Origin: Halioglobus sp.
GTDB taxonomy: Bacteria > Pseudomonadota > Gammaproteobacteria > Pseudomonadales > Halieaceae
Assembly (NCBI GenBank): GCA_020443425.1
Contig: JAGRIE010000006.1
Location: forward strand, 131,191-195,190
Reading direction: 5' to 3'
Length of the DNA: 64,000 bases
Positions 1 to 64,000 of this stretch are shown piece by piece. The position numbers and the translations under genes are program-made. The notes below the pieces were generated by a model. It searched no databases. It was not told the DNA's origin and saw only the letters and a list, made by a program, of their open reading frames with translations. Position 1 is the first letter of the stretch; every line of letters starts with the position of its first letter.

Positions 1-1583
1 ACGTCCTCGGTCAGCGCCTCGCAGAGATAGGGCAGGTACTCTGCCCGCCGCGCGATGATGCCGACATTGGCCTTGTCACCCTTGTCGCCGCTGCGCCCCC
101 AGGCCAGGGCGATCAGTGGCACCTCGACGCTGTCACTGGCAGCGCTGGGGCGCGGTGTGTCCGGCCGCACAAGCGAGGTGCTGTCCAGCGCTTCACCGTG
201 CGCCTCATCACAGGCCTCAGTTTCATCGTCCACCGCGATACGCACCTGCACCTGCGCTTTCGGCACAGTGCAGGAGAACAGTCGCACCACCGGCGAGGGA
301 CTGGGGCGACTGCCGGCGAAACCGGACAGCCCCGGCGGTGTCGCCAGGCCCAGTCCGACCGCTTCCTTCAGCAGGATGCCGATACCGATGCTCTCGGGGT
401 GCTTGGCGGCAATTTTCATTACCACCTCGCGGCTGCCGTTGACTTCGCTGAACCGGCCGTACTGGCATTCGGTGCCCATCAGCTCGACACTGGTCTCGCT
501 GAAGTCGGCCAGGCCGAAGGCGTTGAAGACAGTGCGGGCCGCCTCGAACACGGCGTCGCCGAAGGCGCGGGCCTTGCGATCGGCGTCTATGCCGTAAAAG
601 CTCATATAGGTGCCGCCGCGAAATTCGTCGGCGTAGGTGGCGCTGACCTTGTAGGTGTCGGGCGCCGGCCTGCCGGTGGCCCCCGACACGGCCACACGGT
701 TCTCACCCACCTGCTCGATACGGGCAGTGGAGAAATCACACACCACATCGGGCAGCAGATAGGCCTGTGGATCGCCAATCTCGTACAGCATCTGTTCGCT
801 CACCGTGCCCACGTTCACCACGCCGCCGGTACCCTCGGGCTTGGTACAGACGAAGCGGCCATCGGCGGAGATTTCCGCGATGGGATAGCCGATGTTGGCG
901 ATACCGGGCACCTGCTCCCAGTCGGTGAAGTTGCCGCCGGTGGCCTGCGGCCCACACTCCAGGATATGGCCCGCCAGTGAACCCATGGCCAACTGGTCGA
1001 GATCGTCGCGACCCCAGCCAAACGCATGGATACAGGCGCCCAGTGTCACCGCGCTGTCGACACAGCGCCCGGTGATGACGATATCGGCACCCAGTGCCAG
1101 CGCGCGGGCGATCGGGAAGGCCCCCAGATAGGCATTGATGCTGAGGATTTTCTCCAGCCGCGGAAACGCTGCGCCGGAGAACATTTCGGTGACGCCGGCA
1201 GCCTGCAGCGCCGCTTGCTGGTCGAGAAGGTCATCGCCGGTGATACAGGCGACCCTGAGTGGCAGGCCCTGTCCGGCGATCTCGTCCCGCAGCGCCTGCG
1301 CACAGGCTTCGGGATTGACGCCACCGGCATTGGCGATGACCTTGGTGCCGCGCTCCGCAATCAGCGCCAGGTTCGGTTTCATGGCCGCGCTGACAAAATC
1401 GGCAGCGTAGCCTTTGAGCGGGTCTTTCGCCCTGGCGCGCGCCATGATCGACATGGTGATCTCGGCCAGGTAGTCATAGACGATGTAGTCCAGGCCGGGG
1501 GAATTCAACAGCTGCGGTGTGGCCCTGGCGGCATCACCCCAGAAGCCGCTGGCGCCGCCAATACGCAATACCTTGTCTGCCAT
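1..1583 (-). CDS. AtuA-like acyclic terpene utilisation protein (DUF1446), C-terminus cut by window
   Basis: Continuous minus-strand reading frame from ATG at 1583 to the window edge, about 527 residues visible. The N-terminus MADKVLRIGGASGFWGDAA and the downstream GRCVDSAVTLGACIHAFGW stretch are typical of the DUF1446/AtuA family; near the window edge LAWGRSGDKGDKANVGIIA matches the small AtuA-like C-terminal domain. Family members occur in acyclic terpene (citronellol/geraniol) and other branched acyl-CoA catabolic operons; the exact reaction is not settled. A short Shine-Dalgarno-like AGGA lies just before the ATG. The MFS gene upstream on the same strand ends 143 bases away, so co-transcription is possible. 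The stop codon is outside the window. Confidence 0.85.
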   Translation of the reverse strand, partial: MADKVLRIGGASGFWGDAARATPQLLNSPGLDYIVYDYLAEITMSIMARARAKDPLKGYAADFVSAAMKPNLALIAERGTKVIANAGGVNPEACAQALRDEIAGQGLPLRVACITGDDLLDQQAALQAAGVTEMFSGAAFPRLEKILSINAYLGAFPIARALALGADIVITGRCVDSAVTLGACIHAFGWGRDDLDQLAMGSLAGHILECGPQATGGNFTDWEQVPGIANIGYPIAEISADGRFVCTKPEGTGGVVNVGTVSEQMLYEIGDPQAYLLPDVVCDFSTARIEQVGENRVAVSGATGRPAPDTYKVSATYADEFRGGTYMSFYGIDADRKARAFGDAVFEAARTVFNAFGLADFSETSVELMGTECQYGRFSEVNGSREVVMKIAAKHPESIGIGILLKEAVGLGLATPPGLSGFAGSRPSPSPVVRLFSCTVPKAQVQVRIAVDDETEACDEAHGEALDSTSLVRPDTPRPSAASDSVEVPLIALAWGRSGDKGDKANVGIIARRAEYLPYLCEALTED

Positions 1584-1726
1584 AGTCCTGTTCCCGTCTG
1601 CGCGTACGAGGCAGTATAGTACTGGATGCATGACCCCGGCACATGCGATTGGATGCCATCCGTGTGGGAGTTGGCGCCATCGGTGGCAGCGCGCATGAGG
1701 GGCGCCGTGGGGGGTGGGTGTGCACC

Positions 1727-2968
1727 CTATGCCTGCGGTGGATCACCCTGCACCGTCGAGGAGACCTGCCGTCCGGCAATCGCCCGCAACAGCAGCAACA
1801 GAGCCAGCAGGGTGAACACTGCCGAGGCGAAAAACGGCGCGCCGGGAAAGTAGACCACCGCGTCATCAGAGCTGAAGTAGGAAAACAGCTGTGTCATGAA
1901 CGGCGGGCTGAGTATGGCCACCAGTCCGCTCATGCTGCCCAGCGCACCCTGCAGTTCGCCCTGCGCGTTGGCCGGGATGCGCGCCGACATAATGCTCTGC
2001 AGCGACGGCACCACAAACCCCTGCAGCGCACCTATCGCGATAATCGGGTACATCATCCAGCCATACGGGACAAAGGCGTAGGCGATAAAGCTCAGCGTGG
2101 TGGCGATGAAACCGACGATGGCGGTTTTTATCGGCCCCCAGATCGGCAGTACCCTGCGGATCAGGAAGGCCTGCACGAAGATCATCGAGACGCCGACAGC
2201 GCTCAGTGAGAAGCCGATCTCGCGTGGCGACCAGTCAAACTTCTCAATCGTGAAGAACGCCCAGGTACTTGGGAGAGAAAAGTGGCCCAGCATGTACCAG
2301 AAGTACACCAGCACCAGCGCGATCACCTCGGGGTAGTGCCAGAGCTGCCTGAAAGCGCCCAGCGGGTTGGCGCGCGCAAGGTTGAACGCGCGGCGGTTTT
2401 CGAGCTTGTGCGATTCGGGCAGTACGAAGTACCCGTAGATCACGTTGATAAATGTCAGGACGCCCGCTGCGTAGAACGGGGTGCGGGGACCGAACTCGCC
2501 GAGGAAGCCGCCCACCGCGGGCCCGATAATGAACCCGGTACCGAAACCCGCGCCCAGCAGTGCGAAATACTGCGCGCGCTTCTCCGGTGGGAAGGTATCG
2601 GCGATATAGGCGTTGGCAATGCCGTAGGTGGAGGCGGAAATCCCCCCGATGATGCGACCCACAAACAGCCACAACAGCGTCGGTGCCCATCCCATCAACA
2701 GGTAGTTGAAGCCCATCGCCAGTAGCGAGCACAGCAGTACCGGCCTGCGCCCGAAGCGATCAGAGAGATTGCCCAGCAGCGGTGAAGAGACAAACTGCAT
2801 GCCGGCAAAGGCGAACATCAGGAAGCCACTGATACGCGCGGCGTGGGTCAGGTCCTCGCCGGAAATATCCATGATCAGCTGCGGCACCACCGGCATGATG
2901 ATACCGAAGCCGATGGAGTCCAGCAGTACCGTGACAAAAATAAACGCAAAGGCTAACTGCGGACGCAT
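1727..2968 (-). CDS. MFS transporter, TCR/Tet-like drug exporter family
   Basis: 413 residues with about 12 hydrophobic segments, the usual size of a 12-TM major facilitator. Loop 2-3 carries the MFS motif A ([11 protein letters not shown] near residue 65), and the GxxxGPxxGG-like motif C of antiporters is visible in TM5 ([12 protein letters not shown]). Overall resemblance is to the TetA/TCR group of proton-coupled exporters, inner membrane. The start is ATG at 2968, preceded by a strong GGAGGGAG six bases upstream. The substrate cannot be read from sequence; a tetracycline specificity should not be assumed. It lies upstream of the AtuA-like gene on the same strand. Confidence 0.85.
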
Positions 2969-3053
2969 GGCTCCCTCCAGTAGAGGCGCAGACTAGCATG
3001 CGTATTTGGCACAGTTCAAACGAACCATGCGCGGGGCGTGGCAGGTGTAAACG

Positions 3054-4190
3054 TTACTGGGGAGGCTGGTAGGGAATATCCAGAAACAGGTCCCACAGTG
3101 CGGCCACAGGTTTTGGTGAGCCGTCGGGATTGAACAGCCCGGCATAGGCCCAGGACAGTGAAATCGGGCTGTTCCCGTAATTCTCTGCGTAATCGACGGT
3201 AAAGAAATTGACGGCGAACAGCACGTCGGACTGGTAGCAGGCTGCCAGCAGGTAGTAGATGGTATTGAGCTGCACTTCCTCCGAGCCCTTCAGCACGACC
3301 GGGCCTACATCCACATCGCGTGACAGGCTGCCCATCTGGTCGATCGCGACCGGGATGTCATGCACGGTGGCGAGGTTGAAGGCGAGATCGTAGTAGCCAT
3401 CGTAGATCTGGTTGTTGTAGGAGAGATAGGGGAATGTGCTGATCACGAATGCGTCACTGTAGAACATCAGCTCGTACATTTCCCACCACAATACCGTGGG
3501 GTAGAACTCCGCCAGGTAGTCGGCCAGTTGCCGGGAGGCGTCGTGCAGGCCCAGCATATGCTCGTACTGGATGGTCGGGAACACGTAGAGATCGGGGTAG
3601 CGCTGTTTCAGTTCTGTGTAGAGATACTGGTTCAGTTCCTTGTAGTCATCCCACGCGTCGAAGCGTTTCGCCATCAGGATATTGATCTCCACGCCCAACC
3701 CGAAGTACTCGGGCTGGAAGGCCTCGATAAGGGCGATGGAATAATTGAGCAGCGCGGTTTTCACTTCCGGCGAATTGAATGCCGCAGTATCCCAGGGTGC
3801 GCCCAGCGGTTGCCCCGGACCATTCTCATTCCACAGTGTGGCCAGGCTGTTGTACTGGATGTTGGTCGGCAGCATGGACACATACCTGGCCATGCCCGGA
3901 ACATTGTTGGCGTCGGCCTCGAGCAGGAAATCCCATTCCTGTTGCAGGCTGGCAGGGTAATCCCGGTAACTGGAACTGATCAGGGCGTCATCCCAGGGGA
4001 TTCCCGCCTGGAACGTGTGACTGATCAGGTCGGCGTGCTGCTGGATGATCTGGTAGGACTGGTCGTACCCGGCCTGGTTGAACGTGGGCGGGTAGGGCGT
4101 GAACCCCATGCGGAACTCGCGAACGTAGGTTTCCTGCGCAACAGCTGGCAGGGTGACAAGGGCGAGTAGAACGAGCAAACATCTGAACAT
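3054..4190 (-). CDS. Secreted protein of unknown function, possibly a TIM-barrel glycosidase-like protein
   Basis: 378 residues from the ATG at 4190, chosen because AGGG sits nine bases upstream and the protein then begins directly with a clean signal peptide (MFRCLLVLLALVTLPAVAQ, cleavage after AVA-Q). The mature part is rich in aromatic residues and has segments such as YFGLGVEINI and VAIDQMGS that resemble strand ends of (beta/alpha)8 glycoside hydrolases with candidate catalytic acids, but I cannot assign a GH family. It is flanked by a same-strand MFS gene downstream and a decayed ACT gene upstream, so context gives no function. Predicted periplasmic or extracellular. Confidence 0.7.
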   Translation of the reverse strand: MFRCLLVLLALVTLPAVAQETYVREFRMGFTPYPPTFNQAGYDQSYQIIQQHADLISHTFQAGIPWDDALISSSYRDYPASLQQEWDFLLEADANNVPGMARYVSMLPTNIQYNSLATLWNENGPGQPLGAPWDTAAFNSPEVKTALLNYSIALIEAFQPEYFGLGVEINILMAKRFDAWDDYKELNQYLYTELKQRYPDLYVFPTIQYEHMLGLHDASRQLADYLAEFYPTVLWWEMYELMFYSDAFVISTFPYLSYNNQIYDGYYDLAFNLATVHDIPVAIDQMGSLSRDVDVGPVVLKGSEEVQLNTIYYLLAACYQSDVLFAVNFFTVDYAENYGNSPISLSWAYAGLFNPDGSPKPVAALWDLFLDIPYQPPQ

Positions 4191-4357
4191 GGTTAGCATC
4201 CCTGCGGCTATTGATATCCGGAATTCCCGCTGGAGAAGCACGCGCAATTTTTATGCCCAATCCGGTAATTGCTTTACAAAGCAACGGCAAAACGCTCCTG
4301 TGTGCCGCCGGGACAGGCAAATTATTGCGCAGGTGTAAAAAAAGCTGACAGCTGTGT

Positions 4358-4604
4358 TCATATCGCGCACAGCGCCGCCAACGCGCGCTCGGCATCCTCC
4401 TGCGGCACGAAGAGGTGGTCATGAAAGAATGCAGCGATGATGTTTGCACTGATATTGTGCGCGGCCAGCGTGCCAGAGACCGCGGCGGTCAATCCCACGG
4501 CTATCAGGCTTGAGTGCACCGTCAGCGTGATGCAGCGAAAAACGGATTCGTAGCGCAGGTGCGAGTGTGGACAACAGTATTTCAGTGTTCGTCTCGCCAG
4601 TCAT
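4358..4604 (-). pseudogene. Decayed ACT-domain protein (COG3602-like), internal deletion plus frameshift
   Basis: From ATG at 4604 the first codons read MTGETNTEILLSTLAP, the characteristic start of the small ACT-domain family of about 130 residues. About 15 codons later the frame is lost. In the +1 frame the family's C-terminal half appears: VFRCITLTVHSSL, LTAAVSGTLAAHNISANI and FFHDHLFVPQEDAERAL, ending at the TGA at 4358-4360. The middle roughly 50 residues of the family are missing. The simplest account is one deletion that also shifted the frame, so no intact product is expected. Identification rests on remembered family consensus, not on an alignment. Confidence 0.75.
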
Positions 4605-4638
4605 AGGGGCTTACCGGGCAAACTTTACACATCAGTAA

Positions 4639-4667
4639 TTGACATGCTTGCAGATGATGACAATATA
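4639..4667 (+). promoter_or_regulatory. Candidate sigma70 promoter for the diguanylate cyclase gene
   Basis: A perfect TTGACA (4639-4644) is followed after 17 bases by AATATA (4662-4667), or after 16 by CAATAT. It lies about 110 bases upstream of the ATG at 4779 and points toward it. This is a pattern match only. Confidence 0.4.
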
Positions 4668-4778
4668 CAGCCGACTGCCTCGACTGGACACAGGCTTAAG
4701 CCAACGCAATTTGTGATGGCTGTCGGAACGGCAACCGGCGCGTTCAGACACCAGCCGCAGGCGCGCGCATGAGATCCT

Positions 4779-6674
4779 ATGTTCAAAACTATCTTCTTCG
4801 CATTGTGTATCACTCTCTGCATCAGCGCACCTGTCGCTGCGATTTCGCAGCCAAAGGCAGAGGCGGGTGAGCTCGACCTGCGGCACTGGAGCTTTGAACA
4901 GGACGGCACGATTCGACTCGATGGTCGCTGGGCGTTCTACTGGGAGAACTTCATACCTCCGCAGCAGCGCGCGCTCGCCAGTGATGAAACCATCATGGTG
5001 CCGGGTATCTGGAACGGGCATGAGCGCGGTGACACGCAGGTAGTGACAGGCCACGGCTACGCCAGTTACCAGCTGCGCGTGTTACTGCCGCCGGACACCC
5101 CGCAACTCGCACTGAAAGTGGTTGATATCGGCGAGGCGTTCAAACTGTATGTCAATGGAGAACTCCTGCATTCGGCGGGCAAACTGGGCACCAATGCGCA
5201 GCACTCCCGGCCGGGCTTTTCCCGCAGTGTGCTGACATTGCCCGAGGATGTCGGCAGTGAGCTGAACATCGTGATTCACGTGTCGAACTACCACTATCGC
5301 AGCGGCGGCGTGTGGAACGTGATAACGCTGGGTGAGGTGTCGGGAATTCGCACCCTGAACGAACTGGAACTGGGCTATGCGATATTCCTGGTCGGCAGTA
5401 TTGGATTCATCGCGCTCTACCACATCGCCTTGTACCTGCAGCGACGCCAGGACAAATCGCCGCTGTACTTCGGCCTGTTCTGTGTCGCGGTGCTGCTGCG
5501 AATCCTTGCCACCGATGACAGGTATCTGACACTCCTTATTCCGTCCATCTCGTATTCGATGCTGGTGCGACTGGAGTACATTTCATTCCTGTTGGGTATT
5601 CCCGCTTTTGCGGGGTTTATTTCCCATCTGGTTCCCGGGGCTTACCCGCGCTGGATGTCACAACTGTGCGTGTACATGGGGCTCGTATTTACCGTCTTTG
5701 TGATGGTGACGCCGATCGAGGTGTTCTCGGAATACCTGACGCTATTCCAAATCTACCTGGTAGGGTGTGTCTTGTTTGGTCTGTACGTATTTTCCCGCTG
5801 CGTGGTGGAGCAGCGCGAAGTCGCGAGGGCCTTTCTATTCGGCTTTATCGTGCTTGCGATTGCGATCCTCAATGATGTGTTGATATCGATGGGTGTTATC
5901 AGGACGCCTGTCCCTCTTGCCGGCGCGGGCATGCTCTGCTTTATCATGATCCAGTCCTACTCCCTGTCCCTGCGGTTCGCCAGATCGTTTACCCAGGTCG
6001 AGGCGCTGTCGCGGGAGCTGGAAGGCTATGCCCATACGCTGGAATCCAGGGTGGAGCAGCGCACCAGGGAACTGGAGATTGCCAACACCAAGCTCGAGCA
6101 ACTGGTCAGCGTGGACGGCCTCACCGGCATTGCCAACCGACGCGCTTTCGACGACCTGCTCAACCGTGAATGGGTCGGGCATACGCGGCGCTCATCGCAG
6201 TTGGCGCTGATCCTGTGCGATGTGGACTACTTCAAGCTTTACAACGATTTCTACGGTCACCTGGAGGGCGATGACGCCCTGTGCAAGGTCGCTCGCTGTC
6301 TCAGCGACACCCTGCAGCGCGAAGTGGATACCGTGGCGCGTTATGGCGGCGAGGAGTTTGCAGTTGTGCTGCCCGATACCAGTATTGAAGGTGCGATAAA
6401 GATTGCCGAGCGCATCAACCGGGCGGTGCGCGACCTGCATATCCTGCACCAGGGCTCACCGGTGAGCCATGAGCTGACAATGAGCTGTGGTGTGGCGGCG
6501 ATGGTTCCAACCGAGAAGCGCAGGCCGGGAGACCTGGTAGGCCTGGCCGACCGGGCGCTTTACAGCGCCAAGGCGGCGGGGCGGGACCGGGTGGTAGCCG
6601 CTGGCAGTGAGCCGGGTACGGCAGGGAAAAGCCAGCCGGCAAGCGCCGACAGCGAGGTCGCCGAGAATACCTGA
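4779..6674 (+). CDS. Membrane diguanylate cyclase with 7TMR-DISM sensor and GGDEF domain
   Basis: 631 residues. A signal peptide (about 1-22) is followed by a periplasmic 7TMR-DISM extracellular-type domain (about 30-185, jelly-roll-like), a seven-helix membrane region (about 195-405), a short coiled linker (ELEGYAHTLESRVEQRTREL, about 410-429) and a GGDEF domain (about 445-610). The active-site loop is GGEEF at residues 523-527, compatible with catalysis. An RxxD inhibitory I-site (R514-D517) sits exactly five residues before it, so product inhibition is expected. Role: makes cyclic-di-GMP in response to an unknown periplasmic ligand. The gene ends 19 bases from the convergent GFA gene. The C-terminal tail after the GGDEF domain is low-complexity. 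Confidence 0.9.
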   Translation: MFKTIFFALCITLCISAPVAAISQPKAEAGELDLRHWSFEQDGTIRLDGRWAFYWENFIPPQQRALASDETIMVPGIWNGHERGDTQVVTGHGYASYQLRVLLPPDTPQLALKVVDIGEAFKLYVNGELLHSAGKLGTNAQHSRPGFSRSVLTLPEDVGSELNIVIHVSNYHYRSGGVWNVITLGEVSGIRTLNELELGYAIFLVGSIGFIALYHIALYLQRRQDKSPLYFGLFCVAVLLRILATDDRYLTLLIPSISYSMLVRLEYISFLLGIPAFAGFISHLVPGAYPRWMSQLCVYMGLVFTVFVMVTPIEVFSEYLTLFQIYLVGCVLFGLYVFSRCVVEQREVARAFLFGFIVLAIAILNDVLISMGVIRTPVPLAGAGMLCFIMIQSYSLSLRFARSFTQVEALSRELEGYAHTLESRVEQRTRELEIANTKLEQLVSVDGLTGIANRRAFDDLLNREWVGHTRRSSQLALILCDVDYFKLYNDFYGHLEGDDALCKVARCLSDTLQREVDTVARYGGEEFAVVLPDTSIEGAIKIAERINRAVRDLHILHQGSPVSHELTMSCGVAAMVPTEKRRPGDLVGLADRALYSAKAAGRDRVVAAGSEPGTAGKSQPASADSEVAENT

Positions 6675-6693
6675 CGTGGTCGCAGCGAACCCG

Positions 6694-7092
6694 CTATTCC
6701 GGAAGCTCCGGAAAGCGCTTTGTCGTCGCCAGTTCCTTCTCCCAACCGGCCTGGCTGGCCGTGAAAATATGTGCCTCCGGTTTGACAGGCACCTCATCGT
6801 CCAGACAGCCCGCGGGAACGATACACATATCATTATCCGCCTCGACAATGGGCATTGCCGAGCCGCAGATGGAGCAAAAACTCTTGGTGTGTCGGCTGTC
6901 CTTGAGCAGGAAGTCTGTCACTTTGTCCTGACCGGACAGCCATGTTAACGCGCTCTTGTGGGTAAACAGGTTGGCGGCGTGCGCTGAGCCGGAATCCTTG
7001 CGACAGTAGGAGCAGTGACAGATAAAAAAGTGCTCGAAGTCTCCTTCGATGTTAAAGCGGACTTCGCCGCACAGGCAGGATCCTCTCGTCAT
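6694..7092 (-). CDS. GFA/CENP-V family zinc-binding protein
   Basis: 132 residues. The cysteine pattern of the glutathione-dependent formaldehyde-activating (GFA) fold is complete: GSCLCGEV near the start, CHCSYCRKDSG around residue 45 and SFCSICGS around residue 75, which together bind zinc. Most GFA-family proteins are not proven formaldehyde enzymes, so the reaction stays unassigned. The ATG at 7092 is preferred because AGAGGG lies five bases upstream; an in-frame TTG 18 bases earlier lacks this. Convergent with the diguanylate cyclase gene. Confidence 0.85.
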   Translation of the reverse strand: MTRGSCLCGEVRFNIEGDFEHFFICHCSYCRKDSGSAHAANLFTHKSALTWLSGQDKVTDFLLKDSRHTKSFCSICGSAMPIVEADNDMCIVPAGCLDDEVPVKPEAHIFTASQAGWEKELATTKRFPELPE

Positions 7093-7166
7093 TTTTCCCT
7101 CTTCGTTCAATGTGTTGTGTTTGTCGCTTCATAGTTGGTGTTGCTACGCCAGCGCATCGAGAATGG

Positions 7167-7619
7167 TCAGCTATACGAATCGGGCAGGTATTTGCGCATA
7201 CTTGCCCCTATCTCTCCGGATTTCGCGCCCGAAACATCGTACCAGGTCCGGATCTGGAGTGAGCCATCCGGCTCAAACTGGTATGTTTCAATGCTCTTTG
7301 CAATGTTAGTTCTGCCGGAGGAAGTAATGATGTTGTGCATCACCCATGACACCGTGTTGCCCAGGACGAACAGTGTCTCCTCGGGTATTTCAAACTTCAC
7401 ATGGTCCTGAAAAAGGTCATAGGAATCTGTGCAGCAGTGTTTGAATCCAGACTTTTCGGGTGTTCCTACGGGATCTAGCATCCTTACGGAATCGCCTTGG
7501 AATACCGTGCGATAATTCGCTATCCAGCCTTCCCGATCGCCGGCATTCCAGAAGCCGGGGTAATTATGTGCCCAATTCAGCAGTTCTTCAGCAGTGGGTG
7601 TCGGTATCGGCACTTGCAT
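7167..7619 (-). CDS. SnoaL-like (NTF2-fold) protein
   Basis: 150 residues beginning MQVPIPTPTAEELLNWAHNY. The pattern of an N-terminal helix (WAHNYPGFWNAGDREGWIANY), a central hydrophobic strand pair (TLFVLGNTVSWVMHNII) and a C-terminal RTWYD is that of SnoaL/NTF2-like alpha+beta barrels, which often act on small cyclic substrates or serve as accessory domains. The start at 7619 has AAGGAG immediately upstream; upstream in-frame codons look non-coding. Base composition is lower in GC than the flanking core genes. No specific substrate can be given. Confidence 0.65.
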   Translation of the reverse strand: MQVPIPTPTAEELLNWAHNYPGFWNAGDREGWIANYRTVFQGDSVRMLDPVGTPEKSGFKHCCTDSYDLFQDHVKFEIPEETLFVLGNTVSWVMHNIITSSGRTNIAKSIETYQFEPDGSLQIRTWYDVSGAKSGEIGASMRKYLPDSYS

Positions 7620-7829
7620 TCTCCTTTTCAGCGAAAACCGGGGTAATTTCACCAACAAGTACACATGCCGGCAACTGACGGCTGATTGTAACGCAGCCAG
7701 GAGCCAACTATTCATACTGACAGGCTAAGTCACGCACGTAGCGCCATTGAAAGTCGATACGCTAGTATTCATGTCAGGCCTGAAGGCTTTCTGTCCGTTG
7801 GAGTTCGGGTCAGCACCCAACCCTGCATA

Positions 7830-8522
7830 TCATGGCCGTTCAGCTCGCCGGCAGTGCACATTTCCAAACAGGCGCCACAATCCAAGCAAGATCAGAAGAT
7901 GCGTGCCGGGTGCCGGTATGGGTTCAACGGTATCCTTCTCACGATAGAACCATGCTCCGACGCCTGGCGCGGGAAAGGCGGTCGCAAGTCTCGCCTCGTT
8001 TACCCACGCGCTAACGGAATGCAATTCGTTGGGGTCGTCTAACCTCACTATCCTTGCACTTGTTCGGGGAGGATTGCCTAGTAGCGTTGATTGCCAACCA
8101 ATCACCATAGGCCGATTCCCGTTGACGTTGGAAGTGAGGCGGAAATCTTCAAAAAACAGGCTCGCAAAATCCTGCGAAGCGGGTGATTGATGCACCCGAT
8201 CTGTATCAGCATCCAACAGCTCATCGCTACCATATCCAGCGACCGTCAGATACCGATTAAAAAGCTGTTTGAGATCGTCGCCACTGGCCCATACCCAGCC
8301 GGCCAGATCATATCCATTAAGATTGCTGTCGAGCGAACACACCGAGGCATTGGGGGAAAAGGGACACTGCGCCCGGATATCCAGCCAGGATAGCCTGTCA
8401 AAAAGATCAGGCTGAGCCCACTCCCGCCCATCGATTGTGACAATATCATTGGAACCAATCGGCACGGCCATGAGTGGAGAGGAGAACAGTAAAATTGCAA
8501 ACAAACACAAATAGCGGCTCAT
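7830..8522 (-). CDS. Secreted protein with PEP-CTERM-like C-terminal sorting signal
   Basis: 230 residues from ATG 8522 (GGGAG eight bases upstream), giving a good signal peptide (MSRYLCLFAILLFSSPLMA). The middle has WVWASGDDLKQLFNRYL and similar segments seen in short secreted proteins of marine bacteria. The C-terminus shows a proline-containing motif (VEPIPAPGT), a hydrophobic stretch (LLILLGLWRLF) and a basic tail (RRAERP), the layout of PEP-CTERM signals processed by an exosortase. The motif is degenerate, and no exosortase gene is present in this window. It begins 31 bases beyond attC site 3, so it may itself have been a cassette. Confidence 0.6.
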   Translation of the reverse strand: MSRYLCLFAILLFSSPLMAVPIGSNDIVTIDGREWAQPDLFDRLSWLDIRAQCPFSPNASVCSLDSNLNGYDLAGWVWASGDDLKQLFNRYLTVAGYGSDELLDADTDRVHQSPASQDFASLFFEDFRLTSNVNGNRPMVIGWQSTLLGNPPRTSARIVRLDDPNELHSVSAWVNEARLATAFPAPGVGAWFYREKDTVEPIPAPGTHLLILLGLWRLFGNVHCRRAERP

Positions 8523-8552
8523 ATGTGATTCTCCCTCGGCAAAAGCCGTTAT

Positions 8553-8618
8553 TCCTAACGAGTCTAGCCCAAGCTGTCTAAGTTTTTTGTTGCGCACAAC
8601 TGGCTGGCTTTGTTATGA
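8553..8618 (-). other. Integron attC recombination site 3 (degenerate)
   Basis: Read on the minus strand, the site runs from R'' TCATAAC (8612-8618) to R' GTTAGGA (8553-8559), 66 bases. The arms can pair imperfectly (left AACAAAGCCAGCC, right with AGCCC). The TAA stop of the upstream gene (8613-8615) lies inside the R'' box, as is usual for cassettes. R' has one mismatch to GTTRRRY at its last base. Confidence 0.55.
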
Positions 8619-9113
8619 CTTCTCATCCTGAAATAACTCCGGCCTAAGTTGGCGCAATCCAAAGCTTAGTTTGCAGCCAGAACCGCCTAGAACTGATTGT
8701 GACTTTTTGATCGAGTCCATAAGCGGCTTTTTGATTTCCGACAAATACGATGCCACATGGTCGCCAGCTTCCCCGGCCAACTCAAAACTTATGCCACCAC
8801 TCTCCTCGTATTCTATTGCCTTGCAAAGTGCTTCTTTCGGTGCTGCGGTAAAAGCACTCACATCAGGTTTGATAGTCGATAATATGGAAAGCGCCAACAC
8901 CAACTGTAATCCCTCTTCCTTCTTCCTTTCTTCTGAGAGGATTCCGTTCTCATCCATTAAAGTAATGAAACGAATATTGTCGATGATTTGACTTTTCGCG
9001 CTCTCGGAAATCAAGCTCTTTAGCTCATTACTATAGAGCTGATTAAGGTAAGCACTAACTAAAAACCCACTTACAATAGACCCAACAATTCCACCCAAAA
9101 TCAAATTTTTCAT
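8613..9113 (-). CDS. Cassette-encoded protein of unknown function, N-terminal membrane anchor
   Basis: 166 residues. The N-terminus MKNLILGGIVGSIVSGFLVS is a glycine-rich hydrophobic helix, probably a membrane anchor or uncleaved signal; the rest is soluble and charged (ILSEERKKEEG, CKAIEYEESGG), with two cysteines. I recognise no family. It sits between attC site 2 upstream and attC site 3 downstream, with its stop codon inside the latter, so it is best described as the gene of an integron cassette. GC content is clearly lower than that of the surrounding core genes. Confidence 0.7.
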   Translation of the reverse strand: MKNLILGGIVGSIVSGFLVSAYLNQLYSNELKSLISESAKSQIIDNIRFITLMDENGILSEERKKEEGLQLVLALSILSTIKPDVSAFTAAPKEALCKAIEYEESGGISFELAGEAGDHVASYLSEIKKPLMDSIKKSQSVLGGSGCKLSFGLRQLRPELFQDEKS

Positions 9114-9133
9114 ACGATATTCAGCACTTATAG

Positions 9134-9207
9134 GTCATACCGCCGCAAGCAAAGGCGCGCGTTAGCGCGTCCAGCCCGTAGGGCGATTTTGCCTTGCCTT
9201 GTTAAGT
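9134..9207 (-). other. Integron attC recombination site 2
   Basis: On the minus strand, R'' ACTTAAC (9201-9207) matches RYYYAAC exactly. The left arm GGCAAGGCAAA and right arm TTTGCTTGCGG pair with one unpaired G, the extrahelical base that defines strand choice in attC folding. A hairpin spacer around CGCGCTAACGCGCG lies between them. R' reads GGTATGA on the minus strand (CATACC on the plus strand), one base away from the common GTTATG form, so the crossover box may be weakened. Length 74 bases. Confidence 0.75.
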
Positions 9208-9243
9208 TGCGCTGGCACATTGGTTTTTGGGGTATTTGTGACC

Positions 9244-9687
9244 CTACCGGAAGACGTCCATCGTACCAACTGTTGCCCGATTATCTTTTACCCGACGCTT
9301 TAGGAGCCAGCTGCCGTCCAGGCGTACCCATTCGTCAAAGTACTCCCCTAATGTTCTGAAAGTTAGATTGGATTTCTTTTCTTTGCCTAAGTGCATATCA
9401 CTAACATAGGACTGACTTGTAGCTGTATCACCATCGACATATATGACAACATTACCAATGAGATGCTGGGTTGTGCCACAAGCTTCTAGAAACGGTCGAA
9501 TAAAATCGACTATTTCTCTTTTCCCTACAATCTCACCCTTGCCAAGATTGGCTCTGGCATCATCCGCTAGTAATTTCTCTAGGGTTTCCCAATCACGTTG
9601 ATCCATTGCTCGAGCGAACGACATTATCTTTCGATAGATTTCGCGCTCTGCAAACAGTATTTCTAGATTCAATGCACTGAACTCCAT
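9244..9687 (-). CDS. Cassette-encoded SnoaL-like (NTF2-fold) protein
   Basis: 147 residues from ATG 9687, which begins six bases past the R' box of attC site 1, a typical cassette spacing. The sequence has the nuclear-transport-factor-2-like layout: an N-terminal helix with AMDQRDWETLEKLLADDA, then FIRPFLEACGTTQHLIGN and strands ending in GEYFDEWVRLDGSWLLKRRVKDN. This is the usual pattern of SnoaL_4-type proteins annotated as possible isomerases or dehydratases. A longer start at 9711 would run through the attC site and is rejected. Substrate unknown. Confidence 0.8.
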   Translation of the reverse strand: MEFSALNLEILFAEREIYRKIMSFARAMDQRDWETLEKLLADDARANLGKGEIVGKREIVDFIRPFLEACGTTQHLIGNVVIYVDGDTATSQSYVSDMHLGKEKKSNLTFRTLGEYFDEWVRLDGSWLLKRRVKDNRATVGTMDVFR

Positions 9688-9693
9688 TAAGTA

Positions 9694-9753
9694 ACTTAAC
9701 GCCTCAAACACCGGCGCAGCTCTGCTGCGTCCGAGTGCTTTGACTTGTTAACC
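9694..9753 (-). other. Integron attC recombination site 1 (canonical)
   Basis: On the minus strand this 60-base site starts GGTTAAC and ends with R' GTTAAGT (9694-9700), a perfect GTTRRRY. Arms TCAAAGCAC and GTGTTTGA pair with a single unpaired G (extrahelical base). The spacer forms its own hairpin (GGACGCAGC with GCTGCGCC). The TAA stop of the GNAT gene (9748-9750) is inside the left box. This is the clearest attC of the three. Confidence 0.85.
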
Positions 9754-10254
9754 CTTTGCTGAAAAAGACTCATGGTAAGTAACGCTTCCTTGAGGTAAAT
9801 CACCGTGAAATACCATAGCTTGGAAATACTCAGGCGGCACACCAGGAAGTACTAAACATTCTCTAGGTTTAAAGCCAAAACGATGATAATAGTTTGGGTC
9901 TCCAAGTAACACGCAACCTTTTGCTTTTATATTCTTTAGCTCTTGGATAGCGGCATTCATAAGCTTGGAACCAATACCTTTACCCTGCTTGTTGGGAAGA
10001 ACTGAGATTGGGCCGAGACCATACCAACTATCTGTACTGTCAGAAATAGTAACCGGAGAAAGCGCCACATGCCCAACGACACTACCTTCATCTTCGGCAA
10101 CTAGTGAAATTGATAATGCGCCTGATTCACGAAGCGCTTTAACAATATACTGCTCCGTATTGTCCGTGTGTGGTGCATCAAGAAAAGCGGCAACAGTAAC
10201 CTCATGGATGTTTTGAGCATCCCTTGGTTGTTCTTTTCGAATGCTAATACTCAA
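9748..10254 (-). CDS. Cassette-encoded GNAT family N-acetyltransferase
   Basis: 168 residues starting at TTG 10254 (L-S-I-S-I-R-K), chosen because AAGGAG stands eight bases upstream; the upstream ATG at 10311 has no such site. The acetyl-CoA binding motif QGKGIGSKLM (about residue 93) and the conserved GDPNYYHRFGF segment identify a GNAT of the subfamily often carried in integron cassettes and near phage genes. It probably acetylates a small amine or protein; substrate unknown. Its stop codon overlaps attC site 1. It is the first gene of the cassette run in reading direction. Confidence 0.85.
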   Translation of the reverse strand: MSISIRKEQPRDAQNIHEVTVAAFLDAPHTDNTEQYIVKALRESGALSISLVAEDEGSVVGHVALSPVTISDSTDSWYGLGPISVLPNKQGKGIGSKLMNAAIQELKNIKAKGCVLLGDPNYYHRFGFKPRECLVLPGVPPEYFQAMVFHGDLPQGSVTYHESFSAKG

Positions 10255-10453
10255 TCGGATATCTCCTTGAGGGTTAACAGTAAAGTATATGCCGTAGCCA
10301 AGTGTAGACATTCTGCCTATATCTGGACAGGTGTAGGCTCATATAGCCACAGGTGTCTACTAGACATGTGCATATCTGGATATCAGAAGTGCAACGGCTG
10401 AACATCAGTACACTTCCCCACCAGCCCTTCAATTACTCTATTCTCCAGGCCAA

Positions 10454-10499
10454 GCGAAACAGCGGGGTTGTAGGGCATTCCCCCAACCTGCTGTTTCGC
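10454..10499. repeat. Long imperfect palindrome in the 360-base gap before the cassettes
   Basis: GCGAAACAGC (10454-10463) is the exact inverse complement of GCTGTTTCGC (10490-10499), and the inner GGGTTG/CAACC extend the stem, giving roughly 15-16 paired positions around a short loop. It lies in the 10255-10614 gap between the GNAT cassette and the enoyl-CoA hydratase gene. A 60-codon minus-strand frame (10383-10565) runs through the palindrome, but I do not trust it as a gene. No poly-T follows, so a simple terminator is unlikely. It could be a REP-like element or a mobile-element scar. The rest of the gap shows nothing I can name. Confidence 0.6.
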
Positions 10500-10614
10500 A
10501 CTCCAGATGGCGTGGTTCTGTTTTTCCGCCGCTCGCTGTGTCACTGCTTCAAACGCAATAGCCATGGTGACGAACTGCCTGCGTCGATGCGCGTGAATTG
10601 GGCTCAGGCGGTCG

Positions 10615-11487
10615 TTACCACCAGGGGTAAAAGTCGGGCATATCGGTAGAGGTTCGGTCCTCAAATACCGGGGCGCGTTTTTCCAGGAATGAGCGCACGC
10701 CTTCCTTGCCGCTTTTCAGGCTGGCGTAGTAGATCGCCAGTGAGTCCACCTTGTGCGCTTCAATCGGGTGCGGCTGCGCTGAGCAGCGGTACATCATCTG
10801 CCGGGTCATGGCGATGGCTACCGGGCTGTGCTGGGCGATCCGGCGGGCGATCTTATAGGCCTCCTCCAGCAGTTCATCGGCGGGTACAACGGCACTGACG
10901 AAGCGGCCTGCCAGCGCCTGCTCGGCCTTCAGTATCTCGGCGGTGTACACCCATTCAAGCGCCTGCGAGATACCCACGATGCGTGGCAGGAACCAGCTGG
11001 AGCAGGCCTCCGGTGTGATGCCGATTTTGTTGAACACAAAACCGATGCGCGCGTGCTCGGAGGCGAGGCGGATATCCATGGCGCAGGTCATGGTGGCGCC
11101 GATACCGACGGCCGCGCCATTGATGGCGGCGATCACCGGTTTGTTGCAGTCGTAGATCGCGAGAGTCACACGGCCACCCGTGTCGCGAACGCCGGCGATA
11201 ATCTCGGGATCGTCCAGGCGGTTTTCCATATCATCCATGGTCGGGTTCAGGCTCTCGTTGAGGCCGAAGACATTACCCTCCACCGAGAGGTCCATGCCGG
11301 CACAAAAGGCGCGGCCTTCGCCGGTCACTACCACCGCGCGCACCTCGTCGTCATCGCTGGCCCGATTGAAGGCGTCTATCAGTTCGTGGGCCATCTCTAC
11401 AGTGAATGAATTGAGGTGGTCAGGACGGTTGAGCGTCAGGGTCAGGATGTTGTCGGCGACTTCATAGCGCAGAGTGTTGTAGGACAT
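10615..11487 (-). CDS. Enoyl-CoA hydratase/isomerase (crotonase) family protein
   Basis: 290 residues from ATG 11487 (AGGAG six bases upstream). Crotonase-fold landmarks are present: the oxyanion-hole segment FCAGMDLS around residue 75, INGAAVGIGATM around residue 135, and GITPEACSSWFLPR with the catalytic-region glutamate around residue 170. The C-terminus is that of short-chain enoyl-CoA hydratases. It probably hydrates 2-enoyl-CoA in fatty-acid or branched-acid beta-oxidation. It lies 36 bases downstream of the wax ester synthase gene on the same strand, likely one operon linking acyl-CoA breakdown and storage lipid formation. Confidence 0.88.
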   Translation of the reverse strand: MSYNTLRYEVADNILTLTLNRPDHLNSFTVEMAHELIDAFNRASDDDEVRAVVVTGEGRAFCAGMDLSVEGNVFGLNESLNPTMDDMENRLDDPEIIAGVRDTGGRVTLAIYDCNKPVIAAINGAAVGIGATMTCAMDIRLASEHARIGFVFNKIGITPEACSSWFLPRIVGISQALEWVYTAEILKAEQALAGRFVSAVVPADELLEEAYKIARRIAQHSPVAIAMTRQMMYRCSAQPHPIEAHKVDSLAIYYASLKSGKEGVRSFLEKRAPVFEDRTSTDMPDFYPWW

Positions 11488-11523
11488 GGCTGTCTCCTGT
11501 TGTCGATGGGGATGGTCGCACAC

Positions 11524-13017
11524 TCACGCTGCACTCCTGGCCTTGCGGGCTTTGGTCTTGCGGGCGGGTGTGCGCGCTTTCCTTTTCTTTGCCGGTGCCG
11601 GACTGGACGCCGCGTTGGCGGCAGCCAGCAGTTCGTCAAAACTTGCCTGCAGGCACTCGCGGTAGAACGCCGGGTCCGGCATTATCACGCGGCAGCTGGT
11701 GGCGCTGATCACAAACTGGCCACAGTAGCTGCTGATGACGTGGAACAGGCCGAGCCCGTCCTGTACCGGGCCGGTGCCGTAGTTGGCGACCATCTTGGCG
11801 CCCGTGTTGTACAGCGGAATCGGCGGCCCCGGCACGTTGGTGATCACACAGTTGAACTGTGGGCTCATACGGTTCATCAGGCCCCAGCGGCTGGCCAGCC
11901 GCGCCGCCTGCGCGGTCAGCGTAGCGGGTATGAACTGTGAGTAGTCCGTCATGGTCTTGGCGCCGATGGCGTTGGTCAGCTCCTTGGCCTTGCTACTGCT
12001 CTCATGCACGGCCTGCAGGCGCTGCAGCGGGTCTTCGACGTCGCTGCGCACCTGCACCGTCATGCTGGCGACGATATTGCCGCCGGTCTTGTCCTTGTCC
12101 GAGCGCACGTTGACCGGCGCCATGGCGGCGAGTGACTGTTCGGGCAGTTCATCGTGCGCCTGCAGGTATTTGCGCAGCGCGCCGCCGACGATGGTGATGG
12201 CGGCGTCGTTGACGGTGGCGCCGGGCACGGAGTTCTTGATTTTTTTCACATCGTCCAGCGGCACATTGATGGCGTCAAATACCCGGTGTGGCGACACGCT
12301 GTCGTTGAACCGGGTGCGCGGGATGTCCTTGATCCTGCTGAGCTGCCCCTTGGACAGGCCGGCCACCACCTTGGCCAGCCCGGGAACGGTGTTCCTGGCC
12401 ACACTCAGCAGGTGGAAGGGCTTGCGAATACTGTTGTACTGCGAGCGGATGACCATCTCCAGCGCCGAGGGCTGGCTGTCGACACTGACGGTGGCGGCGG
12501 TATGCGCGCGTTGGTAATCCGGCGACAGGTCGTGAGTCGCCGCCGTCAACTCCATGCCCGAGGTGCCGTCGATGGCCGCGTGGTGTGTCTTGGAGAACAT
12601 GGCGAAGCTGCCTTTGGGCACGCCCTTGACGTTGTCCAGGCCCTCGATGATGTACAGCTCCCACAGCGGGTGGGCGCGGTCCAGCGGGCGCGCGTGCAGG
12701 CGGGAGATGACGATGCACAGCTGCCGCCAGTCACCCGGTTTGGGCAGCGCGATGTGGCGGATATGGAACTCGGGGTCGAAGGCGCCATCGGTCACCCAGT
12801 AGGGGTGGTCCAGGTTCATCGGCACGGTGACCAGCTTTTGTGTCATCACCGGCATGCTCATCAGGCGGTTGTTGGTGTTCTCGATAATGTCCTTGAACCG
12901 CACCTTGCCGCCCGGGGCCGTGGACTGGTCATAAATGGACAGGCCCGAGATATGCATCGGCGCGTTGGGCGTTTCCAGGTACAGGAAGGAGGCGTCTAGC
13001 CCGGTCAGTTGTTTCAT
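11524..13017 (-). CDS. Wax ester synthase / diacylglycerol acyltransferase (WS/DGAT)
   Basis: 497 residues from ATG 13017 (MKQLTGLDASFLYLET). The catalytic HHxxxDG motif is intact (H145, H146, D150, G151), and the C-terminal half has the family's NVRSDKD and NCVITNVPGPP signatures. The enzyme esterifies long-chain alcohols or diacylglycerol with acyl-CoA to make storage wax esters or triacylglycerol. It ends in a lysine/alanine-rich tail of about 25 residues (KKRKARTPARKTKAR), unusual and perhaps involved in membrane or lipid-droplet contact. In-frame codons upstream of 13017 are not convincing. The first gene of a two-gene unit with the enoyl-CoA hydratase. Confidence 0.93.
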   Translation of the reverse strand: MKQLTGLDASFLYLETPNAPMHISGLSIYDQSTAPGGKVRFKDIIENTNNRLMSMPVMTQKLVTVPMNLDHPYWVTDGAFDPEFHIRHIALPKPGDWRQLCIVISRLHARPLDRAHPLWELYIIEGLDNVKGVPKGSFAMFSKTHHAAIDGTSGMELTAATHDLSPDYQRAHTAATVSVDSQPSALEMVIRSQYNSIRKPFHLLSVARNTVPGLAKVVAGLSKGQLSRIKDIPRTRFNDSVSPHRVFDAINVPLDDVKKIKNSVPGATVNDAAITIVGGALRKYLQAHDELPEQSLAAMAPVNVRSDKDKTGGNIVASMTVQVRSDVEDPLQRLQAVHESSSKAKELTNAIGAKTMTDYSQFIPATLTAQAARLASRWGLMNRMSPQFNCVITNVPGPPIPLYNTGAKMVANYGTGPVQDGLGLFHVISSYCGQFVISATSCRVIMPDPAFYRECLQASFDELLAAANAASSPAPAKKRKARTPARKTKARKARSAA

Positions 13018-13266
13018 GGCAGTGGCGTTCCGGCTGAGGCCCGCAGGTGGAGGTGCACCCCCGGGTGGTGAGTGAATGGTTCGTTGGTGGCGCCAGATCA
13101 AAATCGGCGTCGAACTCGTTTATGGCATGCAGGCTGACCCAAGAACCCGTTCTGGTCAAGCTTTACGCAGCAGGAAATGCGCGGATACCCCGGCCCGCGT
13201 GCCTTCGTTTTTCACTGCCAGACATGCTAGCCTAGGCCGCTAATGGGAACAGCGGAGCTCTCGAGT

Positions 13267-13626
13267 ATGAAATACCGGATCACTGCGCTCGCGGCACTGT
13301 TGGCACTGTCCGGGTGTACCACCACCGACGAAATCATCATTGACCAGAAGGGTGTCAACATGGCGGCCTACCAGCAGGATCTGGCCGAGTGCAAGACCTA
13401 CTCTGAATCGGTCAAGACGGGTGAGAAAGCCGGTGTCGGCGCGGCCTCCGGGGCTGTGGTGGGCGGCCTGATCGGGGCCATCACCGGGGGTAGCGAAGGC
13501 GCGGTCAAGGGCGCGGGTGTCGGCGCTGTCGGCGGCGGCGCCAAGGGCGTGAGCCAGGGTGCGCAGGAGGAGGTCCAGGTCGTCAAGAACTGCCTCCGTG
13601 GCAGAGGCTACCGCGTCCTCAACTGA
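13267..13626 (+). CDS. Small glycine-zipper lipoprotein
   Basis: 119 residues with a lipoprotein signal peptide ending in LSGC (lipidated cysteine near residue 17). A glycine-zipper stretch (AASGAVVGGLIGAITGG, then GAVKGAGVGAVGGG) spans about residues 60-95, and a second cysteine lies near the C-terminus (VVKNCLRGRGYRVLN). Such proteins are outer-membrane-associated and often envelope-stress linked. The ATG at 13267 has GGAG ten bases upstream. A weak stem (13650-13665, GGCGC/GCGCC) followed by ATTTT lies 24 bases after the stop and could act as a terminator. Confidence 0.85.
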   Translation: MKYRITALAALLALSGCTTTDEIIIDQKGVNMAAYQQDLAECKTYSESVKTGEKAGVGAASGAVVGGLIGAITGGSEGAVKGAGVGAVGGGAKGVSQGAQEEVQVVKNCLRGRGYRVLN

Positions 13627-13756
13627 CGGGTCCGCCCCCCTTCCTCGTCGGCGCGGTCAGGCGCCATTTTCACCGGGGCTGGTAACTGTGTTATGTTTTG
13701 GCCGAGGCAATGCCAATTGTCAGCGCTAAAATTCTAAGAACCAGTTGGAGCCCGCC

Positions 13757-15037
13757 ATGGCGAAACGATGTTTCCGTGCTAGCAAAATACATCTCGACGG
13801 TCGAATTCACCCCGATTTTGCGCCTGTGGAGGCCACCCTGCGCGATATGTTGCGCAATTATCGCGGTGGTGCGGCCGTCAGTGTCTATCACCGCGGCGAG
13901 TGTGTGGTGGATCTGTGGGGAGGCTACAAGGACGATCAGGGCACCCTGTGGTGCCGCGACACCATGGCACCGAGCTTCTCCACCACCAAGGGCGTGGCGG
14001 CGACCCTGCTGCATATCTATGCCGATCGCGGGCTGATCGACTACGACGCCCGGGTGGCAGAGTACTGGCCGGAGTTCGGGCAGGCGGGCAAGGAGGACAT
14101 CACGGTGCGACAGGTGCTGGCGCACCAATCCGGCCTCTACCATATTCGCCAGATGATCGATCACGTGGATCGCATGCTGGACTGGAAGTATATGATCCGG
14201 GTGATCGAGCAGGCCGAACCGGCGCATGCGCCGGGCACACGCACCGGCTACCACGGCCTGACCTTCGGGTTTCTGGTGGGGGAGATCATCCAGCGTGTCA
14301 CTGGTAAGAAGTTTTCCGACCTGGTGCAGAAAGAGATCGCCCGGCCGCTGAAGCTGGACGGCTTGTATATCGGCACGCCGGCGCGGGAGATACCGCGCGC
14401 GGCCCAGCTGATCTTCCCCGACTCCACGCGGCGGCTGGCGCAGACCTCGCTCGGCAGCAGGATTGAGATCAGTGCCAGTCGTGTCAGCTCGCTGTTGCGG
14501 CGGGTCGGTATCGACTCTGATCTGTCCAGTATTTTCGATGCGCTTGCGCCGCGCGGGGTGAGCGACTTTGATTTCGGCTCGCCGGAGTCGCTGCGGGTCG
14601 CAATTCCGGCGGCCAACGGGCTGTTTACCGCGCGTTCGCTGGCCAGGCTCTACGCCCTGCTCGGCAACGGCGGCGAGATGGACGGGGTGCGCCTGATGTC
14701 GCAGGAGACACTGGAGCGCGCCACCACACAGCAGAAACCCACCGGCAAGCTGTCGGTGATTCCCTTTGATATGCGCTGGCGCCTGGGCTACCACGGGGTC
14801 GCGACAACACGGGGCTTCCCGCGCCAGGCCTTCGGCCACTTCGGTTTCGGCGGCTCGGGTGCCTGGGCCGATCCGGAGCGCGGCCTGTCGGTGGCGCTGA
14901 TCGTCAACAGCGGCCTCGGCTCGCCCTTCGGGGACCTGCGCACGGCGCGTATCGGCGGGGCCGCACTGGGTTGCGCCAATGCGCGCTCCAGGCCGGCGGG
15001 TTTGTTAAAGGAGAAAATCGCCGCCAAGGCCGCCTGA
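13757..15037 (+). CDS. Serine hydrolase of the beta-lactamase/EstB (class C-like) family
   Basis: 426 residues. The catalytic SxxK is in FSTTKG (about residue 75), the tyrosine motif is YHG (GTRTGYHGLTFG, about 170) in place of YxN, and the third motif is HFGFGGSG (about 365), a pattern typical of EstB-type esterases rather than true beta-lactamases. No signal peptide is seen, which argues for a cytoplasmic esterase. The ATG at 13757 has GGAG six bases upstream; an in-frame TTG lies 12 bases before. A resistance role should not be assumed. Confidence 0.87.
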   Translation: MAKRCFRASKIHLDGRIHPDFAPVEATLRDMLRNYRGGAAVSVYHRGECVVDLWGGYKDDQGTLWCRDTMAPSFSTTKGVAATLLHIYADRGLIDYDARVAEYWPEFGQAGKEDITVRQVLAHQSGLYHIRQMIDHVDRMLDWKYMIRVIEQAEPAHAPGTRTGYHGLTFGFLVGEIIQRVTGKKFSDLVQKEIARPLKLDGLYIGTPAREIPRAAQLIFPDSTRRLAQTSLGSRIEISASRVSSLLRRVGIDSDLSSIFDALAPRGVSDFDFGSPESLRVAIPAANGLFTARSLARLYALLGNGGEMDGVRLMSQETLERATTQQKPTGKLSVIPFDMRWRLGYHGVATTRGFPRQAFGHFGFGGSGAWADPERGLSVALIVNSGLGSPFGDLRTARIGGAALGCANARSRPAGLLKEKIAAKAA

Positions 15038-15149
15038 TCCGCCGCCGCGGCGGTGGCCGCGGAGTGCAATTTCTACACAAAATCGCGGCTGTTGCGGTAT
15101 TTGGGCGCGCCGTATACTCGCGATTTTTACAGGTAGAGATTTGATAGCC

Positions 15150-15899
15150 ATGAAACCTTATCTCAATACCGCCGTACTGGATGCCATTGATCCACAGGAG
15201 TTTCGGGCAAAATCGCCGTTTCCGTGGGTGAACCCGCAGAATTTTATCGCGCCCGAGCGCTACGATGAGCTGCTGCGCAGCATGCCGGAACTGGAGCGTT
15301 TCAGCGCCTTTTTCGGCAAGCAGCGCAAGCACGGGCAGGCCAGCCACGACCGCTACATACTCGATTACGAGCGCGGCATGGACCTGGCCCCCGCGTGGCG
15401 TGATTTCATCGAGGAACTGTGCAGCGACAGCTACCGCAAATTTGTCTGCCGGCTGCTGGGTGTCTCCAGCGTGCGGTTTCGCTTTCACTGGCACTTCACG
15501 CCCAACGGCGGCGAGGTCTCCCCCCACTGCGATTCAAAGGGGAAAATCGGTTCGCAGATTTTCTACCTGAACACGGAGCAGGATTGGGACTGGAGTTGGG
15601 GCGGCGAGACGGTCATCCTCGACGACGGCGGTCGCTTCCCGTCCAACACGGCGCCGTCATTTGACGATTTCGACGCGGCCTATCCGGCCGAGACCAGGGA
15701 CAACCGCTGTATCCTGTTCGGCCGCCGCGGCAATTCCTGGCACGGGGTGAAGCGCATCAACTGCCCGGAAAACTACTACCGCAAGGTGTTTATTGTGGTT
15801 TTCGAGGAGCACCGCAAGCTGCGCATGGTGGTCAAGAAGACACGGCGCCTGGTCACCGGCGCCCCGCTGGTGACGGAAAAAGAGCGCCTGATGTACTGA
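15150..15899 (+). CDS. 2-oxoglutarate/Fe(II)-dependent oxygenase
   Basis: 249 residues. The iron-binding facial triad is visible as HCD (SPHCDSKGK, about residue 126) and a distal histidine in NSWHGV (about 197). The region between (IFYLN, WGGETVI) and the basic segment after the last histidine fit the 2OG-Fe(II) oxygenase / prolyl-4-hydroxylase-like fold. The substrate is unknown. The ATG at 15150 is preferred, with a TTG at 15141 also possible. A TATACT box (15113-15118) may belong to its promoter. It is convergent with the GT4 gene, 26 bases away, at the edge of the envelope locus; a lipid or sugar hydroxylase role would be a guess. Confidence 0.8.
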   Translation: MKPYLNTAVLDAIDPQEFRAKSPFPWVNPQNFIAPERYDELLRSMPELERFSAFFGKQRKHGQASHDRYILDYERGMDLAPAWRDFIEELCSDSYRKFVCRLLGVSSVRFRFHWHFTPNGGEVSPHCDSKGKIGSQIFYLNTEQDWDWSWGGETVILDDGGRFPSNTAPSFDDFDAAYPAETRDNRCILFGRRGNSWHGVKRINCPENYYRKVFIVVFEEHRKLRMVVKKTRRLVTGAPLVTEKERLMY

Positions 15900-15925
15900 G
15901 CGGCCCCGCGTCGGACCGCCCCTGC

Positions 15926-17251
15926 CTAGCGCCGCTGCGCGGCGAGTTCGCCGAGTTCCAGGTAGAGCGCAGCGTAGCGGTCGAGACTGTGTTGCTGGTC
16001 GACATTCTCCACCACGTAGCGCTGCCCGCGCTCGCCAAAGCCCTGCGCCCGTCCCTCATCCCGCAGCATGCCTGCGAGCGCATCGGCGATAGCGCCGGGC
16101 TCGCGCGCCACCAGTTGATAGTGCTCGTCGGCCGTGCCGATACCGGCAGAGATACCCAGGAACGGCGTCACCAGGCAGGGCAGCCCGGTGGCCATGGCTT
16201 CCAGCACCGAGTTGGGCGTGCCCTCGCGACTCGAGGCGAGCACGAACAGGTCGGCGGCGCGCAGGTAGTTGTCGACATCGTCCACAATGCCGGTGAAATG
16301 CACCCGCTCCGGGGCCCCGGAGCCCGCCACCAGCGCCTCGACGTCGGCGCCGAACTGTTGCAGCTTCGGGTCATGGGTATCGGCGCGCGGCCCGACAAAC
16401 ATGACATGGGTGTCGGGCCAGTCCTGCAGCAGCTGGCGCCAGGCCTGTAGCAGGATATCGGGCCCCTTGCGCGGCATGATGGCGCCCACCGACACGATGA
16501 CCTTATGCCCCTCGGGTATGCCGAAGCGGGCCCGCAGGGCGGCCCTGGCCTGCTGCTCCGCGGCGGACTGCGGCGGGTGGAAACGCTGCAGGTTGACACC
16601 GTTGGGAATGTATTCGATGCGTGTGGTGACACCGATCTCGCGCAGGAAGACTTCTATCGCCTGGCTGTTGGTGACCAGGGCGTCGAAACTGTTGTACACA
16701 CGCTGGTAGCCGCGTTTGCGGAAGATGCGCTTGAACGGCTTCTGCTGCCAGGTCGGGAATTGTGACACCGAGTAGACGGTGGCGACGCCGCTGGCTTTCA
16801 AGCGGCGCAGCCAGGGCAGGGCCTGCGGGCGCATATTGGTCAGGAGCTGGGCGACGATCGGCCCCTCGGCGGGCTGTTGGCACACTTCGAGCAGGGCGTC
16901 GTAGTAGATCTGTGTGCGGGTGCGGCTCTTGCTGTCGGGCAGGCGGATGCGCTCAAGCGGGGCCCCGTCCAGCGTGATGGGTGACAGCCACGTGCCGGGT
17001 GCCGCCTCGTACCAGCTTTTGTCGGCGTCGGCCTCGCTGCGCTCCTGGATCTGCGGTGTGCCCGTCATTACACGCACATCCAGGCCGCGCTCCAGCAGGC
17101 CCGGGATATAGCTGCGGTAGCGGTTCTGGGCGCCGCCGTACGTGGGGTAGAAATGGGGTGACGTCAGCCACAGTCTCGTGCGCTTTGGTTGGATTGACGA
17201 GATAGGACGTCCCCCTGCAGGTTGTTTGGCGTGATGGTGAAGTCCGCGCAT
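15926..17251 (-). CDS. Glycosyltransferase family 4
   Basis: 441 residues with a GT-B fold. The N-terminal acceptor domain has HFYPTYGGAQNRYRSYI (about residues 32-48). The C-terminal donor domain has IVSVGAIMPRKGPDILLQA (about 235-255) and the EX7E nucleotide-sugar motif in SREGTPNSVLEAMATGLP (about 350). It is likely an inner-membrane-associated retaining transferase acting on a lipid-linked or envelope glycan. It is divergent from the next GT4 gene across a 177-base gap. No strong Shine-Dalgarno decides the start; the ATG at 17251 is the longest reasonable choice and the true start could be up to about 25 codons later. Confidence 0.85.
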   Translation of the reverse strand: MRGLHHHAKQPAGGRPISSIQPKRTRLWLTSPHFYPTYGGAQNRYRSYIPGLLERGLDVRVMTGTPQIQERSEADADKSWYEAAPGTWLSPITLDGAPLERIRLPDSKSRTRTQIYYDALLEVCQQPAEGPIVAQLLTNMRPQALPWLRRLKASGVATVYSVSQFPTWQQKPFKRIFRKRGYQRVYNSFDALVTNSQAIEVFLREIGVTTRIEYIPNGVNLQRFHPPQSAAEQQARAALRARFGIPEGHKVIVSVGAIMPRKGPDILLQAWRQLLQDWPDTHVMFVGPRADTHDPKLQQFGADVEALVAGSGAPERVHFTGIVDDVDNYLRAADLFVLASSREGTPNSVLEAMATGLPCLVTPFLGISAGIGTADEHYQLVAREPGAIADALAGMLRDEGRAQGFGERGQRYVVENVDQQHSLDRYAALYLELGELAAQRR

Positions 17252-17329
17252 TCTATCTGAATGCGGGGGTTCCGAAAACTGTGTCGGAGCGTCGAAAGGC
17301 AGGCAACACCGGTCTGGCGATGGCCAAGC

Positions 17330-17357
17330 TGGACAGGCGATATAGCTGACATATAAT
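17330..17357 (+). promoter_or_regulatory. Candidate sigma70 promoter for the plus-strand GT4 gene
   Basis: TGGACA (17330-17335), 16 bases, then a perfect TATAAT (17352-17357). It lies 72 bases upstream of the ATG at 17429 in the divergent gap between two GT4 genes. Pattern match only. Confidence 0.5.
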
Positions 17358-17428
17358 GGCTTGCACTCACCAGTGCGTATTAGAGCGATAGCCCCATCCG
17401 CAGTGGATCATAATACGGGATTCATCTG

Positions 17429-18817
17429 ATGTCGCTTCAGGTAAAACAGGTTGGGTCGCAGCAGGCCAATCCGCAACGGGTCGCATTCCTGCTGGATAAC
17501 CTCAATGGCGGTGGTGCCGAACGGGTAGTGCTGTCCATGGCCTCGGGATTTGCATCGCTGGGCTATGAGGTCGACCTGCTGGTGTGCGAGTTGCAGGGGG
17601 AGCTGTGCGGCAGTGTGCCGCCCGGGGTCAACCTGGTGGTGCTGCAGCCCGTCGGTAAACTGGCTGGCCTGGCTGCCGCTGTGCGCAGGGCCGGCTGGCG
17701 CGGTTTTGGCGGTCTCCTGTTCTGGCTGGCATCGGCGCGGAAAATTCCGCGCACCTTCCGCTACATCCGCGATATCAGCGACTATCTGCAGAACACGCGC
17801 CCGGCCGTGATCTCCTCCGCGCTGGGCAAATCCAGTATCAGCGCCATCCTGGCCGCATCCGGGCTGGATGTGCCGACCCGGGTGTTTGTCGGCGTGCATA
17901 TCGCGCTGTCCATTCGCAGCGAGCAGAGCCGGAAAAGCGGCAAGGGCCAGGCGTACAGCATGGTGCCGATGTTCCGCTACAGTTTTGCCAGGGCCGACGG
18001 TGTCATCGCCGCCTCGCGCGGTGTCGCCGAGGATGCGATCAGCCTTCTCGGCCTGGAGCCGGAGCGCGTGCATGTGGTCTACAACCCCGTCGCCGAGCCC
18101 GAGCCCGCCGGTGAGCCCGGCGGGGTCTTTACCCACCCGTGGTTCCGGCCGGGCTCTCCACCGGTCATCCTCGGCATGGGGCGGCTGGTCGAGCAGAAAA
18201 ACTTTCCGCTGCTGATACGGGCGTTCGCCGCAGTGCGCCGGCGCGTCGATGCGCGGCTGGTGATTCTCGGTGGCGACAAGTCTTCCGCTGACCAGATGGC
18301 GCACCGCCAGGAACTGCAGAGCCTGGCGACAGAACTGGGCGTCGGGGAGGATGTCGCACTGCCGGGTTACCAGCGCGATCCCCATACCTTCCTGCGCGCG
18401 GCGCGGGTCTTTGTGCTGTCCTCCAGTTTTGAGGGGTTCGGCAATGTGCTGGTGGAGGCGCTGCTTGAGGGGTGCCCGGTGGTGAGTACCGATTGCCCCA
18501 GTGGGCCCGCCGAAATCCTGGAGAACGGCCGTTACGGAAAACTGGTGCCGGTCGACGATGTGGCGCGGCTATCGGAGGCGATTCTGGACACCCTGGCGTC
18601 GGAGCCGGAGCCGGAATTATTGCGTGAGCGCGGGCGTGAATTCTCCCTCGAGCGCGCAGTGGAGGGGTATCACCGGATATTTTTCGGCGAGCGTCCCGCC
18701 TGCCTGCCCGACGGGCCGGCGCTGTCATCGTCGGTCAAGCCCAACTCGTACGCCACCAGGCAGGCCAATGGCAGCCAGAGAATAATCCACAGCTCCCTGG
18801 GCCGGGTGACGATCTGA
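17429..18817 (+). CDS. Glycosyltransferase family 4, C-terminus overlapping the opposite-strand ligase gene
   Basis: 462 residues. N-terminal GGGAERVVLSMASGF (about 28-42) and donor-domain motifs ILGMGRLVEQKNFPLLI (about 247) and SSFEGFGNVLVEALLEG (about 332) mark a GT4 transferase. The recognisable domain ends near residue 418 (EGYHRIFF). The remaining roughly 44 residues have no family character and read the antisense of the O-antigen ligase gene, so this frame may have lost its original stop. The two genes overlap tail-to-tail by 148 bases. It is related to the GT4 at 28754-30007 (same GGGAER opening and TDCP segment), so the pair may act on the same glycolipid. Confidence 0.87.
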   Translation: MSLQVKQVGSQQANPQRVAFLLDNLNGGGAERVVLSMASGFASLGYEVDLLVCELQGELCGSVPPGVNLVVLQPVGKLAGLAAAVRRAGWRGFGGLLFWLASARKIPRTFRYIRDISDYLQNTRPAVISSALGKSSISAILAASGLDVPTRVFVGVHIALSIRSEQSRKSGKGQAYSMVPMFRYSFARADGVIAASRGVAEDAISLLGLEPERVHVVYNPVAEPEPAGEPGGVFTHPWFRPGSPPVILGMGRLVEQKNFPLLIRAFAAVRRRVDARLVILGGDKSSADQMAHRQELQSLATELGVGEDVALPGYQRDPHTFLRAARVFVLSSSFEGFGNVLVEALLEGCPVVSTDCPSGPAEILENGRYGKLVPVDDVARLSEAILDTLASEPEPELLRERGREFSLERAVEGYHRIFFGERPACLPDGPALSSSVKPNSYATRQANGSQRIIHSSLGRVTI

Positions 18818-19917
18818 TCGGTGTCGACGAGCACGCAGATCACGCCCAGTGCGAACAGGCACAGGTAGCGCGCGCGCCGCACCGTGAAAACCATCTTGAA
18901 CGCGGTGTACAGCGCCAGCCCGTAGACCACCAGCAACAGCAGCAGGCCGACCAGGCCGCCGTCGCGCAGCGTCGCCAGGAAGCTGCTGTGGGCGTAGTTC
19001 AGTATGCTCGGTTTGCCGTCGGGCAGTAGCACAATCTCTGGCTGGTAGCCGTAGCCAAAAATGGGGGCGGCCTGCCACTGCTCCAGTATGCGCTCCCAGA
19101 TGGGGAACCGGGCCGCGAAGCCGAGATCCACCGCCGCGTTCAACAGGCCCAGCGACCAGATCAGGTAGACGCTGGCAGTGAGCCCGATGCACAGCCCGAT
19201 CACCAGGGCCGGCGGTGTCCGGCGGCGGTCCAGCAGGAACAGCAGGGCACTCGCCGAGGCCAGCGCCAGCAGGCCGGTGTTGCTCTGGGTCAGGATGACG
19301 AACAACACGATAACCGGCACCCCCGCCGCATAGACATAGGCCAGCTTTTCACCCCAGTGCCGGCGTGCGTAGTCCAGTGCGATAACGCCGAAAAAGCCGT
19401 AGATGAAAGCGCTCGGGTTGGGGTTGTCAGTAATCCCCAGGCCGATCATGCGATTCTCTGTCAACGCCGGTAACAGCAGCAGGTCTTCAAACGTGGCGAT
19501 GGAGACCGCCGCCGCGGCGATCGCCACCAAAGCGACCGCTTCCATGATTGCGTCCGGCAACTGTCGGTGGCGCTCAAACCAGTACACAGTCAGCAATATA
19601 AAAACGAGTATGTAGGCCGTGTACCGGGTGTCGCGCCACAGCGTCTCGAGGGAAAAATCCGTGCTCCACAGCGAGCTGGTCAACATATAGGCCAGGTAGA
19701 CCAGCAGGCCCAGCCAGATGCGGCTCCTCATGCACAGCTTCACGGTTTGCGGCAGCAGGAACAGGCCGGGCAGGAACACGGCGGCAATATAAAACTTGTA
19801 GTTGTCCACCGCGTTGGGAACAAAGTAGAAGCCCGCGAGGAACAGCGTATAGGTCGCGAAAACGATATTCGCCAGACTCCAGCGCCGCTCGCGATCCGGA
19901 AAAGACAGGTTTAGCAC
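18670..19917 (-). CDS. O-antigen ligase family protein (WaaL/Wzy-like)
   Basis: 415 residues with about 11-12 membrane helices. The large periplasmic loop and C-terminal Wzy_C signature are visible as WERILEQWQAAPIFGYGY and NYAHSSFLATLRDGG around residues 280-325. Family members either ligate O-antigen to lipid A-core or polymerise it in the periplasm; sequence alone does not separate these. The GTG start at 19917 overlaps the stop of the upstream GT2 gene (GTGCTAA), implying translational coupling. It is the last gene of a seven-gene minus-strand unit beginning at 26222. Its 3' end overlaps the convergent GT4 gene. Confidence 0.87.
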   Translation of the reverse strand: MLNLSFPDRERRWSLANIVFATYTLFLAGFYFVPNAVDNYKFYIAAVFLPGLFLLPQTVKLCMRSRIWLGLLVYLAYMLTSSLWSTDFSLETLWRDTRYTAYILVFILLTVYWFERHRQLPDAIMEAVALVAIAAAAVSIATFEDLLLLPALTENRMIGLGITDNPNPSAFIYGFFGVIALDYARRHWGEKLAYVYAAGVPVIVLFVILTQSNTGLLALASASALLFLLDRRRTPPALVIGLCIGLTASVYLIWSLGLLNAAVDLGFAARFPIWERILEQWQAAPIFGYGYQPEIVLLPDGKPSILNYAHSSFLATLRDGGLVGLLLLLVVYGLALYTAFKMVFTVRRARYLCLFALGVICVLVDTDQIVTRPRELWIILWLPLACLVAYELGLTDDDSAGPSGRQAGRSPKNIR

Positions 19918-20897
19918 GAGGCATCCTTGTGGCGATAGTGTCGGTTGGGTATCTGCAGCACGCCGGCAATGGTACCCAGATTGTCAGCGATATGCAGCGC
20001 GTGCGGTACCCACGCGCCGCTGTTGCGGCCGGCGCTGGCGAGCATGCGCAGCAGGGACCAGCCGATCTGCCCTGCCGCTCTCAGGGTCAGGCGCAGGGCA
20101 ATACGCAGCGCGCCGAGGGCAGAGCGGGATTTCAGGCGCCGTTTCACAAAGTATTTCACGCAGCCGCGGCGATAGGACTCTCTCCACATGTAGGAGAAGT
20201 TGGCGCGTTCGGCCGGGATCCATTCGCTGACGCGTGCCGCAGCGGCCCAGGCGAAACTGTGGCCGCGCTGTTTCAGCGACTGGAACAACAGTTTGTCCTC
20301 GCCGCCGCTGAGTGCCAGGGCCGGCTCGAACGACAGGCCGGAGGGGCCGAGCAATCCGGCCCGCACCAGTACATTGCAGGTCGCCGCCGGTGGGTCCGGG
20401 TCCAGTTCGCGCAGACGCTCGCTGTTCTCCGGCTTCCTGAAAATACTGCTGGCGGCGATCCACTCCGGCGTCAGGGGTGGGAAGACCGGGGTGGCGGGGC
20501 CGACCACGATATCCGCACCGCTGCGCGCTTGGGCATCCAGCAACTGGTCCAGCCAATCGGGTGCCGGCACCTCATCGTCGTCGATCATGGCGATAAAATC
20601 CGTGCCCGGCGGCACCGCGGCCAGCGCCGTGTTGCGGGCGTAGGAGATGCCGGGTCGCGGTTCGTGCAGGTAGTGCAGTGGCCAGCGCCACGTCTGCGCA
20701 GCGCAGGTCGCCGCCGCCGAGCCAGTGGGCGAATTGTCCACCACAATGAGCTGTACGCGCGGTGTCGGCGTGACGGTGAACACCTGTCCATCGAGCCCGG
20801 CCAACAGGCGCTGCAGGCCATCGGGACGCATAAACGTGCAGATACAGACGGCTAGTGAGCTGTGTGTTGGCTCAGGAATGGGTTGCTCCACTTGCAT
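19911..20897 (-). CDS. Glycosyltransferase family 2
   Basis: 328 residues. The GT-A nucleotide-binding strand VCICTFMRPDGL (about 17-28), VDNSPTGS (about 54), and the metal-binding DDDE in FIAMIDDDEVPAPDW (about 100-114) identify a family 2 transferase; LALSGGEDKLLFQSLKQRG (about 193-211) is the acceptor-side ED motif. The C-terminal region is basic and amphipathic, suggesting membrane contact. It starts at ATG 20897, five bases after the stop of the upstream acyltransferase, and overlaps the ligase start, so it belongs to the lipid operon and may add a sugar to the lipid made there. Confidence 0.9.
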   Translation of the reverse strand: MQVEQPIPEPTHSSLAVCICTFMRPDGLQRLLAGLDGQVFTVTPTPRVQLIVVDNSPTGSAAATCAAQTWRWPLHYLHEPRPGISYARNTALAAVPPGTDFIAMIDDDEVPAPDWLDQLLDAQARSGADIVVGPATPVFPPLTPEWIAASSIFRKPENSERLRELDPDPPAATCNVLVRAGLLGPSGLSFEPALALSGGEDKLLFQSLKQRGHSFAWAAAARVSEWIPAERANFSYMWRESYRRGCVKYFVKRRLKSRSALGALRIALRLTLRAAGQIGWSLLRMLASAGRNSGAWVPHALHIADNLGTIAGVLQIPNRHYRHKDASC

Positions 20898-20902
20898 AAT
20901 GA

Positions 20903-21904
20903 TTAGAGTTTATGCGCCTTCGGCCAACGCCGTTTCAGGCAGACCCACTGCTCGGGGTACTCCCTGATCCACGCTTCGAAGTGCTGGTGCACGATCTCGG
21001 TGACAGCCACCGCCTGCTCCTTGACCGGGGCATCGGGAATCGGGCTGACCAGTGGGTCGTAGACGGTTATCCGGTAGCGCCCGCCCGGAAGGCGCTCGGC
21101 GCGCGACAGGACGATGGCGGCACCGGTGCGCAGCGCCAGTCCCACCGCACTGGTATTGGTCAGCGCATCCACGCCAAAAAACGGGATCAACTTGCCGGTA
21201 TCGGGCCGCGTGTCTATCGCCATGATGATGCTTTCACCCGCGTTCAGCGCCTTGATCAGCGGCCGCGGCCCGGCGTCGGCGGCGATCAGCTTTTCGCCGA
21301 AAGACTGGCGCAAGTCCAGCATCAGCTCCTGCATCACCGGGTTGGACTCCGGCGCATAGATGGTACTGATGTCGAACCCGTACTGCCTCGTCACCAGCGC
21401 CGCGACCTGCCAGGCGCCGACGTGGGCCGTCATGAACACGGTGGCGCGCCGGCTCTGCATATGCTTGAGCGCTTCCGGTTCCAGCACGAATTCGATGCGC
21501 TGTTCACGCTCTTCCCAGATCTGCTGCAATTTCAGCAATTCGGCGGCGGAGTACCCGAGGTGGCGGAATATCTCCCGGGTGGTCTGCTCCCGCCACTGCG
21601 GCGATTTGTCGGGAAAGGCGATAGCCAGGTTGTCGCGGGCCTTAGCCGCCTTGTCTGACAGCGAACCGACGAGGCCGAATACGGCCGCCGATAACCGCAT
21701 GGCCTGGTCGATACTCAGCTTGCGCATCAGCCAGAATATAAAACGGAACAGGGCGGCCTCTGCCCGCTGTGTGAAAGCGGCCAGCCGCGGCGCCTTGCGG
21801 GCAAGGCGCTTCGGAACCAGGTAGAACTCGGGCACCCCGGTCGACTCAACCCTGGCCCGGGTCTGAACCGAATATGCGGTCCCAGATCGGGGAGCTGACT
21901 CCAT
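20903..21904 (-). CDS. LpxL/HtrB-type lysophospholipid/lipid A acyltransferase homologue with altered catalytic motif
   Basis: 333 residues from ATG 21904 (AGAGGG upstream). The LpxL-family layout is clear: ARDNLAIAFP (about 90), the acyltransferase motif region TAHVGAWQ (H161 to Q166), IMAIDTRPD (about 222), and QWVCLKRRWP near the end. The usual catalytic pair is HxxxxE/D; here position six is glutamine (HVGAWQ). The neighbouring paralogue keeps HQSNWE. The enzyme may be inactive, a partner of the paralogue, or use another acid. The 5' end overlaps the hydroxylase gene by 59 bases; a GTG at 21835 is an alternative start that avoids the overlap but lacks a ribosome site. Confidence 0.85.
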   Translation of the reverse strand: MESAPRSGTAYSVQTRARVESTGVPEFYLVPKRLARKAPRLAAFTQRAEAALFRFIFWLMRKLSIDQAMRLSAAVFGLVGSLSDKAAKARDNLAIAFPDKSPQWREQTTREIFRHLGYSAAELLKLQQIWEEREQRIEFVLEPEALKHMQSRRATVFMTAHVGAWQVAALVTRQYGFDISTIYAPESNPVMQELMLDLRQSFGEKLIAADAGPRPLIKALNAGESIIMAIDTRPDTGKLIPFFGVDALTNTSAVGLALRTGAAIVLSRAERLPGGRYRITVYDPLVSPIPDAPVKEQAVAVTEIVHQHFEAWIREYPEQWVCLKRRWPKAHKL

Positions 21905-22475
21905 AGCGACCACCCTCTTTCGAGTAGTGGTGCTTCAGGTGGTAGTGTTTGAGGAATTTGGCCACCGGGTTGCGCATCGGGAAGTGATGGGTCGAGTAGT
22001 GGATGTAGTCATAGACCAGGTAGCCTATGATAAAAAACGCGCAGAACGGCTGGATCCAGGGCTGCGGGATAAACAGGCCGAACAGCAGGTACAGCACCAG
22101 CATGATGGGGATGGCGCCGGCGGGCGGCATCACCAGGCGGGTCTTGTCCTTCGGGTCATCGTGGTGATTGCCGTGGAACAGGAACACCAGCCACTTGCCC
22201 AGCTTGCTCCTGGCGGGGAAGTGGAACAGGTAGCGGTGCAGGCAGTACTCGGTGAGCGACCAGGTGACGATACCGGCGAACCCGATCGCCAGCACCGGCA
22301 GCAGCGGCAGGTTGTACACGGCGAAGCTGCGCCAGATCAACCAGCCGGCAATCGGCCCCCACATCAACAGCGGCGTGATGGGGTGGACATGGGACAGGCG
22401 CTCGAGAAAATCATTCTCGAACAGGCGTATGGACTGATGTTGTTCGTCAGGCTGCATAGGAATCTGTGTCGGCAT
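21846..22475 (-). CDS. Fatty acid hydroxylase superfamily protein, FA2H-like
   Basis: 209 residues, four or five membrane helices, and the di-iron histidine boxes of the fatty-acid hydroxylase/sterol desaturase superfamily: HRYLFH (about 83), HGNHHDD (about 100), HYSTHH (about 160) and HLKHHY (about 180). The spacing resembles the catalytic part of eukaryotic FA2H, which 2-hydroxylates the N-acyl chain of ceramide. It is nested between two LpxL-like genes with overlaps of 59 and 29 bases, and sits in an operon with a fatty acyl-AMP ligase and a CerR-like reductase. Hydroxylation of a ceramide or lipid acyl chain is therefore a reasonable inference, not proven. Confidence 0.85.
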   Translation of the reverse strand: MPTQIPMQPDEQHQSIRLFENDFLERLSHVHPITPLLMWGPIAGWLIWRSFAVYNLPLLPVLAIGFAGIVTWSLTEYCLHRYLFHFPARSKLGKWLVFLFHGNHHDDPKDKTRLVMPPAGAIPIMLVLYLLFGLFIPQPWIQPFCAFFIIGYLVYDYIHYSTHHFPMRNPVAKFLKHYHLKHHYSKEGGRYGVSSPIWDRIFGSDPGQG

Positions 22476-23433
22476 CTGGGCCGCGCTCCTCCGTCTTGGA
22501 TAGTTTACGTTTTGGCCATATGCGCTTCGAGCAGAACCAGTCTTCGGGTTGCTCGCGTATCCAGTTCTCGAACTGCAGGTGGACCTGCTGGATCATATCG
22601 ATGGCCTGGTCTGTCTCATCCGCATTGGCATTGCGGGGCCGTACCGGGGGGTGAAAGGTGACCCGGTAGTGGGCATCCTGCAACCGCTCCACCTGCACCG
22701 GGACGAGGTCGCAGTGGAATTTCAGTGCGAGTTTGGCGGGCATGATGGTCGAGGGCTTGTCGAGCCCGAAAAACTGCACGGGCTTACCCTCATCGACCCG
22801 GCGATCCATCACCATGGCGGCGGTCCGCCCCTGCTTCAGCGCGCGCATCAGCAGGCGGGCGCTGTTCTCTGCCGGCAACAATTCGCAGTTGAGTGCCTCC
22901 CGCGACGCCAGCAACATACGGTCCAGCAGCGGGTTGGTGGGCGGCGAGTAGAGGCTGGCGTTGGGAATATTCAATTTTGCCATGGCCGAACAGACCACCT
23001 CCCAGTTGCTCTGGTGGGCGGTCACGATAACGCAGGGCCTGGCGGGGTTCTCGTAGGTTTCGATGGGCTCGCGAATATCGATCTGCAGGCGATCGTCCTC
23101 GGCGAGTATCGTGGCGAGGTGTGGGTACTCCGCCATTACTCGCCCGGAGCGACCCCAGGAGCGGGTGACGAGGTCATCCAGTTCCGTCTCGCTCAACTGC
23201 GGGAACGCGATCGCGAGGTTGGCGCGATAGATGGCCGTCTTCCTTTTCAGCTTCGGGCCTATCCAGCGTCCCAGCCTGTCACCGAAGCGGGAAGCCGTGT
23301 CGACGGGCAGCAGTCGCGCCAGCCGGGTAATCGACCACACCAGCACAAAATCCAGTCGCCACAGCGCCTCGCGGAGCAGGCGGTGATCGCGTGCCCATTT
23401 GCGCAATGGATTGCCGACAATAAATTCTGCCAC
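22447..23433 (-). CDS. LpxL/HtrB-type acyltransferase with intact catalytic motif
   Basis: 328 residues from GTG 23433. Family landmarks are YRANLAIAFP (about 69-78), the catalytic HQSNWE (H140, E145), AAMVMDRRVDEGKPVQFFG (about 205-223) and DWFCSKRIWPKRK near the C-terminus. Members transfer acyl chains to lipid A precursors or to related glycolipids and ornithine lipids on the cytoplasmic face. It is 75 bases downstream of the CerR-like gene and overlaps the hydroxylase start, so it belongs to the lipid operon. A late lipid A acyltransferase role remains the default; an acyl transfer to a sphingolipid is the alternative suggested by context. Confidence 0.88.
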   Translation of the reverse strand: MAEFIVGNPLRKWARDHRLLREALWRLDFVLVWSITRLARLLPVDTASRFGDRLGRWIGPKLKRKTAIYRANLAIAFPQLSETELDDLVTRSWGRSGRVMAEYPHLATILAEDDRLQIDIREPIETYENPARPCVIVTAHQSNWEVVCSAMAKLNIPNASLYSPPTNPLLDRMLLASREALNCELLPAENSARLLMRALKQGRTAAMVMDRRVDEGKPVQFFGLDKPSTIMPAKLALKFHCDLVPVQVERLQDAHYRVTFHPPVRPRNANADETDQAIDMIQQVHLQFENWIREQPEDWFCSKRIWPKRKLSKTEERGPDADTDSYAA

Positions 23434-23508
23434 GGGATGTTATACCTGAAATTTAGGATTCAATGAAAAGCGGGGCATTATATCGCACTATAGCCGCGAG
23501 ATTCGCGG

Positions 23509-24447
23509 TCAAAGTGATGGTAATTTGAGCTGTTCCAGCCCCTCGCGCAAACCGACTGCGGGTGCCCACCCGGTGGCGGCGGTGATCGCGCTGTTGTCGG
23601 CAACCCAGTCACTGTGCCGCAGTTCGCGCAACTTGGGCGGTGTCAGCATGGGCGCGTTGCCGGTGATGGCGGCCAGCCGGCTGTTGAGGCTGGCGACGGT
23701 GTCGAGCAGCCACTTTGGCACGCGCACGAGGCGCACCTGCCGCGACCAGTGCTGGCCGGCCATTTCCGCCAGGTCGTGCCAGTTGTAGCCACCGGGCCTG
23801 CCGTCGCTCAGGCTCAGCGGCTGGCGCAGCGCGGCGGGGCACAGCAGGCAGGCGATAATGGCCTCCACCAGGTCGGATACGTAAATCAGCGAGATACGCA
23901 CGTCCGGCGAGCCGGGTACCACTGCGATACCGCGCCGCATCAGCTGGAAGATCGGCAGCATCTCCTTGTCGCCGGGGCCGTACACCGCCGGTGGTCGCAG
24001 CACGGCGTACTCGATATCCGCACACTGCAGCAGCAGCTGTTCGCCCTGCCATTTGCTGTGTGCATACCAGGAGATATCCGGCTCGCGCGCGACAATCGAG
24101 GACAGCAACAGCAGCCGGGGGCGCTGGCTTTGCGCGCGAATCGCGTTGATGACGGCGGCCGTGCCATCGACATTGACGCGGTCGAAGTCGGCCTGCGAAT
24201 TGCCCCGTACCGCCCCTGCGGCATGCACCACGGCATCGCTGTCGGTGAGAAGCTGTGCCAGGGCTGTGCTGTTGGCGAGGTCACCCTCGACGAGGCTGAC
24301 ACCGATGTTGGCGAGTCCGGCGGCGGCTGCCGGGTTCCTGACCAGTGCCCGGACGCGGTAACCCCGGTCCAGCAGGGACTGGCACAGGGTGGAACCGATG
24401 AACCCGGTAGCGCCGGTAACGGCGATGAGGCTGCCTTTGACGATCAG
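23509..24447 (-). CDS. NAD(P)-dependent epimerase/reductase, CerR-like, apparently CTG start
   Basis: About 312 residues of extended SDR fold. The Rossmann motif TGATGFIGSTL lies about ten residues from the start, and the catalytic YxxxK is YAHSK (about 130-134). The first ATG/GTG/TTG in frame is a GTG at 24231, which would delete the Rossmann motif, while upstream an in-frame TGA comes before any usual start. The best candidate is CTG at 24447-24445, overlapping the TGA of the upstream acyl-AMP ligase (CTGA), with AGGG about ten bases before. The family includes CerR, the 3-ketosphinganine-type reductase of bacterial ceramide synthesis; adjacency to the ligase matches that pathway. Confidence 0.75.
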   Translation of the reverse strand: MIVKGSLIAVTGATGFIGSTLCQSLLDRGYRVRALVRNPAAAAGLANIGVSLVEGDLANSTALAQLLTDSDAVVHAAGAVRGNSQADFDRVNVDGTAAVINAIRAQSQRPRLLLLSSIVAREPDISWYAHSKWQGEQLLLQCADIEYAVLRPPAVYGPGDKEMLPIFQLMRRGIAVVPGSPDVRISLIYVSDLVEAIIACLLCPAALRQPLSLSDGRPGGYNWHDLAEMAGQHWSRQVRLVRVPKWLLDTVASLNSRLAAITGNAPMLTPPKLRELRHSDWVADNSAITAATGWAPAVGLREGLEQLKLPSL

Positions 24448-26222
24448 GCTGAAGCCACCCTCAGGCGCACTTCTTCAGCGGCGGCGTCGAGCATATCGAC
24501 GTCGTTGCTGTTGATGAAGTCGAGCCGGGCCTTGGCGCGGGACAGTTTGCCCGATGAGGTGCGCGGCAGCGAGTGAATGGGAACCAGTTCCACGTAGCAA
24601 TCCAGGCTCATTTCCATGCGCACCAGTGCGGTCAGGCGACGCACGAGGTTGTTGCGTTTCACCGGGTCTGTCTCACGGCACTGCACCATCAGCACACACA
24701 GCTCTTCTCCCTCGCTGTTGGGAGCGGAGAACGCGACGGCATCGCCAGCGCGGACTTCGGGCTGCGTCTCCGCCACGTGCTCGAGATCCTGCGGCCAGAT
24801 ATTGCGGCCGTGGATGATGATGAGGTCTTTCTTGCGACCGGTAATGGTCAGTACGCCGTCAACCAGGTAGCCGATGTCGCCCGTGTTGAGCCAGCCGTCC
24901 TCGCTCAGTGCGTGGCTGGTTTCCTCCGGCAGGTTGAAGTAGCCGGACATCACACTGGGGCCGCGCAGGTAGATTACGCCGCTCTGCCAGTCGCCCAGTA
25001 CGCGGTTGTCATCGCGGATCTCGACTTCAAAATTGGGCATCGGGATGCCGCAGTTGACGAAATGGCGACCCCTGCCCTGGGTGTCGTCCTCGTCCAGCAA
25101 CACCGCTTCGTGGTGATCAGACAAGTGGTCGCTGTCGATGTAGTGCGTGGTGAAACCGGTGGACAGCGGTGAAAAGCTGACGCCCAGCGTGCATTCAGCC
25201 ATACCGTAACAGGCCAGGAATGCGCGGCGATCGAATCCGGCCGGTTCCATCATCTCGGCAAAGTGCTCCAGCGTCTGCGGGCGGATCATCTCAGCGCCGA
25301 TGCCGGCCACGCGCCAGTTGCTCAGGTCATACGATTCTATATCGCTGGGCCTGACCCTGCGTGCACAGAGGTCGTAGCCGAAAGAGGGGGCGAAGGAGAT
25401 GGTCGCGCGGGTCTGTGTCATCAGTGTCAGCCACTGGCGCGGGCGCATCGCGAATTCACGGGTGTCGAGGTAGTCGATGGAGACCTGGGCAGCCATCGGC
25501 ACCAGCACGAAGCCGACCAGGCCCATGTCGTGGTAGAAGGGCAGCCACGACATCATGCGATCATCCCCGTTCATCTGCAGGCCGTGTGCAATGATGCCCT
25601 GCAGGTTCGCCATCGCGGTGCGGTGCTTGATGACCACGCCGCGCGGAAAGCGGGTGCTGCCTGAGGTGTACTGGATGTAGGAGATATTGTCCGGATCGAT
25701 AACCGGCAGTTCCTGTTGCGATTCGGGCAGCGCATAGAATGCTTCGGGCGTCTCCACCATGCGGATGTCCAGGCCTTCGCTGGCCTCCTGCAGGAACGGC
25801 AGATACCCCTCAGAGGCCACGCCGATAGCGGCGTCGCTGGCTTCGAGCAGCAGGTGCAACTGGGCCACATAGGCGCAGTGTGCGCCGACCTTGACCGATG
25901 CCGGCAGTGCGACTGGAATCAGGCCGGCGTACTGGCAGGCGTAGAAAAAGCGGATAAAGTCGGGGTTGGTTTCCGCGACCAGAGCGACACGGTCGCCCTT
26001 TTCAATGCCGAGGCCGAGTAACTTGTGGGCCAGCGCAATGGCTTCCGCGCGCAGGTCGGCATAGGTCAGGCTGGCATAGATGGCGCCTCGCCCGGTGTAG
26101 AAATTGGAGCCGGTCTCACCCTGGGCTGCATAGTCAAGCGCCTCGGTAAGGGTGTCGAAATCGGCCGGGCGGAACGGTAGTGTGTGGCGGGTTGGCGTGG
26201 TATTTACGTTAGCGTGTGGCAA
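24444..26222 (-). CDS. Fatty acyl-AMP ligase / acyl-ACP synthetase (FAAL, AasR-like)
   Basis: 592 residues from TTG 26222, chosen because GAGGA stands six bases upstream; the frame continues upstream to 26351 but looks unlike the family there. The adenylation core is complete: YTSGST phosphate loop (about residues 185-190), MSWLPFYHDMGLVG (about 225), YGMAECTLGVSF (about 350), the LNTGDIGYLVDG hinge region (about 450) and a C-terminal KLSRAK lysine motif. It activates a fatty acid as acyl-AMP for loading on a carrier protein. The ACP at 35704-35946 is the nearest partner. It is the first gene of the seven-gene lipid operon and is coupled to the CerR-like gene. Confidence 0.9.
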   Translation of the reverse strand: MPHANVNTTPTRHTLPFRPADFDTLTEALDYAAQGETGSNFYTGRGAIYASLTYADLRAEAIALAHKLLGLGIEKGDRVALVAETNPDFIRFFYACQYAGLIPVALPASVKVGAHCAYVAQLHLLLEASDAAIGVASEGYLPFLQEASEGLDIRMVETPEAFYALPESQQELPVIDPDNISYIQYTSGSTRFPRGVVIKHRTAMANLQGIIAHGLQMNGDDRMMSWLPFYHDMGLVGFVLVPMAAQVSIDYLDTREFAMRPRQWLTLMTQTRATISFAPSFGYDLCARRVRPSDIESYDLSNWRVAGIGAEMIRPQTLEHFAEMMEPAGFDRRAFLACYGMAECTLGVSFSPLSTGFTTHYIDSDHLSDHHEAVLLDEDDTQGRGRHFVNCGIPMPNFEVEIRDDNRVLGDWQSGVIYLRGPSVMSGYFNLPEETSHALSEDGWLNTGDIGYLVDGVLTITGRKKDLIIIHGRNIWPQDLEHVAETQPEVRAGDAVAFSAPNSEGEELCVLMVQCRETDPVKRNNLVRRLTALVRMEMSLDCYVELVPIHSLPRTSSGKLSRAKARLDFINSNDVDMLDAAAEEVRLRVASA

Positions 26223-26510
26223 TGTAGATTCCTCGTGTTCGACGATCTCTCCGCCGGGTGAACCAATTTCCAAAAAGCAGACCTTACTTACCCCTGCAAG
26301 CCAGAGGTATAACGCTTGGTTAAATGATTCCCCCGTGGGTCTGCAGGCCACTTGTCAGTCATCCTCACAAGCACTTGTACATGGGGTACCCTTCTGCTCA
26401 GACCCTGGAAAAAGGGTTATCTGATGAGGCGTAATCCTAGCATTTTGGGCTTTGGCGCTTATAGGAAATAATACCAACGGCCAATGTGAACAATCCCGAA
26501 GAATGGGCCT

Positions 26511-26548
26511 GCAATAGCGCCGGGAAATCCGGCGTTCGGCGCTATTGC
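26511..26548. repeat. Perfect 12-base inverted repeat in a 570-base intergenic region
   Basis: GCAATAGCGCCG (26511-26522) and CGGCGCTATTGC (26537-26548) are exact inverse complements around a 14-base loop. No run of T follows on either side, so it is more likely a REP-like or protein-binding palindrome than a simple terminator. The gap (26223-26792) also holds an AT-rich patch at about 26585-26645 that is a likely place for the promoter of the minus-strand lipid operon. I see no gene in it. Confidence 0.65.
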
Positions 26549-26792
26549 GCTGTTCCGCGCGCGGCTGGCCGGCGCTGTGCAGGCGGTATTTTTCACAGCG
26601 TTAATTTTCGTAAGATATTGATAAATAAGTAAAATATAAATTTCACTCGCAGTGGCAGCCCGGCCACTGCCACAGCAATCGCTCTGTTGTCATATTTGTC
26701 AAGACAGCCGCGCTGCGATGAGTATCAAGTTGACTGATGCCGCGTATAAGCGTCGATTATTACCCTGTTTGGGGGATGGGATTGGGGGCGGG

Positions 26793-28739
26793 CTACTGCG
26801 CCCGCCACCAGGCCTGGAACATCAGGATGGACCACATCAGTTCAGAGTGGTTGGCCCATCCGTACAGGTGCTGGTGCCAGGCGTCGCGCACGCTGTCGAC
26901 ATCGAAAATGCCCTGTTCCCGCAGCGTCTGCTCGGAGACCAGGTCTTCCGCCCAGTCCCGCAGCGGCCCCACCAGCCACTCCTTGATGGGCACGCTGAAG
27001 CCGCGTTTGGGGCGGTCAATCAGCTCGCGGGGAACGTATTGCATCAACAGGTCCCGCAGCACGCGTTTGCCTGTTTTGCCGTCAAACAGGTACGGCGTGG
27101 GCAGTGACCAGGCGAGCTCCAGCACCCGCTGGTCGAGCAGCGGTGCACGCGCCTCCAGTCCCACCGCCATGCTGGCGCGATCGACTTTCACCAGGATGTC
27201 GTCCGGCAGGTAGCCGGTGTAATCGTAGTGCAGCATGGACAGCAGCGGGTCCTGCACCTGCGCCCAGCCGGAGGGGTCGGTCAGCGGCGTCGCCGGGCTT
27301 ACCGCGCCGGGCACAAACTGGTCCACCGCCAGGCATTTGTTGAATTTATTGGCGAGGATTTCCTGGGGTGAATTGGCGGCCCAGTTACACGAGCGCTGGC
27401 TCACTTTTCCCAGCTTGCGCGTCCAGCGCGGCACCGTCCTGCCCTCGTCGGCATAGCCTTTGGCGAAGCGCCAGCTGCCCCTGCCCAGTGCGCTGCTGAC
27501 CGGTTGCACCACGCTCCTGGCGCTGCCGGGGATGCGCTGCACATTGCGCCAGTGGCTCAGGCACTCCCGGTAGCGCTTGTAGCCGGCCATCTGTTCGTCG
27601 CCGCCATCGCCGGTGAGCACCACTTTCAGCTGCTCGCGGGCCAGCTTGCACACCAGGTAGGTCGGTATCTGGGAGGAGTCGGCAAACGGCTCATCGTAGA
27701 TATGGGGCAGCTGCTCAACCACGTCCAGGGCCTGGTCCGGTGTGACATAGATCTCGTGGTGCTCGGTCTTCAGGTGGCGGGCGACGGCGCTGGCGTACTC
27801 CGCCTCATTGTATTTTTCCTCCCAGAAACCGATGCTGAAGGTTTTCACCGGGCGCTCGGAGTGCTGTTGCATCAGGGCGACCACCATGGAGGAGTCGATA
27901 CCGCCGGAGAGCAGCGCGCCCAGTTCCACATCGGCGACCATGCGGTCGCCCACGGCCTGGTGCAGCACGGTGTCGAGCTGACCGATGGCGTCCTGGTAGC
28001 TGCCGCTGAAACGGTTGCGCTCACCGGCCTCCGCCACTGCCGCCGCCGACCAGTACGCGGTGGGGGCGGCGCTCCAGGGCTCGCACGCCTGCGGTATTTT
28101 CAACAGGTTGCCCGGCGGCAGTTTGCGCACATTGCGGTAGATGGAGCGCGGCTGTGAGACCCAGCCGTACTGCAGGTATTGGCCCAGCGCATCGCGGTCC
28201 AGTGCGGGGTCGAAATCCGGGTGCTGGCGCAGTGCTTTCAGCTCCGAGCCGAACAGGAAGCTGTTGCCGCACCAGCCGTAGTAGAGCGGCTTCTTGCCCA
28301 CCCTGTCGCGCGCCAGCCACAGGCAGTGCTCCTGCCGGTCCCACAGCGCGAACGCGAACATGCCCTCCAGCTTGCTGACAGCCGCCGCCACTCCCAGGTG
28401 CTGCACCGCGGCCAGGATCACCTCGGTGTCGCAATGACCCCGGTAGGGGTAGTCGGATAGGCCGGGCTCCTGGCGCAGCCGGGGAAAGTTGTAGACCTCG
28501 CCGTTGTAGGACAGTACATAGCGGCCACAGGCCGATGTCATCGGCTGCGCGCCCGCGTCTGTCAGGTCGATGATAGACAGGCGCCGGTGCCCCAGCGCGA
28601 GCGGGAACGCGGGGTCGACCCAGACCCCGCCGGCATCCGGGCCGCGGTGCACGATGGTGTCAGCCATGCGCTGGCACTGGCGCGCGAGGTCCTCAGCGGC
28701 GCCGCCGCGGTACTGTATGAATCCGGTAATTCCGCACAT
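26793..28739 (-). CDS. asnB: Asparagine synthase (glutamine-hydrolysing)-type amidotransferase
   Basis: 648 residues starting MCGITGF, so Cys2 becomes the N-terminal nucleophile of the class II glutaminase domain (about 1-200; HRGPDAGG and YNGEVYN are conserved). The synthetase domain has the pyrophosphate loop LLSGGIDSS (about 265) and TGDGGDEQMAGY (about 375). Many AsnB relatives in polysaccharide loci amidate uronic acids or other glycan acids rather than make free asparagine, so the substrate is open. It lies 14 bases downstream of a GT4 gene on the same strand, consistent with glycan modification. ATG 28739 is preferred over the TTG two codons earlier because it exposes Cys2. Confidence 0.9.
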   Translation of the reverse strand: MCGITGFIQYRGGAAEDLARQCQRMADTIVHRGPDAGGVWVDPAFPLALGHRRLSIIDLTDAGAQPMTSACGRYVLSYNGEVYNFPRLRQEPGLSDYPYRGHCDTEVILAAVQHLGVAAAVSKLEGMFAFALWDRQEHCLWLARDRVGKKPLYYGWCGNSFLFGSELKALRQHPDFDPALDRDALGQYLQYGWVSQPRSIYRNVRKLPPGNLLKIPQACEPWSAAPTAYWSAAAVAEAGERNRFSGSYQDAIGQLDTVLHQAVGDRMVADVELGALLSGGIDSSMVVALMQQHSERPVKTFSIGFWEEKYNEAEYASAVARHLKTEHHEIYVTPDQALDVVEQLPHIYDEPFADSSQIPTYLVCKLAREQLKVVLTGDGGDEQMAGYKRYRECLSHWRNVQRIPGSARSVVQPVSSALGRGSWRFAKGYADEGRTVPRWTRKLGKVSQRSCNWAANSPQEILANKFNKCLAVDQFVPGAVSPATPLTDPSGWAQVQDPLLSMLHYDYTGYLPDDILVKVDRASMAVGLEARAPLLDQRVLELAWSLPTPYLFDGKTGKRVLRDLLMQYVPRELIDRPKRGFSVPIKEWLVGPLRDWAEDLVSEQTLREQGIFDVDSVRDAWHQHLYGWANHSELMWSILMFQAWWRAQ

Positions 28740-28753
28740 CGTCAATCCGCCTG

Positions 28754-30007
28754 TTAATCTCGATTTGCAGCTTCAGTGACGACTGAATCCAACAAGTTCA
28801 GGTAGTTATCGACAGCGCTGGCAACGGAAAAGTCCTCCGCCCTGCGCAGCAGCATGTCTTTGGCCGTGGGGTGGTCCAGTTGCGCCGCGATGGCGCCGGC
28901 CATCGCCTGCACATCGCCGACCGCGACCAGCGGCCCGTAGGTGCCGTCAGCGAGTATCTCCTTGGAGCCGCCGGGGCAGTCGGTACTGACCACGGGGCAG
29001 CCGCAGGCCATGGCCTGTATCAGTACGCCCGGCAGTCCCTCGTACAGTGAGGACAGCACGAGCAGCGCCGCCCGCGCCATGTACTGGTAGGGGTTGGCGA
29101 CAAATCCGGGCAGCTCGGTATCGTCCTGCACGCCCAGTTCAGCGGCCAGCGCGAGCAGGTCCGGCCGCAGCCGACCCTCGCCCAGTATCACCAGTCGCAG
29201 CGGTCGCTGCGCGCGCACGCGGGCAAACGCCCGGATCAGGGTGGCGAAGTCTTTTTGTTCGGTCAGTCGCCCCGCGGCCAGGACCACAGGTGGCGCGCCG
29301 TCAGCAAACCAGCTGTGCTGCAGTGGCTGCGCGGCACCGCGGCGCAGCGTGTCGTCCACCACAGGGTTGTAGATGGTTGTCACCTGCCGCTGGTCCACGC
29401 CGATATGCGTGACCAGCTCCGCGGCGGCGTGGTGCGAGACGGCGACCACGGCGTCGGCGCCCGGGTACGTGCGGTTCACGATTTGCGGCAGGTAGCGCCA
29501 TTTCCACTTGCGGGCGTTGGCAGGGTTCGCGCAGTAGGTGGCCAGTGCAATGCGTTCGCTCACAACCACCGGGACAGCAGTGCCAGAGCGTTGTTTCGCC
29601 CATATCGCGGCGAGGTTGGCATAGGTGATCGCGGACAGTACCACGTCGGGTTGGCGGGTCTGCAGGTAGTGCTGCAGGGACGCGATACGGGTGACTTCCG
29701 GGGCGACTTTCTTCGCCAGCAGCAGCGGTCGCAGCAGTACGAAAAAGTGCCGGGGGTTCGCCAGCAGCACGAGCAGGCGTGACCACAGGCTGCCGCTGGC
29801 GGCCAGCTCGACCAGCTGAGCTCCCGCAGGTACCTCTCCCAGGTACGCCCCTTTGGCCTGGCACAGCACCAGGTCGACCGCTCGACCCTGCGCCAGAAAG
29901 CCCCTGATCAGGTTCAGCATGGAGCGCTCTGCACCGCCGCCCTTCAGGGAGGGAAGTAGCACCGCTATCCTGGCGGCATGTGTCCCTGTGGGCGACTTGT
30001 CGTTCAT
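28754..30007 (-). CDS. Glycosyltransferase family 4
   Basis: 417 residues from ATG 30007 (GGAAAG upstream). GT-B features: AVLLPSLKGGGAERSMLNL near the start, VVLAAGRLTEQKDFATLI (about 235), SSLYEGLPGVLIQAMACG (about 320) with the EX7E motif. The opening GGGAER and the VVSTDCPGGSKEIL segment are shared with the GT4 at 17429, suggesting paralogues. It is co-directional with and 14 bases upstream of the AsnB-type gene, forming a two-gene unit probably modifying an envelope glycan or glycolipid. The 280-base gap upstream (to 30303) separates it from the divergent bCerS-like gene and should contain both promoters. Confidence 0.88.
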   Translation of the reverse strand: MNDKSPTGTHAARIAVLLPSLKGGGAERSMLNLIRGFLAQGRAVDLVLCQAKGAYLGEVPAGAQLVELAASGSLWSRLLVLLANPRHFFVLLRPLLLAKKVAPEVTRIASLQHYLQTRQPDVVLSAITYANLAAIWAKQRSGTAVPVVVSERIALATYCANPANARKWKWRYLPQIVNRTYPGADAVVAVSHHAAAELVTHIGVDQRQVTTIYNPVVDDTLRRGAAQPLQHSWFADGAPPVVLAAGRLTEQKDFATLIRAFARVRAQRPLRLVILGEGRLRPDLLALAAELGVQDDTELPGFVANPYQYMARAALLVLSSLYEGLPGVLIQAMACGCPVVSTDCPGGSKEILADGTYGPLVAVGDVQAMAGAIAAQLDHPTAKDMLLRRAEDFSVASAVDNYLNLLDSVVTEAANRD

Positions 30008-30302
30008 TCTTTCCGTCTCTCGTTCGCCGGGCATCCCCGGCAGCGACGTTATAACCCGGCTACCCGGCGCGAATTTGCGCGCGGTCATTCCGTGGACAAT
30101 GACCTCTCACGTTCCGAAAGCAGCGGAAGTACGCGATTGTGGCGTCACTGGTTGGGGCGAGCAAGGGCGTAGTATACACCGAAGGTGCAGAGCCACCATT
30201 GCCCCTTGTGTGTCAGCGCCGGGCTGTGGCAGTTGGCCTGATTTCTTAGGGGCCTGATTCAACGGTATACTTGCCGCCCTTCTTTGGATGCAGCGCACAG
30301 GC

Positions 30303-31454
30303 ATGACAGCGAATAACGATACCATCGCGCCCGTTTCGGTAGAGCCCGTCACCGACAAGGGGCACATGCGTCAGTTTCTCGGCCTGCCGCGGCAGGTCTA
30401 CGCGTCGGACCCGGCCTGGATCGCCCCGCTGGATTTTATGAAGCGGGAGCAGATGTCGCCAAAGAATCATTTTTTTGAACACGCCCGCCTGCAGGCCTGG
30501 GTCGCGTACCGCAGCGGCCGGCCCGTGGGACGCATCACAGCCCAGATCGACAGCATGCACCTGCAGCAGCACGCGGACAGCACCGGTTATTTCGGCATGC
30601 TGGAGGCGCTTGAGGAGGATGCGGCGGTGTTTGCCGCGCTGTTCCGCGCCGCCGAGGACTGGTTGCGCAGCGAGGGTATGACGCGGGTGCGCGGGCCTTT
30701 CAACCTGCACGTGAACGAGGAGGTCGGCCTGCTGGTGGATGGCTTCTCGACGCCTCCGTATGTGCTGATGGGCCACGCGCGGCCGTGGTACGGGCCCGCG
30801 ATCGAGGCGCAGGGGTATGCCGGGGCGAAAGACCTGCTGGCCTACCAGGTGCGGCCGGATTTCGATGCGCCCCGCGTAATGGAGCGCCTGGCGCAGCGCG
30901 TCTCTGCGCGGGTGACGGTGCGCCCGGTGCGGCGCAAACACCTGCAGGAAGACGCCGGCATTATGCGTGAGATCTTCAACGATGCCTGGCAGAACAACTG
31001 GGGATTTGTGCCGCTGGCGGAGGACGACTGGGCCGAGACTGTGTCGACGCTCACCAAGCTGATGCCCGATGACTATATCCAGATTGCCGAGTATGACGGC
31101 GAGCCGGTGGCCTTTATCGTGGCGCTGCCGAACCTCAATGAAGCGGCCCGCGATCTCAACGGCCGCCTGCTGCCGTTCGGCTGGGCCAAACTGTTATGGC
31201 GCCTCAAAGTGCGTCATCCGAAATCCGCCCGTGTGCCGCTGATGGGGGTTCGGCAGAGCTTCCAGCACTCGCGGCTGGGGCCGACCCTGGCCTTTATGGT
31301 GATAGACGCGGTGCGTAAAGCCCTGCACGCGCGGGGTGTGCGGGATGTAGAAATGGGCTGGATACTGGAGGACAACGACGGCATGCGCAACATCATTGAA
31401 ACCATAGGCGGCGTCGCGTATAAACGCTACCGCGTCTACCAGAAAGAACTATAG
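30303..31454 (+). CDS. GNAT-related protein of the bacterial ceramide synthase (bCerS) family
   Basis: 383 residues from ATG 30303 (an ATG at 30288 is also possible). The sequence follows the two-lobed acyltransferase family that includes the Caulobacter bacterial ceramide synthase: FLGLPRQVYASDPAWIAPL near the N-terminus, HARLQAWVAYRSGRPVGRI, RGPFNLHVNEEVGLLVDGF (about 125-143), NNWGFVPL (about 230), ALPNLNEAARDLNGRLLPFG (about 275-294) and WILEDNDGMRN near the end. In that pathway it N-acylates a sphingoid base. I assign it from family resemblance plus the presence of SPT, ACP, CerR-like and acyl-AMP ligase genes nearby. A TATACT at 30266-30271 could be its -10 box. It is followed three bases later by the nucleotidyltransferase. 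Confidence 0.75.
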   Translation: MTANNDTIAPVSVEPVTDKGHMRQFLGLPRQVYASDPAWIAPLDFMKREQMSPKNHFFEHARLQAWVAYRSGRPVGRITAQIDSMHLQQHADSTGYFGMLEALEEDAAVFAALFRAAEDWLRSEGMTRVRGPFNLHVNEEVGLLVDGFSTPPYVLMGHARPWYGPAIEAQGYAGAKDLLAYQVRPDFDAPRVMERLAQRVSARVTVRPVRRKHLQEDAGIMREIFNDAWQNNWGFVPLAEDDWAETVSTLTKLMPDDYIQIAEYDGEPVAFIVALPNLNEAARDLNGRLLPFGWAKLLWRLKVRHPKSARVPLMGVRQSFQHSRLGPTLAFMVIDAVRKALHARGVRDVEMGWILEDNDGMRNIIETIGGVAYKRYRVYQKEL

Positions 31455-31456
31455 CA

Positions 31457-32275
31457 ATGCACCTGGACCCGGAAACGCACCGAATCACAGCCATCGTGCT
31501 GGCGGGAGATCGCACCAAAGCGGACTCACTCATCAACCATACAAAAGCCGGCAGCAAGGCCATGATAGACCTCGATGGCACGCCCATGGTCCGCAGGGTG
31601 CTCAACTCCCTGCGCGTGGCTAAAGTGGTGAAGTCGATCTGCCTGGCCGGGCCCGAGGCCAGTGAGGTGGCCACTGACGCCGCCCTGCAGCAGTGGATCG
31701 ACGATGGCGAGATCAGCTGGCGCGAGCCGGGCATCAGCCCCAGCACCAGCGCCTACGAGGCAATGCAGGCGCTGCCGCCCGAGGAAGCGGTGTTGCTGAC
31801 CACGGCCGATCACCCGCTGCTGACGCCGGAGATCGTCGATGCGTTCGGTCGCCAGAGCCTCGCCGATGATGTCGATATCACCGTCGGCCTGGCGCCCTAC
31901 GCGCTGGTGGCAGAGGCCTATCCAGGCATCAAGAAAACCGTGCTGCGCTTCAGCGATGGCGATTTCTGCGGCTGTAACCTGTTTGCCTTCATCACGCCGG
32001 AGGGTCGGCGCGCTGCCAAGTTCTGGCGCAAGATCGAGCAGGAGCGCAAAAAACCGCTGGTGGTGATCGGCCTGCTGGGCTGGTGGGCGGTGATCCGCTA
32101 CCGCCTCGGGCTGCTCTCGCTGGAAGAGGCCCTCACCAAGCTCAGCAAACGCCTGGGTTTGCGCATGCGCGCGGTGATCCTGCCCTACGCGAACGCGGCC
32201 ATCGACGTCGATTCCATCGCCGACCTGATGCTGGTCAAAGGCGCACTGGAGAAAGCCGCAGCCGAGGACGCCTAG
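31457..32275 (+). CDS. MobA-like NTP transferase (nucleotidyltransferase)
   Basis: 272 residues with a GT-A-like nucleotidyltransferase fold: opening ITAIVLAGDR, a lysine-containing KAMIDLDGTPMVRRVL (about 35-50) and the metal-binding TTADHPLLTPE (about 115-125). The glycine-rich loop is less regular than in MobA, so molybdopterin guanylyltransfer is unlikely. It starts two bases after the stop of the bCerS-like gene, so the two are surely co-transcribed. That suggests a nucleotide-activated head-group or sugar precursor for the same lipid; this is inference. Its stop TAG overlaps the stop of the convergent phosphoesterase gene. Confidence 0.8.
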   Translation: MHLDPETHRITAIVLAGDRTKADSLINHTKAGSKAMIDLDGTPMVRRVLNSLRVAKVVKSICLAGPEASEVATDAALQQWIDDGEISWREPGISPSTSAYEAMQALPPEEAVLLTTADHPLLTPEIVDAFGRQSLADDVDITVGLAPYALVAEAYPGIKKTVLRFSDGDFCGCNLFAFITPEGRRAAKFWRKIEQERKKPLVVIGLLGWWAVIRYRLGLLSLEEALTKLSKRLGLRMRAVILPYANAAIDVDSIADLMLVKGALEKAAAEDA

Positions 32276-33183
32276 CGGCGGTCCAACTGTAACACCCGGC
32301 TGTCGCCGCCGCTGAACTCACCCGTCCCCGGCTGGTAGCAGCGGCTATCAATGCGCAGCTGCCAGCCCGCGTCATTGCGCGTCACGTCGTAGCGGTTGTA
32401 CTGTGCGACGTCCGCGCCGTGCAGCCCCATCGCCGAGGCCGAGGGCACGGCGATGACAGGCACTGTGCCGACACGGCTGTGTAACTCGTTGAACAGCGCG
32501 CGGTGCCCGTGGCCGTGCAGCACCAGCTCCGCACCGTACTGCTCCAGCAGCGCCTGCACCTGCGCTGCGTCGGTGAGGCGTTTGCGCCATTTCTCCCGGC
32601 CTGCAATCGGGCAGTGGTGCAGGTAGACGACCCGGAACAGGCCGTCGTCAGCGGCGCGCTGCAGCAGCGGCGGCAGTTGTTGCAACTGCTCGGCGCCGAG
32701 GGTGCCGGTGGCCATCAGCGGCGGTTTGGGGCAGGCGGTGGACAGCCCGATGAAGGCGATATCGCCGCGTACTCTCAGGCTGGGGAACCGCCTGCCCGCG
32801 GTGTCGACGTCGTGATCCGAGGCCATATAGTCCTGCCACAGAGCGAAGGTGTCCCGCCAGGGCGCGGCGACACAGGCATCGTGATTGCCCGGCACCAGGG
32901 CGACCTGCGTCGGGTCCCCCAGCGCGTGCAGCCAGTCGCCGGCCTGCCGGAATTCGTCCGGCAGCCCGATGTGCGTGAGGTCACCGGTGACCAGCAGCTG
33001 GTCGAGTTCGCTGAGGTTGAGGTCGCGCTGCAGCGCCTCCAGTACTTCCGGGCGGTGCTCAAAGCGACGTTTGCGGCGCCAGGACAGATAGCCCAGTGCC
33101 CGCTTGCTGAACAGGTCGCGCGTGCGCACAGCGGCCAGTGAGCTGAGGTGGGGGTCCGACAGTTGCGCGAAACGCTGGGCCAT
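32272..33183 (-). CDS. Calcineurin-like metallophosphoesterase
   Basis: 303 residues from ATG 33183. All metal-ligand motifs are present: DPH in QLSDPHLSS (about 10), GDLTH (about 64), GNHD (about 98), the HCPI histidine (about 190) and GHGH (about 225). Such enzymes cleave phosphomonoesters, diesters or nucleotide-lipid pyrophosphates. It is the last gene of the ACP-SPT-MurA unit, 31 bases after murA, which makes a lipid phosphate or a nucleotide-linked lipid a plausible substrate, for example an LpxH/LpxG-like step or removal of phosphate from a sphingolipid intermediate. No finer assignment is possible from sequence. Confidence 0.83.
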   Translation of the reverse strand: MAQRFAQLSDPHLSSLAAVRTRDLFSKRALGYLSWRRKRRFEHRPEVLEALQRDLNLSELDQLLVTGDLTHIGLPDEFRQAGDWLHALGDPTQVALVPGNHDACVAAPWRDTFALWQDYMASDHDVDTAGRRFPSLRVRGDIAFIGLSTACPKPPLMATGTLGAEQLQQLPPLLQRAADDGLFRVVYLHHCPIAGREKWRKRLTDAAQVQALLEQYGAELVLHGHGHRALFNELHSRVGTVPVIAVPSASAMGLHGADVAQYNRYDVTRNDAGWQLRIDSRCYQPGTGEFSGGDSRVLQLDRR

Positions 33184-33214
33184 GGTGTGAATCCTCGTCG
33201 CCGGCCAGTGGCCG

Positions 33215-35670
<2,456 letters not shown>

Positions 35671-35703
35671 GGAGTTATCTACCTCTTGACGATCGGGGTG
35701 ACT

Positions 35704-35946
35704 TCAGAGGTTGAGTTCGCGGACCTTCCTCGCCAGATCGCCGATAGTATTGACGTCCGGAAGAATATTCAGGGGAATGGAGATATCGAAGTGATCCTCG
35801 ATTTTCTCAATGAATTCCATCACCTCCAGCGAACTGAGCCCGATATCGGCCACCAGTGCGGTGTCCTCTGACAACACCAATTGCTTTTTGTTCTGGAATT
35901 CCAGGGCGCTATAGAGGAAATTCAGGTATTCCTGATAGTCGGTCAT
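35704..35946 (-). CDS. Acyl carrier protein dedicated to the sphingolipid pathway
   Basis: 80 residues, acidic, four-helix ACP. The phosphopantetheine serine is S39 in GLSSLEVMEF (SSL in place of the common DSL). It lies immediately upstream of serine palmitoyltransferase on the same strand, as in the Caulobacter sphingolipid locus where ACP, Spt, CerR and an acyl-ACP synthetase act together. Loading by the acyl-AMP ligase at 24444-26222 is inferred. The gap of 77 bases to the divergent ELM1 gene must hold both promoters. Confidence 0.88.
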   Translation of the reverse strand: MTDYQEYLNFLYSALEFQNKKQLVLSEDTALVADIGLSSLEVMEFIEKIEDHFDISIPLNILPDVNTIGDLARKVRELNL

Positions 35947-36023
35947 GTTAAAGCCGCCCTTGCGTCGCTCAAGGTAAGTCGCTAGATTTCAAAGGCTTGA
36001 ACTATACCCACGGAAGATAGCTA

Positions 36024-37070
36024 ATGCCAGTAATTTGGTTGATCGACGCCTACCGCGCAGGCGAGCGAGGGCAGGTGCGCGCCCTGGTGGATGCGCTGGG
36101 CTGGCCCAGTGAAACCAAGGTGTTGAACTACCGCAAGCACGTGTTTTTACCCCATGTGCTGGGGCAGTCGACGCTGCGTGGCATTACCAGCGAGTCGGCC
36201 GCGCTGCTGCAGCCGCCGTGGCCGGATCTGGTGATCACCTGTGGCGTGCGCAACGAACCGGTGTGCCGCTGGATCCGGGAGCAATCGGGCGGCCACACCC
36301 GCTATGTCCATGTCGGGCGGCCCTGGGCGCCGCTGGACACTTTCGACCTGGTGATCACCACGCCGCAGTACCGCGTGCCGCCGCATCCCAATGTGCTCAA
36401 CAATCTGCTGACGCTGCACAGTGTGACCGAGGAGCGTCTGGCGCAGGCCCGTGCGGAGTGGGAATCCACTTTCGCCGCCATGCCCCGGCCGCGCTTTGCC
36501 GTGATGGTGGGCGGTGACAGCGGCCCCTTCACGCTGGGCGCGAAAGCCGCTGCGCGCCTCGGGCGCGAGGCCTCACAGCTGGCGCGGGCCAACGGCGGCT
36601 CGCTGCTGGTGTCGACCAGTTCGCGCACCCGCCCCGCCGCGGTCGAGGCGCTGCAGGCGGCGATCACCGGCCCGAATTATTTCTACCAGTGGTCGCCGGC
36701 GCCGGCGGCAAACCCGTATATGGGCATCCTGGCGTGGGCCGATCGCCTGATTGTCACCGGGGACAGCATCGCCATGCTGTCGGAGGCCTGTGCGACCGGC
36801 AAGCCGGTCACGATGTTCGACCTCGGGGGCATGCGTGATATCTACGATGAATCCACCCGCGATTTCCGCGTCGGTGGCATGCTGTACGCGCTGCTGCTCC
36901 GCTGGTTCTGGCGGCCGCTGAGCCGGGATATCACACTGGTGCACCGCCGTCTGCGCGAGACCGGTTGTGCCTCCTGGATTGAGGATGTGCTGGTGACGGC
37001 GAGGGTGCCGGCGGAAACCGATCTGAACCGCGCAGTCACCGCTGTGCGCAAGCTATTTGGCGAGTCCTGA
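36024..37070 (+). CDS. ELM1/GtrOC1-family putative glycosyltransferase (first copy)
   Basis: 348 residues from ATG 36024 (GGAAG seven bases upstream). N-terminal IWLIDAYRAGERGQ and QVRALVDALGW match the opening of the ELM1 family (named after a plant mitochondrial fission factor); the donor-like half has VMVGGDSGPFTLG (about 160), STSSRTRP (about 195) and VTGDSIAMLSEA (about 245), a GT-B-like pattern where a nucleotide sugar would bind. The family's bacterial role is poorly known. The 3' end overlaps the convergent ABC gene by 18 bases. A paralogue lies at 42090-43196. Confidence 0.8.
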   Translation: MPVIWLIDAYRAGERGQVRALVDALGWPSETKVLNYRKHVFLPHVLGQSTLRGITSESAALLQPPWPDLVITCGVRNEPVCRWIREQSGGHTRYVHVGRPWAPLDTFDLVITTPQYRVPPHPNVLNNLLTLHSVTEERLAQARAEWESTFAAMPRPRFAVMVGGDSGPFTLGAKAAARLGREASQLARANGGSLLVSTSSRTRPAAVEALQAAITGPNYFYQWSPAPAANPYMGILAWADRLIVTGDSIAMLSEACATGKPVTMFDLGGMRDIYDESTRDFRVGGMLYALLLRWFWRPLSRDITLVHRRLRETGCASWIEDVLVTARVPAETDLNRAVTAVRKLFGES

Positions 37071-38801
37071 GCCGCTGTCGCCGCTTGTGTCGAGGCGCTC
37101 GGCGACGCCGCCGGACATCCGGTACACCGTGTCGGCCCCCGATACCATGGCCTGGTTGTGCGATATCGCCAGGATGGTCAGCTGGCCCTTGAGCGCATCC
37201 AGGGCCTGGCGCACCGCTTCTTCGGTGTCCTTGTCCAGCGCACTGGTGGCCTCATCGAGGATCAACAGCCGCGGCTGGTTGATCAGCGCCCGGGCGATCA
37301 CGATCCGCTGCCGCTGGCCCCCCGACAGTTTGCCGCCGCGCTCGCCGACAATCGTGTCCAGCCCCTGCGGCAGGCGGGTGACAAAATCCCAGGCGCCGGC
37401 GGCGCGCAGTGCGCGCTCGACGTCAGCCGCGGTCAGCGAGGGTTCGCCCAGGGTAACGTTGTGGAGAATGCTGTCGTGCAGCAGGATGGTGTCCTGGGGC
37501 ACATAGCCAATCATTTTCCGCCACTGCTCGATGTCGATCTCCTGCAGTGGTACACCGTCCAGCAATACCTGCCCGCGCTGCGGCCGCAGCAGGCCGATCG
37601 CCAGATCGATGATGGTGGTTTTGCCGGAACCCGAGGGGCCCACCAGTGTGGTCAGCGAGCCCGCTTCTATCTGCAGCGACAGCCCCTGGAACACGGGGTG
37701 CTGGTCGTAGCTGAAGTGCACATTGTCCAGTGTGAGGCCGTGTTCGAAGTGCGGCGTAAGGCCGCCTTGCAGATCTTCCTGCGCCGCCTCGGCCGCCTTG
37801 ATCGCATCGGTCAGCGACCAGTAGGCGCTGTCGCCCTCCGCCAGTTTCTGGTACTGCTTCTGTACCTTGCCAAAATACGAGAAGGCCCTGCCCAGCGCGA
37901 CCACCAGGACCATCACGGTGGGCAGGTCCATGTGGAACCTCTCCATCGCGACATAGATGCCAAGACAGATAAAGGCCGTGAACATCAACTCCTGGCCGGA
38001 GTTCAGCATGGCGGCGCTGAGCACCTGCCGGCGCTGGGACTTGTTCAGTAGGTTGGTATCGTGCGCCAGCACCTGGTCGGCCAGGTATTCGCGGGACATG
38101 GCCTTCAGCGGCTTCACCGATTGCAGGGTATCGGTCAGGTTCGACATCAGCGATGTCATCAGCCGGGTCTGCTTGTTCGCCGCTTTGCGCGTGATGTTGA
38201 CCAGGAAATGCGACAGGCCGATGACCACGGCGCCCGCCACAATCGCGACCAGCGATGCCCGCCACGACAGCGCGAAGGCGACGCCGGCGTAGATGATGCC
38301 CGGAATGAGGAAGGTGAGGGCGGTGGTGCCGTTGACAAACGCGGTCGCCGAGCGCTGCGCCTCGGAGGCCATGGCATTGGTCAGCCGGCCGACCGGCTGG
38401 TGCAGGAAATACTCCCACTTGCTGCGCAGCACGGCACGCAGTAATTTCAGGCGCAGGTCGGTACTGACCTGTGCGGCGGTGTAGCCCACCTGGCGCTGCG
38501 CGAGCAACAGGAACAGGGATTTGAAGGCAACGCCCCCGAGCAGGATCGCCAGCATACTGCCCAGCGTGGGGGTGATGCCGACGTAGTCCAGAACGCTCAG
38601 TATGCTCTTTTCAAACTCGCTCTGGCCCTCGACGGCGGCACCGGGAATGGCGCTGGTGGCCTCCGGCCCCAGCGCAATATTCAACAGCGGCAGCAGCGCC
38701 GAGACACCCACACCCTCGGCAATCCCGGACAGCAGCAGCGCCAGCATCATCAGTACAGTCTGCCAGCGGTAGGCGCGGAAAAAGTCGAGCATCAATCCCA
38801 T
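37053..38801 (-). CDS. MsbA-like ABC transporter, fused permease and ATPase
   Basis: 582 residues, the same length as MsbA. Six membrane helices occupy about residues 1-320; the nucleotide-binding domain follows with Walker A GPSGSGKTT (about 375), Q-loop PQDTILLHDS (about 423), signature LSGGQRQR (about 480) and Walker B LLILDEATSALD (about 500). As a half transporter it should dimerise and flip a lipid or lipid-linked glycan across the inner membrane. It lies 78 bases downstream of lptG on the same strand. The substrate could be lipid A-core or the sphingolipid built by this locus; sequence cannot decide. Confidence 0.88.
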   Translation of the reverse strand: MGLMLDFFRAYRWQTVLMMLALLLSGIAEGVGVSALLPLLNIALGPEATSAIPGAAVEGQSEFEKSILSVLDYVGITPTLGSMLAILLGGVAFKSLFLLLAQRQVGYTAAQVSTDLRLKLLRAVLRSKWEYFLHQPVGRLTNAMASEAQRSATAFVNGTTALTFLIPGIIYAGVAFALSWRASLVAIVAGAVVIGLSHFLVNITRKAANKQTRLMTSLMSNLTDTLQSVKPLKAMSREYLADQVLAHDTNLLNKSQRRQVLSAAMLNSGQELMFTAFICLGIYVAMERFHMDLPTVMVLVVALGRAFSYFGKVQKQYQKLAEGDSAYWSLTDAIKAAEAAQEDLQGGLTPHFEHGLTLDNVHFSYDQHPVFQGLSLQIEAGSLTTLVGPSGSGKTTIIDLAIGLLRPQRGQVLLDGVPLQEIDIEQWRKMIGYVPQDTILLHDSILHNVTLGEPSLTAADVERALRAAGAWDFVTRLPQGLDTIVGERGGKLSGGQRQRIVIARALINQPRLLILDEATSALDKDTEEAVRQALDALKGQLTILAISHNQAMVSGADTVYRMSGGVAERLDTSGDSGSGLAK

Positions 38802-38879
38802 CGGGCGGCGTCTCCCTGTGCGCGCGAGTAGTGTAGGGCAGCGGCGGTCATGTCACAGTCTCCTCCGGATTCCCCGGCG

Positions 38880-39950
38880 TCACCACCGCATGCGACGCAA
38901 CAGCAGCAGCGCGCAGGCGAGGATAACCAGGGTCGGCAGCAGCGCTACCAGCGGGATGTTCCATTGCAATAATTGTCCCAGTGAAAAGATGATCTGGGTG
39001 CCCAGGTAGAAAAGTATGCCCAGCACCGCCCCGATGCCGATCTTGATGCCGAAACTGCGATCGCGACCGGCTGTGGCGCCGGCGCTGAGGGTGGTCGCCA
39101 GCAGCACCATCGCGAGCACGGTCAACGGCATCAGCAGTCGCTGCCAGAAGGCGTTGAGGTATTTGTCGGTGGGCTGCCCGTTGCCGGCGAGGTACTGGCT
39201 GTACGAGTACAGCACCGACAAAGTCATACTGTCGCTCTTCAGGGTCAGCGTGGGCAGTTCGTCGCTCGACCACAGGTTGGCAATCTCCAGTTCCGGGTAC
39301 CCCCTGGTGCGGAATTCGCCGTTGACCAGCGCTTTCTCCCTGGCTTTCTGGAACAGCCAGTGCCTGTCCCTGGTCACCTCTGCGGTCGCTGCCCACACGG
39401 CCCGTACCAGTTGCCTGGACTCGTCGAATTCAAACAGGCTGATATTGCCGGGCACATTGTCCTCGGACATTTTTCCAAGGTGGATGTAGCGCCGGCCATC
39501 GGTTGACCAGACGCCGCCGCCGGGAATCCACCCCTGGTTGCCGTCGCGCAGCAGTTTTCTCTCCTGCTCCGCAGACTGCTGCAGCTGGGGCGTGATGTAT
39601 TCCATGCAGACCCACAGGCCAGCCATCAGCAGTACAGTGGGCAGGGCGAGTGCGGCGAATAATTTCCTGGGCGGGAAACCGGTGCAACTGATGATCGTCA
39701 GTTCGTTGTAGCGGTCGAGATTGGCCAGTGCCACGATGCTGCCCAGCAGCGCGATCACGGGCGCGAGGCTGACCAGTTGGTTGGGCAGGGTCAGCAGCGT
39801 GTATTTGGCGACTTCCAGTGCATTGTAATCCAGCTCGGTGTGATCGAGCTCCTGGGTGAACCCGATCAGCCCGAAGATGGCACCCAGCACCAGGAACACG
39901 AGAAACCAGCCCTTGGCGACATTGATACCGATATAGCGCTGCAGAATCAT
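38880..39950 (-). CDS. lptG: LPS export ABC transporter permease LptG
   Basis: 356 residues from ATG 39950 (MILQRYIGINVAKGWFLVFL). Family features: three N-terminal membrane helices, a large periplasmic beta-jellyroll (about 120-260) and three C-terminal helices, ending in LLRRMRW. With LptF it forms the permease that, powered by LptB, lifts lipopolysaccharide from the inner membrane onto the Lpt bridge. The ATG overlaps the stop of lptF (ATGA), a standard coupled pair. Frame extension upstream to 40211 is antisense-like sequence and was rejected. Oddly, pepA, the usual gammaproteobacterial neighbour of lptFG, is absent. Confidence 0.9.
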   Translation of the reverse strand: MILQRYIGINVAKGWFLVFLVLGAIFGLIGFTQELDHTELDYNALEVAKYTLLTLPNQLVSLAPVIALLGSIVALANLDRYNELTIISCTGFPPRKLFAALALPTVLLMAGLWVCMEYITPQLQQSAEQERKLLRDGNQGWIPGGGVWSTDGRRYIHLGKMSEDNVPGNISLFEFDESRQLVRAVWAATAEVTRDRHWLFQKAREKALVNGEFRTRGYPELEIANLWSSDELPTLTLKSDSMTLSVLYSYSQYLAGNGQPTDKYLNAFWQRLLMPLTVLAMVLLATTLSAGATAGRDRSFGIKIGIGAVLGILFYLGTQIIFSLGQLLQWNIPLVALLPTLVILACALLLLRRMRW

Positions 39951-41014
39951 CGTCGTTTCAGCCTCGGTTGTGTAACCAGAATCACCAGCAGCACCGCCTG
40001 CAGTGCATACGCCGTCCACAGGCCGGGTATCGCCCCGAGCTTGCCCTGCTCGATGAAGGTGCGCAGCACACTGACCATCGCGAACAGGGCGATATACGAC
40101 AGCAGCGCGATGCTGAAGTTGCGAAAGCGCGACTCGCGCGGTGCCGAGCGCGCCAGCGGTACGGCGATCAGCGCCAGCAGGATGGTCGCCAGCGGTGTGG
40201 TGATACGCCACTGGTACTCGGCGATGTCCTTGGGATCAGAGGACTGTGACAGGGTCAGTGTGGTCTCGGCTTTGCGGCGGTATTTTTCCTCCGCCTCCTC
40301 ATTGGGCAGGTGCACCACCAGCTCCCCGAACTCCAGGGTCAGGTCGCGGCGTTCCCGCCGGTCCAGCAGGTAGTTGTAGCCGTTGTAAAAGGTGGCTTGC
40401 GAGGCCTGGTTGGGGTTGAGGGTCGGCATCGCGGCGGTCTCGGCGACAATGATCTCGGTGCGGGCCTCCTTGTCGTAGTTTTTCAGCAGGAACACGCCGC
40501 TGTGCAGGCCGGTATCGATGTCCACACCCGTGGCGATAAACGTGTAATCGCTGCCCCCCATATTGACGAACTCGTTGGCGGTCATTTTTTTCAGGTCAAA
40601 CTGTGCAGCCGCCTGGGACTCCAGCGCATAGCTGGTGCGGAAGGCCCAGGGCCGGCCCATGATGGAGATCAGGCCGGTGAAAAGCGCCACCAGCAGCGCC
40701 AGTTTGAACACCGCTTCCAGAATGCGCGCGCGACTGACGCCCGCGGCATAGAACGCGCGCATCTCCGAGTCGCGATAGAGGCGACCGATTGCTGAAAGTA
40801 CCGAGAAAAAGAACGCCGAGGGCAGTAAAATTTCCAGTGTTATCAGCGTATTGAGGCCGACGAGCTTGAATGCGGTCAGCATGTCCAGCTTGCCCTCGGC
40901 GGCCAGCGAGAGCTGGCTGGCGGCGGAAAAGCCAATAAAAACCAGCACCAGAAGGCCGAGTCCGGTGATGAAGGGGCGCAGTATTTCCCAGCTGATATGG
41001 CGGTCGATGATCAA
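39947..41014 (-). CDS. lptF: LPS export ABC transporter permease LptF
   Basis: 355 residues if started at TTG 41014 (L-I-I-D-R-H-I-S-W-E), the position that matches the family's usual IIDRYI opening; AGGA lies ten bases upstream. An earlier start at 41101 or 41074 would add 20-29 residues without family support. Features: N-terminal helices, the periplasmic jellyroll with VFLLKNYDKEARTEIIVAE (about 155), then three C-terminal helices. It pairs with LptG, whose start overlaps this stop. The gene is divergent from a sulfotransferase 131 bases away, rather than from pepA. Confidence 0.9.
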   Translation of the reverse strand: MIIDRHISWEILRPFITGLGLLVLVFIGFSAASQLSLAAEGKLDMLTAFKLVGLNTLITLEILLPSAFFFSVLSAIGRLYRDSEMRAFYAAGVSRARILEAVFKLALLVALFTGLISIMGRPWAFRTSYALESQAAAQFDLKKMTANEFVNMGGSDYTFIATGVDIDTGLHSGVFLLKNYDKEARTEIIVAETAAMPTLNPNQASQATFYNGYNYLLDRRERRDLTLEFGELVVHLPNEEAEEKYRRKAETTLTLSQSSDPKDIAEYQWRITTPLATILLALIAVPLARSAPRESRFRNFSIALLSYIALFAMVSVLRTFIEQGKLGAIPGLWTAYALQAVLLVILVTQPRLKRR

Positions 41015-41145
41015 GCGGTAGTGTTCCTGTCGAGACTGGCGCCATTGTACATGAAGCGCCAGTTGTCTGGTCATTTTGACCCGCATCGCGCATAATTGCA
41101 CGCTTTGCGCATGTGGCCGCAGCCTTCCAGTGAGTATTTGATTAC

Positions 41146-42087
41146 ATGTTGAATCTGAGTGATGGCGTCAAAAAAGCGCTGATTCTCATCCCGACGCAAC
41201 CGCTCCCGGCCACAACCCGGGTCGCACTGCGCCGCAAGCATCTGGCGCGCCTGGAGCTGGCGAAGGCGCACCGGGCCAATTTCCTGATTATCGGCCACCC
41301 GAAGAGCGGCAATACCTGGCTGAAGGTGATGATTTCACGCCTGTACCAGCTGCGCTACAACCTGCCTGAGTCGAAACTCATCAATACCGATGAGTTCGCG
41401 CGTAAGATACCTGAAATCCCCAGGCTCGCGGCCACCAACGGCTACTACAGTTACGAGGGCGAGGTCGGCAAACTGCTGGCCTGTGGTGCCCCGGACAACC
41501 CGCTGCGGCACAAGCCTGTGCTGTTCCTGGCGCGCAACCCGATCGATATCGCGGTGTCCTGGTATCACCAGTTCACCAAGCGGCAGTCGCGGGCCAAGCA
41601 GGAGCTGATCAACCATTTCATCGAGCACCCCATCGACCGCCACACCGTGCAGATGTGGGAGTTCGTGCGCCATTCCGATATCGGCCTGCCGAGCCTGATC
41701 GAGTACCAGAACACCTGGGCGCGCAATGTGGCTGAGCTGGAGCACGGTATGCTGGCGCGCTACGAAGACCTGCGCGCCGAGCCCGTGCCAACCCTGCACA
41801 GGATCACCCAGCTGATGGGCGAGGATTTCAGCGAGGAGGAAGTGCGCGCCGCTGTGGAGTGGGGCTCGTTCGACAACTTGCAGAAACTCGAGACCAGCGG
41901 CACCTTCAGCCAGGGCGGTATGAAACTGGTCAACCCCAACGACCCCAGTACGTTCAAGGTCCGGCGCGGTAAAGTCGGCGGCTATCGCGACGATTTCAAC
42001 GCCGAGCAGGTGGCTGAGCTCGAGGCGCTGGTGCGCGCCAATATCCTGCCGCAACTGGGCTACTGCCAGGACAGCGCGGACGCCTGA
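41146..42087 (+). CDS. PAPS-dependent sulfotransferase family protein (first copy)
   Basis: 313 residues. The 5'-phosphosulfate loop is GHPKSGNTWLKVM (about 50-62), the 3'-phosphate binding segment is ARNPIDIAVSWYHQF (about 128-142) and the GxxGxxK-like element is RRGKVGGYRDDF (about 275-286). This is the Sulfotransfer_1 layout for sulfating hydroxyls or amines on small molecules, lipids or glycans. It is followed two bases later by an ELM1-family gene, so a glycosyl or lipid acceptor in the same envelope pathway is likely. Two more members occur at 61807-63653. Confidence 0.87.
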   Translation: MLNLSDGVKKALILIPTQPLPATTRVALRRKHLARLELAKAHRANFLIIGHPKSGNTWLKVMISRLYQLRYNLPESKLINTDEFARKIPEIPRLAATNGYYSYEGEVGKLLACGAPDNPLRHKPVLFLARNPIDIAVSWYHQFTKRQSRAKQELINHFIEHPIDRHTVQMWEFVRHSDIGLPSLIEYQNTWARNVAELEHGMLARYEDLRAEPVPTLHRITQLMGEDFSEEEVRAAVEWGSFDNLQKLETSGTFSQGGMKLVNPNDPSTFKVRRGKVGGYRDDFNAEQVAELEALVRANILPQLGYCQDSADA

Positions 42088-42089
42088 AC

Positions 42090-43196
42090 GTGACACCTCG
42101 TACCTGGGTGATTCTCAGTGACAAGCGAGGCGACAACGGCCAGGTGGAGACTATCGTCGACGCGCTGCAGTGGCCGGTGGAGCACAAATACGTGCATATG
42201 CGGCCCGAGTATGTACTGGGCAAGCCGCGCTACCGGCCCTCCCTCGACCACCTCGACCTCAGCCGCAGCGACCCCCTCGAGGCCCCGTGGCCGGACCTGA
42301 TCCTCACCGTGGGGCGGCGCCCCTCCATGGTGGCGCTGTGGATACGCCAGCAGTCCGGCAACAAAACCAAAATAGTGCTGGTGGGCAAGCCCTCTGGCCA
42401 TATGCTGGATTTTTCGCTGGTGATCGCCAGTGCGGAAAACCAGATGCCGCCGATGCACAATTTTGTGCCCACCACGCTGCCGCTGATGCGTGTCGCCGCC
42501 GGGGATGTCGCCAGTGAGGCGCAGGCCTGGCAGCCGCGCCTGGCGCCGCTGCGCAAGCCGCTGATCGCGATGCTGGTCGGCGGTGAGACCAACCCCTTTA
42601 TCATGAACCGGCAGGTGGCCGACGACCTGGTGGCGACAGCGCGCTGGATCGTCGATGACCTGGGCGGCACACCCTATGTCACCACCAGTCGGCGCACGAC
42701 GCCGGAGGTGGTCGAGGTGTTGCGGCGGGAACTGCCGCCGCAGGCGGTGTTCTACGAGTGGTCGGCGGAGTCCACCGACAACCCCTATCGCGCCCTGCTC
42801 GGCACGGCCGACGGCTTCATCGTCACCGCCGACAGCGTGTCGATGATGGTCGAGGTGATCTACCTGCACAAGCCGCTGGCGATTTTCCCGCTACCGGGCG
42901 GCTGGCTCGGTAGTGTCGACCAGTGCCGCCGCTCGCTGGCGCACTGGCTGTTCAACCCCCGGCAGGCATCGCGCCGGGATCGCTGGCGCCATCGGCTCGC
43001 CCGCGGAGTGTTCTACATCGACGTCTTCAAGATACTCTGCGCCACGCGCGACTTCCGCGCGTTCCACCGGCTGCTGGTGGACCAGGGCCTGGCCGTCTGG
43101 TCCGGCCAGCCCTTCGAGCAGCCCGCCGCCGAGTTGCCGGACGATATCAGCGTGGTCGTAAAGCGCATTGAGGCGCTGTTCCAGCATCCGGCCTGA
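42090..43196 (+). CDS. ELM1/GtrOC1-family putative glycosyltransferase (second copy)
   Basis: 368 residues from GTG 42090, three bases after the sulfotransferase stop. It shares with the copy at 36024 the opening (WVILSDKRGDNGQVETIVDAL), LVGGETNPFIMN (about 165), TTSRRTTPEVVEVL (about 195) and VTADSVSMMVEVIYLHKPLA (about 248-267). A GT-B-type transferase is likely, donor and acceptor unknown. Close coupling to a sulfotransferase suggests that the product of one is modified by the other. A 109-base gap separates it from the arylsulfatase gene. Confidence 0.8.
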   Translation: MTPRTWVILSDKRGDNGQVETIVDALQWPVEHKYVHMRPEYVLGKPRYRPSLDHLDLSRSDPLEAPWPDLILTVGRRPSMVALWIRQQSGNKTKIVLVGKPSGHMLDFSLVIASAENQMPPMHNFVPTTLPLMRVAAGDVASEAQAWQPRLAPLRKPLIAMLVGGETNPFIMNRQVADDLVATARWIVDDLGGTPYVTTSRRTTPEVVEVLRRELPPQAVFYEWSAESTDNPYRALLGTADGFIVTADSVSMMVEVIYLHKPLAIFPLPGGWLGSVDQCRRSLAHWLFNPRQASRRDRWRHRLARGVFYIDVFKILCATRDFRAFHRLLVDQGLAVWSGQPFEQPAAELPDDISVVVKRIEALFQHPA

Positions 43197-43305
43197 TTAT
43201 CGCCTCGTTGGAAACACTCTGACCACGATTGCCGCTTTTTTCTTCCGCGCGCGCGTGTACTGTGTACGCACAGAATAATGAGTCAGTGGTAGCGAGGTTC
43301 CTTCA

Positions 43306-45099
43306 TTGCGCAGCAGAGCTGGATTGTCCGTATCGAGGGCGCTGCAACGTGCCGCAGTATTGCTGGCCTGCGCGGTGTGGTTGCCGCCAGCCACCGCAGC
43401 CGAGCCACCCAATATCGTGCTGATTGTCGCGGACGATATCGGCTACTCCGATTTCGGTGCTTTCGGGGGTGAGATAGAGACACCCAATATCGATGCGCTG
43501 GCCGCCGAGGGCATGCGGTTCTCCAACTTCCACGCGGCTTCCAGTTGTGCCCCCACACGCGCGATGCTGCTGACCGGCATCGATAATCACCGCGCCGGTG
43601 TCGGCAGTATGCGGGAGCTGATGCCGCTGTCGCACCGCGGCGAACCCGGCTACGACGGTGTGCTGAACGACAGTGTGCAGACTGTCGCAAGCGCGCTGCA
43701 GGCGGCGGGCTACCGCACCGTAGTCGCCGGCAAATGGCATCTGGGAACGGAGCCGGAGAACCTGCCGCCGGCACGGGGTTTTGATCGCTCTGTGATCCAG
43801 GCCGACAGCGGCTCTGACAATTTCGAGCTGCGTCCCTACCTGCCCATGTACCCGGAGGCGCGCTGGTATGACGATGGCGAGCGCATGGTGTCGCTGCCGG
43901 CTGACTTTTACTCATCGACCTTCTTTGTCGATGCGACAATAGAGTTCCTGGCCTCGACGCAGTCACAGGGCGGGCCGTTCTTCGCCTACCTCGCCTTCCA
44001 GGCCAATCACCTGCCGCTGCAGGCGCCGGCAGATTTCATCGACGCCTACCGCGGGCGCTACACCGAGGGCTGGGCCAGGGTCCGGGCGGCGCGTATCCAG
44101 AATCTCCTGTCCGAGGGGTTGATCAGCGCCGGGGCGACCCTCGCTGCCGGGCCGTCGCAGGCAGAGTGGGACGCCCTGAGCGCACAGGAGCAGTATTTTG
44201 AGGCGCGCCGCATGCAGGCCTACGCCGGTATGGCCACGGCGATGGACTATGAAATCGGTCGCTTCATAAACTACCTGCGTGAGTCCGGCCAGTACGACAA
44301 TACCGTGTTTGTCCTGTTCTCGGATAATGGCGCCACGGCGACCGAGCCGTATGACAACCGCTGGGGGCGTCGCTGGCTGGAGGACAACTACCACCGCGAG
44401 GTCGAGACCCTGGGCCAGAAGGGCAGCTGGGTGGCGGCCGGCAGTCACTGGGGGGTGCTTTCAAACACACCGCTCAGCGGCACCAAGTTTTCATCCGGCG
44501 AGGGCGGCGTGCGTGTGCCGCTGATAGTGGCCGGTCTCCCCGCTATTGCGCCGGGCGCGGTGAACCGCGAGTTCGCCTATATCACCGACCTGGCGCCCAC
44601 GCTGTTGGAGATCGCCGGCTTGCAGTCGCCGGGGGCCGCAGCGGTCCGCCAGGCCATCACCGGCAAGAGCCTGTTGCCGGCCCTGCAGGACAGCTCTGCA
44701 GGACCGTACAGCGCTGATGAACCGGTAGGCTACGAATTCTCAGGCAATTCCGCGCTGTATCGCGGTGACTACAAGCTGGTGCGGAACCAGCCGCCCGCCG
44801 GCGACCGGCAGTGGCGCCTCTACAATATCAGCGACGACCCCGGTGAAACCGTCGACCTCTCCGCAAGCAGGCCGGACCTGTTCCAGCGCATGCAGGCCGA
44901 CTATGAGACCTACGCCCGCGACAACGGCGTGCTGCCGATGCCGGAGAACTATTCGGTGGCAAAACAGGTGATGATCAATACCCTGGTGTTTTTCTACCTG
45001 CCGCGGTCCCTACCCTATATCGGTGTGTTTCTGGTGCTGGCGATCGCACTGTATCTCTATCGCCGCGCGCGCAGGAAAAACAGGAAACAGACACATTGA
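43306..45099 (+). CDS. Arylsulfatase-type sulfatase with C-terminal membrane anchor
   Basis: 597 residues starting at TTG 43306 (GAGG eight bases upstream), with a signal peptide ending near PPATAAEPP. The formylglycine motif CAPTR is at residues 81-85 and metal ligands are in VADDIGYSDFG (about 41-51) and FVLFSDNGATAT (about 343). A hydrophobic helix (about 558-582) plus a basic tail anchors the C-terminus. It hydrolyses a sulfate ester in the periplasm or outside, provided that a formylglycine-generating enzyme converts Cys81. The neighbours (DUF3604, SDR, TonB receptor) suggest scavenging of a sulfated compound; turnover of sulfated envelope lipid is an alternative. Confidence 0.9.
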   Translation: MRSRAGLSVSRALQRAAVLLACAVWLPPATAAEPPNIVLIVADDIGYSDFGAFGGEIETPNIDALAAEGMRFSNFHAASSCAPTRAMLLTGIDNHRAGVGSMRELMPLSHRGEPGYDGVLNDSVQTVASALQAAGYRTVVAGKWHLGTEPENLPPARGFDRSVIQADSGSDNFELRPYLPMYPEARWYDDGERMVSLPADFYSSTFFVDATIEFLASTQSQGGPFFAYLAFQANHLPLQAPADFIDAYRGRYTEGWARVRAARIQNLLSEGLISAGATLAAGPSQAEWDALSAQEQYFEARRMQAYAGMATAMDYEIGRFINYLRESGQYDNTVFVLFSDNGATATEPYDNRWGRRWLEDNYHREVETLGQKGSWVAAGSHWGVLSNTPLSGTKFSSGEGGVRVPLIVAGLPAIAPGAVNREFAYITDLAPTLLEIAGLQSPGAAAVRQAITGKSLLPALQDSSAGPYSADEPVGYEFSGNSALYRGDYKLVRNQPPAGDRQWRLYNISDDPGETVDLSASRPDLFQRMQADYETYARDNGVLPMPENYSVAKQVMINTLVFFYLPRSLPYIGVFLVLAIALYLYRRARRKNRKQTH

Positions 45100-45124
45100 T
45101 AAACCCGGAAAGAGTGAATAAGAC

Positions 45125-47008
45125 ATGATGCCGACTTTGAAAACCTCTCTCTGCGGCCTGGGGATGGTCGCCCTCGCTGCCTGTGGTCCGGTCGAGGATC
45201 CGACCCTGTTCCCGGCCTATGACGCGGCCAAGGCCGAGCCGCCGCCACCGAAACGGGCGGTCGCATACAGTCCCACCCGGCACCTGCTGTGGGGCGACCT
45301 GCATATCCACACCAGCTACTCGACAGATGCCTACAGCCTGGGGGTGAAAGCGACGCCTGATGACGCCTATGATTTCGCCCGCGGCGGCACTATAGAGCAC
45401 GGCGCGGGCTACGCCATCCGCATCGACCGGCCGCTGGACTTCGCCGCTGTCACTGACCACTCGGAGTATATGGGGGCCGCGCGCGCGGATGACAGCGTGG
45501 TGCTGCCGTTCGAGGAGCGCAGCCTGCGCGAGCGCCTGCTCAACGACAGCCCGCTGTCGCTGTCGCTGGTGCTGGTAAAAATCGCCAGCAATGTAAAGGG
45601 CTTTGAGAATTACGGGGATACGCCGGAGATACGCGACATCACACTCAACGCCTGGAAGGTGATGGTCGAGTCGGCCGATGCCCACTACGAGCCGGGCGTG
45701 TTCACGACGCTGGTGGGTTACGAGTGGTCGTCGATGCCGGATGAGCAAAACCTGCACCGCAACGTGATCTACCGCGACACCAATGTGCCCGAGTTTCCGT
45801 TCACCTCGCTGGATTCCGACAACCCCGAGGATCTCTGGGATGCGCTCGACAAGCAGCGGGCCGAGGGCAAGCAGGTACTGGCCATACCGCACAACGGCAA
45901 CGTCTCCAATGGCCTGATGTACGACCGCGTGCAGTTTGACGGCAGCCCGATGACGGCCGAGTACGCCGAGCAGCGCATGCGCAACGAGCCGATCAGCGAA
46001 ATCATGCAGATCAAGGGCACCTCGGATACCCACCCGGTGCTGTCGCCGGAGGATGAGTTTGCCGATTTTGAAATCATGACGTCCATGCTCAGCCCCACCG
46101 GAGACTACAGCGAACCGCGTGGCAGTTACTCGCGTGACGCCATGCGCACCGGTATTGAATTCTCGCATGCCGAGGGCTTTAACCCCTACCGCTTCGGCGT
46201 GATCGGCAGCAGTGACAGCCACAATGCGAGTACGCCGGTGGAGGAGGATAATTTCACCGGCAAGCTGCCGCTGATGGATGGAACGGCTGGCCTGCGGCTC
46301 GGGGAATCCATTATGTTACCGGAGTCCATGCAGCGCTCTCGCAAATGGGGTGCTGCCGGCCTCGCCGGGGTGTGGGCGCAGGAGAATACGCGGGAATCCA
46401 TCTTCGATGCGCTGATGCGCAAGGAGACCTTTGCCACGTCGGGGCCGCGGATCAGCCTGCGGTTCTTCGGCAGTTTCGACTACGAGGCGGCCATGATGGA
46501 CAGCGTGGACCTGCTGGAGCAGGCCTATGCCCGCGGCGTACCGATGGGCGGGGCAATCACCTACCCGGCGCAGGGCGAGGGGGTGTCAGCCGCGCCGACC
46601 TTCGCGCTGTGGGCGGCCAAGGATCCTGAGGGCGCCAATCTCGATCGCTTGCAGGTCATCAAGGGCTGGGTGGATGCCGAGGGCACCACACACGAGAAGA
46701 TTTTTGACGTGGCGCTCTCCGATGGCAGGAAGCCGGGCGCCGATGGCAGCGTGCCGGCGGTGGGCAATACCGTGGACGTCGCTGCGGCGACGTACACGAA
46801 CACTATCGGGGCCGCGCAGCTGGGTGCGTTCTGGGAGGACCCGGAGTTCGACCCTGCGCAGGAGGCTTTCTACTACGCTCGCGCCATTGAAATCCCGACG
46901 CCGCGCTGGTCGACCTACGATGCCATGCGCCTGGGCGTGGAGGCGCCGGAGCCGCAGACATTGCAGGAGCGGGCGATCAGTTCCGCGATCTGGTACCAGG
47001 GGGAATAG
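45125..47008 (+). CDS. DUF3604 lipoprotein (PHP-like metal hydrolase fold)
   Basis: 627 residues. Lipobox LAAC with lipidated Cys20. The metal motif HxH (WGDLHIHTSYSTDAY, about 58-72), TDHSEYMGAAR (about 112) and later GSSDSHNASTP (about 365) follow the PHP-type amidohydrolase pattern of DUF3604, whose substrates are unknown. Two ATGs stand side by side at the start, with GGAAAGAG upstream. It is 25 bases after the sulfatase stop on the same strand; DUF3604 proteins often accompany sulfatases and TonB receptors in marine bacteria, so a role in degrading an external sulfated molecule is plausible. Confidence 0.85.
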   Translation: MMPTLKTSLCGLGMVALAACGPVEDPTLFPAYDAAKAEPPPPKRAVAYSPTRHLLWGDLHIHTSYSTDAYSLGVKATPDDAYDFARGGTIEHGAGYAIRIDRPLDFAAVTDHSEYMGAARADDSVVLPFEERSLRERLLNDSPLSLSLVLVKIASNVKGFENYGDTPEIRDITLNAWKVMVESADAHYEPGVFTTLVGYEWSSMPDEQNLHRNVIYRDTNVPEFPFTSLDSDNPEDLWDALDKQRAEGKQVLAIPHNGNVSNGLMYDRVQFDGSPMTAEYAEQRMRNEPISEIMQIKGTSDTHPVLSPEDEFADFEIMTSMLSPTGDYSEPRGSYSRDAMRTGIEFSHAEGFNPYRFGVIGSSDSHNASTPVEEDNFTGKLPLMDGTAGLRLGESIMLPESMQRSRKWGAAGLAGVWAQENTRESIFDALMRKETFATSGPRISLRFFGSFDYEAAMMDSVDLLEQAYARGVPMGGAITYPAQGEGVSAAPTFALWAAKDPEGANLDRLQVIKGWVDAEGTTHEKIFDVALSDGRKPGADGSVPAVGNTVDVAAATYTNTIGAAQLGAFWEDPEFDPAQEAFYYARAIEIPTPRWSTYDAMRLGVEAPEPQTLQERAISSAIWYQGE

Positions 47009-47141
47009 CGCCGGTGTTTATCGCGCATTTGGACACAATCAGTTTCCGAGGTGTGTCTTATCACCCGGTGCAGACAACGCTACAGTTCAATTGCTGGCGA
47101 GCCGTCAGCAGTACAAACCAGAACAATAAGGTATAGACACA

Positions 47142-47975
47142 ATGGAAGAGTTCAAGGGCAAGTTGGCGGTGATCACCGGTGCCGCAAGCGGGATTGGCAA
47201 AGCACTGGCCCGGCGCTGTGTCGCCGAGGGAATGAATGTCGCGATTGCCGACCTGTACCTGAAAGGGCTGTCGGAACTGGCCGCCGAGTTGGAGTCGCAG
47301 GGCGCCAGCGTACTGGCTCTCGAGGTCGACGTATCGGATGCGGCGTCGGTACAGGCCCTGGCTGATCGCAGTGTCGAAGCGCTGGGCCCGGTGTCGCTGC
47401 TGTTCAACAACGCGGGCATCCTGCGCGTCGGGCAGGCCTGGACCCACACCGCCCAGCAGTGGCAGGCCATGCTCTCGGTCAATGTAATGGGCGTGGTGAA
47501 CGGTATCAACGCGTTTGTGCCCGGCATGATGGCTGCGGGTGTGCCGGCCCATATCGTCAACACGGGGTCAGTCGGTTCACTGGTGGCGGCACCGAATATG
47601 GCGCAGTACACCGCCTGCAAAATGGCTGTGCGGGGCATAACCGAGTCACTCGCCTACGACCTCGCGGCGGCCGGCGCCGACATCGATGTCTCGCTGCTGT
47701 GTCCGGGCCCCGTTTCGACCCCCATCGGTGACAGCCTGTTGGGTCTTGAGGCTGGCAGTGAAGAGAGCGAGGCCAACGTCAAGATGATGGAAGAACTGCC
47801 CGATTTCATCACCTCGGATGAGTGTGCAAGGCGGGTGTTCGCCGCCATCAGGGCGCGTAAATTCTGGATATTCACACATCCGTTCACCGGCTATTACAAG
47901 CGTGCCACGGCGGCCATTGTGGACGGTGACAATCCGGTTTACACCGAAGTTGAGTTCGATCCGGTCACCCACTGA
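47142..47975 (+). CDS. Short-chain dehydrogenase/reductase (classical SDR)
   Basis: 277 residues. Cofactor motif TGAASGIG (about 11-18), NNAG (about 88-91), and active-site S-Y-K with YTACK (about 156-160). The aspartate after the second strand (IADLYL) favours NAD(H). Classical SDRs of this length oxidise or reduce secondary alcohols, including steroid hydroxyls. It stands between the sulfatase/DUF3604 pair and the TonB receptor, so it may act on the desulfated product; the specific substrate cannot be read. Confidence 0.87.
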   Translation: MEEFKGKLAVITGAASGIGKALARRCVAEGMNVAIADLYLKGLSELAAELESQGASVLALEVDVSDAASVQALADRSVEALGPVSLLFNNAGILRVGQAWTHTAQQWQAMLSVNVMGVVNGINAFVPGMMAAGVPAHIVNTGSVGSLVAAPNMAQYTACKMAVRGITESLAYDLAAAGADIDVSLLCPGPVSTPIGDSLLGLEAGSEESEANVKMMEELPDFITSDECARRVFAAIRARKFWIFTHPFTGYYKRATAAIVDGDNPVYTEVEFDPVTH

Positions 47976-48057
47976 CAGGCTGACCGGCGCGGGCGAAGGG
48001 ATGTGACCCGCAGTATTTCAAGCATAACTATTAAAATTTATCCCTGTGGAGGTTTTC

Positions 48058-50364
48058 ATGCGCGCTTACACACCCTATGTGGCGACACTGGCACTGTTGT
48101 CTATTCCGCTGACACCGATGAATCCTGTGGCGTTTGCACAGCAGGCGGGAACGATGCTGGAGGAAGTCATTGTTACCGCGCGCAAGCGGGACGAGAACGT
48201 GCAGGGCACGCCGATAGCGATTACTGCAATATCGGGCTCCGTGATCGATCAATCCAAGTTCTTCACCGTCAGCGACATTGAACAGGTATCACCCAACCTG
48301 TCATTCTCCTCGGCCAATAATGGCAGCAGCGGTTCTCTGCAGGCCTTCCAGCGCGGTATCGGCCAGTTTGACAACAGCCTGACCACAGACCCGGGCGTCG
48401 GGCTCTACCTCGACGGCATCTACATGGCGCGCACGGTGGGCTCCAACTTTGAACTCTCCGATATCGCCAGCATTGATGTACTGCGCGGCCCGCAGGGCAC
48501 GCTGTACGGCAAGAATACAATTGGCGGTGCGATATCGGTGACCACCAAGGTGCCGAACGGTGAGACCAGTTACATGGGAGAGCTGACCGGCGGGGAGCAC
48601 GATTACGTGTCCTTCTCGGGCTATGCTGAGGCGCCGATCACCGATGAGGTGGCGGCGAGTATCGCGGTACTGACAAAAAATTCATCGGGCTGGCAGCATC
48701 GCAACCAGAACCACGATGCCGGTAACAACGACAGCTGGGCGGCGCGAACACACTTCAATGCGAACTTCACCGATACCTGGAATTCGCACGTGGCGTTTGA
48801 CTACACGCATATCGACCAGAACGTCTACCCGCAGGTGCTGACAGACTTCAATCCCGATGCTGTCATCGCGAAAGCCTACAACAACAGTGTTGGCCTCACC
48901 GAGGGCATCTGCTGCGAGCCCAATGTCGACGATATCGATCGCAGTGATGCACTCAATGAACTGGACCGTGAAAAAAATGACATGTGGGGCGTCAGCTGGA
49001 TCAACACCCTGGACATCGACGAACTGGTGCTGAAGTCCATCACCGGATACCGCGACATGGATTCGCACAACTACCGCGATGCGGACAATGCGTCGAATGT
49101 CTATTTCGAGGTGGGTAACGACCTGAACACCAACCAGTTTAGCCAGGAACTGGTGCTCAGCAATGCCTCCGGCACTCGTTTTGACTGGCTGGTCGGCGCC
49201 TACTACTTCCGCGAGGATGGTAAATCCACAGCCAATGTCACCGTGGCTGGCGGCCTCTATGAGGCGATCGGTGTAGTGCCATTGGATTTCACGCTGGACT
49301 ACGAGACCTCACAGGACACGACCAGTTACGCGGCGTTCTTCTACACCACCTGGCATATCACCGATGCGGCGCGACTCAATGTGGCGGCGCGCTACACCTA
49401 CGATGAAAAGCAACTGAAGATGTACACCATCAAGCGCGCCAGCCAGACGCCCATCACCGAGCCCGGTCCCACCGGCCCGTCGTCGTGCAGCGATGTCGTG
49501 GCCGACGGCAACGGCGCCAGTTACAGCTGTAAGGATGACTGGAGTGAAGTGTCGCCGAAGATCGGTTTCGACTACGATTTCACCGACGATATCATGGGCT
49601 ACAGCAGTATCTCCCAGGGCTTTCGCAGCGGTATCTACAACGGCCGGCCCACATCGACGGCGCAGATATCCGTCGCGGATCCGGAAACACTGACCAGCTA
49701 TGAGATCGGCCTGAAGACGCAGCTGCTGGACCATCGCCTGCAGTTGAATGGCGCCGTGTTCTACGATGACTACAAGGACCAGCAGTTCCTGGTGAACCGG
49801 CCGTCCTCAGCGGATGCATCCGACGCGCTTGCGCTGGTGGTGGCCAACGCGGCCGACTCCTCTATCAGCGGGGTCGAACTGGAGTTCACCGCACTGCCGA
49901 TGGAGAACCTGACAATCAGCGGCGGGGCCTCCTGGCTGGATGCAAAGTACAACAGCTTCGACTCGTTCAACCCGTCTACCGGTGAACTGGAAGATCTCAG
50001 CGATCGTGAGTTCCAGAATGTGCCGGACTGGACCGCGAGCCTGGCGGCTATCTACAACTGGGATCTCAGTGATGGCAGCACCGTGCGCCTGCGGGCGGAT
50101 GCCTACTACAAGGGTGAGATCTACTACAGCAACGACTACGCCTGTAGCTGTTTCGACAGGCTCAACACCGATGGCTTCACCACCTACAACGCCGGCATCA
50201 CCTTCATCACCGCGGACGGCAAGTGGGAGCTGGGTGTGTTCGGTCGCAACCTCAGTGACAAGCGCGAAATCAACGGCGGCTTCGGCGTGGACGCGTTTGG
50301 TACCACCACCGCAGCCTACACGGCACCGCGCACCTACTATGCGAGCATAAAGTACAGCAACTGA
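48058..50364 (+). CDS. TonB-dependent outer-membrane receptor
   Basis: 768 residues from ATG 48058 (GGAGG five bases upstream; the GTG at 48046 lies inside the Shine-Dalgarno). Signal peptide about 1-27, TonB box EEVIVTARKR (about 38-47), plug domain with IDVLRGPQGTLYGKNTIGGAI (about 140-160; 20-residue limit applies to the quoted part only up to the G), then a 22-strand barrel ending in a terminal aromatic segment (YYASIKYSN). This subtype is common in sphingomonads and marine gammaproteobacteria for hydrophobic or carbohydrate substrates. Placed at the end of the sulfatase cluster and before the steroid-like catabolic genes, it may import their substrate. Confidence 0.9.
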   Translation: MRAYTPYVATLALLSIPLTPMNPVAFAQQAGTMLEEVIVTARKRDENVQGTPIAITAISGSVIDQSKFFTVSDIEQVSPNLSFSSANNGSSGSLQAFQRGIGQFDNSLTTDPGVGLYLDGIYMARTVGSNFELSDIASIDVLRGPQGTLYGKNTIGGAISVTTKVPNGETSYMGELTGGEHDYVSFSGYAEAPITDEVAASIAVLTKNSSGWQHRNQNHDAGNNDSWAARTHFNANFTDTWNSHVAFDYTHIDQNVYPQVLTDFNPDAVIAKAYNNSVGLTEGICCEPNVDDIDRSDALNELDREKNDMWGVSWINTLDIDELVLKSITGYRDMDSHNYRDADNASNVYFEVGNDLNTNQFSQELVLSNASGTRFDWLVGAYYFREDGKSTANVTVAGGLYEAIGVVPLDFTLDYETSQDTTSYAAFFYTTWHITDAARLNVAARYTYDEKQLKMYTIKRASQTPITEPGPTGPSSCSDVVADGNGASYSCKDDWSEVSPKIGFDYDFTDDIMGYSSISQGFRSGIYNGRPTSTAQISVADPETLTSYEIGLKTQLLDHRLQLNGAVFYDDYKDQQFLVNRPSSADASDALALVVANAADSSISGVELEFTALPMENLTISGGASWLDAKYNSFDSFNPSTGELEDLSDREFQNVPDWTASLAAIYNWDLSDGSTVRLRADAYYKGEIYYSNDYACSCFDRLNTDGFTTYNAGITFITADGKWELGVFGRNLSDKREINGGFGVDAFGTTTAAYTAPRTYYASIKYSN

Positions 50365-50389
50365 CCCGTCCTGCCGGTGACCTGGGTGC

Positions 50390-50576
50390 CCGATACCTCA
50401 GGCTATTCTTGATTCGACGCTGTATAGGAAAGGTGTTTCCAGCGGGGAAATGCGTGCAGCGCTGGAAGAAGTGCTGCCTGTCGCGTCACGGCATGCTGTA
50501 CATGATGTTCAAGCTGGGGATATACGCAGAGGAAAACTGGCGCCGCCTAATTCATATGGCCAAACACCACTTTTGA
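50390..50576 (+). pseudogene. Remnant of an IS256 (mutator)-type transposase
   Basis: In one frame the DNA reads LSRHGMLYMMFKLGIYAEENWRRL up to the TGA at 50574; MMFKLG plus AEENWRRL is the very conserved C-terminus of IS256-family transposases. Just upstream, in another frame, LYRKGVSSGEMRAALEEVLP resembles the N-terminal LYxKGxSTxExxxxLE region. The roughly 250 residues between are gone, so a deletion joined the two ends. The rest of the 363-base gap (to 50727) shows AT-rich sequence and no further element ends that I can identify. Confidence 0.6.
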
Positions 50577-50727
50577 CAATTACTCACCAGGCATCACCGG
50601 TTCTTGCCTCATTGCTATCGCATTTTTATTGCTTCTATTTCCTCCTAAGTTGCTGTTTTAAATTGATATTATCCTCATAATACTGTATGTTCATACAGTT
50701 ATTGGCAAGGACGCAGAGGCCCCCACC

Positions 50728-51486
50728 ATGAACCAATATCCCGCCACAATTACAACCACCCCAATACGCGAACTGTCCACACTCGAAGACGAAATCACCG
50801 AACTCGCCGCGCACATCAATGCTGCCACCTACCGGCTGCTCACACTCATCCGTGAGTACGACGAGCGCCAGGGTTGGGGCGGTGGGGGTCTCAAATCCTG
50901 CGCCCACTGGCTGAACTGGAAATGCGGTATCAACCTCGGCGCTGCCCGCGAGAAGGTCCGTGTAGCCCACGCCTTACAGCATCTTCCACATATCAGTGCA
51001 GCTCTGCGCAATGGCCGTATCAGCTTCTCCAAGGTCCGCGCGATCACCCGCGTCGCCACCGCACTGGATATCGGCCGCCGCACCCGCAGCATTCCCCCGG
51101 CGATTCGCCGTGCACTGGATCGGCGTGACGGCGGCTGTCGCTTTCCCGGCTGCACTACACGACACTCTGTAGACGCTCACCACGTACAGCACTGGGCGGA
51201 CGGCGGAGAAACCCGCCTCGATAACCTGCTGCTACTGTGCCGCCATCACCATCGGCTGGTGCATGAGGGAGGTTACGGTCTCACCATTGAATCGAATGAA
51301 CCGGTATTCACCGCGCCAAACGGCAAACCGGTACCGCAAGGCCCGGATATGCGTTTCCGCGGAAACGTTTTTGCGCTTACCACTGCCAACCAACGGGAAA
51401 AGATCGATATCGATGCGGCGACGCTGGTTCCGCTGTGGCACGGCGACAAAATGGATGATGGGATGGCGGTGGATGGGTTCAGGTAA
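50728..51486 (+). CDS. Shortened DUF222/13E12-type HNH endonuclease
   Basis: 252 residues where the family usually has about 400. The N-terminal DUF222 part is normal (LAAHINAATYRLLTLIREYD, then GGGLKSCAHWLNWKCG) as far as ISFSKVRAITRVAT (about 105). It then jumps directly into the pre-HNH linker ALDIGRRTRSIPPAIRRALD, and the HNH domain is complete (CRFPGCTTRHSVDAHHVQHW, then DNLLLLCRHHHRLVHEGGY). About 150 central residues appear to be missing in frame. Probable nuclease of unknown role, often in multi-copy families. It borders a transposase remnant. Activity is doubtful. Confidence 0.8.
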   Translation: MNQYPATITTTPIRELSTLEDEITELAAHINAATYRLLTLIREYDERQGWGGGGLKSCAHWLNWKCGINLGAAREKVRVAHALQHLPHISAALRNGRISFSKVRAITRVATALDIGRRTRSIPPAIRRALDRRDGGCRFPGCTTRHSVDAHHVQHWADGGETRLDNLLLLCRHHHRLVHEGGYGLTIESNEPVFTAPNGKPVPQGPDMRFRGNVFALTTANQREKIDIDAATLVPLWHGDKMDDGMAVDGFR

Positions 51487-51696
51487 AGGGGACGGAGGGA
51501 TTTTTTTCCAGTCAACGCTGCTTCTTATTTCCGATGCCACCCCCTTCAACAAGCGTGCGAAGCTTAAGAAATCCCGCAGTCCGCATTTCGCTCGGGGAGT
51601 TGTCTGATCGCTTTCACTTTGGCCCCCCATCGGCTACGCTTCGACTCTGCAATTACACAGTAATAACACAGCAATAACACAGGTGAGCGCAATTCG

Positions 51697-52599
51697 ATGA
51701 GTCGCTGGGACGGGATTGACGAATTCATGCACGTGGTGGATACCGGCAGCTTTACCGGGGCCGCCGAGCGCCTGGGTATGTCCAAATCCTATGTCAGCAA
51801 GCAGATCAGCCAGCTGGAAGATCGACTGCAGGCGCGCCTGTTGCAGCGCACTACCCGCAAGTTAACGCTGACCGAGGTCGGTGAGATTTTTTACCGCGAA
51901 TGCCTGCCGATGGCCGAGCAGTTCGAGGTCGCGGAGTCCGCTGTTGCCGATATGCAGCAAAAGCCGCAGGGGACGCTCAAGCTCGCGTTGAACAGCCGCT
52001 TCGGTGTGCAGCATATGGCGCGTGCGGTGGCGGCTTTCTCGCGTGCGCACCCGGAGCTGTCGGTGGAGGTACACTCCAGTTTCCGCGATGTCGATCTGGT
52101 GGCCGAGGGTTATGACCTGACCATCCGCTACGGCAAGCTGGAGGATTCATCGCTGATCGCGCGCTCGATTGGCGGCCATACACTGTGCCTGTGCGCGGCG
52201 CCGGAATACTGGAAGGCGAACGGCCAGCCGCAAACGCCGGAGGATCTCGACGACCACAACTGCCTGACCGGCCCGGAGCGCTACTGGATGCTGAACACCG
52301 GCGAGGGCGAGGCGGCGACCAAGGTCAAGGTATCCGGCAACTGGCTCAGCGAAGACGGTGCGACCATCAAGGCGGCGGCGCTGTCCGGTATCGGTATCGC
52401 CCAGCTACCGGATTTCTATGTCCGCGCGTCCGTGGAGGCCGGCAGGCTGGTCAAGGTGCACCAGCCCTGGAGCAGCTATCACCGGGATACCTGGGCGGTG
52501 TACCCGCACAGCAAACACCTGTCCACGAAAGTGCGCTTTTTCATGGATTTCATGGTGAGCTATTTCGCCACCGAATTCGATTGGGATATGGACGACTAG
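51697..52599 (+). CDS. LysR-family transcriptional regulator
   Basis: 300 residues. N-terminal winged helix-turn-helix (FMHVVDTGSFTGAAERLGMS, then SKSYVSKQISQLEDRL, about 9-47), linker helix, and a C-terminal effector domain of the CrgA/DsdC-like type (FSRAHPELSVEV, about 108; GIGIAQLPDFYV, about 230). It binds DNA as a tetramer and responds to an unknown small molecule. It lies convergent to the nine-gene catabolic operon, the stops overlapping by three bases, rather than divergent as usual, so it may or may not control it. Three near-copies of the 11-mer (c/t)aataacacag occur just upstream (about 51650-51680). Confidence 0.88.
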   Translation: MSRWDGIDEFMHVVDTGSFTGAAERLGMSKSYVSKQISQLEDRLQARLLQRTTRKLTLTEVGEIFYRECLPMAEQFEVAESAVADMQQKPQGTLKLALNSRFGVQHMARAVAAFSRAHPELSVEVHSSFRDVDLVAEGYDLTIRYGKLEDSSLIARSIGGHTLCLCAAPEYWKANGQPQTPEDLDDHNCLTGPERYWMLNTGEGEAATKVKVSGNWLSEDGATIKAAALSGIGIAQLPDFYVRASVEAGRLVKVHQPWSSYHRDTWAVYPHSKHLSTKVRFFMDFMVSYFATEFDWDMDD

Positions 52600-52976
52600 C
52601 GCTGGATGATTTCGATCCGGTAGCCGTCCGGGTCGAGAATCATCGCGATCGTCACCGGCCAATCCTTCAACGCTGTGGGCGGGGTCTCGGACACGCAGCC
52701 GTAGTCCACGGCCGCCTGGTACACGGATTCGATATCGTCCGTGTACAGGTAAAATTTCCACAGCGCTTCATCGCCGTGGTCGATGGCGCCCTGCTGGGCG
52801 GTCTTCTGCGCCAGTTGCAGCTTGCCGTCGGAATCCGGCGCACCCAGCACAATTTCTTTCGCCTGCGGAATCTCGATCCGCTGTTGCACTTCCAGCCCCA
52901 GTACCCGGGTGTAGAAATCCTCCGAGCGCGCAAGGTCGGTGACACTGATACAGAACTGTCCCAGACGTGACGCCAT
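52596..52976 (-). CDS. VOC-superfamily (glyoxalase-like) protein
   Basis: 126 residues, a single VOC module: opening FCISVTDLARSEDFYTRVLGLE (about 8-29), ending ILDPDGYRIEIIQR. The metal-ligand positions of glyoxalase I (H/Q near the N-terminus, E near the C-terminus: RIEI) are partly kept. AGAGGT lies nine bases before the ATG at 52976. It is the last gene of the catabolic operon, five bases after the SDR stop; probable isomerase, lyase or dioxygenase-like helper, exact reaction unknown. Confidence 0.83.
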   Translation of the reverse strand: MASRLGQFCISVTDLARSEDFYTRVLGLEVQQRIEIPQAKEIVLGAPDSDGKLQLAQKTAQQGAIDHGDEALWKFYLYTDDIESVYQAAVDYGCVSETPPTALKDWPVTIAMILDPDGYRIEIIQR

Positions 52977-52981
52977 GACAA

Positions 52982-53866
52982 CTACCTCTGTAGTGCCGGG
53001 TTTTCCCGGCGCAGGATGCTTTCGGTGCGCTGGCTCAGCTGCTTGTCGTTGTGCGTGCTGGCCGGCAGTATCCAGAACTGTCCGGCGCGGATACCGGCGA
53101 GGCAGGTCTCGGCGACTTCCTCCGGCTCCGTCAGTTTCATATTGGCGATGCCGCTGGCCTTGGCGAGGTCCGCCATGCTGGTGTAGGCGACCGGCTCATC
53201 ATTGTCGCGCAGGTCTGCGGGGCGGTTGCGCATCGAGCTGAGGATATTGGTGTTCACCAGATGCGGCCCGGGGAACAGCACATGCGCCTGCAGTGCGGCG
53301 CCGTCCATCAGGAACTGGTAGTGCAGCACTTCCGTCATGCTGGTGACGGCCGCCTTGGTGGAGGAGTAAATCGGTGTGGTCGGCATCGAGTGGAGCCCGC
53401 CATTGGTGGAGGAGGTGTTGACCACATGCCCCGGTTCGCCGTGTGCCAGCATGCCCGGCACAAACGCCCGGATACCATTGGCGATGCCCATCACGTTGAC
53501 GCTGAAGCCCCACTCCCAGTCCTTGGGCGTGAGCGTCCAGATACGGCGCTGGGCCTCCTTGATGCCGACGCCAGCGTTGTTACACAGGATGTGGATATTG
53601 CCGAAGGTCTCGCGGCTTTGTCGCTCCAGGTTTGCCATGGAGTCGGGGCTGGTGACGTCCGCCTGCACCCAGGCGACATTCAGGCCCTCGGACTGCAGCG
53701 CGGCCCCGGCGGCCTCCAGCGCTGCCAGCTCGATATCGGCCATGATCACATTCATACCGCTGCGCGCGAACAGTTCGCACAGGCAGCGGCCGACGCCGGA
53801 TGCACCGCCAGTCACCACCGCCGTTTTGCCGCTGTATGTCGCCTCTGTTTTCTGCTGTGTGCTCAA
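52982..53866 (-). CDS. Short-chain dehydrogenase/reductase in the steroid-like operon
   Basis: 294 residues. TGGASGVG cofactor motif (about 19-26), NNAG (about 95), catalytic S with YSSTK (about 167-171). The TTG start at 53866 overlaps the TGA of the Rieske oxygenase gene (TTGA), so it is translationally coupled and should act on a related substrate, for example oxidising a ring hydroxyl. Its extended C-terminus (GQFWILPASTHNDKQL) resembles the SDR at 47142 (RKFWIFTHP), suggesting related enzymes. Confidence 0.87.
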   Translation of the reverse strand: MSTQQKTEATYSGKTAVVTGGASGVGRCLCELFARSGMNVIMADIELAALEAAGAALQSEGLNVAWVQADVTSPDSMANLERQSRETFGNIHILCNNAGVGIKEAQRRIWTLTPKDWEWGFSVNVMGIANGIRAFVPGMLAHGEPGHVVNTSSTNGGLHSMPTTPIYSSTKAAVTSMTEVLHYQFLMDGAALQAHVLFPGPHLVNTNILSSMRNRPADLRDNDEPVAYTSMADLAKASGIANMKLTEPEEVAETCLAGIRAGQFWILPASTHNDKQLSQRTESILRRENPALQR

Positions 53867-54882
53867 GAAACCGCCTCCAGGGTTGTCGAAATATCCTCGG
53901 CGCCGGGATAGGGGCCGCCGACATAGAACTGTGAAAAGTATTTGCGAAAGCGCATCACCGGACCGTCACCGTCACACAGTATCGGGTTGCGCAGGTGGAA
54001 TTTGTGGTGCCAGATCGGGATGTCCCCCTCGAGGCCAGTCTGCCCGTTGGTGAGCGCAATTGCGGCCTGCACCGCCTGGTGTTTGAAGGAGTCCTGCGGA
54101 TAGTTTTCGTGGGTATAGGCGAAGCGCACTTCCACGGTTTTCTCGTTCACCGGTGTTACCAGTGTCTGCAGCAGGTAGTCCACCAGGCCCGAGGAGCGCA
54201 CCCATTTCTGCCCGGCGCCGTTTTGCACCACCTTGATTGTGGATTCGATCTCCATCTCAGCGCCGTTCTCATCGACGACCTTGCGCATACCGCTGACCCG
54301 GGTGCGGCGGATATGGCCCTCGTAGCTGGTCTCGCCCAGTGGCACCGCCTCCATCTTGTGGACATACTTGAAATGCGCGACATCGACGCCGTTCTCGGCA
54401 ATTTCCTGCGGGCAGGAGTCAAAGGTCCACTGGAAACGGATCTGCTCGACCCACTGTGGGTCATCGATCTCCTCAAGCGCGATGACCTCGTGATCGGGCG
54501 GCGCATCCTCCGGGTGGTACCAGGCCCAGATTACCGCGTTCTTCTCGCAGGTGGGGTAGGTTTTCAGGCAGGGCTTGCCGGCCACTTTCGGCGGGATTCG
54601 TTTCGCGTAGGGAATATCGGTGATGACGCCGTCGGTATCGTACTGCCAGTGATGGAACGGGCAGCGGATGGATTCACCCTGTACGGTGCCGCCGTGTCCG
54701 AGGTGTGCGCCCAGATGGGGGCAGGCGGGGTCGGTGAGTCCCACCTTGCCTGATTCGGTGCGGAACAACACCATATCGCGGCCGAAATAATGGATATTGC
54801 GAACGTCTCCCACCGCCAGTTCATCGCTGTAGCCGATACAGAACCAGCCGAATGGAATGGGCATTACACAGTGGTTCGACAT
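53863..54882 (-). CDS. Rieske-type ring-hydroxylating oxygenase, KshA-like
   Basis: 339 residues. Rieske [2Fe-2S] ligands CPHLGAH (about 49-55) and CPFHHW (about 69-74); mononuclear iron site DVAHFKYVH (about 163-171). The PYAKRIP stretch after the Rieske site and overall length match 3-ketosteroid 9alpha-hydroxylase oxygenase (KshA) and the related cholesterol 7-desaturases rather than two-subunit aromatic dioxygenases. KshA opens steroid ring B with help of a reductase (KshB), not seen here. Genes resembling HsaA, HsaC and HsaD lie upstream in the same operon and support a steroid role. A diterpenoid or other polycyclic substrate is an alternative. Confidence 0.85.
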   Translation of the reverse strand: MSNHCVMPIPFGWFCIGYSDELAVGDVRNIHYFGRDMVLFRTESGKVGLTDPACPHLGAHLGHGGTVQGESIRCPFHHWQYDTDGVITDIPYAKRIPPKVAGKPCLKTYPTCEKNAVIWAWYHPEDAPPDHEVIALEEIDDPQWVEQIRFQWTFDSCPQEIAENGVDVAHFKYVHKMEAVPLGETSYEGHIRRTRVSGMRKVVDENGAEMEIESTIKVVQNGAGQKWVRSSGLVDYLLQTLVTPVNEKTVEVRFAYTHENYPQDSFKHQAVQAAIALTNGQTGLEGDIPIWHHKFHLRNPILCDGDGPVMRFRKYFSQFYVGGPYPGAEDISTTLEAVS

Positions 54883-54916
54883 GCCTGACCTCCCTTTTTA
54901 TTGTGAAGCCTGTTGC

Positions 54917-56092
54917 TCATTTGAAATCAGACTTCAGTGGACCGATGCGCTCTGCGATTCCCCGCAGTGCGTCCCCGTCGAGGTTATAACATTCCAGCGC
55001 ATTGGTGCCGAGTATTGCCGCGAGTTCCGGCTCCGGTATACCGCTCATATAGGCCAGCAATTTCTCCCTGGTTTTCGGCCAGGACCCTTCAGGGTGCGGA
55101 TAGTCGGTGCCCCACATGATGTTCTCGATACCGATGTCATGGCGCACGGCCGTGGAGCCCTCGTCAAACAGCGCGGAGGCGCCGACCCAGCAATTGCGTT
55201 TGAAATACTCACTCGGTGCCATGGTCAGGTTGCTGCGGAAATCGCCCAGCTTGCCCGAGGTGTGTTTGACAGAGGCGCGCACGTCCATCATCTCCAGCAT
55301 ATGCGGAATCCAGAATTCGCTGACTTCCGTGATGACGAACTTGAGTTTGGGAAACAGTTCAAAGACACCGCCGAAGATCAGGTGCCAGAGGGGGCGGCTG
55401 GTCCACCAGGCGAACTCGGTCAGGTAGATGCCGACGGCGCCCGGCAGGGAAAAGTTGTAATCCGGTGACGGCCCCGAGTGCGTGTGCACCACCATATGAT
55501 GCTCTTCGCAGAAGGCCCAGATCGGATAGTATTTGGGGTGGTTATAGGCATCCTTGTCACCCATCAACGCCGGGATAAGAATACCCTTCAGGCCGTTCTC
55601 ATACGCCCATTTCACTTCTGCGAGGGCGTCGTCCACATCGTACAGCATCAGTATGATGGCCAGGCCGATGCGGCGCAGCGGCTCCTCCTTACAGAACTCG
55701 GCCATCCAGCGGTTGTGCGCCCTGGCGCCGGCCCATTGCAGTTCCGGCTCGATACCCCAGGGTTTCAGGGCCAGTCCGGCTCCGAAGGGCGGCGCATTCA
55801 TCTCGGTGATACCGTCCGGGAACAACACCTCGGCGGCGACGCCATCCTCGTCGATAACACGGTTGCGCACGGCGCCGTCCCAGGCACCGGAGAGCCCATC
55901 CGAGATGCCCGCGCGCCACTTGTCATTGAACTCCGAGATCAGGAAGCTCTCCTCCGCCTTGCGGGTTTTGCGCTTCTGTTCCGGCAGCGCCTCGTCAAAG
56001 GCTTGGTGGTACTTGCTCTCGAGGTAGTCTCGATAGCCCTCCATCGGCAGGCCGGCGTGGCCATCGGTGGAGACGATTAGATAACGGTCCAT
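54917..56092 (-). CDS. Amidohydrolase (Amidohydro_2) family protein
   Basis: 391 residues from ATG 56092 (AGGAG nine bases upstream). Opening YLIVSTDGHAG has the metal-binding DxH-like start of Amidohydro_2 enzymes; VVHTHSG (about 210) and WGTDYPHPEGSWP (about 330-342) are the further metal and catalytic segments. Family members include decarboxylases and hydrolases for aromatic and cyclic acids. The operon position, between Rieske and acetoacetate decarboxylase-like genes, points to processing of a ring-cleavage or side-chain acid; the reaction is not assignable. Confidence 0.87.
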   Translation of the reverse strand: MDRYLIVSTDGHAGLPMEGYRDYLESKYHQAFDEALPEQKRKTRKAEESFLISEFNDKWRAGISDGLSGAWDGAVRNRVIDEDGVAAEVLFPDGITEMNAPPFGAGLALKPWGIEPELQWAGARAHNRWMAEFCKEEPLRRIGLAIILMLYDVDDALAEVKWAYENGLKGILIPALMGDKDAYNHPKYYPIWAFCEEHHMVVHTHSGPSPDYNFSLPGAVGIYLTEFAWWTSRPLWHLIFGGVFELFPKLKFVITEVSEFWIPHMLEMMDVRASVKHTSGKLGDFRSNLTMAPSEYFKRNCWVGASALFDEGSTAVRHDIGIENIMWGTDYPHPEGSWPKTREKLLAYMSGIPEPELAAILGTNALECYNLDGDALRGIAERIGPLKSDFK

Positions 56093-56138
56093 GAGTGATG
56101 CTCCTGGTGACACCCTGATGTGTCACATGCTGTTGAGT

Positions 56139-56909
56139 TTAGGCTGGAATCGGGCCGCCGTTCCTGCCGGGCCAGCGGCTGCCGGATATCACATCGACGT
56201 ACGGCCAGAATCCCTCCGGGTCCAGTGCGCCGGCCAGGGTGATCTCCCGGCTCAGGTACTCTGGCCACCACAGGTGTGCAGACACCTGCTCCAGCATCGG
56301 CAGTCGTGTGGCGATCGGGTCCCAGGGGCTCTCGCGCAGGGTGAGGGTGCCGTTCAATGCGATGCGGTGCCCGGGGCCGTACTTGCCCTTGACGTGCACC
56401 ACATGCGGCGGGAAATCATAGCCCTTGCCACCGCCGACCTGGCGCGACACTTTGACCCACCACTCGTTGCGCTCCAGGCCGCCGTCGAGCGGGTCCTCCC
56501 CGTCGAGCGTGCCCTCGAACTCCACGAAGGTGTAGTGCTGGTGGGCACAGCGCGCAGAGACCTTGTCCTGCAGGCGGAAGTAGTCGGTGTGGCAGGGAAA
56601 CTTCGGCTGCCCATTGGTGAACTGGCTGATGAAAATCGCCGACTCCTGGTCGATGCCGTAGCCGAGCGCGTACTCGCCGGGTGTGCCCTGGTAGCTGGCG
56701 TCAGCGGTGATCAGGATGCCGTACTCCGGCTCCCCGCCCACCGGCAGGTTGTAGATGGTGAGGGTGACATTGGAGGTTGCGCTGGGGTCGATTCCCGGTG
56801 GCAGCAGCGCGGCGATTTTATCCGGATCGGTGCGGTAGACGATCTTCAACATCGGCCACTGGCTGATCTCTCCCGGACTGGTTGACGGCTCTTGCGTTGG
56901 ATCGGACAT
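56139..56909 (-). CDS. Acetoacetate decarboxylase-fold (ADC-like) protein
   Basis: 256 residues from ATG 56909 (GAGGA eight bases upstream). The ADC-like pattern is visible: MLKIVYRTDPDKIAALLPPG near the N-terminus, YGILITADASYQGTPGEYAL (about 58-77) and KFPCHTDYFRLQDKV (about 100). The catalytic Schiff-base lysine of true acetoacetate decarboxylase cannot be placed with confidence. Proteins of this fold recur in catabolic clusters of marine bacteria with unknown role. It ends 46 bases before the amidohydrolase start. Confidence 0.75.
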   Translation of the reverse strand: MSDPTQEPSTSPGEISQWPMLKIVYRTDPDKIAALLPPGIDPSATSNVTLTIYNLPVGGEPEYGILITADASYQGTPGEYALGYGIDQESAIFISQFTNGQPKFPCHTDYFRLQDKVSARCAHQHYTFVEFEGTLDGEDPLDGGLERNEWWVKVSRQVGGGKGYDFPPHVVHVKGKYGPGHRIALNGTLTLRESPWDPIATRLPMLEQVSAHLWWPEYLSREITLAGALDPEGFWPYVDVISGSRWPGRNGGPIPA

Positions 56910-57050
56910 CAGGGCTTCCTCAGTGTTATAGGTATCGGATGATGGGGCCAATCTACACGCGGCCCGGATGGGGAAAAACCCCGAAATCGTGATAAGAGCG
57001 TTTCCAAAGGGCGGCTAATACCGGCCCGCCGCCGGTGCTGCCGGTTGCGT

Positions 57051-57836
57051 TCAATCGGATCGCAGCTGGGTGCGCTGGAACGCTCCCATGCTATGCACGG
57101 CAGCTCGTCGCGATTTCAGGTGGCGGTGCCTGAACGCGCTCCACTTGTTGCGCCACCCCGGAATAACGCTGGGCTGCCGACCCAGTGCCGCCAGCGCCGT
57201 GCGCACCACCGGTGTCGGTTCCATGCCATAGCTGACACGCCGCGACCGGGTGGCGCCCGGGGACAGCGTGAGGAAGTCAATCCGGTGATCCTTCAGTTCG
57301 TAGTACAGCGCTTCGCCGAGGGTCAGTTGATAGGCCTTGCTGGCCGAGTACTCGGCCATGAACGGCAGCGTCATATGCCCGGCGATGGAGCTGACCTGGA
57401 TGATGGCACCGCCGTGCGCTGCGGCCATGCGTGTGGCGAAATGCTGGATCAGCCGCAGCTGCACCGCAGTATTGAGATTCAGGCAGTCCTCCATGTCCTG
57501 CGCGCTGCGCTCGAGAAACCGGCCGTGATAACTGGCGGCGCCGGCATTGTTGACAAAAAACGCGATCGGCAGCGCATCCGTGGCCGCAGTGATGGTGGGC
57601 AGGTAATCCGGTTTCCCGAGGTCGCAGGGGATGGCGACGGCCTCGATATCCCAGGCCGATGCCAGCTCACGGCACTGTGCCTGCAACTGCCCGGCATCGC
57701 GGGCCAGCAGCGCGACATTGAAGCCGGCAGCGGCCAGCTCGCTCGCGAAGGCGCGGCCGATACCGGCCGTGCTCCCTGTCACCATGGCCCAACTGCCGTA
57801 GCGCAGCAACGCCCTGCCTGAACCGGTGGTGGCCAT
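57051..57836 (-). CDS. Short-chain dehydrogenase/reductase, YqjQ/HSD17B12-like
   Basis: 261 residues. TGSTAGIGRAFA (about 18-29) cofactor motif, VNNAG (about 90-94), S-Y-K with YSASKAYQL (about 157-165). The LLARDAGQLQAQCRELA segment following the first Rossmann unit is typical of the group that includes mammalian 17beta-hydroxysteroid dehydrogenase 12. Starts nine bases after the extradiol dioxygenase stop. Likely acts on a ketone or hydroxyl of the operon's substrate. Confidence 0.86.
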   Translation of the reverse strand: MATTGSGRALLRYGSWAMVTGSTAGIGRAFASELAAAGFNVALLARDAGQLQAQCRELASAWDIEAVAIPCDLGKPDYLPTITAATDALPIAFFVNNAGAASYHGRFLERSAQDMEDCLNLNTAVQLRLIQHFATRMAAAHGGAIIQVSSIAGHMTLPFMAEYSASKAYQLTLGEALYYELKDHRIDFLTLSPGATRSRRVSYGMEPTPVVRTALAALGRQPSVIPGWRNKWSAFRHRHLKSRRAAVHSMGAFQRTQLRSD

Positions 57837-57845
57837 CGCGCGGCG

Positions 57846-58745
57846 CTACAGCGAGAACTTGTGGCCCCAGATGCTGGGCAGCGTGGTCTTGGTGGGTGTG
57901 TAGTCGCTCCAGTCCATTTTCAGGCCGTCGCAGCCGAACTCCAGTTCAAACCCGCCCGGCGTGCGCATGTAGAACGACAGCATGCGGTCATTGGTGTGGC
58001 GGCCCAGCGTGGAAGTGACCGGGATCTCACGCTGCAGCACCCGGTCGAGGCAGTAGCCGACTTCATCGACGTCTTTTACCTCCAGCATCAGGTGTATGCA
58101 ACCGCAGGGATGCTCGCCTTCAAACAGGGCGATGGTGTGGTGGCGGGGGTTCTCGACATGCATGAAGTTCAGGCCGAACCCCGGGTCGTCGGGGTCGTCG
58201 GAAAACTTGAAGTGCATGAAATCGGAGTCGCCGAAGCCGAGCACCTCCGTGTAGAAGCGGTGGGTCTCGACCCGGTTCGGTGCCGGCAACACGGCGTGGC
58301 CGAAACCGGCGTTGCCGTTGAAGCCGGTTTCAAACTCGGCGATACCCTGCGGGGAGATGAACTTCGCGTAATCGAGGTCGGCGCCGTGGTACAGCTCCAG
58401 GGTATTGCCCGCCGGGTCGTCGAAACGGACCAGCTCACGCACCCGGCGCTGCGCCGCTTCGGCGGCGGTGCCGCGGGTGATCTCAACCCCTGCCGCGAGC
58501 AGCTCGTCACAGGCCTGGTGGAAATTCGCCTCATCCAGCAACTCCAGCCCGCAGAGCTGCAGGCGGTCGGCATCGCCGGGGACAATGGCCAGCCGGAACG
58601 GGCGCTCATCCATCTTGAAGTAGAGGACGCCATCATCGGGCATACCCGGCGCGACCATCAGGCCCAGAACCTCAGTGCCGAACGACAGCCACTTCTGGAT
58701 ATCGGTGGTTTCGATCAGCGCGTAACCCAAACTGCGTATGTTCAT
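57846..58745 (-). CDS. Type I extradiol ring-cleavage dioxygenase, HsaC/BphC-like
   Basis: 299 residues, two VOC modules. Iron ligands fit the type I extradiol pattern: His in GFGHAVLP (about 148), His in GCIHLMLEV (about 213) and Glu in GFELEFG (about 263); the catalytic FHHTIALFE-like stretch appears as RHHTIALFE (about 197). The enzyme cleaves a catechol beside a hydroxyl. HsaC (3,4-DHSA dioxygenase of steroid degradation) and BphC are the nearest types; neighbouring HsaA- and HsaD-like genes favour HsaC. GAGG lies seven bases before the ATG at 58745. Confidence 0.88.
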   Translation of the reverse strand: MNIRSLGYALIETTDIQKWLSFGTEVLGLMVAPGMPDDGVLYFKMDERPFRLAIVPGDADRLQLCGLELLDEANFHQACDELLAAGVEITRGTAAEAAQRRVRELVRFDDPAGNTLELYHGADLDYAKFISPQGIAEFETGFNGNAGFGHAVLPAPNRVETHRFYTEVLGFGDSDFMHFKFSDDPDDPGFGLNFMHVENPRHHTIALFEGEHPCGCIHLMLEVKDVDEVGYCLDRVLQREIPVTSTLGRHTNDRMLSFYMRTPGGFELEFGCDGLKMDWSDYTPTKTTLPSIWGHKFSL

Positions 58746-58766
58746 GCAAAGCCTCGTTAACAGGAA

Positions 58767-59600
58767 TCAGGCTGTTTCCAGGAAAGACAATACTTCCCGG
58801 TTGAACAGCTCGGTGTGTTCCACCATCACCCAGTGGCCACACTCGGACAGGATGATGAATTTGAGATTGGCGCAGTTTTTGGCCAGCGCCAGGATGCCGC
58901 TGTCCGGCATCATGCGATCATCCGTGCCCCAGAAGGCCAGCACCGGGCAGGACAGCTCCGGTAGCCGTTCAGCCAGGTACGGTATCGCCATCGTCCACAT
59001 CACGTGGCCGTTCATGATGGCCATGATCTGTGAGCGCTCCTCGACCAGTGCGTCGGTGGCATGCCGGGGGTCGTGGGTCAGGCCGAAGGCGAACAGCTCC
59101 TTCATGGCGGCGTGTGTGACCGGCTCGCCGGAGCCGTACACGGCGAACATCTTCTGCATGCCCGGCATCTGCAGGTACTCCTCCTGCTGGCTCATGCCGC
59201 CGGGCGCCATCAGCACCAGCTTGTTCACCAGCGCCGGATACTCCAGCGCCAGGCCGATCGCCACGGCGCCGCCCAGCGAGTTGCCGACCACGCAGCAGCT
59301 CTCAACCCCGATCACATCCAGCGTTTGTTTCACGCATTCGACAAAAAATGACAGCGGGTGATCGACGTCATCGGGCTTGTCGGAAAAACCGAAGCCGACG
59401 AGGTCGGGCACTATGCAGCGGTACCCGCGCTCGGCCAGCCACGGATAGTTGGCCTTGAAGTTGCTGTGGCCGCTGGCGCCGGGGCCGGAGCCGTGCAGGA
59501 AGACCACCACAGGCCCCTCGCCGTGGTCGAGATAGTGCATGCGGTAGCCGTTGGCGCACTCGGCGTAGTTTTCCTCGGGTAACACCCCGTTCAGAGCCAT
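58767..59600 (-). CDS. Alpha/beta hydrolase, meta-cleavage product hydrolase (HsaD/BphD-like)
   Basis: 277 residues from ATG 59600 (GAGG eight bases upstream). Oxyanion segment HGSGPGASGHSNF (about 37-49), nucleophile elbow GNSLGGA (Ser near 110), acid in WGTDDRMMP (about 222), histidine in SECGHWVMVEH (about 253). The double GxGPGAxG and SLGGA pattern is that of C-C bond hydrolases acting on meta-cleavage products. It lies directly after the HsaA-like and before the HsaC-like gene, the steroid A-ring degradation order, cleaving the ring-opened product. Confidence 0.88.
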   Translation of the reverse strand: MALNGVLPEENYAECANGYRMHYLDHGEGPVVVFLHGSGPGASGHSNFKANYPWLAERGYRCIVPDLVGFGFSDKPDDVDHPLSFFVECVKQTLDVIGVESCCVVGNSLGGAVAIGLALEYPALVNKLVLMAPGGMSQQEEYLQMPGMQKMFAVYGSGEPVTHAAMKELFAFGLTHDPRHATDALVEERSQIMAIMNGHVMWTMAIPYLAERLPELSCPVLAFWGTDDRMMPDSGILALAKNCANLKFIILSECGHWVMVEHTELFNREVLSFLETA

Positions 59601-59646
59601 GGTCAATTCCTCGCAGATAGATGCAATGTGGTGAAAAGCGGTGTGT

Positions 59647-60858
59647 TCAGAGACTGGGATCGGTGCTGTGCTGGTCGAACAGCATGCCGCCGAGGTTCAC
59701 CGCAAACGGCTCGCTGACGTTGGCGATATGCGCCTGGCTGGCGAGAATATCCTGGTGTCGGCCCAGCATGGCACTGGCGTTTCTGATCGCCCCGGAGCCG
59801 GCCGCTTTCAGCATTCTGGATGAGATGGCCAGGCACTGGTCGGCGACCATGGAGGTCTCGTAGCGGTACAGGGCGCGGTCCAGCAGTGGCACTTCCGTAT
59901 CCGAGCGCGCCGCATCCATCAGCCGGTCGAAACTGTGGAACATCATCAGTTTCATGTGTTCAATGGCCGACTTGGCGTCCGCCGCGACTTTTTTCGCGCT
60001 GGGTTCATCGCGCATTGGGACCGGGCCGGCGACCCGGGTTTTGGCGACCGCGATGTAATCCTCCAGTACCCCCTCCACCGCCCCCAGCGAGGCGTTGCAC
60101 ACGGCCCGTGAGAACACCTGCATGAACGGCAGGCGGTACAGCGGTGCTTTCGCCCGGTGCTTTTCGCCGCCGCGATCCTCGCGCATCCTGTGCACCCGGT
60201 GCTCGGGAACGAACACATTATCGACCACGATATCGTGGCTGCCCGTGCCCTGCAGGCCGACCACATCCCAGTTCTCCTCGATGGTGTAGTCGTCGCGCGG
60301 CAGCAGGAACGTACTGTAGTTCTCCATATCCCAGGGCGCGTCCTCGGTCGGGATGACGGCGCCGAGAAACACCCAGCGGCAGTGCTCGCAACCGCTGGAG
60401 AAGCTCCAGCGCCCGCTCAGCATGAATCCGCCGTCGACCGGCGTTACCCGGCCCATCGGCGCATAGGAGGAGGACACCAGTACGGTTGGATCGTCGCCCC
60501 AGACATCCACCGAGGCCTGCGGGTCGAACAGGTTCATCTGCCAGTTGTGCACAGCCACCACGCCCAGCACCCAGGCGCTGGACATGCAGGCCTTCGCCAA
60601 CTCCAGCCCGACGGCGTAGAACACCTGGGGATCCATTTCGAAGCCGCCGTACTGCTGTGACTGCAGGATTTTGAAGAAGCCCGCCTGCTGGAAGTCGGCG
60701 ATGGTCTCGTCGGGTACTTTGCGCTGCGCCCTGCACTGCGCTGCGCGCTCCAGCAGTAGCGGTTGCAAGTCCCTGGCGGCTTCCAACAGCGCCACTGCGC
60801 GTGGAGAACCCATACTGTGTGGCGATGCCTGTAGGCCTGGTTCCGCAAGATTGTTCAC
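59647..60858 (-). CDS. Flavin-dependent monooxygenase of acyl-CoA dehydrogenase fold (HsaA-like)
   Basis: 403 residues from GTG 60858 (GGAG six bases upstream). The acyl-CoA-dehydrogenase fold is seen in KILQSQQYGGFEMDP (about 63-77), GGFMLSGRWSFSSGCEH (about 143-159) and VGLQGTGSHDIVVDNVFVP (about 200-218). This is the HsaA / p-hydroxyphenylacetate hydroxylase C2 group, which uses reduced flavin supplied by a reductase (HsaB, not seen here) to ortho-hydroxylate a phenol, giving the catechol that HsaC opens. It is the first gene of the nine-gene minus-strand operon. Confidence 0.86.
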   Translation of the reverse strand: MNNLAEPGLQASPHSMGSPRAVALLEAARDLQPLLLERAAQCRAQRKVPDETIADFQQAGFFKILQSQQYGGFEMDPQVFYAVGLELAKACMSSAWVLGVVAVHNWQMNLFDPQASVDVWGDDPTVLVSSSYAPMGRVTPVDGGFMLSGRWSFSSGCEHCRWVFLGAVIPTEDAPWDMENYSTFLLPRDDYTIEENWDVVGLQGTGSHDIVVDNVFVPEHRVHRMREDRGGEKHRAKAPLYRLPFMQVFSRAVCNASLGAVEGVLEDYIAVAKTRVAGPVPMRDEPSAKKVAADAKSAIEHMKLMMFHSFDRLMDAARSDTEVPLLDRALYRYETSMVADQCLAISSRMLKAAGSGAIRNASAMLGRHQDILASQAHIANVSEPFAVNLGGMLFDQHSTDPSL

Positions 60859-61018
60859 TGTATCTCCTCACCTGCATTATCGTTCTGGTGGCGGTAACGA
60901 TAGCTTGCGCATGTAGGGAAAATAAGGCGCTGCCGGTAAAATTACTGTCCACGAAAAGACGGTAATCACGAGCGGTGGGGTATTGCAGATGCCCTGAGAG
61001 GGGCCGGGGAGTGTGCGA

Positions 61019-61645
61019 CTAGCGCATTCCCAGCACGTTCTTCATGAAGTGGGTGCCGAAGCGGCTGATACGCTGGGCAGCGACCGCCAGCGGGCTCTGG
61101 TCGAGGTAGTTGATCTGCACCATGCGGCGCTCGCCGACGAAGCGGGTGTGGCCATGCCAGGAGTGGTCAGTGCGCCTGAAGGCGATCATCGAGCCACCCA
61201 GCGGCGGCACCTGGGCCGCGTAGTCCTCGATATCGTTCTTCGAGCGCAGCAGGCGGAGCTGCCCGTCGGGGGAATCCCACTGCTCATTGAAGTACACCAG
61301 CACCGTGATGACCTTGCTTTTGTGGTCGGTGTGGATATTGCCGTCGGTGCGCTCACAGAACTTGCGCACCGTCACCGTGGTCGGCAGGGAGGCCAGGTCC
61401 ATATCGAATTTCTCGCCCAGCACAGTGGCCAGCTCGGTGCTGCAAAGCTCTTCCATCAGCGCCTCGAATGCGGGGCCGTAGCTCAGGTTCTCGAGGGCGT
61501 GGTTGGCGGCGGTGTCAATGGCGGGGTAATCGCGATTCACCTGCTGCAGCGCACCGGCGCTGAGAAACTCCGGCACCACGAGATAGTCGTAGGGATCGGT
61601 TTGCAGCGGTGTGGCGCGAAGCGCATCGATATTGATCAGTGACAT
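61019..61645 (-). CDS. 2-oxoglutarate/Fe(II)-dependent oxygenase
   Basis: 208 residues. Iron ligands HTD (NIHTDHKSK, about 104-106) and the distal histidine in HSWHGHTRF (about 163-168); VLVYFNEQW and the RFVGERRMVQINY segment after the second histidine complete the double-stranded beta-helix core. Substrate unknown. It is divergent from the sulfotransferase pair (161 bases between starts) and separated from the HsaA-like gene by 160 bases. Together with the oxygenase at 15150 it may hydroxylate an envelope lipid or glycan, but this is only positional. Confidence 0.8.
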   Translation of the reverse strand: MSLINIDALRATPLQTDPYDYLVVPEFLSAGALQQVNRDYPAIDTAANHALENLSYGPAFEALMEELCSTELATVLGEKFDMDLASLPTTVTVRKFCERTDGNIHTDHKSKVITVLVYFNEQWDSPDGQLRLLRSKNDIEDYAAQVPPLGGSMIAFRRTDHSWHGHTRFVGERRMVQINYLDQSPLAVAAQRISRFGTHFMKNVLGMR

Positions 61646-61806
61646 GGTCGCATTTTAGTACGCCGGATGTTTGTCCGGCAAGGCGGCGCAACGCTTCAGG
61701 ATGTTAATAGTGCGGTAAATCAACACTTGTCCGATTAGTGCGGGAAAAGCGGTTTTACGGTACCATTTGCCGCCTTTTTAGTCTGTTATCGAGGATGTTC
61801 CCGCAG

Positions 61807-62718
61807 ATGGCCGATAAGGCACGCGTTGTGTTACGCCACATTATCCTGGCGCTCTGTTTCTGGTTGCCGGCGGGGCGTCGCAAGGCGATGGAGCGCTGGT
61901 TGCGCGGCCGTGAGGAATTCAAGAAGCTGCAGCGCAGCGACTGGGTTCTGATGAGTTGGGGCAAATCCGGGCGTACCTGGCTGCGTGTGATGCTGTCGCG
62001 GGCCTATCAGCTCAAGGGCAACCTCGACGCCAGTGAGCTGCTGGACTTCGACAATCTCAAGCGGCGCGACCCGCAGCTGCCCGCCGTGTTTTTCACCCAC
62101 AACAACTACCTGCGTGACTACACCGGCAACCCGCAGTCCAAGCGCCATTTCCAGGGCAAGCGCATCGTGCTGCTGGTGCGCGACCCGCGCGATGTGGCTG
62201 TGTCCCAGTTCTTCCAGTGGCAGTTCCGTATGCGGCCGAACAAGAAGTTCATCAATGACTACCCGCCGCACGGCGCCGATATCGATGTCTGGGATTTTGT
62301 GCTGGACAAGGAGGCGGGCGTGCCGCGCATCGTCGACTATTTCAACGGCTGGGCGCAGGCGATCCCCGAGCTGCGCGATGTGCTGGTAGTGCGCTACGAG
62401 GACATGCGCAAGGAGCCGGGTGCGGTGCTGGCCAAAATTCTCGCATTCACCGGCACCGAGGTCACCCCCGAGCAGGTGCAGGAGGCCGTGGATTTCGCCG
62501 CCTATGACAATATGAAGAAAATGGAACAGGACAAGTTCTTCAAGGGCAGCGGCGCCCGCGTCAAGCCGGGCGACAAGGACAACCCCCAGTCGTTCAAGGT
62601 GCGCAAGGCCAAGGTCGGCGGTTACCGCGACTATTTCACCGACGAGCAGTGTGCGCAGCTGGAGCAGATGGTCGCGCAGCTCGATCCGGTGTTCGGCTAC
62701 GGCGGGCAACAGGCATGA
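61807..62718 (+). CDS. PAPS-dependent sulfotransferase (second copy)
   Basis: 303 residues from ATG 61807; ATG 61795 and GTG 61738 are in-frame alternatives. A hydrophobic N-terminal segment (HIILALCFWLP) suggests membrane association. PAPS binding: SWGKSGRTWLRVM (about 50-62) and VRDPRDVAVSQFFQW (about 127-141); RKAKVGGYRDYF (about 273-284). Clear paralogue of the next gene and a more distant one of the gene at 41146. The stop overlaps the start of the next gene (ATGA). The two may form a complex or act in sequence on one lipid. Confidence 0.86.
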   Translation: MADKARVVLRHIILALCFWLPAGRRKAMERWLRGREEFKKLQRSDWVLMSWGKSGRTWLRVMLSRAYQLKGNLDASELLDFDNLKRRDPQLPAVFFTHNNYLRDYTGNPQSKRHFQGKRIVLLVRDPRDVAVSQFFQWQFRMRPNKKFINDYPPHGADIDVWDFVLDKEAGVPRIVDYFNGWAQAIPELRDVLVVRYEDMRKEPGAVLAKILAFTGTEVTPEQVQEAVDFAAYDNMKKMEQDKFFKGSGARVKPGDKDNPQSFKVRKAKVGGYRDYFTDEQCAQLEQMVAQLDPVFGYGGQQA

Positions 62719-63653
62719 AGCTGGCGATCCAGAATATCCGGCAGCTGTGGCAGACCGGTCGCAAGAAACTGTCGCGCCGTATCCTGCACTGGCAGATGCG
62801 CGGCCAGCCGGAGGGCGAGATTCTCGCCGCCGAACGCAAGCTGCGCGGCGTCGAGCAGTACGACAAGCTGCAGCGCGCCGATATTGTCGTGGTGTCGTTC
62901 GGCAAGAGTGGCCGCACCTGGCTGCGCGTGATGATCTCGCACCTGTTCCGCGTGATGTACGGGCTGCCGGAGAATGCGGTGCTGGGCTTCGACAACTTCC
63001 ACAATCTCAACAAGTCCGTCCCCAAGACCTTTTTCACCCACGACAACTACATCAAGGATTTCACCGGCGATCCGGATACCAAGAAGCCCTTTTACGACAA
63101 GCGGGTGATCCTGCTTGCCCGCGACCCGCGTGACGTCGCCGTATCGCAATTTTTCCAGTGGAAGTTCCGCATCAAGCCGACCAAGGTGGCGATCAATAAC
63201 TACCCCCCGCAGGGCAGCGATATCAGCCTGTTCGATTTCGTGATGGGTGACAACGGCGGCAGTATGAAAGCCGTTACCGACTACCTGAACCTGTGGGCCC
63301 GCGAAATGCAGCACATGCAGCACTTCCACCTGCTGCGCTACGAGGACCTGCGCGCCAGGCCCCGCGAGGAGCTGCGCCAGCTGCTGGATTTTATGCACGT
63401 GCACGCCACCGATGCACACGTCAATGCGGCGGTGGATTACTCCTCCTACGAAAACATGAAGAAAATGGAAAGCACGCAGCAGTTCCGCCTCGCCGGCGGA
63501 CGCATGATGCCGCGCGACAAGGACAACCCCAACAGCTACAAGGTGCGCCGCGCCAAGGTCGGCGGCTACCGGGATTACTTCACCGATGCGGAAGTCGCGG
63601 CAATTGACCAGCGCCTCGCCGAGACGCTGGACCCGCTGTTTAACTACAAGTAG
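62715..63653 (+). CDS. PAPS-dependent sulfotransferase (third copy)
   Basis: 312 residues from ATG 62715, overlapping the stop of the preceding paralogue. 5'-phosphosulfate loop SFGKSGRTWLRVM (about 61-73), 3'-phosphate segment ARDPRDVAVSQFFQW (about 137-151), and RRAKVGGYRDYF (about 284-295). It lacks the strongly hydrophobic N-terminus of its partner and has a basic amphipathic one instead (RKKLSRRILHW). Tandem duplication followed by divergence is likely. Acceptor unknown. Confidence 0.86.
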   Translation: MKLAIQNIRQLWQTGRKKLSRRILHWQMRGQPEGEILAAERKLRGVEQYDKLQRADIVVVSFGKSGRTWLRVMISHLFRVMYGLPENAVLGFDNFHNLNKSVPKTFFTHDNYIKDFTGDPDTKKPFYDKRVILLARDPRDVAVSQFFQWKFRIKPTKVAINNYPPQGSDISLFDFVMGDNGGSMKAVTDYLNLWAREMQHMQHFHLLRYEDLRARPREELRQLLDFMHVHATDAHVNAAVDYSSYENMKKMESTQQFRLAGGRMMPRDKDNPNSYKVRRAKVGGYRDYFTDAEVAAIDQRLAETLDPLFNYK

Positions 63654-63675
63654 GTCTGACGGCTATCCAGTCACT

Positions 63676-64000
63676 TCAAGTGCCGACCAGCTGCATTGCA
63701 TCAGGCCGCAGATGCCCCTGTGCGATCTCATCCTGTAGCAGCGACTCGGACAGCTCGCCGTCCTCCAGCGCCTCGCGCACCAGGTTGAAGAAGAACGACT
63801 CCTGGTTGGGGTCCGGGTGGGCGTCGTAGGTGCCGGCGAACTTGTAGTCGCCGAACAGCGCGCGACGACCGCGCCGCAGCCAGTGCCGGGGCGGGAACAG
63901 CTGGAAGGTGTCGGCCGGGCGGTAGTCGATCTTGAGGCCGGTTTTCCAGGGTTGGGTCTTGCGCTTGGTGTTGTGCAGCAGTTTGGTGTTCTCGTCGAGG
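63676..64000 (-). CDS. C-terminal part of an unidentified protein, possibly a glycosyltransferase
   Basis: A minus-strand frame enters from the window edge and ends at TGA 63676-63678; 107 residues visible. It contains LLHNTKRKTQPWKTGLKIDY, FPPRHWLRRGRRALFGDYKF and HPDPNQESFFFNLVREALEDG. The TKRxTQPWKTG segment looks like the end of a nucleotide-sugar transferase domain, but I cannot name the family. Codon use is like the neighbouring genes, so it is a real gene, convergent with the sulfotransferase 23 bases away. Confidence 0.6.
   Translation of the reverse strand, partial: LDENTKLLHNTKRKTQPWKTGLKIDYRPADTFQLFPPRHWLRRGRRALFGDYKFAGTYDAHPDPNQESFFFNLVREALEDGELSESLLQDEIAQGHLRPDAMQLVGT

Follow-up and report, generated by a model that had tools for sequence, protein, structure and literature searches.

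Gene content of the locus

The analyzed window comprises 64,000 nt of the forward strand of contig JAGRIE010000006.1 (positions 131,191-195,190) of Halioglobus sp. (GCA_020443425.1), a genome that is 94% complete and consists of 222 contigs. Judged by its genes, a region of about 26 kb (17429-43196 of the window) appears to have the capacity to synthesize a sphingolipid, to decorate and export it, and probably also to sulfate it. A Pfam scan of 50 window proteins recovered the genes of the original prediction where it had placed them. The limits of the region had to be revised: two additional sulfotransferase genes (61738-62718 and 62649-63653) belong to the locus, and a GT4 glycosyltransferase gene (15926-17251) lies just to the left of it.

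By sequence comparison, the gene at 34465-35670 (minus strand) encodes a true and specific serine palmitoyltransferase (SPT), as had been predicted. Annotated SPTs (best PDB match 2x8u, E 3e-122) are far ahead of KBL, BioF, and ALAS proteins (7e-59 and weaker; best KBL 7e-59). The SPT adjoins an ACP (35704-35946, minus; Pfam PP-binding, E 1e-9), and Pfam also places an AasR-like acyl-AMP ligase/acyl-ACP synthetase within the locus (24444-26351, minus; AMP-binding, E 4e-59). A CerR-like reductase of the NAD(P)-epimerase family (PF01370) is encoded at 23509-24474 (minus), although the called ORF spans only 23509-24231. The reading frame is open to 24474, and the Rossmann motif GATGFIG, which is shared by the orthologs, is situated upstream of the first ATG/GTG/TTG. 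A truncation of the gene was rejected, because the in-frame translation is open and of full length; the Pfam Epimerase match and the Rossmann motif are the basis of the CerR assignment. The gene predicted to encode a bCerS-family protein is present (30288-31454, plus), but its identity is weak: the candidate was assigned from a weak GNAT match (E 7e-6) and from its conserved position beside a nucleotidyltransferase gene, and NCBIfam assigned no family. The neighboring gene encodes a MobA/CofC-like nucleotidyltransferase (31457-32275, plus; Pfam NTP_transf_3; nearest solved structure 2dpw), and it is followed by a calcineurin-like phosphoesterase (metallophosphoesterase, PF00149; 32272-33315, minus) and by MurA, the UDP-GlcNAc enolpyruvyl transferase (33215-34468, minus; 6wfm, E 1.5e-164). 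MurA was rejected as a lipid-modifying enzyme because it is a clear MurA and has no match in some loci (G023, G025, and G043); it is probably a housekeeping passenger.

A predicted fatty-acid 2-hydroxylase of the FA2H/SCS7 type (21846-22475, minus; PF04116, FA_hydroxylase) has PDB matches only to yeast SCS7 (4zr1/4zr0, E 3e-23), its closest solved relative. The His-box residues are present, RLVMP is found in 21 of 22 orthologs, and NCBIfam assigned no family. On both sides are genes for LpxL-type acyltransferases, named a (20903-21913, minus; PF03279, E 1e-38) and b (22447-23433, minus; PF03279, E 1e-45). LpxL and LpxM acyltransferases contain an H-x4-D/E dyad. Protein b has H-x4-E, as do 22 of its 23 best matches, whereas protein a lacks the usual acidic residue and has H-x4-Q instead, which is shared by 21 of its 23 best matches, the remaining two resembling type b.

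By motif, three proteins are predicted PAPS-dependent sulfotransferases, i.e., ST1 (41146-42087, plus; PF00685, E 7e-22), ST2 (61738-62718, plus; PF00685, E 3e-25), and ST3 (62649-63653, plus; PF00685, E 4e-26). Such enzymes are characterized by the 5'-PSB motif PKSGxTW and the 3'-PB motif RxPxDxxVS. ST1 contains PKSGNTW and RNPIDIAVS, while ST2 and ST3 contain GKSGRTW and RDPRDVAVS, with G for the first P. In relatives, ST2 and ST3 adjoin the locus, the ST2 ortholog soon after the ELM1 protein b gene and the ST3 ortholog adjoining ST2; here, they are separated from it by a block of 18 kb (43306-61645) between ELM1 b and ST2, which encodes a sulfatase, a DUF3604 protein, an SDR, a TonB receptor, a Rieske oxygenase, and others. 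This block is also present in G001 and G016, and its left part in G002; it was excluded from the lipid locus. Sulfotransferases were rejected as a mark of LPS-less versus LPS-bearing genomes, because both kinds have them. No sulfotransferase was found in the stretch examined of four loci outside the Halieaceae (L160, L162, L165, and L168).

The predicted variable glycan part comprises the GT4 enzyme left of the locus (15926-17251, minus; Pfam Glycos_transf_1), with orthologs in only some of the relatives examined, two further GT4 enzymes (17429-18817, plus; 28754-30088, minus; both Pfam), a GT2 enzyme (19911-20897, minus; PF00535), and an AsnB-type amidotransferase (Asn synthase/GATase; 26793-28745, minus; Pfam Asn_synthase, E 7e-112), whose TIGR03108 match is below the cut-off. 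The presence of the first of these two GT4 genes, of the GT2 and AsnB-type genes, and of a gene for an O-antigen-ligase family (Wzy_C) membrane protein (18670-19917, minus; PF04932, E 4.5e-16) varies among relatives. Two ELM1-family proteins, a (36024-37070, plus; PF06258) and b (42090-43196, plus; PF06258, E 6e-49), were not assigned to any NCBIfam family. The predicted structure of ELM1 a (AF2, pLDDT 91) matches UDP-GlcNAc 2-epimerases, MurG, and a heptosyltransferase, with rmsd values mostly of 9-13 A, and the model suggests that ELM1 a has a GT-B fold and is a probable glycosyltransferase.

An ABC transporter (37053-38801, minus; Pfam ABC_tran/ABC_membrane) is a candidate flippase. It had been predicted to be MsbA-like; it is indeed of the exporter type, but with 256 of the 602 bits required by the NCBIfam MsbA model it is far below the cut-off. 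Next to it, two overlapping genes encode an LptG-like (38880-40211, minus; PF03739, E 2.5e-55) and an LptF-like permease (39947-41101, minus; PF03739, E 3e-54), the names being given by gene order. In phylogenetic trees, from which the fused ORF of L175 was omitted, the LptF and the LptG of the locus each fall into a clade of their own.

Conservation of gene order

The core gene order is kept within the Halieaceae and partly in other families, and therefore a chance grouping of the genes can be excluded. The order is not unbroken everywhere: in the close relative G016, the stretch examined revealed none of the genes from bCerS to LpxL, which lie left of the phosphoesterase, next to SPT. According to the original prediction, the link between the genes would be only positional if the lptFG, msbA-like, LpxL-like, and murA genes were the sole copies in the genome and the gene order were not conserved. 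The lptFG genes are indeed the sole copies, but the order is conserved, and sole lptFG copies in a genome without LPS argue for the link. The locus could also be a loose pile of envelope genes, with an accessory sphingolipid and with LPS replaced by something else, e.g., a capsule. MurA and several of the variable glycosyltransferase genes need not belong to a lipid pathway, but the conservation of the core order across families, and the presence of SPT in every good-quality Halieaceae genome without LpxC, make this very improbable.

LPS markers and Lpt proteins in Halieaceae

LpxC, LpxB, and KdtA have no match in the Halioglobus sp. genome, and judged on these three markers the lipid A pathway appears to be absent. 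The LptF/LptG pair of the locus is the only one in this genome, whereas LptD and an LptA-type protein have been kept and are encoded outside the locus, so that LptF, LptG, LptA, and LptD of the Lpt bridge were found.

Among the 78 good-quality Halieaceae genomes, SPT of the locus is present in all 18 that lack LpxC, and LpxC is missing in none of the 48 genomes without SPT (Fisher p 4e-10, kinship ignored; G090 was scored as SPT-positive despite one in-frame TGA in the match). LpxC and SPT occur together in 12 of the 30 SPT-bearing genomes, and thus SPT is not sufficient for the loss of LPS. KdtA was looked for in 23 genomes without and 15 genomes with LpxC; it was missing from all of the former and present in all of the latter. 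According to the locus tree, the LpxC state must have changed at least six times, or at least five times with good genomes only, and LpxC loss is nested inside SPT-bearing lineages (a second locus tree omits N075, which has a very long branch). In the LPS-less genome G043, neither an FA2H nor an LpxL-type gene was seen in the locus stretch examined, and therefore both might be dispensable for LPS loss. Candidatus Litorirhabdus singularis IMCC14734, which is described as a cultured organism (PMC10100682), is another member of the Halieaceae without LPS markers; the main text of that genomic study of the family contains neither the word lipopolysaccharide nor sphingo.

That the missing LPS genes are an artefact of assembly or sampling is extremely improbable. 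The incompleteness and the many contigs of the Halioglobus sp. genome would fit such an artefact, as would G014, which has kept LpxB while LpxC and KdtA are missing. However, of the 18 LpxC-less genomes in which all three markers were looked for, 17 have none of them, among these G022, which is cultured and 99% complete, and G004, which consists of 8 contigs; an LPS-type LptFG pair was found in none of the LpxC-less genomes that were classed.

In the LptF/LptG trees, the LPS-type pairs were taken from 25 of 29 SPT-less relatives (G040, G049, and G053 contributed no locus sequence, and G046 is without a match); the LptFG counts exclude G003 and G010 (unclassed) as well as G086 and G093 (no LptFG match). 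Seven LpxC-bearing genomes contain only the locus LptFG (G011, G013, G015, G018, G032, G091, and G092; a weak match in G013 under the cut-off and with an internal stop was left out of the count) and look like intermediates, while the LpxC-less G001 and G009 carry a pair of a third type. A one-to-one tracking of LpxC by the non-locus pair was rejected on these grounds, and over random sets of six independent pairs it went the same way as LpxC in 3.5 and the other way in 0.3, with a median p of 0.25. The non-locus LptFG pair does not track the LpxC state cleanly.

As the locus pair is the only LptFG in these seven genomes, it may serve LPS there in addition, or even chiefly; if LPS is exported at all in them, the pair must handle it. 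It could be argued that LPS is absent and a sphingolipid is made, but that the locus LptF/LptG mainly serve another lipid or glycan, their placement reflecting only shared regulation. Some SPT loci outside the Halieaceae, e.g., L156, L164, L166, and L167, have no LptFG in the stretch examined, which would agree with this view, as would the seven genomes. We regard it as quite improbable, because the LptFG clade is found in SPT loci from the Halieaceae to Thiohalobacter and Thioalkalivibrio and has been retained where LpxC is gone.

Proposed pathway and comparison with known systems

The absence of LPS markers together with the retention of Lpt parts supports the prediction of a surface glycosphingolipid, perhaps sulfated, that is handled by LPS-type machinery. 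The locus is likely to make, and also to export, the lipid that forms the outer leaflet of an outer membrane devoid of LPS. The best explanation is that a sulfated glycosphingolipid takes the place of LPS and is exported over a reassigned Lpt bridge. This reading is based on gene content and order, the missing matches for LpxC, LpxB, and KdtA, the sole LptFG pair, the retained LptA and LptD, and the nested loss of LpxC; from these we infer all of the chemistry, sulfation, acylation, and the role of Lpt as exporter. In the proposed pathway, the acyl-AMP ligase would load the ACP, SPT would join serine to the ACP-borne acyl group, and bCerS and CerR would complete the (dihydro)ceramide. The N-acyl chain would be 2-hydroxylated by the FA2H-type enzyme, and an extra acyl chain may be placed on a hydroxyl, in ester linkage, by one of the LpxL-type enzymes or by both. 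The ELM1 (GT-B) and GT2/GT4 enzymes would add sugars, a variable outer glycan would perhaps be attached by the O-antigen-ligase-type protein, and sulfate would probably be added by the three sulfotransferases. The lipid would be flipped by the ABC protein and transported to the surface by the locus LptF/LptG together with LptA and LptD.

The original prediction knew of no described system with this combination, but its core partly matches the region CC_1168-CC_1152 of Caulobacter crescentus as far as it is described in PMC11324152. There, too, SPT, ACP, acyl-ACP synthetase, CerR, and CerS are encoded in one region, with a nucleotidyltransferase next to CerS, LptC2/F2/G2, and a potential flippase; the LptF/LptG of Caulobacter are a second pair and are accompanied by LptC (PMC11324152). 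Caulobacter also makes LPS as well as the phosphosphingolipids CPG and CPG2, with a ceramide kinase (PMC11324152). In contrast, the Halioglobus sp. genome has lost the LPS markers and has only one LptFG pair, and its locus adds the FA2H-type hydroxylase, two LpxL-type acyltransferases, the ELM1 proteins, three sulfotransferases, and glycan genes. A phosphosphingolipid of the CPG2 type would nevertheless be conceivable, with a phosphoglycerate headgroup made by the nucleotidyltransferase and the phosphoesterase, and with sulfotransferases acting on the glycan or elsewhere. The nucleotidyltransferase adjoins the bCerS candidate, just as the CofC-like CC_1153 is numbered next to CC_1154 (cerS). 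However, none of the 50 window proteins scanned with Pfam belongs to a ceramide kinase, a CDP-alcohol transferase, or a CDP-DAG-synthase-like family, and the locus is dominated by glycosyl- and sulfotransferases, so that this product seems unlikely.

Diderms of the Sphingomonas type are LPS-less and have glycosphingolipids (PMC11324152, PMC11087976, PMC10964400), and according to PMC11324152 sphingolipid synthesis seems to be essential in S. koreensis, and S. wittichii and Z. mobilis have scattered sphingolipid genes. The Halioglobus sp. genome resembles this type in that lipid A markers are missing and a sphingolipid is proposed to take the place of LPS, here from genes alone. However, the Sphingomonas type belongs to the Alphaproteobacteria, whereas in this gammaproteobacterium the genes are clustered and include sulfotransferases, and the LPS state varies repeatedly inside one family. 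A repeated origin of a Sphingomonas-like replacement of LPS in the Gammaproteobacteria is the best explanation. Contiguous ceramide loci have been reported for the Gammaproteobacteria Azotobacter vinelandii and Pseudomonas luteola, in which at least 13 of the 17 Caulobacter genes have an ortholog (PMC11324152). They are described as phosphosphingolipid loci without orthologs of CC_1168, CC_1167, CC_1166, and CC_1158, and LPS loss is not mentioned for them in the sections seen of that source. Among the matches listed, the open-licence literature contained no description of a sphingolipid locus of the Halieaceae type.

A bolder version of the proposed replacement seems possible, but is put forward only tentatively. 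The product might be a second, independently evolved LPS, i.e., a ceramide-anchored lipoglycan that 2-hydroxylation and secondary acylation of the LpxL type have made similar to lipid A, in which sulfate substitutes for the phosphate of lipid A and the outer part resembles O-antigen; its own LptF/LptG would first have shared and then taken over the Lpt bridge, and LPS would have been lost at least five times in one family with living intermediates. In phosphate-poor sea water, it would make ecological sense to have an anionic and possibly sulfated surface, which saves phosphate. The Halieaceae represent a natural experiment, with genomes that have LPS markers only, both LPS markers and the sphingolipid locus with two LptFG pairs, both with only the sphingolipid-type LptFG, or the sphingolipid locus only.

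Gene content and conserved core of the sphingolipid locus

The locus at 17429-43196 is, as read from its genes, a distinct variant of Sphingomonas-type replacement of LPS with a predicted lipid product. The original prediction of a surface glycosphingolipid handled by LPS-type machinery is supported and sharpened to a replacement of LPS, the product being predicted from genes. Pfam analysis of the window proteins revealed a complete-looking bacterial ceramide pathway interleaved with lipid-modifying, glycan and export genes, which confirmed and enlarged the predicted gene set. The aminotransferase at 34465-35670 was judged from its relatives with solved structures to be a true SPT, as had been claimed, and the only PDB match of the putative FA2H-like hydroxylase (21846-22475) was yeast SCS7, a ceramide fatty-acid hydroxylase, again in agreement with the prediction. 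The ABC protein at 37053-38801, predicted to be MsbA-like, is of the exporter type, but going by the NCBIfam cut-off it does not qualify as MsbA. In the frame of the reductase CerR (23509-24474) no ATG, GTG or TTG precedes the Rossmann motif, which means either an atypical start codon or a start at another position. A genuine murA (33215-34468) lies within the locus, as in many relatives, while some loci gave no match.

The ELM1-family protein ELM1a (36024-37070) was modeled from 30 locus sequences (pLDDT 91). Foldseek matched the model to GT-B sugar-nucleotide enzymes, namely, UDP-GlcNAc 2-epimerases, MurG, and heptosyltransferase II, with E-values of 6e-7 to 6e-6, TM-scores of about 0.4-0.5 and an rmsd of about 11-13 A, and thus in loose superposition. 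According to this model, the fold class is likely GT-B, and ELM1a is likely a glycosyltransferase. The LpxL-type acyltransferase LpxLb (22447-23433) has the motif H-x4-E in 22 of its 23 best hits, whereas its paralog LpxLa (20903-21913) has H-x4-Q, and not H-x4-E/D, in 21 of 23, and the exceptions resemble the opposite paralog. The motif of LpxLa suggests either an altered chemistry or a non-catalytic partner. By analogy with the acyloxyacyl groups of lipid A, it is suggested that the 2-OH introduced by the FA2H-like enzyme might be acylated.

Conservation of the gene order was checked in related genomes, and all Halieaceae loci read far enough share a core of the ceramide genes, the nucleotidyltransferase, the phosphoesterase, ACP, ELM1a, the ABC protein and LptF/LptG. 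The exception is G016 (L075, L095), a close relative of the window genome G000, in which the SPT locus on G016:C44 is rearranged: in the stretches read, bCerS (the GNAT-family ceramide synthase candidate), the nucleotidyltransferase, the acyl-AMP ligase, CerR and LpxL/FA2H were not found beside SPT, left of the phosphoesterase. Some of the stretches read contain AsnB, GT4s, GT2 and the O-antigen-ligase family protein and others do not, and some of these stretches end early. The combination of a constant lipid part with a variable glycan would resemble the pattern of LPS. Most of the Halieaceae loci covered far enough carry the trio LpxLa-FA2H-LpxLb, as do Thiohalobacter and Thioalkalivibrio; the trio had no match in the stretches read of G043 and G016. 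Similar loci were also found in genomes of Thiohalobacter, Thiogranum, Thioalkalivibrio, and Porticoccaceae. Named loci put the clade in the Halieaceae, i.e., Halioglobus japonicus BC5_1 (L127), Ca. Litorirhabdus singularis IMCC14734 (L154), and Mangrovimicrobium sediminis (L189). LpxC, LpxB and KdtA had no match in IMCC14734, whereas M. sediminis SAOS 164 bears LpxC. IMCC14734 is described as a cultured isolate in PMC10100682, which apparently also assigns BC5_1 and the isolate IMCC11814 (Ca. Marimicrobium litorale) to a single genus.

Sulfotransferases and extent of the locus

The locus is bigger than the predicted 26 kb. Besides ST1 (41146-42087), which precedes the second ELM1-family protein ELM1b (42090-43196), the window encodes the sulfotransferases ST2 (61738-62718) and ST3 (62649-63653). 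In relatives such as L107, L108, L129-L132, L140-L142, and L189, the orthologs of ST2 and ST3 (79-87% identity) lie no more than a few kb beyond ELM1b in the order LptF-ST1-ELM1b-ST2-ST3, and therefore the unit includes all three sulfotransferases. ELM1b and ST2 are separated, both in the window and in two close relatives (G001 and G016), by a block (43306-61645 in the window) that encodes a sulfatase, a DUF3604 protein, a TonB receptor, a Rieske KshA-type oxygenase, a BphC-type dioxygenase, a protein of the acetoacetate decarboxylase family, and an amidohydrolase; judged by its genes, it looks partly like a catabolic cluster.

At least one sulfotransferase ortholog was present in all 26 genomes read beyond LptFG (25 Halieaceae and G043), a count that leaves out G003, G010, and 14 further genomes with SPT. 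The ortholog is ST1, apart from ST3 in G022, G025, and G035 and ST2 in G043. No sulfotransferase was found in the examined stretch of four loci outside of the Halieaceae (L160, L162, L165, L168).

Lipid A genes in the window genome and its relatives

Genome-wide searches of G000 (4.33 Mb, 222 contigs, 94% complete) yielded no match to the LPS-synthesis markers LpxC, LpxB or KdtA. The original prediction had raised the question whether the LptFG genes of the locus are the sole copies, and they are indeed the only pair in this genome; LptD is encoded on C162 and an LptA-type protein on C143. The positive controls E. coli and Caulobacter were matched in each marker and Lpt search, and the LpxB model also matched B. 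subtilis and L. lactis (4/6 controls above the cut-off).

Among 57 genomes including G000, LpxC was absent in 20, all of which have an SPT ortholog and 19 of which also lack LpxB. G014 (L079; 97% complete) retains LpxB without a match to LpxC or KdtA, possibly a half-decayed lipid A pathway. KdtA was found in 15 of 38 genomes tried, precisely those with LpxC, and in none of the 23 without. LptD had a match in 53/57 genomes (not in G001, G037, G040, and G046), and the LptA/LptD_N model in 37/38 (not in G035). In several relatives, an LptA-type (PF03968) match is located some 12-22 kb away from SPT (G030:C7:70398, G020:C5:288760, G022:C14:434698, G024:C98:11587, and G087:C38:2809).

Of 140 family genomes, 107 contain LpxC and 41 SPT: 26 have only SPT, 15 both, 92 only LpxC, and seven neither, and these seven all fall outside the good-quality set (78 genomes with a completeness of 90% or more and a contamination of 5% or less). 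In that set, all 18 genomes without LpxC have SPT, compared to 12 of the 60 with LpxC (48 lack it). The cross-counts were obtained by joining the LpxC and SPT lists and agree with the totals of 60/78 and 30/78. Fisher's test, uncorrected for kinship, gave p = 4e-10 for the 78 and 7.8e-12 for all 140 genomes.

On the trees of the locus LptF+LptG (49 and 48 rows), the LpxC state requires six changes, or five with good genomes only, and a regain could be among the changes. If lipid A genes were not regainable, LpxC would have been lost seven times, i.e., in {G089, G022, G035}, {G030, G159}, {G098}, {G024, G087, G088}, {G014}, the main clade, which includes G000, and G043, which belongs to another family, or eight times counting the 71%-complete G084; these numbers are provisional because some branches are weak and the tree follows the locus rather than the species.

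LptF/LptG types and comparison with known systems

Trees of 131 and 163 sequences separate the locus LptF and LptG, each in its own clade (support 0.96-0.98), from the order's LPS-type pair, the clade of which had a support of 0.99 for one subunit and 0.11-0.29 for the other. Pairs were classified in 38 genomes, 37 by tree and G007 by identity. The locus pair was present in all 24 genomes without LpxC and the LPS-type pair in none of them. The 14 classified genomes with both LpxC and SPT have an additional LPS-type pair in three cases (G023, G025, G090), an additional third-type pair in four (G020, G085, G095, G096), and the locus pair alone in seven (G011, G013, G015, G018, G032, G091, G092). 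All of the latter contain LpxC, and the six tried also KdtA, and they lack an LPS-type LptFG. Either the locus pair carries LPS as well as the sphingolipid, or these genomes do not export LPS. This distribution suggests a route in which the sphingolipid would have been gained together with its own LptFG, the old LptFG would have been lost next, and lipid A thereafter. A formal test of this route on independent pairs was not significant (median p 0.25).

In Caulobacter, ceramide genes are reported together with second copies of LptC/F/G and a potential flippase, with orthologs in other Rhodobacteria, and transport is termed unknown there (PMC11324152). An anionic sphingolipid is described as one of the factors on which the viability of LPS-free Caulobacter depends, and Sphingomonas as naturally devoid of lipid A (PMC10964400; PMC12275187). 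The working solution predicted here from genes is the same as in Sphingomonas, but the variant is clustered, gammaproteobacterial and sulfotransferase-bearing. An earlier study that surveyed the genes for lipid A mentions some Gram-negatives devoid of the pathway, and the parts consulted do not name the Halieaceae group (PMC3087551). Among the papers listed in our literature searches, none was seen to describe Halieaceae without LPS, a bacterial locus for a sulfated sphingolipid, or a sphingolipid-type LptFG as the sole pair.

The third deep LptF/LptG type comprises L112 (G001:C11), L113 (G009), L101 (G020), and L194-L196. It is present in four genomes with LpxC and two without, namely, G001 and G009, which have it in addition to the locus pair. 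A small LptA-like protein is encoded near this third type in G001, G085, and G095.
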